Assembly: GCA_024697425.1 (NCBI GenBank)
Contig: JAILFT010000031.1
Location: 1-35,931, forward strand
Length of the DNA: 35,931 nucleotides
Origin: Butyrivibrio sp.
GTDB taxonomy: Bacteria > Bacillota > Clostridia > Lachnospirales > Lachnospiraceae
Reading direction: 5' to 3'
The first letter of the stretch is position 1, and each line of letters starts with the position of its first letter. A program made the translations under genes and the position numbers. The notes under the pieces were generated by a model that saw only the letters and a program-made list of their open reading frames with translations, did no database searches and was not told the DNA's origin. Below, in pieces: positions 1-35,931 of this stretch.

Positions 1-1779
1 CTTAACCGCAAGCGCAAAGACTATGTTCTCTTTTACAATCCTTATGGTCTTGCGCGCGATCTTCATTACAGCTGAAATCTTGCTGATATCATCGTCCATG
101 ATAACTATGTCTGCTGCCTCGATGGCGGCATCCGATCCCATGGATCCCATGGCTATTCCGACATCCGCTCTCATAAGCACGGGAGCGTCGTTGATACCGT
201 CGCCCACAAACGCAAGCCTGTTACCATTATCGCCTTTTGAGAGCATTTTTTCAACTGCACTGACCTTGTCAGCAGGAAGAAGTCCTGCCTTGACGTCATT
301 TATTCCAACCTGATCAGCCACATGCCTTGCAATAGCTTCGTTATCGCCTGTCAGCATGACGGCTCTCTTTACTCCGATCTCGTACAGGGCTGCAATTCCC
401 TCTTTTACCCCGCTCTTGATAGAATCGGAGATCACTATACTTCCTGCATAAGCTCCGTCATAGGCTACATATACAACTGTGCCTGCGGCCTCATCCAAAA
501 GACCTATTGATGCCGGAACGTCGATGAGCTTATCATTACCAACCAAAAGCTCTTTACCCTCAAGGATGGTCCTGATGCCGTTTCCTGCTATCTCTTTGGT
601 TTGGGATTCATCTATATGGGAAGCATCGGGCTTCTGTCCGCCATTTCTCTCCATGTAGCAGGCAAGAATGGATCTCGCGATCGGATGATTGGAGTACATC
701 TCGCCGTAAGCTGCAAGTGAAAGAAGCTGATCTTCTGTAATATCACTCTGAGTGGCAGGAACGATCTCAGATACCTTGAACTCACCCTTGGTGATGGTTC
801 CTGTTTTATCAAATACAACCGTATCAACACCGGATACTGCCTCAAGGAAGTTGGAACCCTTGACAAGGACACCCTTCTTGGAGGCTGCTCCGATTCCACC
901 GAAGAATCCGAGAGGAACCGAAATAACAAGAGCACACGGGCATGAAACTATAAGGAAAATACATGCTCTTCTGATACTGTCTGATAAAGGGATCTGTCCA
1001 AGGATTGGCGGGATCACTGCAAGTAAGACAGCTCCAATCGTAACAACCGGTGTGTAGTATCTTGCAAACCTTGTGATAAAGTTCTCCATCCTGGATTTCT
1101 TGTTGCTGGCATTCTCAACAAGGTCGAGAATCCTCGCAACTGTAGAGTCCTCATAAGCCTTATCTACTCTTACCTTGAGGATACCTTCTCCGTTGACACA
1201 TCCGCTTATAACCGCATCGCCTTCTGCTGCCCTTCTGGGAACAGATTCACCGGTAAGTGCCGCAGTGTCAACAAAGGATTCACCTTCGATAACAGTTCCG
1301 TCCAGCGGGATCTTCTCTCCTGCTCTGACAAGAATGATATCACCTACGCTTACTTCCTCAGGATCAACCTCTGTGGTCTCTCCGTCTTCGCCTACCAGAT
1401 TTGCAAACTCAGGAGCAATGCTCATAAGGTCTGTTATGGACTGCCTTGACTTGCCGACAGCGTAGCTCTGGAAGAGCTCTCCAACCTGGTAAAAGAGCAT
1501 TACGGCCAGGGCCTCTGAATACTCTCCTATTCCAAATGCTCCGAAGGTTGCTATCATCATCAGGAAATTCTCGTCAAAGACCTGTCCGTGACTTATGTTG
1601 ATAACAGCCTTTCGGATAACGTCATAGCCGATGATCCCGTAAGGAACAAGATATATGATAAGCTTCACAAACCAGGGAAGCGGATCCATTATGCCGATCT
1701 TATCAAGTACAAGCAGGATAACAAACATCGCAAGTACTATGAGTATTCTGTTGCGGGTCTTCTTTTGTTTCTTGGTCAT
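1..1779 (-). CDS. Heavy-metal (Zn/Cd-type) translocating P-type ATPase, 3' end truncated by the window edge
   Basis: Manual minus-strand translation from ATG at 1779 is open to base 1. It contains SCPCAL (CPC motif), DKTGTITKGE, LTGESV, MLTGDN and VGDGINDAP. No N-terminal HMA domain. Confidence 0.95.
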   Translation of the reverse strand, partial: MTKKQKKTRNRILIVLAMFVILLVLDKIGIMDPLPWFVKLIIYLVPYGIIGYDVIRKAVINISHGQVFDENFLMMIATFGAFGIGEYSEALAVMLFYQVGELFQSYAVGKSRQSITDLMSIAPEFANLVGEDGETTEVDPEEVSVGDIILVRAGEKIPLDGTVIEGESFVDTAALTGESVPRRAAEGDAVISGCVNGEGILKVRVDKAYEDSTVARILDLVENASNKKSRMENFITRFARYYTPVVTIGAVLLAVIPPILGQIPLSDSIRRACIFLIVSCPCALVISVPLGFFGGIGAASKKGVLVKGSNFLEAVSGVDTVVFDKTGTITKGEFKVSEIVPATQSDITEDQLLSLAAYGEMYSNHPIARSILACYMERNGGQKPDASHIDESQTKEIAGNGIRTILEGKELLVGNDKLIDVPASIGLLDEAAGTVVYVAYDGAYAGSIVISDSIKSGVKEGIAALYEIGVKRAVMLTGDNEAIARHVADQVGINDVKAGLLPADKVSAVEKMLSKGDNGNRLAFVGDGINDAPVLMRADVGIAMGSMGSDAAIEAADIVIMDDDISKISAVMKIARKTIRIVKENIVFALAVK

Positions 1780-1809
1780 AAATCATCACTTCCTTCGCGG
1801 AACTATATA

Positions 1810-2034
1810 TTAAGCCTCGATAGAGCAGTCAGGCTCAACCTTCTTGCAGGCCTTGACCGCTGCATCAAATACCTTATCAAAAATGTCGTCAGCAGCCTCA
1901 AGTGTAAACTTCTGAGTCATGAAATTAACTCTTGCACTTACAACACCATCGATCTTCTTAACTGCATCCTCCATCTTAGCTGCACAGTTTGCACAATCTA
2001 CCTCACACTTAAATGTTTTCTTCATAATATCCAC
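1810..2034 (-). CDS. Stand-alone heavy-metal-associated (HMA) domain protein / metallochaperone
   Basis: 74 aa. MKKTFKCEVDCANCAAKMEDAVKKIDGV with a CxxC metal site typical of HMA domains. Directly upstream of the ATPase. Confidence 0.9.
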   Translation of the reverse strand: MDIMKKTFKCEVDCANCAAKMEDAVKKIDGVVSARVNFMTQKFTLEAADDIFDKVFDAAVKACKKVEPDCSIEA

Positions 2035-2060
2035 CTTTCTGCCCTCATAAGGCTCATAAT

Positions 2061-2420
2061 TTACTCTTCAATATGGTTGATTCCCTGGTCGATGATCGTC
2101 CTTACGTGGTCATCTGCCAGGAAGTAAATGATCTGTTTGCCCTCACGTCTGTTTCCCACGAGCTTGCTCTGCTTAAGTATCTTAAGCTGATGAGATATTG
2201 CAGACTGCGTCATGTTAAGGCTGTCCGCTATATCACATACACACATCTCCTGCTCGAACAGGGCAAAGAGAATCCGGATCCTTGTGGAATCTCCGAAGAC
2301 CTTGAACAGTTCAGCCAGATCATAAAGCTCGTCATCATCAGGCATCTCTCTGTGTACCTTCAGTACCACGTCTGCATGCTTATGTACTACATCGCAGTGC
2401 TCTACATCATTTACTGACAT
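2061..2420 (-). CDS. ArsR/SmtB-family metal-responsive transcriptional regulator
   Basis: Winged-helix ArsR signature LFKVFGDSTRIRILFALFEQEMCVCDIADSLNMTQSAISHQLKILKQSKLVGNRREGKQIIYFLAD. ELCVCD-like metal-site motif. Confidence 0.93.
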   Translation of the reverse strand: MSVNDVEHCDVVHKHADVVLKVHREMPDDDELYDLAELFKVFGDSTRIRILFALFEQEMCVCDIADSLNMTQSAISHQLKILKQSKLVGNRREGKQIIYFLADDHVRTIIDQGINHIEE

Positions 2421-2440
2421 ATCATCTTCCTTTCTATCAT

Positions 2441-2472
2441 TTCAACATATGAATAATTGTTCATATGTTGAA
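2441..2472. promoter_or_regulatory. ArsR/SmtB-type operator (perfect inverted repeat)
   Basis: TTCAACATATGAA-TAATTG-TTCATATGTTGAA. Perfect 13-bp arms, 6-nt spacer, contains the ATATGAAYAATTRTTCATAT core typical of SmtB/ZiaR/CzrA operators. Confidence 0.88.
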
Positions 2473-2499
2473 TATAAAACACCCCTGCCGAATTGTCAA
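2471..2499 (-). promoter_or_regulatory. Sigma-A-type promoter of the arsR-HMA-ATPase operon
   Basis: Minus strand TTGACA-(17 nt)-TATATT. The -10 overlaps the edge of the operator. Confidence 0.8.
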
Positions 2500-2519
2500 C
2501 AGGGTTATTGAAAAATTAT

Positions 2520-3557
2520 TCAACTTTTATTTTCTGCTGCCTCAACAGTCTTTCTCATATAGCGTATGACATCCACAGGATACTCTCCTACTGCAGTCTC
2601 TCCCGTGACCATGACAGAAGATGCTCCGTCCAGTACTGCATTATAGATGTCACTGACCTCTGCCCTTGTAGGAACCTTGCTGTGCTCCATGGATGAGAGC
2701 ATCTGAGTAACTACCATGAAAGGCACACCGGCAGTTCTGCATCTGCTGGCTATATCCTTCTGGACTCCGGGAAGTTCCCATAAAGGAACGGCATTTCCAA
2801 GATCACCTCTTGCTATTATCATCTCATCCGCATGGTCAAAAAAGCTCTCGAGATTCTCTACGCCGCTCAGATTCTCAATCTTGGCGTATAACTTTATGTC
2901 TTTTCCGCCGTTATTATCAAGTGCTTTTCTGACATCCAGAAGGTCACCGGCACTTCTTACAAAGGGCTGCATGACACCGTAGATACCGCTCTTGCAGGCA
3001 AGTTTTATATTCTCGATATCGCTTTCTGTAAGCGCGGGCATATCAACAGACTTTCCTACTATTGCTATACTCTTTCTGCCATTTAAGATCCCTCCTCTGG
3101 TAACACGGGCTCTTGCAGATTCATCATCTGTCTCTGTGACGGTTGCTGCTATCCTGCCGTCATCCAGGAGAATATCATGTCCGGGCTCAAGCGCTTTCAG
3201 TATCCTGTGATCAAGTGTTACTGCCTTATTTCCAGGGGCGAAAATCCCCACGCACTCTTCCGTCGCCAGTATCAGCTCATCTTTTTCATTCAGACCGATA
3301 GGCTCTTTAAGCTTACCGATCCTCAGCTCCGGTCCCTGCATATCTATCAGGATCTTTGGAACAATTCCGTTTGCTGATGCAGCTCTTTTAACCTTATCTA
3401 TTTCCTCAAGGCAGTCCCTGAGCATAACATGGGATAAATTGATCCTGATACCGGTCATACCTGTAGCAAACATCTCAGAAAGTGTTGCCTCATCCCTGCA
3501 ACCGGGGCCCAGTGTTCCAAACACATCTGTCATCGGCTTCTCCTCATTGATCAGCAC
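2520..3557 (-). CDS. Pyruvate kinase-like barrel protein, short form (no C-terminal regulatory domain)
   Basis: 345 aa. KILIDMQGPELRIG, YAKIENLSGVENLESFFDHADEMIIARGDLG, VVTQMLSSM and VMVTGETAVGEYPVDVIRYM. Ends directly after the barrel. Confidence 0.8.
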   Translation of the reverse strand: MLINEEKPMTDVFGTLGPGCRDEATLSEMFATGMTGIRINLSHVMLRDCLEEIDKVKRAASANGIVPKILIDMQGPELRIGKLKEPIGLNEKDELILATEECVGIFAPGNKAVTLDHRILKALEPGHDILLDDGRIAATVTETDDESARARVTRGGILNGRKSIAIVGKSVDMPALTESDIENIKLACKSGIYGVMQPFVRSAGDLLDVRKALDNNGGKDIKLYAKIENLSGVENLESFFDHADEMIIARGDLGNAVPLWELPGVQKDIASRCRTAGVPFMVVTQMLSSMEHSKVPTRAEVSDIYNAVLDGASSVMVTGETAVGEYPVDVIRYMRKTVEAAENKS

Positions 3558-3566
3558 CTGTCCATA

Positions 3567-3947
3567 TCACATCTTAAGCTCATCATAGAGCTCTGGATAT
3601 CCCTTTTTCAGAGCTCTGTTAAACTTTCCCCGGATCCTGCCGAAACTGAGCCACCCGATAAATCCGAATGCAAGTACGAGAAAGATCAGGATCGGAGCAA
3701 ATATCCCCAGTAATGTCACATGATCTACAGGGCCGTTTTGGCTGATATTCATAACTGTCGACACTCCCATGAGAAGTGTCATGGTTGCAAGAAGAGCACA
3801 GGCCACCGTAAATCTCTTTTTGACAGGCTCAACATATTCCGCAACGTTTTTTCTTGTCTTTTTCAGATCAAACTTATCCATACGGCCTGCTGCTATCGCC
3901 TTCACAGCCTCTCTGGTAAGTGTTGTGGTCATAAGTGTTACTGACAT
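3567..3947 (-). CDS. Small predicted membrane protein of unknown function
   Basis: 126 aa with two hydrophobic segments (FTVACALLATMTLLMGVSTV and LLGIFAPILIFLVLAFGFIGWL). Starts directly after the polC stop. Confidence 0.65.
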   Translation of the reverse strand: MSVTLMTTTLTREAVKAIAAGRMDKFDLKKTRKNVAEYVEPVKKRFTVACALLATMTLLMGVSTVMNISQNGPVDHVTLLGIFAPILIFLVLAFGFIGWLSFGRIRGKFNRALKKGYPELYDELKM

Positions 3948-6900
3948 TTAAAATCCTTTCATCAGGTCGAAGAGACTGATCTGGTTGGAATCCGGAATAT
4001 CTCCCAGAAGTCCCATGTCAGCCATCTTATCTATTACTGTCTGAGGGCACTTGGTCCTCTGGCGGAAGTCGTCCTTGGACAGGAACGGTCCATCCTTGGC
4101 TGCCTCAACGATCTGATCCGCAGCCTTCTCACCCATACCGTCGATACTGGTAAGGGCCGGCATGATCTTGTCTCCTATAACCTGGAAATCCCTGGACTTG
4201 ACCTTGAAGATGTCGATTGGCATAAACTCAATGCCTCTCTCGTACATCTCCTCAACCAGCCTCATATCTCCGTACTCTGCCTGCTGGGCATTTGAGAGTT
4301 CATCCTTGCGGCTCTGGTAATCCTTCATAACACTGTGGAGGTGATTCTCGCCCTGGCACATGTGCTCATAGTTGAAGGCTTTGGCTCTTATGGAAAACCA
4401 CGCTGCATAGAATGCCTGTGGCATATAAACCTTAAAGTAAGCAATTCTCCAGGCCATCATAACGTATGCTGCCGCATGGGCCTTGGGGAACATGTACTTG
4501 ATCTTCTCACAGGACCAGATATACCAGTCCGGAACGCCGTGGTCGATCATGTCTTTTTTCCAGTCAGGCCAGTTCTTCTCCTTGCCGCCGGCAACCTTAC
4601 CTTTACGAACTGCCTCCATTATCTTGAAGGACTCTGACTTATCAAGTCCCTTCTGGATCAGGTAGATCATGATATCGTCACGACAGCAGATACAGGTATC
4701 GATGGTTGCCTTGCCCTCCTGAATCAGGGTCTGGGCGTTACCGAGCCATACGTCGGTACCGTGTGAAAGACCTGAAATCCTTATAAGGTGGGACAGAGAC
4801 TTGGGTTGCGCATCAATAACCATCTGCATGGCAAAGTCTGTACCAAATTCAGGAAGTCCAAGGCACCCCAGCTTGGTTCCGCCAATCTGCTCCGGCTCAA
4901 TGCCAAGGGCAGTCGTATTCATGAAAAGACTCATTACCTTCTTGTCATCAAGAGGCACAGTCTTGGGATCCATTCCCGTGCAGTCCTGCAAAAACCTTAT
5001 CATGGTAGGATCATCGTGTCCCAGAATATCGAGCTTTAACAGGTTGTGGTCGATGGAGTGATAGTCGTAATGTGTGGTGATCGTTGCAGTGGTCATATCA
5101 TTGGCCGGATGCTGAACAGGACAGAAGGAGTTAATATCCTCTCCCACGGGAAGAACTATGATTCCGCCCGGGTGCTGACCTGTACCACGCCTTATGCCTG
5201 TACATCCCTGAACGATCCTGTTTATCTCACTCTTTCTCTTGCTTATGCCAAGGCCGTCATAGTACTTCTTAACAAAACCGTAGGCAGTCTTATCCGCAAG
5301 AGAAGCAATGGTTCCGGCTCTGAAGGTCTGGCCGTAACCAAAGATAACCTCTGTATATTTGTGAGCCTTTGACTGATACTCACCCGAGAAGTTAAGGTCG
5401 ATATCAGGCTCTTTGTCTCCCTTGAATCCAAGGAAAGTCTCGAAAGGAATATCGAATCCGTCCTTGTTAAGCTTGGTGCCGCACTTAGGGCACATCTTGT
5501 CCGGCATGTCACAGCCGGAATTACCACCATAGGCCTTAACTTCCTCAGAGTCAAAATCCGAGTACTTACAGTTAGGGCACACATAGTGAGGACTTAAGGA
5601 GTTAACCTCCGTGATTCCCGAAGTAAACGCAACAAAAGAAGATCCTACGGATCCTCTGGAACCTACCAGGTATCCGTCCTCATTGGATTTCCAAACCAGC
5701 TTCTGGGCAATGATATACATAACCGCGAAACCGTTCTTAATGATTGAATTGAGCTCTCTCTCAAGTCTCTCCTGAACGATCTCCGGAAGATCGTCTCCGT
5801 AGATCTCATGGGCCTTGTCGTAGCAGATCTTTGTAAGGATCTCATCACTGTTCTCGATGACAGGCGCACACTTATCGGGACGAACAGGCGAAATGGAATC
5901 GCACATATCCAGGATCTTCCTGGTATTATCAATAACGATCTCTTTTGCCTTCTCACCGCCAAGATAGTCAAATTCCGCCATCATCTCATCGGTGGTCCTC
6001 AGGTAAAGAGGAGCCGGCTCCTCATCGTTCATACCCTTACCTGCCATGATGATGGTCCTGTATATCTCATCCTCAGGATTAAGGAAATGCGCATCACAGG
6101 TAGCCACAACGGGTTTGTTCCACTGTTCTCCCAGTCTTACGATCTCCTTATTTATCTCCCTGATATCGTCGTCACTGTTGATATCTTCATATCTCTCAGA
6201 CTCAACCATGAAGTGGTTATTGCCCACAGGCTGGATCTCCAGATAGTCATAAAAGCTCACAAGCCTTGCGATCTCTTCAGGTGGTCTTCCCTCTACAACA
6301 GCGCCGTATAGTTCTCCGGCACAGCACGCACTGCCTATGATAAGTCCCTCTCTGTACTTGATCAGCTCGCTCTTTGGGATGAGCGGAAATCTCCTGAAAT
6401 AATCAATGTGGGACTTGCTGACAAGTGTATAGAGGTTGACACGTCCCAGTGTGTTTTTCGCCAGGATAATGCAGTGATTTGGACGAAGATGCCTTATCAT
6501 CTCAGGTGTGGGCTTACCGAGAATGTTGACCTGAGTCAGATCTTCAGCTCCCTGCTCCTTGAGCATTGGAACAAACTTGTTAAAAATAAGTGCAGTACAC
6601 TCAGCATCATCTACAGCCCTGTGGTGATGCCCAAGTACAATGTTCAGGGTCTTGGCCACCGCATCCAGCGTATGCTTGGCCTGTAGCGGGAAGAAATACC
6701 TTGAGAGCCACAAAGTATCAACGGTAGTGTAATCCACATCGATACCCAGCTCCTCGCAGTTCTGATTTATAAAGCTTATGTCAAAAGACACATTGTGTCC
6801 TACCAGTACTGCTCCCTCGCAGAACTCTACGAACTTCGGGATGATAACTTCCCTGGTAGGCGCACCGATGACCATATCATCAGTGATAGAAGTAAGTTTC

Positions 6901-8483
6901 TCAATCCTGTAAGGGATTGGAACCTGAGGATTGATAAACTCCGAAAATCTGTCTACAATCTCTCCGTTTTTGATCTTAACGGCACCGATCTCTATGATCT
7001 TATTCTTAATGGGTGAAAAGCCCGTTGTCTCAATATCAAATACGACAAAGGTCGTATCATCAAGCTTCTGCCCCTTATCATTTACTACAATTTCCTTGAG
7101 GTCGTCTACAACGTAAGCCTCTACGCCCAGGATAAGTTTAAAGAAATCCTGTCTGTCGATAGGCGGCTCACCTGCCTCCTTGCGCCTTGACTTCTCGTCC
7201 TTGTAGAGGTCCTCCCAGACGTGGTTGGCATCAGTGAGTGACTGTACAACACCGTGGTCAGTTATGGCAATACCCGGCATTCCCCACTTGTAGGCCTGCT
7301 TCACAATGTCTTTTACCTCGGAGACTCCGTCCATATCACTCATCTTGGTATGACAGTGGAGCTCTACTCTCTTCTCGTCAGCGTTATCTACCCTCTTAAC
7401 GGTAAAATCAGGTATCTTCTTGACTCCCACAACAGACTGGATAGAGAGCTCATGGTCAAATCTGTCAATGGCAGCTATTCCCTTGACCTTAACAAAAGCA
7501 CCCATCTTGATGTTCTTGGTGATATCCGGAACATCTGCAGTATTAACAAACATCTTGACTGCAATGGTATCTGTAAAGTCCGTCACAGCAAAGATGAGAA
7601 TAGTCTTGTCATTTCTGATGTCTCTTGAATCAAACTCGATGATCTTGCCGTGAATGGTCACTTCGCCCAGTTCTCCCATAAGGTCAGCCAGCTTCATGGC
7701 CTCATCGTCAAAGTCTCTTCCAAAGAGAACATCAGGATTATCTGATCTCTTGTAGCTTCCGCCAAAATCTCTTTTGCCAAAAGACTTCTGAGAGCCATCC
7801 TTAGGTGCAAATGAAGAAGCCTTGCCCTCTGTCTTGGCCGGTGCACTCGGCTGCTTGGTCTCAGCAGCTTTTGCAGCCTTCTCTGCTTCCTTTTCTGCTT
7901 CCTTCTCCTCCATAGCCTCGAGCTTTTTGGCCATTTTGGCTGATTCCTCGGAGTAATCGGGCGCTTTATCCTCTTTTTCAACTTCTACAAATTCCGGTGA
8001 AAGAACTACAGACAGTCCGCATCTCTCGTTGAATATCTTAGACAATACACGGATCAGGTCCGGGGCCTTCTTTTTGCCGACAACACTGTCCTCAAGTCGC
8101 ATGATGACATTGTCATGATCAGGGTACAAAAAAGAAGCCGAGCGAAACAGACTATATTCCATGTGGTCATAGTCTTTTAGCTCGAGCTCTATGCTCTCTC
8201 TGTATATATCCAGGAGGTTCTCAGGCGTATACTGCGCCGAAAGGGAAAACTTCTCATATATCTTGATGGTGATATCCTGATCGGCAAAAAGCTGCTTCTT
8301 GATGCTGTTCTCAGTCTTGATGATATCCGCTTTATCAATGAGCTTGTTGCTGGCGATGTATATCCTGATAAAATCCTGTTTTCTGGTGGTTGAAACCTTT
8401 ACAACTTCAGTCTGCCCCATGATGTCGCCGGTGTGTTCATCCAGCTTAAGGGCAGGAAATACTTCAAAAAAACTCTTCCCCAT
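3948..8483 (-). CDS. polC: DNA polymerase III subunit alpha, PolC type (Gram-positive)
   Basis: 1511 aa. PHP domain (VELHCHTKMSDMDGVSEVKDIVKQA), embedded DEDDh exonuclease (FVVFDIETTGFSP), GSRGSVGSS, DIDLNFSGEYQ. Confidence 0.97.
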   Translation of the reverse strand: MGKSFFEVFPALKLDEHTGDIMGQTEVVKVSTTRKQDFIRIYIASNKLIDKADIIKTENSIKKQLFADQDITIKIYEKFSLSAQYTPENLLDIYRESIELELKDYDHMEYSLFRSASFLYPDHDNVIMRLEDSVVGKKKAPDLIRVLSKIFNERCGLSVVLSPEFVEVEKEDKAPDYSEESAKMAKKLEAMEEKEAEKEAEKAAKAAETKQPSAPAKTEGKASSFAPKDGSQKSFGKRDFGGSYKRSDNPDVLFGRDFDDEAMKLADLMGELGEVTIHGKIIEFDSRDIRNDKTILIFAVTDFTDTIAVKMFVNTADVPDITKNIKMGAFVKVKGIAAIDRFDHELSIQSVVGVKKIPDFTVKRVDNADEKRVELHCHTKMSDMDGVSEVKDIVKQAYKWGMPGIAITDHGVVQSLTDANHVWEDLYKDEKSRRKEAGEPPIDRQDFFKLILGVEAYVVDDLKEIVVNDKGQKLDDTTFVVFDIETTGFSPIKNKIIEIGAVKIKNGEIVDRFSEFINPQVPIPYRIEKLTSITDDMVIGAPTREVIIPKFVEFCEGAVLVGHNVSFDISFINQNCEELGIDVDYTTVDTLWLSRYFFPLQAKHTLDAVAKTLNIVLGHHHRAVDDAECTALIFNKFVPMLKEQGAEDLTQVNILGKPTPEMIRHLRPNHCIILAKNTLGRVNLYTLVSKSHIDYFRRFPLIPKSELIKYREGLIIGSACCAGELYGAVVEGRPPEEIARLVSFYDYLEIQPVGNNHFMVESERYEDINSDDDIREINKEIVRLGEQWNKPVVATCDAHFLNPEDEIYRTIIMAGKGMNDEEPAPLYLRTTDEMMAEFDYLGGEKAKEIVIDNTRKILDMCDSISPVRPDKCAPVIENSDEILTKICYDKAHEIYGDDLPEIVQERLERELNSIIKNGFAVMYIIAQKLVWKSNEDGYLVGSRGSVGSSFVAFTSGITEVNSLSPHYVCPNCKYSDFDSEEVKAYGGNSGCDMPDKMCPKCGTKLNKDGFDIPFETFLGFKGDKEPDIDLNFSGEYQSKAHKYTEVIFGYGQTFRAGTIASLADKTAYGFVKKYYDGLGISKRKSEINRIVQGCTGIRRGTGQHPGGIIVLPVGEDINSFCPVQHPANDMTTATITTHYDYHSIDHNLLKLDILGHDDPTMIRFLQDCTGMDPKTVPLDDKKVMSLFMNTTALGIEPEQIGGTKLGCLGLPEFGTDFAMQMVIDAQPKSLSHLIRISGLSHGTDVWLGNAQTLIQEGKATIDTCICCRDDIMIYLIQKGLDKSESFKIMEAVRKGKVAGGKEKNWPDWKKDMIDHGVPDWYIWSCEKIKYMFPKAHAAAYVMMAWRIAYFKVYMPQAFYAAWFSIRAKAFNYEHMCQGENHLHSVMKDYQSRKDELSNAQQAEYGDMRLVEEMYERGIEFMPIDIFKVKSRDFQVIGDKIMPALTSIDGMGEKAADQIVEAAKDGPFLSKDDFRQRTKCPQTVIDKMADMGLLGDIPDSNQISLFDLMKGF

Positions 8484-8490
8484 AAAAACC

Positions 8491-9549
8491 TTACCTAGGC
8501 CAATTGTCTAATTCCTCTTTAAGAGTAGCCAGCAATTGGTCTTCCTTAACCTTCTTAACTACTTCTCCGTTCTTGATAAGCAGGCCTTCTCCCACACCGC
8601 CTGCAATTCCGATGTCAGCCTCCTTGGCTTCTCCGGGCCCGTTTACCGCGCAGCCCATAACTGCAACCTTAATATCAAGATCATAGCTCTGAACCATGGT
8701 CTCAACCGCATTGGCAAGTCCGATGAGATCGATCTTGGTCCTTCCGCAGGTAGGACATGATACAACCTCAATTCCTCCGGTCCTCATTCCAAGAGTCTTA
8801 AGGATCATCTTGGCAGTCTTGATCTCCTCCACGGGATCTCCTGAGAGAGAAACTCGTATGGTATCGCCGATGCCCTTGTTGAGGATGATGCCAAGGCCGA
8901 TTGAAGACTTGATGTTTCCGCCGTAAACCGTTCCGGCCTCTGTGATACCTACATGAAGAGGATATCTGCACTTTTCTGCAAGGAGCTCATGAGCCTCAAC
9001 ACAGAGCATTACGTTGGAGGATTTAATGCTGACAACTATGTTGTCATAGCCAAGATCCTCGATAATCCCGATCTTATCAAGGGCTGACTCTACAAGTCCC
9101 TGAGCTGTAACTCCGCCGTATTTCTCCACAAGATCTTTTTCCAAAGAGCCGCTGTTTACGCCGACTCTTATCGGAATATTTCTCTCCTTGGCACAGGATA
9201 CTACTGAAGCGATCCTGTCCCTGCCACCTATATTACCGGGGTTGATCCTGATCTTGTCAGCACCGTTTTCCATGGCTGCAATAGCCATCTTATAATCAAA
9301 GTGAATATCGGCAACGATAGGAATATGGATCTGCTTTTTGATCTCGGAAAGAGCCTTGGCTGCCTCAAGTGTAGGCACAGTACTTCTTATGATCTCACAT
9401 CCTGCTTCCTCGAGCCTCTTTATCTGAGCGACTGTCGCCTCAACGTCCTCTGTCCTTGTGTTGGTCATGGACTGGATGAGGATGGGATTACCTCCGCCAA
9501 TAACTCTGTCGCCAATATGGATTACCTTTGTGTTATCTCTGTAGGCCAT
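8491..9549 (-). CDS. ispG: 4-hydroxy-3-methylbut-2-en-1-yl diphosphate synthase (flavodoxin)
   Basis: GcpE/IspG motifs NPILIQSMTNTRTEDVEAT, ADIHFDYKMA, SCPTCGRTKIDL, MGCAVNGPGEAKEADIGIAGG. Start set at MAYRDNTKVIHIG (9549), preceded by AAGGAGAAAC. The 14-aa upstream ORF extension appears spurious. Confidence 0.96.
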   Translation of the reverse strand: MAYRDNTKVIHIGDRVIGGGNPILIQSMTNTRTEDVEATVAQIKRLEEAGCEIIRSTVPTLEAAKALSEIKKQIHIPIVADIHFDYKMAIAAMENGADKIRINPGNIGGRDRIASVVSCAKERNIPIRVGVNSGSLEKDLVEKYGGVTAQGLVESALDKIGIIEDLGYDNIVVSIKSSNVMLCVEAHELLAEKCRYPLHVGITEAGTVYGGNIKSSIGLGIILNKGIGDTIRVSLSGDPVEEIKTAKMILKTLGMRTGGIEVVSCPTCGRTKIDLIGLANAVETMVQSYDLDIKVAVMGCAVNGPGEAKEADIGIAGGVGEGLLIKNGEVVKKVKEDQLLATLKEELDNWPR

Positions 9550-9568
9550 TGTTTCTCCTTTAAAATAT

Positions 9569-9739
9569 CGAGGTAATACGGATTGCTCCACTTTGTTTTC
9601 GCAATCCTCGAGATAATTCGGAAATCGATTCGCTCATTCTTCGCGTATCTTTTTTCCTCATTATCTCCTTGCCATCAAATACCATTGCAATTTTGCATGC
9701 AAGCATGCAAATCGCATGGTGCTTGATGGCATTACCTCG
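9569..9739 (-). ncRNA. Structured intercistronic element, copy A (rseP/ispG gap)
   Basis: Outer stem CGAGGTAAT/ATTACCTCG (9731-9739 / 9569-9577) encloses three hairpins: 9671-9730 (GCCATCAA/TTGATGGC), 9610-9667 (GAGATAAT/ATTATCTC) and 9580-9607 (GGATTGC/GCAATCC). Core GAGGAAAAAAGATACGCGAAGAATGAGCGAATCGATTTCCGA shared with copies B and C. Confidence 0.85.
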
Positions 9740-10784
9740 TAAACTTTGTAATATCATTAAACAAAACAAATACCATGAGTGCCAGTAGCGCCACCATTCC
9801 GATCATGTGAACGAAGCCTTCCTTCTCAGGTGGTACAGGCTTACCTACAATAACCTCTATGAACTGGAACACAAGTCGTCCTCCGTCAAGAGCCGGAATA
9901 GGTAAAAGATTCATGACGCCCAGGTTCACCGACAGAAGAACCGTCAGTGAGAGCATCGTCAGGATGACAGCTGAAATACCGTAGGGCTTAACCTCCTCAT
10001 AGGTATCATCCACCATCTTCACCATGCCCACAGGGCCTGAAACATCGTCCTTTGAGAGCTTACCCTTTACCAAAAGTGCAAGACTTCTGTAAGTCGTCTT
10101 AAAATAATAGCGCACCTCGTACCACGCATACTTAAGAGCCTGTGCTCCCTCGATCTTGCCGTACTCGCCGAGATAAATTCCCATGTAGTAACGGCCTTCC
10201 TCTGCGCTGTACTTGGGCTGGAGAGTTGTCTCATATCTCTGACCGTCTCTCTCATACACGATGTCCATGGGGCTGCCTTCCGCAAACTGAGAGATCAGGG
10301 TAACCTCTCCCGCCATGTACACCTTCTCGCCATCTACGCTGATTATCTTATCTCCCGGCTGCATTCCTGCTTCGGCAGCTGCAGATTCCTCAGTCATCTT
10401 GTCAATGACTGGGAAATTCCAGGCGGAAAAGCTCACCAGGATGACCGCCAGAATATAAGCAATTATAAAGTTTGCAAAGGGACCTGCGAAAAGAGTTGCT
10501 ATCCTCCTCCACACAGGAGCATTCAGGAATGAATGTTCATCGTAACCCTCTTTTTCCTCTGCGACAGGATCCATTCCGTCAAAGACACAGGCTCCGCCGA
10601 TTGGAAGGAGCTTTATGCTGTAGAGAGTCTCTCCCTTTTGTTTCTTCCAGATAGTCGGTCCCATACCGATAAAGAACTCGTTGACCCTGATACCGCCTGA
10701 CTTGGCGATTATGAAGTGGCCGAATTCATGGGATGTGACCAGAACTCCGAATATGATAAAGAAAATTAAAATACTAACTAACAT
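9732..10784 (-). CDS. rseP: RIP zinc metalloprotease (site-2 protease family)
   Basis: HEFGH zinc motif, PDZ segment (AGMQPGDKIISVDGEKV), NLLPIPALDGGR motif. Located between dxr and ispG. Confidence 0.93.
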   Translation of the reverse strand: MLVSILIFFIIFGVLVTSHEFGHFIIAKSGGIRVNEFFIGMGPTIWKKQKGETLYSIKLLPIGGACVFDGMDPVAEEKEGYDEHSFLNAPVWRRIATLFAGPFANFIIAYILAVILVSFSAWNFPVIDKMTEESAAAEAGMQPGDKIISVDGEKVYMAGEVTLISQFAEGSPMDIVYERDGQRYETTLQPKYSAEEGRYYMGIYLGEYGKIEGAQALKYAWYEVRYYFKTTYRSLALLVKGKLSKDDVSGPVGMVKMVDDTYEEVKPYGISAVILTMLSLTVLLSVNLGVMNLLPIPALDGGRLVFQFIEVIVGKPVPPEKEGFVHMIGMVALLALMVFVLFNDITKFTR

Positions 10785-11935
10785 CAGATGCTGTACTTCT
10801 TTCCGAGGAACTCATAGGTCTCCTGCTCAGCTGCAAGAATTGCAGCAACATCAGGATTCTCCACCATCCTGTGGTGGCTCATGGCCTCCTCTATCATGCT
10901 GTAGATCTCAAGGTACCTGATATCGCCCTTTAAGAATCTCTTAACAGCCATTTCATTGGCCGCATTGAACACAGTGGGCATACTGCCGCCTATGCGTGCT
11001 GAATCGTAGGCAAGCTTAAGTCCTCTGAATGTGTCTGTATCAGGTTTTTCAAAGGTCAGTGAATAGAGCTCAAACAGATCAAGTCTCTTTTCATTCATGG
11101 GTCTTCTGTCAGGATAGAAAAGAGCATACTGGATAGGGAGCTTCATATCCGGAACTCCGAGCTGTGCAATAACTGCGCCATCCACATACTGAACAGCACT
11201 GTGCACGATACTCTGAGGATGAACAACAACCTGAATATCATCAAGTGATACTCCAAATAGCCACTTGGCTTCCATGACTTCAAGGCCCTTATTTACAAGA
11301 GATGACGAATCAATTGTAACCTTGGGACCCATATCCCAGTTGGGGTGTTTAAGGGCATCGGCAGCTGTCATATTTTCAAGCTCCGCTCTCTTTTTACCCC
11401 TGAAAGGACCGCCGCTGGCTGTCAAAAGTATCTTCTCGATCTTATCCTTCGGCTCACCGTTTAAAGACTGGAAAATAGCGCTGTGCTCCGAGTCCACGGG
11501 AAGGATCTGCACGTTCTTTTCCCTGGCAAGGGGCATTATTATGTGACCTGCGCAAACAAGAGTCTCCTTGTTGGCAAGGGCAATGTCTTTTCCGCATTCA
11601 ATTGCTCTGATGGTGGGTCTGATACCGATCATTCCTACCACTGCTGTAAGTACTGTATCCGCCTCGGGGACCGATACTATATCAAGAAGTCCGTCCATTC
11701 CGGCCATAACCTTGATGCCGGTGTCTGAAATTCTGTCCTGAAGTTCTTTTGCCGCAGCTTCATCAAACATGCAGACATACTTTGGAGTAAATTCACGAAC
11801 CTGTTTTTCTACCTCGGGAACACTTCTGTTGGCTGCAAGTCCTACAACCTCCAGCTCCGATCTGTTATTTCTGACAACGTCCAGCGTCTGTGTTCCAATG
11901 GATCCTGTTGATCCGAGTAAAACTATTTTTCTCAT
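10784..11935 (-). CDS. dxr: 1-deoxy-D-xylulose 5-phosphate reductoisomerase
   Basis: MRKIVLLGSTGSIGTQTLDVV, ALANKETLVCAG, PVDSEHSAIFQ, VHPQSIVHS. Confidence 0.97.
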   Translation of the reverse strand: MRKIVLLGSTGSIGTQTLDVVRNNRSELEVVGLAANRSVPEVEKQVREFTPKYVCMFDEAAAKELQDRISDTGIKVMAGMDGLLDIVSVPEADTVLTAVVGMIGIRPTIRAIECGKDIALANKETLVCAGHIIMPLAREKNVQILPVDSEHSAIFQSLNGEPKDKIEKILLTASGGPFRGKKRAELENMTAADALKHPNWDMGPKVTIDSSSLVNKGLEVMEAKWLFGVSLDDIQVVVHPQSIVHSAVQYVDGAVIAQLGVPDMKLPIQYALFYPDRRPMNEKRLDLFELYSLTFEKPDTDTFRGLKLAYDSARIGGSMPTVFNAANEMAVKRFLKGDIRYLEIYSMIEEAMSHHRMVENPDVAAILAAEQETYEFLGKKYSI

Positions 11936-11956
11936 AATATCTTCCTTAAATCTGAT

Positions 11957-12781
11957 TTAACCAAGTAACGGCAACATAACAGCTGCCAGAAAATAAATGC
12001 ATGGGATGACAAATATAACACTGTCGAATCTGTCCATTATTCCGCCATGCCCCGGAATAAGAGTTCCGTAATCCTTGATATTGTGATCACGCTTTATACC
12101 TGATGCCAGAAGATCTCCAATCTGGGAGATGATACTTCCTGCAAAGCAGATGATCATAAGTCCCCACACCGTAGCAAAGTTATGTGTTTCATTCACATAA
12201 AGGATATAACCTATGATCCCGCCAACGATCACTGAACCCAGGATCCCGCCTATAGCACCTTCTATTGTCTTCTTAGGAGAAAGAACCGGTGCCATCTTGT
12301 GCTTGCCAAAAGCTCTTCCCGCGAAGTAAGCGCAGGTGTCGCAAACCCAGGCAATGAAAGGTATCCACGCAAAGTATACGCCCAGATGTCTTGTCCTTAA
12401 CAGGTAGACAAAAGACATATTGACCGGCGCATAGATAAAGCTGAAAAAGCAGAATATTGCCTGATCAGCCTTATATTTGGGGAAGGTGACAACATAGCAC
12501 ACCATTATAAGGAAAAATGCAAACATGATGGAAAAGATATAGTACCTGTAGTCCTTAAACAGCATCATCTGTCCGTAATGGACCAGGATCGATGCGTATC
12601 CGCAGGCCTCCAGCATATTAATCCTGCTGCCGGATCCATGAACTCCAAGAGCTCTTGTCAGTTCAAAATATGCGATAAGTGATACTATCAAAAGTGCTGC
12701 CGAGAGTACGTACCCTCCCGGGATAAGTACTGCCGCCAGCACAATTCCAATTACAATTCCACTGATAACTCTAGTCTTCAA
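11957..12781 (-). CDS. cdsA: Phosphatidate cytidylyltransferase
   Basis: C-terminal CDP-diglyceride synthetase signature (SQIGDLLASGIKRDHNIKDYGTLIPGHGGIMDRFDS). Multiple TM segments. Confidence 0.95.
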   Translation of the reverse strand: MKTRVISGIVIGIVLAAVLIPGGYVLSAALLIVSLIAYFELTRALGVHGSGSRINMLEACGYASILVHYGQMMLFKDYRYYIFSIMFAFFLIMVCYVVTFPKYKADQAIFCFFSFIYAPVNMSFVYLLRTRHLGVYFAWIPFIAWVCDTCAYFAGRAFGKHKMAPVLSPKKTIEGAIGGILGSVIVGGIIGYILYVNETHNFATVWGLMIICFAGSIISQIGDLLASGIKRDHNIKDYGTLIPGHGGIMDRFDSVIFVIPCIYFLAAVMLPLLG

Positions 12782-13497
12782 GATTCCTTCAGTCCTCCAA
12801 ACTTACGGTTTCTGCCGGCGTAGGCTTCTACCGCCTTTTCAAGCTCAGCCTTGTTAAAATCAGGCCATGCTACAGGAGTAAAGTAGAACTCCGTATACGC
12901 ACACTGCCAAAGCAGGTAATTGGATATCCTCTGCTCGTTGCAGGTTCTTATCAGAAGGTCCGGATCCGGAAGGAAGTTGGTATCCAGATTTTCAGCAATA
13001 TCCTTCTCTGTTATATCCTCAGCTTTTAGCTCACCAGCCTCTACTCTCTTTGCAACCTTTCTGACAGCCCTTGTTATCTCGTCTCTGCTGCCGTAATTGA
13101 TGGCAATGGTAAAGGTAAGTCCTGTGTTGCCTGCAGTTGTATCCTCAAGCTCTTTGATAGCCTTCTGGATATCCTCTGAAAGCAGAGAGCGCTCACCGAT
13201 GACACGGCAGCGCACGTTGTTTTTCATGGACTTCTTTATACTGGTTTTAAGATAATTGCGAAGGATCGTCATGAGGGCAGAAACCTCTGCCTCAGGACGA
13301 CTCCAATTTTCAGTAGAAAATGCATATACTGTCAGGTATTTGATCCCCATGTCCCTGGCGTCCACAAGGATGTCTTCAACAGCTTTTGCTCCCTGCATAT
13401 GTCCATAGTTTCTGGGCATTCCCTTTGCCTTGGCCCATCTTCCGTTGCCATCAAGAATAATGGCTACATGTGCGGGAATATTATTTACATTATCCAT
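12778..13497 (-). CDS. uppS: Isoprenyl transferase (undecaprenyl diphosphate synthase)
   Basis: HVAIILDGNGRWAKAKGMPRNYGHMQGAKAV, YAFSTENWSRP, DPDLLIRTCNEQRISNYLLWQCAYTEFYF. Confidence 0.97.
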   Translation of the reverse strand: MDNVNNIPAHVAIILDGNGRWAKAKGMPRNYGHMQGAKAVEDILVDARDMGIKYLTVYAFSTENWSRPEAEVSALMTILRNYLKTSIKKSMKNNVRCRVIGERSLLSEDIQKAIKELEDTTAGNTGLTFTIAINYGSRDEITRAVRKVAKRVEAGELKAEDITEKDIAENLDTNFLPDPDLLIRTCNEQRISNYLLWQCAYTEFYFTPVAWPDFNKAELEKAVEAYAGRNRKFGGLKES

Positions 13498-13511
13498 TTA
13501 TATCACCTGTT

Positions 13512-13683
13512 TGACGTTATACGGATTGCTCCGCTTCGCTCTCGCAATCCTGCGAATATTCGGAAATCGATCCGCTCATTCTTCGCGTATCTTTTTTCCT
13601 CATATTCGCTCGGGTCTTGAAGTCATCGCATGCTTAACATGCAAGCATGTACACATGCATGACTTAATCCCCTTATACCGTCA
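13512..13683 (-). ncRNA. Structured intercistronic element, copy B (frr/uppS gap)
   Basis: Outer stem TGACGGTATA/TATAACGTCA (13674-13683 / 13512-13521, 9 of 10 pairs). Hairpins AAGTCAT/ATGACTT (13620-13665), GCGAATAT/ATATTCGC (13552-13609), GGATTGC/GCAATCC (13523-13550). Core nearly identical to copy A. Confidence 0.83.
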
Positions 13684-14224
13684 TAATTTCTTTATTCTTC
13701 TCTTCAACAGCTGCATCAATATCCTTGATGAACTTGTCGGTTATCTTCTGAAGCTCCTCGTTAAGATCCTCGATCTCATCCTCTGAAACCTCGGTTCCCT
13801 TGAGCTTCTTAAGGGCATCGTTGCCGTCACGTCTTACGTTTCTGACTGCGACCTTAGCGTCCTCACCCTTCTTGCGGATATCCTTGGTGAGCTGTTTTCT
13901 GCGCTCCTCTGTGAGCTCAGGGAAAACAAGTCTGATCACTGCACCGTCATTGCTTGGTGTGATTCCAAGATCTGATGCCATGATAGCCTTCTCAATATCC
14001 TTGATAAGTGTCTTATCCCATGGCGCGATCTGAATGATCCTGGCCTCAGGAATAGATACGTTTCCAACCTGCTGAACAGGAGTAGGAGTTCCGTAGTAAT
14101 CAACCTTGATCTTGTCGAGAACATGCGGATTAGCTCTTCCTGCTCTTATTGATGCAAGATCGTCTCTAAGAAAGTCAAATGACTTCTGCATTTTGTCATT
14201 AAAGCTTTTAAGTCTTTCGTTCAT
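13673..14224 (-). CDS. frr: Ribosome recycling factor
   Basis: MQKSFDFLRDDLASIRAGRANPHVLDKIKVDYYGTPTPVQQVGNVSIPEARIIQIAPWD; TEERRKQLTKDIRKKGEDAKVAVRNVRRD. Confidence 0.98.
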   Translation of the reverse strand: MNERLKSFNDKMQKSFDFLRDDLASIRAGRANPHVLDKIKVDYYGTPTPVQQVGNVSIPEARIIQIAPWDKTLIKDIEKAIMASDLGITPSNDGAVIRLVFPELTEERRKQLTKDIRKKGEDAKVAVRNVRRDGNDALKKLKGTEVSEDEIEDLNEELQKITDKFIKDIDAAVEEKNKEIMTV

Positions 14225-14242
14225 ACCCTAAACCTCCCCTGG

Positions 14243-14938
14243 TTAATTTGTTGTAACGGTAGTTCCGTTAAATTCGCCCTTTGATGCCTTAACAATGCTG
14301 TCCTCTTCCTGGAGAGCGAAGACTCTCATAGGCATATGGTTATCTCTTGCAAGAATTGATGCTGTCATGTCTACAACCTGAAGGTTCTGCTCAATGACCT
14401 CATCGATCGAGATAGTGTCATATCTCTTTGCGTCAGGGTTCTTGGCAGGATCTGAATCATATACTCCGTCAATAGCCTTGGCAAGAAGGATATAATCCGC
14501 CTCAACCTCTATGGCTCTCAAAACAACACCTGTATCAGTTGAGAAGTATGGATGTCCTGTACCGCCTGCAAAGAATACAACCATGTTCCTTGCAAAGTAT
14601 TTGTTGGCTCTGTCCTTGGAAAAGAGCTTTGTAAATGATCCGCACTCAAAAGGAGTAAGTATATTGGTCATCATGCCTACACTTCTGAAGATCTCAGACA
14701 CATAGATGCAGTTCATGATAGTGGCAAGCATTCCGATCTGATCAGCCTTGGTGCGATCAATATTCTCGCTGCTGCGTCCTCTCCAGAAATTACCACCGCC
14801 AATAACGATACCAACCTGTGTGCCGTTATCTACAAGCTGCTTGACCTGAAGTGCAACCTTTCTGACAGTCTCTTCATCAAAGCCTGTCTTCTTTTCACCT
14901 GCAAGTGCCTCACCACTGAGCTTTAATAAAATTCTCAT
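14243..14938 (-). CDS. pyrH: UMP kinase
   Basis: RILLKLSGEALAGEKKTGFD, GIVIGGGNFWRGR, GTGHPYFSTDTGVVLRAIEVEADYILLAK. Confidence 0.97.
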   Translation of the reverse strand: MRILLKLSGEALAGEKKTGFDEETVRKVALQVKQLVDNGTQVGIVIGGGNFWRGRSSENIDRTKADQIGMLATIMNCIYVSEIFRSVGMMTNILTPFECGSFTKLFSKDRANKYFARNMVVFFAGGTGHPYFSTDTGVVLRAIEVEADYILLAKAIDGVYDSDPAKNPDAKRYDTISIDEVIEQNLQVVDMTASILARDNHMPMRVFALQEEDSIVKASKGEFNGTTVTTN

Positions 14939-14959
14939 CTATTCGTTACCTCAAAAATA

Positions 14960-15925
14960 TTATTTATTCTTAAGTCCCTCGAAGAACTCTGAAGGATTAA
15001 CATCAGCATAAGCCTGTGAGCACATACCCTCGATAACAGCACCATTGTTGATCTGTACTGACTGAGACTTGATATTGCCCATTACGATAGCTGTTGTATC
15101 AAGAACTACAGGACCGTGAACATCGATATCACCCTTAACAGCACCGGCAATAACTGCGCTTGAACCATAGATGTTACCAACGATAACTGTGCTCTGTCCA
15201 ACCTTAACGCTGCCCTTGCTCTTGATCTCTCCGGTGATCCTTGCAGACTCTGCATAGATCTCAGCTGCATCTGAATCTCCGTTGATCTCACCTGTGATGT
15301 TGAGCTTACCAAGACACTTGATATTACCTGTGATCTTACCAATGAGCTCAAGTGAACCTGTTGTGGCGATATCGCCCTTGACGATCATACCTTCGGTAAT
15401 GCTGGCAACTTCATCTGTAGGTGTCTGCTGTTCGAAATCCATAGTTTCAATTCCCCCATTTCTTGTTATCATTTCTGTTTCTGCATTTCTATCTGCCACA
15501 TACTTGTCGATATGTGTAGGATTGATAGCCTCAAGAGCGTTCTTGGGCTCTTCGACCTTTATCTCCTCCTGAGTCTGCTCCTCAATCTTCTCCTCGAGCT
15601 CACGAACTTCGTCTACAACCTCTTCTGTCGCTTCAGTGATCTCTTCCTTTATCTCTTCTTTGGCCTCTTCGACTTCCTCAAGAGTCTCCTCGGCTTCCTC
15701 GATAGCCTCTACAGTCTCTTCTACGGTTTCTTCCTTCTTGTCCTCAACTGCCTCATCAAGCTTGATGTCATCAAGACGATTGAGCATGCTGTCAAGGTCT
15801 ACAGGCTTCGGTGCTTCTACAGGCGCCTTGTCTGCGCCAAGGTCCCCAGCCTCCGGCTTGTCCTCAGGCATAAGTGTATTAACAGCCTGTGAGAGGTCGC
15901 TTTTCAGCTCAGAAAAAAATCCCAT
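14960..15925 (-). CDS. Bactofilin (polymer-forming cytoskeletal) protein with long acidic N-terminal extension
   Basis: C-terminal bactofilin beta-helix pattern (IVKGDIATTGSLELIGKITGNIKCLGKLNITGEINGDSDAAEIYAESARITGEIKSKGSVKVGQSTVIVGNIYG). N-terminal ~150 aa dominated by EE/EA/EEVKE. Confidence 0.88.
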   Translation of the reverse strand: MGFFSELKSDLSQAVNTLMPEDKPEAGDLGADKAPVEAPKPVDLDSMLNRLDDIKLDEAVEDKKEETVEETVEAIEEAEETLEEVEEAKEEIKEEITEATEEVVDEVRELEEKIEEQTQEEIKVEEPKNALEAINPTHIDKYVADRNAETEMITRNGGIETMDFEQQTPTDEVASITEGMIVKGDIATTGSLELIGKITGNIKCLGKLNITGEINGDSDAAEIYAESARITGEIKSKGSVKVGQSTVIVGNIYGSSAVIAGAVKGDIDVHGPVVLDTTAIVMGNIKSQSVQINNGAVIEGMCSQAYADVNPSEFFEGLKNK

Positions 15926-15955
15926 CTAGATATCCTCCATTCAATCTTTTTTCGT

Positions 15956-16897
15956 TTAGTTGATATGTTGAACCGGTAACGTGTCCTCGGTTATCGGTAC
16001 TATCACTGTGTCTTCCATGTCCTGGATCGCTTCGATGATCTCAGGTAAAGCCTCTACCGTGCTCTTCTTGTCAGCAGCATCGTGCATAAGTACTACACAA
16101 TGCTTGAATCTGGGCACGTTATTGACTATGTTGGCGTAAATTGTGTCCTTGTTGGCACCGGCTCTGTCATCTCCCGCTGAGACATTCCAGTCAAAGAATG
16201 TCACATCGGACTCCTCCAGATAGCTTGTCAGCTCATGCATATCCACCTTGCTGACGGTGTTGGAGCTCCCTCCCGGGAAACGGTAAAACTTGGCCCACAC
16301 GCCTGTTGTCTCGTATAAAAAAATTCTCAGTTTATCCGTATCTTCCTTGAAAGAATCAAGAGAAGCATATAATTCGCTATACTTGTGACTGTACGAGTGC
16401 ATCCCAAGAGTATGCCCATCATTAACTATTCTCTTGTAAAGATCTGTATACTTGGCATTCGGTTTGCCACAGACAAAGAATGTCGCCTTGACATTGTACT
16501 GCTTAAGAATGTCCAGGATATCATCTGTGTACGTACTCGGTCCGTCGTCGAAGGTCAGGTAAACGTATCTGGTACCTTCTATATCCTCAGGATTCTGGGC
16601 GCCACTTACATCCACCGTGGCGTAATCCACATCCATTTCTTCTGAACCCGTCTTAGCAATGTCCGGATCTTTTTCATCAGGTAGAGCCTCTGAAGCCAGA
16701 ATATCCCTCTCGCTGCCGAACTGCTCTCTGTACCAGTCAAGATCGGCCTTTGTTTTCTCATAATCAGAATGAAGTCTGTCATATCTGACGGCAAGAATAA
16801 CACAGATACAAGTGGGAATAAGGCATGCAGCTGCCACTGTAGTAACGATGAGTCTGCGCAAATATCGGATTCGCTTACTGTACTGCTTAGACTCCAT
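15956..16897 (-). CDS. Membrane-anchored polysaccharide deacetylase family protein (NodB domain)
   Basis: N-terminal TM, then RYVYLTFDDGPSTYTDDILDILKQYNVKATFFVCGKPN, LGMHSYSHKYS, FYRFPGGSSN, CVVLMHDAADK. Confidence 0.93.
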   Translation of the reverse strand: MESKQYSKRIRYLRRLIVTTVAAACLIPTCICVILAVRYDRLHSDYEKTKADLDWYREQFGSERDILASEALPDEKDPDIAKTGSEEMDVDYATVDVSGAQNPEDIEGTRYVYLTFDDGPSTYTDDILDILKQYNVKATFFVCGKPNAKYTDLYKRIVNDGHTLGMHSYSHKYSELYASLDSFKEDTDKLRIFLYETTGVWAKFYRFPGGSSNTVSKVDMHELTSYLEESDVTFFDWNVSAGDDRAGANKDTIYANIVNNVPRFKHCVVLMHDAADKKSTVEALPEIIEAIQDMEDTVIVPITEDTLPVQHIN

Positions 16898-16976
16898 TAT
16901 TCCATCTCTTTCTTATAGTTATGTAACCAAGGTATAGTATAGCATAGAATACCGAACACAAAAAGGTGTTTTTCGT

Positions 16977-17471
16977 TTACATAACACCTGTGATTTCATC
17001 GGCTATAACGCCTGCTACGTATAGCTTGTATTCGTATCTGCTGTCCATGACAGGCACAAAAATATGCCTGCTCAAGGTACCTTCTTTATGTGCTATCGCA
17101 AAAAACACTTCTCCCGGAACAGAGTCGTTGTTGGCAGGATCCACGTTTCCCATGGTCCCCGTAACTCCGACTGCTATATCCGCGCCGTAAGCTCTTTTGG
17201 CTGCAAGCGCCATCTCTCGGGCTGTCTCCTCAGAGTATACTCCGAACTTCCCGATCACCTCCGCAGGCACATTCTGCATTATCTTGGCCTCATTTGAGTA
17301 GGTGATAAAAGCTCCCATCAGCACTGCGGATGCACCTTCGGTGTCTGTCAAAAGAGATGCCACAAGCCCCGAAGTACAGCTCTCCATCGTGGTTATTGTC
17401 AGTTTTTTCTCTATCAGTGTCTTCGTGATAAAACGGAATTTCTCCCGTACATTCTTTTCAAGCTCAGTCAT
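16977..17471 (-). CDS. CinA C-terminal-domain protein (nicotinamide-nucleotide amidohydrolase family)
   Basis: LIEKKLTITTMESCTSGLVASLLTDTEGASAVLMGAFITYSNEAKI ... GVTGTMGNVDPANND. Start taken at MTELEKN (17471), avoiding overlap with feoAB. Confidence 0.9.
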   Translation of the reverse strand: MTELEKNVREKFRFITKTLIEKKLTITTMESCTSGLVASLLTDTEGASAVLMGAFITYSNEAKIMQNVPAEVIGKFGVYSEETAREMALAAKRAYGADIAVGVTGTMGNVDPANNDSVPGEVFFAIAHKEGTLSRHIFVPVMDSRYEYKLYVAGVIADEITGVM

Positions 17472-17472
17472 A

Positions 17473-19815
17473 TCACATACCCATTGCCGCAAAGACAAAT
17501 CTCAATACAAAGGCCACAAACCAGGCAATAGCGCTCTGCCAAAGGACCAGAGCCAGTGCGTATTTGCCGCCAAGCTCTCTCTTGATAGCCGCGACGGCAG
17601 CAACACAAGGTGTATAGAGCAGTGAAAATACCAAAAGAGTAGAAGCAGTTACGGTGTTCAAAGCGTTCTCCACCCCTCCGTCAAAGAGGATGTTCATGGT
17701 GGAAACAACGCTCTCCTTGGCAATAAATCCTGTAATAAGCGATGTCACAACTCTCCAGTCTCCGAGACCGAGCGGCACAAACAAAGGTACAAGTACACTC
17801 GAGAGTGCAGCCATCATGCTGGTCGATGAATCCTCCACCATGTTAAAGCGAAGGTCAAAACTCTGCAAAAACCACACACAGATGGTTGCGATAAGGATAA
17901 CGCTGAAGGCCCTTGTAAAGAAGTCTTTTGCCTTATCCCAAAGAAGTCTCATGACGTTCTTTGCTCCGGGCATTCTGTAATTGGGCAGCTCCATAACAAA
18001 AGGAACAGCCTCGCCTCTGAAGATCGTATTCTTATAGGCCAGAGATGCCAGGATCCCGACTGCTATTCCGAGAATATAGAGCAGCACCATAACAAGTGCT
18101 CCCTTATGCGGGAAAAAGGCAGCAACGAAGAATGCATAGATAGGCACCTTGGCTGAGCAGCTCATAAAGGGCGTAAGAAGGATGGTCATCCTCCTGTCTC
18201 TTCTGGAGGGCAGAGTCCTTGTGGCCATAACAGCCGGCACAGTACATCCAAAGCCGATAAGAAGAGGTACTATACTTCTTCCGGACAGTCCGATACGCCT
18301 AAGGAGCTTGTCCATAAAAAAGGCTACTCTTGCTATATATCCGCTGTCCTCCATAAGTGAAAGGAAGAAGAAAAGCGTCACAACGATAGGCATGAAACTA
18401 AGGACGCTTCCAACGCCGTCAAATATGCCGTCGAGCACCAGTCCCTGTATCGTAGCATTTACATGCGCCGCGCTCATACCGGCCTCTGCAAGTCCCTTTA
18501 AGTAGTCCACACCCATTTCCATTAGATCCTGCAAAAATGCGCCGATGACATTAAAGGTCAGATGACACACCAGAAGCATTATCAGTATGAAACAGGGAAT
18601 TGCCGTCCACTTACCGGTAAGTATCTTATCTATCTTCTCCGAGCGTATCCTCTCTTTGCTCTCCATGGGCTTGACCACAGTCTGCTCACAGACACGCTCA
18701 ATAAAGTCATATCTCATATCAGCGATGGCAGAGCTTCTGTCCATTCCGCTCTCCTCTTCCATCTGCCTGATGATATGCCTGATCATTTCTTTTTCATTCT
18801 CATCCAGAGAGAGCTTCTCCCTGACGATATCATCGCCTTCTATGACCTTGGTGGTCGCAAATCTCAAGGGAAGTCCTGCCTTTTCAGCGTGATCCTCAAG
18901 GATAGCCTCCACTGCATGGATCGCTCTGTGGATCGCTCCACCGTGGTCAGTCTTGGAGCAGAAGTCCTGTTCAACAGGCTTCTCCTGATACTGCGCAAGA
19001 TGTATCGCATGGCGGACAAGCTCTGCAACACCCTCGTTCTTGGATGCGGAGATCGGAACTACCGGCACACCAAGAAGCGACTCCATTTTGTTGATATCAA
19101 CAGAGCCGTTATTGCCTTTCACCTCATCCATCATGTTAAGAGCAACTACCATGGGAACTCCCATCTCAAGAAGCTGCATGGTCAGATACATGTTTCTCTC
19201 GATGTTCATGGCATCCACGATATTGATGATGGCCTTGGGTTTTTCTTCTATTACGAAATTTCTGGATACGATCTCCTCAGCGCTGTAAGGGGACATAGAA
19301 TATATTCCGGGAAGATCAGTGACAAGTGTATTAGGGAAATCCCTTATAGGTCCGTCCTTGCGGTCCACCGTAACCCCGGGGAAATTTCCCACGTGCTGGT
19401 TGGCACCTGTCAGCTGGTTGAAAAGAGTGGTCTTTCCGCAGTTCTGATTACCTACAAGAGCAAAGGTCAGAAGTGTTCCCTCCGGAAGCTTCTGCGCATC
19501 GCCCTCTACATGGTACTTTCCATCCTCACCAAGTCCCGGATGTTCTGAGCTTACAATCTCTTTTATCCTCTCATGCTTGTTGGTGCGCTCTTTTATCGGT
19601 TCTATCTCGATCTTCTCGGCATCAGCAAGCCTAAGCGTAAGCTCATAGCCATGTATCTGCAGTTCTACAGGGTCGCCTAAAGGCGCATACTTAATAACAG
19701 TCACTTCTGTACCGGGAATAACTCCCATGTCCAGAAAGTGCTGTCTGAGTGCGCCCTCACCGCCAACGGTCTTAATGACCGCTGACTGACCAATCTTCAG
19801 TTCTTTTAGATTCAT
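17473..19815 (-). CDS. feoB: FeoA-FeoB fusion ferrous iron transporter
   Basis: N-terminal FeoA SH3-like domain (MNLKELKIGQSAVIKTVGGEGALRQHFLDMGVIPGTEVTVIKYAPLGDPVELQIHGYELTLRLADAEKI). Then FeoB G-domain (LVGNQNCGKTTLFNQLTGANQHVGNFPGVTVDRKDG) and gate/transmembrane region. Confidence 0.95.
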   Translation of the reverse strand: MNLKELKIGQSAVIKTVGGEGALRQHFLDMGVIPGTEVTVIKYAPLGDPVELQIHGYELTLRLADAEKIEIEPIKERTNKHERIKEIVSSEHPGLGEDGKYHVEGDAQKLPEGTLLTFALVGNQNCGKTTLFNQLTGANQHVGNFPGVTVDRKDGPIRDFPNTLVTDLPGIYSMSPYSAEEIVSRNFVIEEKPKAIINIVDAMNIERNMYLTMQLLEMGVPMVVALNMMDEVKGNNGSVDINKMESLLGVPVVPISASKNEGVAELVRHAIHLAQYQEKPVEQDFCSKTDHGGAIHRAIHAVEAILEDHAEKAGLPLRFATTKVIEGDDIVREKLSLDENEKEMIRHIIRQMEEESGMDRSSAIADMRYDFIERVCEQTVVKPMESKERIRSEKIDKILTGKWTAIPCFILIMLLVCHLTFNVIGAFLQDLMEMGVDYLKGLAEAGMSAAHVNATIQGLVLDGIFDGVGSVLSFMPIVVTLFFFLSLMEDSGYIARVAFFMDKLLRRIGLSGRSIVPLLIGFGCTVPAVMATRTLPSRRDRRMTILLTPFMSCSAKVPIYAFFVAAFFPHKGALVMVLLYILGIAVGILASLAYKNTIFRGEAVPFVMELPNYRMPGAKNVMRLLWDKAKDFFTRAFSVILIATICVWFLQSFDLRFNMVEDSSTSMMAALSSVLVPLFVPLGLGDWRVVTSLITGFIAKESVVSTMNILFDGGVENALNTVTASTLLVFSLLYTPCVAAVAAIKRELGGKYALALVLWQSAIAWFVAFVLRFVFAAMGM

Positions 19816-19817
19816 TA

Positions 19818-21131
19818 TTAATCCATCTCCTTCAGAAGTCTGTCAGCAGCCACAAGCCTTACACAAACTGTAAAGATCTCCATGGCAAGCTTAAGATCTG
19901 GCAAGCTTGGAAGTGTCGGAGCAATACGGATGTTGGAATCGTGAGGATCCTTGTGATATGGATAAGTAGCACCGGCTCCCGTCATTGTAACGCCGGCCTT
20001 CTTGGCCCTGTCAACAATGGCCCTTGCACATCCCTCAGGTGCGTCAAAGCTGATGAAGTATCCACCCTTGGGCCTTGTCCACTCACCCACTCCGCATGGA
20101 GTAAGCTCTCTGTCCAATATCTCCAAAACAGCCTCAAACTTAGGTCTGATGATGGCTGCATGCTTCCTCATATGCTCCTTGAGATTGTTGATATCTCCGT
20201 TAAAGAATCTGACGTGTCTAAGCTGATTAACCTTATCATGTCCGATGGTCTGGTAATTGAGCTGAGCCTTGATCTCCTCCAGGTTGTTGAGGGATGTGGC
20301 AATGGCTGCAATTCCGCTGCCCGGGAATGTGATCTTTGATGTAGATGAGAACTTGTAGACCATATCCGGGCTTCCGGCTCTCTTACACTCCTCTAAGATC
20401 TCAATAAGGTAATCCTGATTATCATCGTAAAGATGGTGAACTCCGTATGCATTGTCCCAGAAAATCCTGAAATCCCTTGCTGCGGGACGAAGGCGTGCAA
20501 AACGTCTTACCGTTTCATCTGAGTATGAATATCCCTGAGGATTTGAATACTTGGGTGTGCACCAGATACCCTTTATGGACTCATCGTTAGCGACAAGTCT
20601 CTCCACCTCATCCATATCGGGGCCTGTAGGTGTCATCTTTACAGGTATCATCTCAATCCCGAAGTACTCTGTTATCGCAAAATGTCTGTCATATCCCGGT
20701 ACAGGGCAAAGGAACTTAACCTTGTCGAGCTTGCACCATGGAGTGTTGCCCATTACGCCGTGGGTATAGGCTCTTGATACGGTATCATACATTACGTTAA
20801 GCGAAGAGTTACCATATATGATGATATTCTCAGGCTTATTCTCCATCATGGCACCGATAAGTACCTTGGCCTCATGAATACCATCCAGAACACCGTAGTT
20901 ACGGCAATCTGTTCCGTCCTCACATGAGAGATCCGCCTCTGAATTGAGCGCATCCATCATACCCATTGAAAGATCCAGCTGCTCTCTGCATGGCTTACCC
21001 CTTGCCATATTCAGGGACAGCTCCATCTCCTGATACTTCTTATACTCGGCCTTGAGCTTGACAATTTCCTGCTCCAGTTCCTGTTTGTTCATCTCAACAT
21101 ACTTTTTTGTACTGCCTTGAACCTGGGACAT
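19818..21131 (-). CDS. PLP-dependent aminotransferase (MocR/aspartate aminotransferase-like)
   Basis: ELSLNMARGKPCREQLDLSMGM, CRNYGVLDGI, GIWCTPKYSNPQGYSYSDETVRRFARL, DNAYGVHHLYDD, KFSSTSKITFPGSGIAAIA. Confidence 0.9.
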   Translation of the reverse strand: MSQVQGSTKKYVEMNKQELEQEIVKLKAEYKKYQEMELSLNMARGKPCREQLDLSMGMMDALNSEADLSCEDGTDCRNYGVLDGIHEAKVLIGAMMENKPENIIIYGNSSLNVMYDTVSRAYTHGVMGNTPWCKLDKVKFLCPVPGYDRHFAITEYFGIEMIPVKMTPTGPDMDEVERLVANDESIKGIWCTPKYSNPQGYSYSDETVRRFARLRPAARDFRIFWDNAYGVHHLYDDNQDYLIEILEECKRAGSPDMVYKFSSTSKITFPGSGIAAIATSLNNLEEIKAQLNYQTIGHDKVNQLRHVRFFNGDINNLKEHMRKHAAIIRPKFEAVLEILDRELTPCGVGEWTRPKGGYFISFDAPEGCARAIVDRAKKAGVTMTGAGATYPYHKDPHDSNIRIAPTLPSLPDLKLAMEIFTVCVRLVAADRLLKEMD

Positions 21132-21181
21132 CTCTTTCTCCTCTCAAATTCACCACGTTAAATCACTAATATCTTCATAAA

Positions 21182-21210
21182 AATATACCTCAGACTGTTA
21201 AAAACTTCAA
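21182..21210 (-). promoter_or_regulatory. Putative sigma-A promoter for the aminotransferase-feoAB-cinA cluster
   Basis: Minus strand TTGAAG-(17 nt)-TATATT in the gap between rlmD and the aminotransferase. Confidence 0.55.
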
Positions 21211-21240
21211 GGTATACAATTATACAAAAATTCATTTGTT

Positions 21241-22464
21241 TTATTCCTTAACAAGAAGGCACACTACCTCCGCTCCTCTTGTAAAGGGGAACATGTCCAC
21301 AGGAACAGCTCTTTTAACCTTGTATCCGCCTTTGGTTATGAGTTTCAGATCATTAGCCAGAGAGTCGGGACTGCATGATATATACACAACCTTCTTTGGA
21401 GAAAGAGCTATCAGAGACCTGATAAACTCAGGCGTAGAGCCGGATCTTGGCGGATCCATGAAAACAAGGTCAGCCTTATCGCCCGATTCAGCCATCTGCT
21501 GCATGAATACAGTGGCATCATTCTGATAAAAGGTGATATTTTTAACCTCATTGATCTTGGCATTGAGGATTGCATCCTTCACCGCATCCTTATTGAGCTC
21601 GACGCTAATGACCTCTTTGACATGTGGACTTGCGATAAGTCCGATGGTTCCGACACCACTGTAGCAGTCCATTGCCACCTCATTGCCGGTTAGGTCCGCC
21701 ATCTCAATGGCAGTCTTATAAAGTACCTCCTGCTGAACAGGATTTACCTGGTAAAAAGACTTGGGTGATATCTTAAACTTCATACCGCAGCAGATGTCAT
21801 AGATAAATCCGGGACCATAGATAGCCTTCTCCTTATCTCCGAGGATCATGCTGGTCTGCTTGTCGTTGATATTAAGGACAATTGTGGTGATCTCAGGATG
21901 CTCTTTTTTCAGTGCCTTCACAAAATTGTTCTTGGATGGGAAAACAGGTGAAACCGTGACCAGTACGACCATGATCTCTCCCGTATTCTTACCGATCCTG
22001 ATGAGTACATGTCTAAGGAGTCCGTATCCGTTGTCCTCGTCATAAGTCTTTATCTTGAAAGACTTAAGCATTCCTCTTATGGTCGCAATAATAGCATCAG
22101 CCTTCTTATCCTCCAAAAGACAGTTCTCAACAGGAACCACCTCATGGCTGCCCTCTCTGTAAATCCCTGTGACGGGATTGCCCTTTTTGTCATGATCAAA
22201 GACAGCATGGACCTTGCATCTGTAATGCTCCGGGCTATCCATGCCTATGAATGACTCAACCTTGCAATACGGCTTTAAGAGCTCCGCTACGTGAGCATGT
22301 TTTTTGCGCAGCTGTGTTTCATAAGGAGTGTCTATCATCTGACAGGCACCACACTTTTTAAACACGGGACAGCGGCTCTTTGACCTGTCCATCTTCTTAT
22401 CTGATGCGTCCTCCGCCGGCTTTCTGTATGCGGGTTTTCTTCCTACATTCTTTTTCTCTGCCAT
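21241..22464 (-). CDS. rlmD: 23S rRNA (uracil-C5)-methyltransferase, RumA/TrmA family
   Basis: CPVFKKCGACQMIDTPYETQLRKK cysteine motif, PKSFYQVNPVQQEVLYKTAIE, AMDCYSGVGTIGL, LVFMDPPRSGSTPEFI, VVYISCSPDSLANDL. Confidence 0.93.
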   Translation of the reverse strand: MAEKKNVGRKPAYRKPAEDASDKKMDRSKSRCPVFKKCGACQMIDTPYETQLRKKHAHVAELLKPYCKVESFIGMDSPEHYRCKVHAVFDHDKKGNPVTGIYREGSHEVVPVENCLLEDKKADAIIATIRGMLKSFKIKTYDEDNGYGLLRHVLIRIGKNTGEIMVVLVTVSPVFPSKNNFVKALKKEHPEITTIVLNINDKQTSMILGDKEKAIYGPGFIYDICCGMKFKISPKSFYQVNPVQQEVLYKTAIEMADLTGNEVAMDCYSGVGTIGLIASPHVKEVISVELNKDAVKDAILNAKINEVKNITFYQNDATVFMQQMAESGDKADLVFMDPPRSGSTPEFIRSLIALSPKKVVYISCSPDSLANDLKLITKGGYKVKRAVPVDMFPFTRGAEVVCLLVKE

Positions 22465-22521
22465 AAAATCTCCTATACATAAAACAAGCAGGAGATATCC
22501 ATCCCCTGCTCTATCTCAAAG

Positions 22522-22917
22522 TTACTCGTTTTCATCAGTACTGTCTAACTTGTTCTCGAACTTAAGCTCCGGCATTTCAAGTCCTGTGCTCTCATCCTTA
22601 ACCGCTTCGCTCCTCCTACGGATGCGCTCGGTATTCTTAATCTCACCGTAGTCCTTGTACTTGATACCCTCAATTCCCTGAGAAAGCTCTTTGGCTCTGA
22701 CAAGGTCACCCTTATTGATCTTGAATGTGCAGACAATCTTGCTGCCGCTCCTGTCGAAGAGTTTCTGAAGGATTGATTTGTCCTGCCACTCTATGAAATA
22801 AGATATACGATGTGCAAGAAATCTCTCCTCAAGCTGTTTCTTGCTCTCAATACTGTAGACCCTGCAGAAGGGAACCTCGTTATTAAAGACCTGATTGTTC
22901 TGAATAATTGAAGACAT
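22522..22917 (-). CDS. Hypothetical protein
   Basis: 131-aa ORF with a plausible start in a genic gap, consistent strand. No family recognised. Confidence 0.65.
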   Translation of the reverse strand: MSSIIQNNQVFNNEVPFCRVYSIESKKQLEERFLAHRISYFIEWQDKSILQKLFDRSGSKIVCTFKINKGDLVRAKELSQGIEGIKYKDYGEIKNTERIRRRSEAVKDESTGLEMPELKFENKLDSTDENE

Positions 22918-23035
22918 ATAAACCTCACTTTATTTTCTAACTAATTTTAGATTATAACCCACAAGGCGTGTTCTTTCAAGAAATCCCATAAGATTATGCT
23001 ATACTATTTTTATCAAATAACACGGAGAAAATCTT

Positions 23036-24529
23036 ATGTTCACCTTTGAAAAAGCAATTCCCGAAAGCACAGGCATTTCATCTGAAGCAATAAAAAATGT
23101 CCTGATCACTCTTGATAAAAAGAATGTTCCCATGCACTCTCTGCTCATCATGAGAGACGATAAGCTCATATTTGAGAAATACTACGCTCCTTATACAGCC
23201 ACTACCCTTCACAGGCTCTTTTCCGTAAGTAAGAGCATAACTGCCATGGCGATCGCCTTATTGCAGGAAGAGGGCAAGCTCTCCTTTGACGAATCCATAA
23301 CTGCATACTTTCCCGAGTACACTGACGAAAGCACACATCCGTGGATCAGAATGACCACCATAAGAAATATGCTGCAGATGAGGACCTGCCACGCTTCTAC
23401 CACCTACAAGGTCGACATGAAGTCCGACTGGGTTGAGAGCTTTTTTAAGGTTGCTCCGACACATAAACCGGGGACTGTCTTTCACTATGACACCTCCGCA
23501 GCCCACACTCTGTGCGCTCTTGCGGAGAAGCTCTCAGGAATGCCCATGCTTGATTACCTGAAGGCCAAGGCCTTTGATCACCTGGATTTCAGCCGTGATT
23601 CATATATGGTAAAAGACCCTTTTGGAGTCTCTATGGGCGGAAGCGGCCTGATGGCAACTCCCATGGATCTTATGAAGATCCTGTATCTGCTTCATAAAGG
23701 CGGAACTGTTAAATGCAGTGACGGACAGGTGAGATCTCTTTTGCCAAAAGAGTTTGTTAAGGAAACCACATCCAACATCAGCGACACTCTCCCCACATCT
23801 CCTCTTCCCAGCGAGGCACAGGGCTACGGAATGCAGATCTGGCAGAATGAAAAGGGCGGCTTTGTCCTCTACGGCATGGGCGGACAGCTGGGCATAAGTC
23901 TTCCTTCCGAGAACATGCTTATCGTAACCACTGCCGATACCCAGGGAATGGCAGGCGGCAATCAGGTGATCTACGATGCCCTGTACGACAATCTGCTTAA
24001 ACCGGCAGCTCCGTCTTCTGATGGTAAAAGAGCTTACGAAGACCTGCTCGCCTTCGGAGAAACTCTAAGGATCGCCCCTCCAAGGCTTCCGGAGAATTAC
24101 GGATACACCCCGGTCAGCCCTGATCACAGCATATCAGGCCTAGCTGTAAGCCGCACCTATGAGCTCTCAGACAATCCTCAGGGCTTTGAAAGCCTTAAGA
24201 TTGACATTGCTCCAGGCGCCAACTCATCCCTGACCTTTAAATACAGGGACAAAAATAAAGCATCCTCACTTCCTGAGAATGCTTTAAAACTAAGCTTTGC
24301 AATCGGCGATATGGCAGAAGGGATCTTCCCTGTTTATAACTGCCCCTACACCGCAGGTGGCGTATGGCTTAGAGAGAACGTCCTCTACATAAGATTCCAT
24401 CTCATCGGCGAGTCCGTAGGATCAGTACGCTTCGAGCTGTACTTCGGCGGCGACGATCTGACCGTCTTCATGAAGAAAGTTGAAGAGACCTACTTTAAGG
24501 AATTTGACGGTCATCTTTACGGCCACTGA
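23036..24529 (+). CDS. Serine hydrolase / class C beta-lactamase family protein
   Basis: HRLFSVSKSITAMAIALLQEEGKLSFDESI (SxxK), YDTSAAHTLCALAEKLSGM (YxN-like region), GYGMQIWQNEKGGFVLYGMGGQ. GGAG ribosome-binding site. Confidence 0.9.
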   Translation: MFTFEKAIPESTGISSEAIKNVLITLDKKNVPMHSLLIMRDDKLIFEKYYAPYTATTLHRLFSVSKSITAMAIALLQEEGKLSFDESITAYFPEYTDESTHPWIRMTTIRNMLQMRTCHASTTYKVDMKSDWVESFFKVAPTHKPGTVFHYDTSAAHTLCALAEKLSGMPMLDYLKAKAFDHLDFSRDSYMVKDPFGVSMGGSGLMATPMDLMKILYLLHKGGTVKCSDGQVRSLLPKEFVKETTSNISDTLPTSPLPSEAQGYGMQIWQNEKGGFVLYGMGGQLGISLPSENMLIVTTADTQGMAGGNQVIYDALYDNLLKPAAPSSDGKRAYEDLLAFGETLRIAPPRLPENYGYTPVSPDHSISGLAVSRTYELSDNPQGFESLKIDIAPGANSSLTFKYRDKNKASSLPENALKLSFAIGDMAEGIFPVYNCPYTAGGVWLRENVLYIRFHLIGESVGSVRFELYFGGDDLTVFMKKVEETYFKEFDGHLYGH

Positions 24530-24549
24530 TCTGCTATTTTTAGCCCTGT

Positions 24550-25812
24550 TCAGAATCCCATATACACGCCAGGGATATCGTCCTCGGTAAGATGGATATT
24601 GTTGCTGCCTGAGTCGTTTTCGGCAGTTTCCATTTTTACTACGTTTACATATCCGTCGTTGATCATGTCCACCATGTAAGGAACAATATTGGGATCAAAC
24701 TGGGTTCCTGACCCCTGCTGGATCTCCTCAATGATCTCATCTTTGTTGAGATGCCTTCTGTAAACCCTGTTGCTGGACATGGCATCATAAGCATCGGCAA
24801 CTCCTACTATCCTTGCATAAAGAGGGATATTTTCACCCGCAAGTCCTTCCGGATAACCCGTTCCGTCATATCTCTCATGATGATAAAGAGCTATCTCTCT
24901 GATACCGCGAAGAGACGTCATTTGCTTAAGCATCTTTCCGCCGGCCACCGTGTGGTCCTGGATCTGTTTTCGCTCTTCGTCCGACAGCTTCCCGGGCTTG
25001 TTAAGTACAGCATCGGGAACGCTGATCTTACCTGCATCATGAAGAAGTCCTGCATAATATATGTTCTGCACCTCATCCTCCGACAGGCGCATCCTCTTTG
25101 CAATCTCTGCAGCATACATGGCAACACGTCTTGAGTGGCCCCTGGTGTAAGGGTCTTTTGCATCGATGAAACTGATGAATGTATTCATCGACTGAAGTAT
25201 GATCCTCACATCGTTTTTCTGTTTCTCGCGATAGTTTTTCAGGTTAAACTTCGATACGAAGAATCCCATAAACAGTGCAGCCCAGATAACAAATCCAACA
25301 TAGATTATCCTGGTAAACACATTCCCGGCATTTCCCGTTCTATAGCCTCTTAAGGTTATCTTTTCAGGGAAAAAAGAATCCCTGGTATTAAGCACAACTC
25401 CAAACTCCAGATCATTGTCGTTTGTAAATGAAAGATTGTAGAACTCAGGAGTAAAAATAAGTTTATCCCCATCAATATGCGTTTCAACGCCCCAGTGATT
25501 TGATATCTCTGTGTCTTTTGGCACATCAATGGTAGCTTTCCAGTTGCTTATTCCCTTTTTTTCATTGTTCTTGACCACAAAATCATACTGAGCATAGTAG
25601 CGGTTTTTGGTGTTTCCTTCGCCTGATCTGGACACAGTTGCATAGACACCATCTGAGAGCTTTGCTCCGGTAAGGCTCAGGTCAATGGTGTACTCAGAAG
25701 ACACATTATTATCCGCACATACCTTGTTTACAAAAAGGGCAGTAAACAGGACGACGAATGCCGTTAAGAATATCAGCAATGTTTCCGTAGTCTTGTCCAG
25801 TTTCATAGACAC
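24550..25812 (-). CDS. Membrane HD-GYP domain protein (putative c-di-GMP phosphodiesterase) with extracytoplasmic CBM2-like segment
   Basis: HD-GYP motifs HSRRVAMYAAEIAKRM, LLHDAGKISVPDAVLNKPGKLSDEER, HHERYDGTGYPEGLAGENIPLYARIVGVADAYDAM. TM helices near both ends of a ~130-aa N-terminal segment. Confidence 0.93.
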   Translation of the reverse strand: MSMKLDKTTETLLIFLTAFVVLFTALFVNKVCADNNVSSEYTIDLSLTGAKLSDGVYATVSRSGEGNTKNRYYAQYDFVVKNNEKKGISNWKATIDVPKDTEISNHWGVETHIDGDKLIFTPEFYNLSFTNDNDLEFGVVLNTRDSFFPEKITLRGYRTGNAGNVFTRIIYVGFVIWAALFMGFFVSKFNLKNYREKQKNDVRIILQSMNTFISFIDAKDPYTRGHSRRVAMYAAEIAKRMRLSEDEVQNIYYAGLLHDAGKISVPDAVLNKPGKLSDEERKQIQDHTVAGGKMLKQMTSLRGIREIALYHHERYDGTGYPEGLAGENIPLYARIVGVADAYDAMSSNRVYRRHLNKDEIIEEIQQGSGTQFDPNIVPYMVDMINDGYVNVVKMETAENDSGSNNIHLTEDDIPGVYMGF

Positions 25813-25841
25813 CTCGCAATATTCTGCATATTAAATTATAC

Positions 25842-25880
25842 AAAAAAGCGCCATTCCTTTAAACAAGAATGACGCTTTTT
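25842..25880 (-). terminator. Intrinsic terminator downstream of kdgK
   Basis: Minus strand AAAAAGCGTCATTC-(11 nt)-GAATGGCGCTTTTTT. Stem with one mismatch followed by T tract. Confidence 0.75.
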
Positions 25881-25905
25881 AATACTTTTTTAATTATTAT
25901 TTAGA

Positions 25906-26931
25906 TTATCTCTGGATACGTCCTGATCCGTCTCCACCTGCAAGCTTGTTAACCTCATCAACTGTAACAAGGTTGAAGTCTCCCTCGATGGAGTGCTTAA
26001 GAGCTGAAGCAGCAACTGCAAATTCGATTGTCTCCTGAGGTCCGAAGCCGTTTACGCAGCTGTAGATAAGTCCGCCGCCGAATGAATCTCCGCCACCTAC
26101 ACGGTCAACAATGTGAAGTGCGTACTTCTTGGAGAAGTAAGCCTCTCCGTCAGTGTAGAGCATTGCGCTCCAGTTGTTGTCATTAGCTGAGATAGACTCA
26201 CGAAGTGTGATAGCAACCTTCTTGAAGCCGAATCTCTCTGTGAGCTTCTGTGCAACCTCGATATAGCCCTCTCTGTTGAGCTTACCTGTTGTAACATCTG
26301 TTGAAGAAGCTGCGATACCGAATACATCGTTAGCATCCTCTTCGTTAGCAATACATACATCAACGTACTGGCAGAGCTCGCCCATAACCTTGCCTGCCTT
26401 CTCCTTGCTCCAGAGCTTTCCTCTGTAGTTAAGATCACAGGATACTGTAAGTCCATGCTCTTTAGCCTTCTTACAAGCCTCAAGTGTGATAGCTGCAAGA
26501 GAGTCGCTTACGGCAGGAGTGATACCTGTGAAGTGGAACCACTCTGCTCCGTCGAAGATCTCATCCCAGTTAAAGTCTGCAGGAACAGCCTCAGCGATTG
26601 CTGAATGTGCTCTGTCGTAGATGCACTTTGAGCCTCTCTGAGAAGCACCCTTCTCGTTGAAGTAGATACCAACTCTGTCGCCACCTCTTGTGATCTTGGA
26701 TGTATCAACACCATACTTTCTAAGAGAGTTAACAGCTGCCTGTCCAATCTCGTGCTTAGGAAGCTTTGTAACATAAACTGAATCAAGTCCGTAGTTAGCA
26801 AGAGAAACGGATACGTTTGCCTCTCCACCGCCAAATGTAGCCTCAAGATGATCTACCTGAACAAATCTCAAATAATTATCAGGCTGCAGACGCAGCATGA
26901 TCTCACCAAATGTAACAACTTTCTTTGCCAT
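25906..26931 (-). CDS. kdgK: PfkB-family sugar kinase, probable 2-keto-3-deoxygluconate kinase
   Basis: VVTFGEIMLRLQPDNYLRFVQVDHLEATFGGGEANVSVSLANYG; DRVGGGDSFGGGLIYS. Clustered with kdgA/kduD/kduI. Confidence 0.9.
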   Translation of the reverse strand: MAKKVVTFGEIMLRLQPDNYLRFVQVDHLEATFGGGEANVSVSLANYGLDSVYVTKLPKHEIGQAAVNSLRKYGVDTSKITRGGDRVGIYFNEKGASQRGSKCIYDRAHSAIAEAVPADFNWDEIFDGAEWFHFTGITPAVSDSLAAITLEACKKAKEHGLTVSCDLNYRGKLWSKEKAGKVMGELCQYVDVCIANEEDANDVFGIAASSTDVTTGKLNREGYIEVAQKLTERFGFKKVAITLRESISANDNNWSAMLYTDGEAYFSKKYALHIVDRVGGGDSFGGGLIYSCVNGFGPQETIEFAVAASALKHSIEGDFNLVTVDEVNKLAGGDGSGRIQR

Positions 26932-26954
26932 TATATTATCCTCCGATATTTTAA

Positions 26955-27917
26955 TTAGTTAAGTCCAAGGTGAACTGCAAATCCGCCGAAGTCATCAGCA
27001 AGATATGCAACCTTAAGATGGTTATCAGCGTCATATGAGAAAGATGTCTCATCAAACTTAACGCCCTGTCTTCCAAGGTGGTAAACAGCTCTGTCGATGT
27101 TGTTGCATCCGATAGCGATGTGTCCGCATGTTCCACGGCCCTTCGACTTCATAACCTCTACTGCTGAGCCGGCAAATACAGAAGAATTGCCAACCTTCTT
27201 GGTAAGACCAAAGAGTGTATCGAACTTATCTGCAACAGCCTCAGCTGCCTCAGCGCTATCCTGATTGATGCCGATGTGCTTAAGCTTAAAGCCAAGCATT
27301 GCATTTACAGCATCTCTTGTCATTGCCTCGATCTCATCGAACTTGCCGGCTGAGATAAGGTCTTTTTTAACCATCCAGCTTCCGCCGCAGCAGAATACCT
27401 TGTTAAAGCTGAGGTAATCATTTAAGTTGTTCTTATTAACGCCACCTGTAGGCATGAAGTGCATCTTGGTATAAGGTGCTGCCATAGCTTTGATCTTGGC
27501 AATTCCGCCATTCTGCTCAGCAGGGAAGAATTTTACGCAGTCAAGACCAAGCTCGATAGCCTGCTCAACCTCACCGGGTGTTGCTGTTCCGGGAACAACA
27601 GGTACTCCGATTGACTGAATATACTCAACGTTTGCTCTGTTAAAGCCGGGGCTTACAATAAACTTAGCGCCTGCAGCCTTAGCTCTGTCAGCCTGCTCTG
27701 CATTGAGTACTGTACCTGCACCAACGATCATCTCAGGGAACTTGGTGGAAATGATCCTGATCGCTTCCTCTGCAGCTGCTGTACGGAATGTAACCTCTGC
27801 AGCGGGAAGTCCTCCGTTAATAAGTGCCTGGGCAAGTGGCTCTGCATCCTTAGCATCGTCAATTGCGATTACCGGAACAATACCGATCTTATAAAGTTCT
27901 TCACAAATCTTATCCAT
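26955..27917 (-). CDS. kdgA: KDPG/KHG aldolase fused to a C-terminal VOC-like domain
   Basis: N-terminal aldolase (GIVPVIAIDDAKDAEPLAQALINGGLPAAEVTFRTAAAEEAI, VGAGTVLNAEQADRAKAAGAKFIVSPG, CVKFFPAEQNGGIAKIKAMAAPY, MPTGGVNKNNLNDYL). C-terminal ~105 aa (GHIAIGCNNIDRAVYHLGRQGVKFDETSFSYDADNHLKVAYLADDFGGFAVHLGLN) is VOC-like. Confidence 0.9.
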   Translation of the reverse strand: MDKICEELYKIGIVPVIAIDDAKDAEPLAQALINGGLPAAEVTFRTAAAEEAIRIISTKFPEMIVGAGTVLNAEQADRAKAAGAKFIVSPGFNRANVEYIQSIGVPVVPGTATPGEVEQAIELGLDCVKFFPAEQNGGIAKIKAMAAPYTKMHFMPTGGVNKNNLNDYLSFNKVFCCGGSWMVKKDLISAGKFDEIEAMTRDAVNAMLGFKLKHIGINQDSAEAAEAVADKFDTLFGLTKKVGNSSVFAGSAVEVMKSKGRGTCGHIAIGCNNIDRAVYHLGRQGVKFDETSFSYDADNHLKVAYLADDFGGFAVHLGLN

Positions 27918-27944
27918 TTCTATTTCCTTTCTTACTATACATTT

Positions 27945-28127
27945 ATTTGACTAACATGAATTGCTTCATTGCTTCGCAATTCTCGCAATTCTACACCAAT
28001 TCAGAAATCGACAGGCTCAATCCTTTCGCCTGTCTTTTTTCTTCATTGGTGTTTGCACCTCAAAGTCATATTTGCAATTCTGTGCAAGCACAATTGCAAT
28101 ATGACCTTGATCTGCCATTAGTCAAAT
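27945..28127 (-). ncRNA. Structured intercistronic element, copy C (kduD/kdgA gap)
   Basis: Perfect 10-bp outer stem ATTTGACTAA/TTAGTCAAAT (28118-28127 / 27945-27954). Hairpins 28061-28109, ACACCAAT/ATTGGTGT (27993-28052) with inner GACAGGC/GCCTGTC, and GAATTGC/GCAATTC (27958-27991). Core GAAGAAAAAAGACAGGCGAAAGGATTGAGCCTGTCGATTTCTGA. Confidence 0.84.
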
Positions 28128-28981
28128 TATTGTGCTGTGCTCTCATCGATATCTGTGAACTTGGAAGGATCAAGGTTTCCGGGATCCTGTCCGATGTATG
28201 CTGAGATACCGCCATCAATGTAAACAACCTGTCCGTTGATGAAATCTGAAGCAGGTGAAGCAAGGAATACAGCAAGTCCCATAAGATCTTCTGTCTTGCC
28301 CCATCTCTGAGCAGGTGTCTTTGAACGGATGAATCTGTCAAATGGATGCATTGATCCATCAGGCTGTTTCTCACGAAGAGGTGCTGTCTGAGGAGTTGCA
28401 ATGTAACCAGGTCCAATAGCGTTACACTGGATATTGAACTGACCATACTCTGAGCAGATGTTTCTTGTGAGCATCTTAAGTCCGCCCTTAGCTGCTGCAT
28501 AAGCAGATACTGTCTCACGACCAAACTCTGACATCATTGAGCAAGCGTTGATGATCTTTCCGCTTCCTTTCTTGATCATAGCTGGAAGTACAGCCTTTGA
28601 GCAGATGAAAGGACCTGTAAGGTCAACATCGATAACCTGCTGCCACTGATCTACTGTCATATCTATCATAGGAATTCTCTTGATGATGCCTGCATTGTTA
28701 ACAAGAATATCAATTGTTCCTACATTCTTTTCAACTTCAGCAACGAAGTTCTGAACCTGATCTTCTTTTGTTACGTCACAAACAGCTCCGAAAGCATCGA
28801 TACCAAGCTTTTTGTACTCAGCCATTCCCTTGTCAACAAGTTCCTGATTGATATCGTTGAATACTACTCTTGCTCCGCTCTCTGCAAAAGCTACTGCATA
28901 AGCAAGTCCAAGTCCATAAGAAGCACCTGTAACCCAGGCAATCTTACCTTCAAGTGAAAAGTTCTTTAAAAAATCCTGCAT
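28127..28981 (-). CDS. kduD: SDR oxidoreductase, probable 2-deoxy-D-gluconate 3-dehydrogenase / gluconate 5-dehydrogenase
   Basis: Rossmann TGASYGLG, LVNNAGI, YAAAKGGL, NGQVVYIDGG. Context next to kduI, kdgA and kdgK. Confidence 0.85.
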   Translation of the reverse strand: MQDFLKNFSLEGKIAWVTGASYGLGLAYAVAFAESGARVVFNDINQELVDKGMAEYKKLGIDAFGAVCDVTKEDQVQNFVAEVEKNVGTIDILVNNAGIIKRIPMIDMTVDQWQQVIDVDLTGPFICSKAVLPAMIKKGSGKIINACSMMSEFGRETVSAYAAAKGGLKMLTRNICSEYGQFNIQCNAIGPGYIATPQTAPLREKQPDGSMHPFDRFIRSKTPAQRWGKTEDLMGLAVFLASPASDFINGQVVYIDGGISAYIGQDPGNLDPSKFTDIDESTAQ

Positions 28982-29074
28982 TTTAATACCCTCCTATTAT
29001 TAAGCTATTGTTAATTATTTACGTTCAATTTTGTATCGCAGCCATCTAAAGATATAACCGGAAAACTCTCAAAT

Positions 29075-29938
29075 TTACATCAATGATGTCATCTCACAAT
29101 CATCCATGTCATCGAAGTCCTGATTCTCTCCGACCATTCCCCAGATGAATGTGTATGCCTGTGTTCCACATCCTGAATGGATTGACCAGCTAGGGCTGAT
29201 AACAGCCTGCTCGTTTCTCATAACAATGTGTCTTGTCTCTGTAGGCTCTCCCATGAAATGCATAACAAGTGCATCCTCAGGAATATCGAAATAAAGATAT
29301 ACTTCCATACGTCTGTCATGTGTATGACATGGCATTGTATTCCATACACTTCCAGGCTTAAGCTCAGTCATACCCATTTCAAGCTGACATGTCTCAACCT
29401 GTCCGGGAAGAATATACTTGTTGATAACTCTGTGGTTGGCCTGCTCAAGAGATCCAAGCTCTTTCTTATTCTCATCCTTGATGATAACAACGTCTTCAGA
29501 AGGTGTTCCTTCTCTTTTAATAAGAACTGTTGGATATGTCTTATGTGCAGGTGCGCTGTTGATATAAAACTTAGCAGGCTTGCTTGCATCGCAGCTTGCA
29601 AAAGAAACATCTTTTGCTCCCATTCCAATATACATGCCCTGCTTGTAATCTACATCATACTTTTTACCATCGATGGTGATAACACCTGCTCCACCGATAT
29701 TGATTACGCCCATTTCACGTCTCTGTAAAAAATACTCTGCTCTAAGCTCATCTCCTGCTGTAAGCTTAAGTTCCTCTTTTACAGGAACAGCTGAACCAGT
29801 AATGATTCTGTCAATGTGGCTATAAACGAGCTTAATCACATCAGGCTGAAAAAGGTCATCGATGAGGTACTCTTCTCTTAATCTCTGAGTATCGTAATGC
29901 TTCTCATCTCTAGGTGAACTAGCTGTTCTAAGTTCCAT
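29075..29938 (-). CDS. kduI: 5-dehydro-4-deoxy-D-glucuronate isomerase
   Basis: LREEYLIDDLFQPDVIKLVYSHIDRIITGSAVP, MYIGMGAKDVSFAS, NTMPCHTHDRRMEVYLYFDIPEDALVMHFMGEPTETRHIVMRNEQAVISPSWSIHSGCGTQAYTFIWGM. Confidence 0.96.
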   Translation of the reverse strand: MELRTASSPRDEKHYDTQRLREEYLIDDLFQPDVIKLVYSHIDRIITGSAVPVKEELKLTAGDELRAEYFLQRREMGVINIGGAGVITIDGKKYDVDYKQGMYIGMGAKDVSFASCDASKPAKFYINSAPAHKTYPTVLIKREGTPSEDVVIIKDENKKELGSLEQANHRVINKYILPGQVETCQLEMGMTELKPGSVWNTMPCHTHDRRMEVYLYFDIPEDALVMHFMGEPTETRHIVMRNEQAVISPSWSIHSGCGTQAYTFIWGMVGENQDFDDMDDCEMTSLM

Positions 29939-30002
29939 ACTTGCCTCCGTTCTTGAATTACTATTTTATATGGGTACACTTCCCATTCATTCACGCAATA
30001 TC

Positions 30003-30031
30003 ATGATACGGTATAACTTATTCTTTGTCAG
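30003..30031 (-). promoter_or_regulatory. Putative promoter of the kduI-kduD-kdgA-kdgK operon
   Basis: Minus strand CTGACA-(17 nt)-TATCAT upstream of kduI. Confidence 0.55.
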
Positions 30032-30181
30032 TTCATTTTTAAACAAAAAAGTTGCAAATCTTGACCTGATGTAAGAGCTTTCATATTTCTTACATTTTAT
30101 CACATTTTGTCCTTATCCACATTGCAAAAATTGCTGTGTTTTTCAATAAAAAACGCGTAGCATTTTCCTATTAAATCAAAT

Positions 30182-30207
30182 AAAAAAGCAACGCGGTTAA
30201 GCGTTGC
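30182..30207 (-). terminator. Intrinsic terminator downstream of rnpB
   Basis: Minus strand GCAACGC-TTAACC-GCGTTGC followed by TTTTTTA. Confidence 0.85.
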
Positions 30208-30221
30208 CTTTAGTCTTTTTA

Positions 30222-30698
30222 TGAGTAGGACTGTAAGCCGGGTTATGTCGTGAATGATCATCTATCTAGGACTGCCGTCACCGACAGCCTCAAGCGACCC
30301 ACCTGAAAGCGAACCGGGCCGGCTCATTGCTTTCTTTTCGGTCTTGCTTCGAATGGGGTTTACATGGCTACTGATGTTACCACCAGCACGGTAGTCTCTT
30401 ACACTGCCTTTCCACCCTTACGCTTCTAAGGCGATTCGGCGGTCACTCGGAAAGCACGCTTTCCTCGTTACGCGGCATTCGCCGCATGCCCAGACTGCAA
30501 TAAGCCAATTTTCATGCAAGCATGAAATTGTCTATTTCAGCCTGGTCGCCCGCCTCATTTGAAACGCGGTATATCTCTGTTGCACTATCCTGGGAGTCAC
30601 CTCCACCAGACGTTATCTGGCATCCTGCCCTGTGAAGCCCGGACTTTCCTCTCCCATGCCCTTTCGTTTGCATGGCAGCGATCATTTATCCTACTCAG
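30222..30698 (-). ncRNA. rnpB: RNase P RNA
   Basis: Minus strand contains GAGGAAAGTCCGGGCTTCACAGGGCAGGATGCC, GAAGCGTAAGGGTGGAAAGGCAGTGTAAGAGACTACCG and ACATAACCCGGCTTACAGTCCTACTC. Terminal P1 stem TGAGTAGGA/TCCTACTCA. Confidence 0.97.
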
Positions 30699-30705
30699 GA
30701 ACAAC

Positions 30706-30711
30706 ATTATA
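30706..30711 (-). promoter_or_regulatory. -10 element of the rnpB promoter
   Basis: Minus strand TATAAT 8-13 nt upstream of the rnpB 5' end. Weak -35 (TTTCAC). Confidence 0.6.
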
Positions 30712-30740
30712 CCATAATTATTAATTTGTGAAAGAACAAA

Positions 30741-30770
30741 TTAAAAAAAGAGCCATCTAAGGCTCTTTCT
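30741..30770 (-). terminator. Intrinsic terminator of the small ORF at 30786-31091
   Basis: Minus strand AAAGAGCC-TTAGAT-GGCTCTTTTTTTAA. Confidence 0.8.
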
Positions 30771-30785
30771 AAGTGGATGTATTAC

Positions 30786-31091
30786 TTAAACTGCTGGGTT
30801 ACCAGATTCTTCAGCAGTTTTTTGCTCAACATATCTCAGGGCATCTATAGCGGATGAATAATATCCGGCAACCACCTGTGATTCAGGTGATAATGACCTG
30901 AGTGCTTTTGATTTCATTGTTTCAAAATATGAAATAGCTGCTCCGATATTGCTAAGATCAATTGGCTTGTCATTGCAGTAAAGTGTGCCTCTTGCAGTAT
31001 CATATCGTGTCATATCTTTTCTACTTACAGGTTGCATACCCATGGCAACCGCTAATGAATTAATTGTTTTAGCTCTGTCGTAGGTTGTCAT
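30786..31091 (-). CDS. Hypothetical protein
   Basis: Start at MTTYDRAKTINSLAVAMG with upstream GAGGGAG ribosome-binding site. Followed by an intrinsic terminator. Confidence 0.7.
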   Translation of the reverse strand: MTTYDRAKTINSLAVAMGMQPVSRKDMTRYDTARGTLYCNDKPIDLSNIGAAISYFETMKSKALRSLSPESQVVAGYYSSAIDALRYVEQKTAEESGNPAV

Positions 31092-31305
31092 TATTAAAAT
31101 CTCCCTCAAATAATAATACTTAATCTTTTAAACAGCGAATTTTATTTTACTCTTTGGTGCGTAAAAGTAAATGGAGATTACACGAACAAACAGTGAAAAA
31201 AATGTGTTTAAATTGTGTTTGTAATTATGTTTCAAAGCTCGCTTGATTCCGTGAAATTCAAAGTCAAAATCCCTAGATCAAATTCAAAGCTGAGGGAGAT
31301 ATTTT

Positions 31306-32409
31306 TTATTTGAAAAACTTTAAAGTTGCTTCAACGCCTGATTTTAGGTCAAACTTTGCAGACCAGCCCAGGTCTTCTAATTTGGAGCTGTCCAGGGCTG
31401 ATCCCTTCATCATGTTATAGCTCTTTTTTTCTGCATCACCAGGATTCTCAAAAATCACCTTTACACCTGCTGCCGCAGCGATTTCTTCAGAAATCTCCCT
31501 GATGGAGACAATTGAATCCTTATTGGAAATATTATAGGCTTCTCCGCTTGTTCCATTGATCAGGATCGTCAAAAGAGCTGCCGCACTATCCAGGGTGTAG
31601 CAATAAGATCTTATCTGCTCACCGGCGCTCTTCATCACAATATCTTCTCCAGAAGCTGCATTCCTGGTAAAGGCTGCAGTTGCCCTGCTGTCTGCAGGTG
31701 TGATACCAGGACCATATGCATGACATGATCTGGCGATCACAAAGTCAACACCATGTTCCTGGTAATAAGAAGCACACAAAGTCTCAGCCGCCCTCTTGCT
31801 CATAGGATAACATGCGCGTGGATTAAGAATATCTACATATCCATAATCCGTTTCCTTAAATGTGTTCTCCTTTATATACTGTTCCTTCCCCTCTGATACA
31901 TCTTCCTGCTGATTTCCAAGGCTTACCTCATCATATGCAACCGGATTACCATAAATCTCGCCGGATGAAATAAGCAGCACTCTGCTGCCCTTTGACATAG
32001 CCGCAGAATCAAGGACTGTCTTTAATCCAAGTATATTACCAAGCATGGTTTCGACAGGTTCTGTTGACATCTTGGCAGGATCTGCATTGCTTGCACCGTG
32101 AATATAATAATCAGTTTGTGGAAGATACTCCCCTACTTTTGTAGCATCATATGAAACAAACTCATATTCACCATCCTGCAAAAGCCCATCAAATCTGGCA
32201 GCTGTCTTTTCCTTGTTTCTGCCTGCTATGATCAGCTTTATACCTGCGCTTTTTTCTTTATTCAAAAGAGCTATAATATCCACTACAGCAGAGCAGAGCA
32301 TACCTGTTGCACCGGTTATACAGATTGTTTTATTAAATAAAGTCGTGATGCCAGGCGTGGTTCTTACAACCAGCCTGACATCATCAAAATATTCCTTACA
32401 ATATCTCAT
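31306..32409 (-). CDS. NAD-dependent epimerase/dehydratase (extended SDR)
   Basis: TICITGATGMLCSAVVDIIALL, YIHGASNADP, LLISSGEIYG, YPMSKRAAETLCASYYQEHGVDFVIARSCHAYGPG. Confidence 0.9.
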   Translation of the reverse strand: MRYCKEYFDDVRLVVRTTPGITTLFNKTICITGATGMLCSAVVDIIALLNKEKSAGIKLIIAGRNKEKTAARFDGLLQDGEYEFVSYDATKVGEYLPQTDYYIHGASNADPAKMSTEPVETMLGNILGLKTVLDSAAMSKGSRVLLISSGEIYGNPVAYDEVSLGNQQEDVSEGKEQYIKENTFKETDYGYVDILNPRACYPMSKRAAETLCASYYQEHGVDFVIARSCHAYGPGITPADSRATAAFTRNAASGEDIVMKSAGEQIRSYCYTLDSAAALLTILINGTSGEAYNISNKDSIVSIREISEEIAAAAGVKVIFENPGDAEKKSYNMMKGSALDSSKLEDLGWSAKFDLKSGVEATLKFFK

Positions 32410-32412
32410 TTT

Positions 32413-34068
32413 TCATACCTTAAAACAGCTTCCGCCAACGAATTCTCTGCAAATTGAATTCTTTGGAAGGAAAGAATTATCAACACTTACAAAATAGTCA
32501 AGGAACTTAAGCAGTCTTTTTGCCTCGTAGTACTCCGGTTCATTTTTCCCTATTGAGAAAAGAAGCGGCTCAGCATACTGCTTTATAACAGCAAGCTCAT
32601 AGATTTGTGCTGAGTTGAACATCTCATCAGCCTCTTCCTGGAATGGGAATATATTAGCTTCCTCTCCCGCTCTTACAGAAGGCCACATATTGATGGTTGC
32701 CTTTGCACTAGCGCCTCTGGTCCTTGCATCCCTGACGATCCTTCTGAGAAGTCTTCCGTCAGTTGTAGGGATCCTGTTATGTGAATCAATACTAAGAGTA
32801 GTAAGAGCACTGATATAGATCTTGAATTTAGAACTTGCAGGAAGAGCATAGGACATTTCCTCGTTAAGTCCATGTATGCCTTCTATTACGAGAACATCCG
32901 ACTCACCAAGCTGCAGGAAATTGCCATTCATTTCTCTTTTGCCTGTAACAAAGTTAAATTCCGGCATCTCAACGCGCTCGCCATTTAAGAGCTTCACCAT
33001 ATCGTCATTAAACTGCTTAATATCCATAGCTCCAAGGCACTCAAAATCATAGCTTCCATCCAGGTGCTTGGGGGTAAACTCTCTGTTAACAAAATAGTTA
33101 TCAAGACTTATAGGATGCGGAACCATGCCATAAGTGCGAAGCTGTATGGAAAGTCTGTTGGCAAAGCTGGTCTTACCTGAAGAGCTTGGTCCTGCGATCA
33201 TTACAAACTTAATGTCTTTGCGGTCGTGGATCTTCTTGGCAATTTCACCGATCCTGCGCTCCTGCAATGCTTCCTGTACAAGGATCATCTCATTGATCCT
33301 TCCGGCACAGATCTGCTCATTGAGGTCGCCTACATTGTCAATTCCCATTCTGCTGCCCCAGTCACTGGCAAGCTTCATGGTTTCAAAGAGCTTTTCCCTG
33401 GGCTCAGAAACCTTTAAGAGATTGGGGTCAACCCTCATAGGAAGAGTAAGAAGCACGCCATCATGATATTTATCAAGCTGGAAATGCTCTATATACGAAG
33501 TATTAGGGCACATATAGCCATAAAAATAATCGTAAAAATCTTCAAGCTTATAGACATTAATCTCAGAGCTTCTCCTGTATTTCAAAAGAGAAACCTTGTC
33601 GGTCATGCCCTGCTTTTTGAATATCTCAATAGCCTCATCAAGAGGATAAACCTTCTTGGTGATCGGAAGAGCTTTGTCAATGAGCTCCTGAAACCTGTCA
33701 GAAACTTTTTTGACAAATTCATCAGTTATTTCAATGCCGCCTTTGATAGTGCAATAATAGCCATTACCAATGGTGAATTCCACCTTTGCCTTTGGCTGAC
33801 AATCCTTGCCTGCCACGTCTTTAACAGCTTTGATAAGCATCATTATCGCTGTTCTTCGCATGGTCTTATGGCCAATATCATCTGCAAAAGTGATAAAAGA
33901 CAGATCGCCATCCTTTTTCACTGTTTTAAAGAGTTCCCTTATCTTGCCATTATATATAACAGCGGCAATTCTGTACTTAAATTCTGACTGGTACTCTTTT
34001 GCTATCTGCTCAAATGTAGTTCCTTTTTCGTATTCTTTAGATACTCCATTTATTGTAATCTGCGGCAT
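32413..34068 (-). CDS. TGS/ThrRS-editing-like N-terminus fused to uridine kinase/phosphoribulokinase-family nucleoside kinase
   Basis: N-terminal TGS-like MPQITINGVSKEYEKGTTFEQIAKEY, followed by a ThrRS-like region. Kinase P-loop IAGPSSSGKTSFANRLSIQLRTYG, SLDNYFVNREFTPKHLDGSYDFECLGAMD, VLVIEGIHGLNE. Confidence 0.88.
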   Translation of the reverse strand: MPQITINGVSKEYEKGTTFEQIAKEYQSEFKYRIAAVIYNGKIRELFKTVKKDGDLSFITFADDIGHKTMRRTAIMMLIKAVKDVAGKDCQPKAKVEFTIGNGYYCTIKGGIEITDEFVKKVSDRFQELIDKALPITKKVYPLDEAIEIFKKQGMTDKVSLLKYRRSSEINVYKLEDFYDYFYGYMCPNTSYIEHFQLDKYHDGVLLTLPMRVDPNLLKVSEPREKLFETMKLASDWGSRMGIDNVGDLNEQICAGRINEMILVQEALQERRIGEIAKKIHDRKDIKFVMIAGPSSSGKTSFANRLSIQLRTYGMVPHPISLDNYFVNREFTPKHLDGSYDFECLGAMDIKQFNDDMVKLLNGERVEMPEFNFVTGKREMNGNFLQLGESDVLVIEGIHGLNEEMSYALPASSKFKIYISALTTLSIDSHNRIPTTDGRLLRRIVRDARTRGASAKATINMWPSVRAGEEANIFPFQEEADEMFNSAQIYELAVIKQYAEPLLFSIGKNEPEYYEAKRLLKFLDYFVSVDNSFLPKNSICREFVGGSCFKV

Positions 34069-34078
34069 AACGTCTCTC

Positions 34079-34870
34079 CTACCTCATTAAGATTTTTTGG
34101 GCAAAAGAAATATCGGACAACTCCTCCATTATCTCTTCTCTGCGCCCTGTATGGCTGTCATCAAGACTTTTCAAAATGCTCTCAAGAACCTGCCTGCCGT
34201 GATCCAAATACGGCACTAAAAGCGGCTCTTTTCTAACTAAATTACACTCGCCATAGCGGTTACATATCCTGATCATCTGATCTTTTTTGATATCACCGCT
34301 ATCTTTAAATAATGTTTCTAAAGTTTTATCAAATACGCTTTTATTGTCAAAAGAGCTGTCCATAACATCTACTTTCATAGGGAAATAGTACTTTCCATCC
34401 TCATAGACAACTCTTTCATCTGTAATAAGATATCCCTTATCTCTCAAAAACTGCCTGAACTCTTCATGATCAGACTGGGGCTGAAAGACTGCCTTTCTTA
34501 TGCCAAGATCATAGAGATTTCCCTCTTCTATGAGTCTCTCCATAAGCTTTCCCCCCATTCCTGCGATAACTATTGCATTTGCCTCGCCTTTCTCCAGCTC
34601 TTTTACGCCATCTGAAAGTCTGGTGGAAATTAAGTCTTCAAGGCCATATTCCGAGATGTTGGCACCTGCTGCTGAAAGAGGACCTTTCCTTACATCCATT
34701 GCAATCACAGACTCTGCAATGCCTCTCTGAACCAGATAAATAGACACATATCCGTGATCGCATCCAACATCTGCAGCCTTTAAAGCCTCACCGTCACTTT
34801 TAAGCATATCAGCAACGGTGATGAGCCTTTGGGACATTTTAAGTGATATATCTTCTCTACTCATGATCAA
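34079..34870 (-). CDS. trmK: tRNA (adenine22-N1)-methyltransferase
   Basis: [94 protein letters not shown]. Adjacent to rpoD. Confidence 0.92.
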
Positions 34871-35931
34871 TCAAGATAATCCTTGAGCTTGCGGCTGCGG
34901 CTTGGATGACGGAGCTTTCTAAGAGCCTTTGCCTCGATCTGACGGATACGCTCACGGGTTACGTTGAACTCTTTACCAACTTCTTCAAGAGTTCTTGCTC
35001 TTCCATCATCAAGACCAAATCTGAGTCGCAACACCTTCTGTTCACGCTCTGTAAGTGTTCCGAGAACCTCAACAAGCTGTTCCTTTAAGAGTGTAAAGGC
35101 TGCAGCATCTGCTGGTACAGGAACGTTATCATCCTGAATGAAATCACCAAGATGTGAATCTTCCTCTTCACCGATAGGTGTTTCCAAAGATACAGGCTCC
35201 TGAGAGATCTTAAGGATCTCACGTACACGCTCTACAGGCATATTCATCTCTTTTGCAACCTCTTCAGGAAGTGGCTCACGACCAAGCTCCTGGAGAAGCT
35301 GACGGCTTACACGGATAAGCTTATTGATAGTCTCAACCATGTGAACAGGAATACGGATCGTTCTGGCCTGATCGGCGATAGCTCTTGTGATAGCCTGTCT
35401 GATCCACCATGTAGCATATGTTGAGAACTTGAATCCCTTACGGAAATCGAACTTCTCAACAGCCTTGATAAGACCAAGGTTTCCTTCCTGGATAAGGTCA
35501 AGGAAAAGCATTCCTCTTCCTACATATCTCTTGGCAATACTTACAACAAGACGAAGGTTGGCCTCTGCAAGACGTTTTTTAGCCTCTTCACCCTCATAGA
35601 TTGCCTGATTTAATTCTTTCTTTTCAGCCTCTGAAAGCTCATTTTTATCCTTGTCATCATCAAGCTGTTTCTGAGCATCAGCGCCTGCTTCCATAGCTCT
35701 TGCAAGTTCGATTTCCTGATCAGCGTTAAGAAGCGGAACCTTACCAATTTCCTTAAGGTACATTCTTACAGGATCTTCAATGCTGATTCCATCAGGAACC
35801 GACAGGTCGATATTCTCCATATCTACCTCGTCCTCATCTGAAAGCATCATATCATCTTCATCAGGAAGGTCGTCGTCAACTTCAGAAACTCTAAGGACAT
35901 CGATTCCTGAGCTCTCAAGAACTTCAAGTAC
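34867..35931 (-). CDS. rpoD: RNA polymerase primary sigma factor, 5' end truncated by the window edge
   Basis: [96 protein letters not shown]. The frame stays open from 35850 to 35931 ([27 protein letters not shown]). Confidence 0.97.

Follow-up and report, generated by a model that had tools for sequence, protein, structure and literature searches.

The window (the whole 35,931-nt stretch of the Butyrivibrio sp. contig that was analysed) contains three copies of one folded element, located between rseP and ispG (copy A), between frr and uppS (copy B) and between an SDR gene (kduD-like) and a KDPG-aldolase-like gene (copy C). All three lie on the minus strand within 3 nt of the coordinates proposed by an earlier sequence-only reading (Table 1). 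P1 extends past the cmscan bounds at copies B and C, and the stop codons of rseP and frr fall inside the P1 5' arms of copies A and B, respectively. The RNAfold structures showed the proposed order of P1, H3 with a CUUG tip, H2 with an A6 core, H1 and P1' in all three copies. The predicted folding energies of copies A, B and C are -77.6, -70.2 and -81.6 kcal/mol (z = -10.9, -7.6 and -10.8), and none of 200 shuffled sequences folds as well in any of the three cases.

Table 1. Positions and parts of the three element copies in the window
Feature	Position	Strand	Remark
Copy A	9569..9739	-	RF01699 element; cmscan 101.6 bits for 9569-9739
Copy A P1 5' arm CGAGGTAAT	9731..9739	-	rseP end; present in empty sites L169, L177, L178
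Copy A H3, CUUG tip	9671..9730	-	Fold
Copy A H2, A6 core	9610..9667	-	Fold
Copy A H1	9580..9607	-	Fold; covariation
Copy A P1' arm ATTACCTCG	9569..9577	-	Exact 9-nt complement of host flank; absent in empty sites
Copy B	13512..13683	-	RF01699 element; cmscan 100.5 bits for 13515-13680
Copy B P1 5' arm TGACGGTATA	13674..13683	-	frr end; present in empty sites L140-L143
Copy B H3	13612..13672	-	Fold
Copy B H2, A6 core	13552..13609	-	Fold
Copy B H1	13523..13550	-	Fold; exact H1 pattern match
Copy B P1' arm TATAACGTCA	13512..13521	-	9/10 complementary to host flank; absent in empty sites
Copy C	27945..28127	-	RF01699 element; cmscan 109.4 bits for 27948-28124
Copy C P1 5' arm ATTTGACTAA	28118..28127	-	Immediately 3' of SDR stop codon
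Copy C H3	28055..28115	-	Fold
Copy C H2, A6 core	27993..28052	-	Fold
Copy C H1	27958..27991	-	Fold
Copy C P1' arm TTAGTCAAAT	27945..27954	-	Fold

Identity and distribution of the element

All three copies match the Rfam family RF01699 (Clostridiales-1 RNA) at more than twice its gathering score (100.5-109.4 bits vs. 48), and each aligns to the full model from 1 to 166 with P1, H3, H2 and H1. The sequence-only reading had found no described family that fits and had proposed a new structured RNA. This was wrong, since cmscan places all three copies in RF01699, an outcome which that reading itself had named as removing the novelty. Clostridiales-1 RNA was published in 2010 as part of a survey covering 104 candidate RNAs. 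The table of this survey lists the family as likely structured and as neither cis-regulatory nor a riboswitch candidate, and the main text assigns it no function (PMC2864571). In Rfam, the family has the type "Gene; sRNA". In the open-licence literature, no earlier description of RF01699 as mobile was found, nor anything relevant on MITEs in Butyrivibrio, Lachnospiraceae or Rfam.

The expectation that the genome would hold many more copies was borne out, with 21 copies in the Butyrivibrio genome of the window. The 25 genomes of the genus that were searched all contain RF01699, with 1 to 32 copies each, and matches were present in 57 of 295 sampled genomes of the order, covering 25 of 129 genera. 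An alignment of the H2 and H1 stems of 65 copies showed two-sided changes at 20 of the 23 pairs, amounting to 232 cells (shuffled mean 76, maximum 106). The stems covary strongly, but selection on the fold of a mobile element and a host RNA would account for this equally well, and the covariation does not decide between the two; by itself, covariation does not distinguish host RNAs from mobile DNA that folds. By eye, the covariation between orthologous copies is most visible in H3.

Full-length copies and a candidate partner

Comparisons of the nine copies fetched from a three-contig genome (G057) showed that all nine are identical over the element, and that similarity of the flanks drops to background at once. 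Each of these copies extends 35 nt beyond the Rfam model with TAAGGTGTCAAAAGGAACTTTTGACACCTACCTCA, the end of which mirrors the element start TGACGTAAGGGTCAAAAGT at 16 of 19 positions and forms a second inverted terminal repeat (TIR). All nine copies are flanked by a perfect 5-bp target-site duplication, each copy by its own (TTATA in three copies, and TTTGA, TGATA, TAATA, TATTA, TTAGA and AAATA). The same anatomy of TIRs and duplications was observed in G007, G019 and G017, where the TIRs pair at 14-16 of 18 positions, and with 5-bp duplications in genomes of three other genera, G167, G087 and G327 (one copy in G327). A search with the TIR pattern gave 52 matches in G057 and 62 in G330, and none with the reversed pattern. 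The collected full copies, which were chosen for perfect duplications and counted in both orientations, have a target consensus of T[AT][AT][AT]A and span 184-248 bp, with most of them at 190 bp; internally deleted and end-truncated copies are frequent. The full form consists of imperfect TIRs of 18-20 bp, of the type TGA..TAAGGGTCAAAAG, enclosing H3-H2-H1 in mostly ~190 bp, and its insertion yields a 5-bp AT-rich target-site duplication. The RF01699 model ends at P1' and omits the right-hand repeat of 18-35 nt of the full-length copies.

A candidate for an autonomous partner was located in another genome (G013), in which six contig ends bear the TIRs of an insertion sequence, with TGATGTTGGGGTCAAAAGCCC at three left ends and TGATGTAAGGGTCAAAAGCCC at three right ends. 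The left and right ends have identical sets of flanking 5-mers (TGGGA, TATAA and TCTAA), indicating three copies of the insertion sequence with 5-bp duplications. At their right ends, this insertion sequence and the MITE in G007 share 18 identical nt. The C-terminus of its protein weakly matches ISNCY/IS1182 models and DDE_Tnp_1_6. A relative with 68% identity and the same right end is present in the human-gut scaffold MT838951.1, and it also matches DUF772 and DDE_Tnp_1_6. Comparison of this relative with the IS1182 model NF033551 showed three collinear matches (1.6e-11, 5.7e-9 and 1.1e-5) with scores of 43.8, 35.4 and 24.5 bits, obtained from fragments and far below the curated cut-off of 270. 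Because the scores are below this cut-off, the putative partner transposase is termed IS1182-like, a label that stops short of family membership. The shared ends and the common duplication length suggest that this transposase moves the MITE.

Among the 12 genomes searched, the transposase N-terminus was found in G013 only, and not in the genome of the window (84.5% complete). A contiguous complete insertion sequence was not recovered, and transposase searches of viral contigs and plasmids gave nothing usable. The rve transposases of G057 and G330 were rejected as partners, as they lack the matching ends. TIR matches in viral contigs were attributed to chance because they sit inside coding sequence. 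In G167 (L465), a stretch of 1.9 kb bounded by inverted ends was tried as an autonomous element and proved to be two MITE copies. These two copies enclose a tRNA gene and membrane-protein genes that appear LrgA/B-like by eye.

In view of the TIRs, the 5-bp duplications, the identical copies and an insertion sequence with the same terminal repeats, we are highly confident that RF01699, a known RNA family, forms the body of a non-autonomous DNA transposon (MITE) with a probable partner, an IS1182-like DDE transposase that would move it in trans. The sequence-only reading had raised a non-autonomous mobile element as its alternative, which gains support from the identical copies with TIRs and 5-bp duplications in the relatives, from differences in presence and absence at orthologous sites and from the insertion sequence with the same ends. 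Clostridiales-1, an RNA family that has been without a function since 2010, thereby gains a testable identity, and matches to RF01699 should be annotated as transposable elements and not as sRNA genes.

Bacterial MITEs such as ERIC, RUP, BOX and Correia are short, non-coding elements with inverted ends and a strong RNA fold, whose many intergenic copies vary among strains. RF01699 resembles them in all of these features, with differences in its three-hairpin body with covarying stems and in its 5-bp duplication, compared with the TA duplication of RUP and Correia. REP/RAYT elements have a Y1 transposase as partner, whereas the candidate partner with matching ends found here encodes a DDE transposase. 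The form in the window differs further from these elements, without a right TIR or a duplication.

Copies at stop codons

Eighteen copies from the genome of the window were compared with the orthologous sites in four close relatives, and 24 copies from other species with those in five further genomes. Site A is empty in G072, G004 and G047, and site B is empty in four relatives including G072, in which the 1-kb flanks of both sites are 95-99% identical to those of the window. Copy C is common to G072 (L268), and its site is empty in G004 and G047. The right terminal repeat is absent from all three copies, and comparisons with the empty sites showed no target-site duplication at A or B. Most stop-codon copies likewise have neither, and thus the three copies in the window give no direct reading of the transposase. 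Copies A-C represent a derived form that lacks the right TIR.

The P1 5' arm of copy A is host sequence that is present in the empty sites, and its P1' arm is missing there. At copy B, the frr-derived 5' arm is unchanged in the relatives, and the 3' arm complements it at 9 of 10 positions. The 5' arm is wholly or partly host-derived also at L009, L013, L014 and L017 and at G003:C3:19488, G018:C6:31301 and G023:C1:61218. Pairing past the model ends has a mean of 1.90 bp within the 87 non-redundant copies, compared with 0.55 bp (sd 0.09) after the flanks were swapped between copies, and none of 2000 shuffles came near the observed value. In the stop class alone, the means are 1.73 bp within copies vs. 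0.47 bp (sd 0.10) between copies. An identical pair of copies in G019 has one member with the right TIR and the duplication tttaa, and another that ends at P1' with the duplication tataa. Judging from this pair, P1' appears able to act as an alternative right end, and its use would generate forms without the right repeat. In copies A-C, a further step is needed to explain why P1' matches the host flank, and the options are snap-back copying, later correction of an imperfect palindrome by template switching, or import by recombination.

In snap-back copying, the 3' end of the element would fold back on the host strand at insertion and copy a few bases of the 5' flank into P1', leaving no duplication. 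The excess of P1 pairing over the between-copy level (in all copies and in the stop class) and the host sequence in the P1 5' arms at nine sites, A and B included, are consistent with such copying, as is the stop-codon class, in which a duplication at a fixed offset was sought and none was found. However, some copies may have been rewritten after an ordinary insertion by quasi-palindrome correction, and the G019 pair indicates that the transposase may simply take P1' as the right end; we regard snap-back copying as unlikely. Alternatively, A and B were imported by homologous recombination from another lineage, whose old copies would already have had P1 fitted to the flank through selection or template switching. 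Import has some support for copy B because the start of uppS beside it has also diverged: its first 24 nt differ strongly from those of G072 despite the high identity of the 1-kb flanks. In addition, the frr-uppS junction of G076 holds a different RF01699 copy, which is diverged (54.1 bits). At copy A, however, the start of ispG equals that of G072 right up to the element, and other pairs of empty and filled sites are sharp too, which leaves import by recombination a possible but doubtful source of A and B. The stop-codon form could also represent a distinct mobile mode, with sense insertion at gene 3' ends, a closing arm templated on the host flank and a site-specific stem, a proposal that we consider rather improbable.

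In 58 of 87 copies, the element starts within about 13 nt of a stop codon that ends a long sense frame, compared with 15 in a mirror control; several of the remaining copies adjoin an upstream terminator-like hairpin or a tRNA. The orientations of the neighbours in the 82 classified copies are ++ 55, -- 9, -+ 9 and +- 9, a sense bias in which an effect of the replication strand is inseparable from gene orientation. The full-length copies with duplications exhibit no stop-codon bias (7 vs. 8 in a symmetric count). The stop-codon placement might reflect survivorship, with random inserts in tight operons persisting only in short intergenic gaps, and empty intercistronic gaps are indeed often short (3-4 nt at A and B). 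However, the excess over the mirror control argues against survivorship, some convergent sites where the downstream gap is long show the stop-codon adjacency as well, and antisense inserts should survive equally in the same gaps, at odds with the ++ and -- counts. Survivorship thus appears a tentative explanation, somewhat on the unlikely side. A functional sRNA or cis-regulatory RNA kept at operons for the benefit of the host would account for the strong fold, the covariation and the prevailing sense orientation, yet it is highly improbable: the neighbouring genes (ispG, uppS, KDPG aldolase, gyrA and others) are unrelated to one another, presence varies between close relatives, single-hairpin remnants are common, and identical copies carry target-site duplications. 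A riboswitch or cis-regulatory leader was likewise rejected, as these varied neighbours form no consistent gene class. For the MITE form of copies A-C, which lie within transcription units at stop codons and in the sense orientation, P1 would hold the folded RNA and keep the stop codon near the next ribosome-binding site, which would likely make the insert tolerated. The closing stem of the stop-codon form, which is specific to each site, raises the question of how operons tolerate folded inserts.

Decay of the copies

Some remnants contain H1 only or H3 only, flanked by P1 arms that are still intact, and in G072 one copy was lost cleanly, leaving the palindrome GTGTGATATATCACAC. The remnants and this palindrome show that the copies decay by deletion between short repeats, leaving single-hairpin remnants.

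Minimal, short and possible compound forms

The palindrome at locus L406 is a minimal element and is bounded by the 5-bp repeat TCATA/TCATA. The two copies of the shorter variant in the window's own genome (G000) lie immediately 3' of terminator-like T runs, with scores barely over the Rfam cut-off. The segment at locus L465, in which the two membrane-protein genes were judged by eye to be LrgA/B-like, is possibly a compound unit. Comparison of the L465 flanks showed that the 5-mers on the two sides differ.

Locations of element forms and of the RNase P RNA gene (G, genome; C, contig)
Feature	Location	Strand	Description
L028	G000:C158:15475-15591		shorter RF01699 variant without H2
L029	G000:C114:6753-6876		shorter RF01699 variant without H2
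L406	G057:C1:1147299-1147337		39-bp palindrome, both terminal repeats joined
L465	G167:C11:27952-29856		tRNA gene and two membrane-protein genes between two MITE copies
RNase P RNA, bacterial class A	window 30218-30697	-	cmscan, 302 bits

Tandem units, arrays and stop-codon hairpins

The 3' part of the element is tandemly duplicated at L014 (G000:C199), L205 (G015:C1:149211) and L253 (G018:C4:219429), where up to three units, each comprising H1 and P1' or the end of H1 alone, are placed downstream of full copies. Arrays of RF01699 with a unit spacing of ~100-150 nt are located on several contigs of genome G066 (L350, L353, L357, L374 and other loci).

In relatives, the orthologues of the L026 site (L262, L266 and L267) have short hairpins of differing sequence in the element's place, at that same stop codon.
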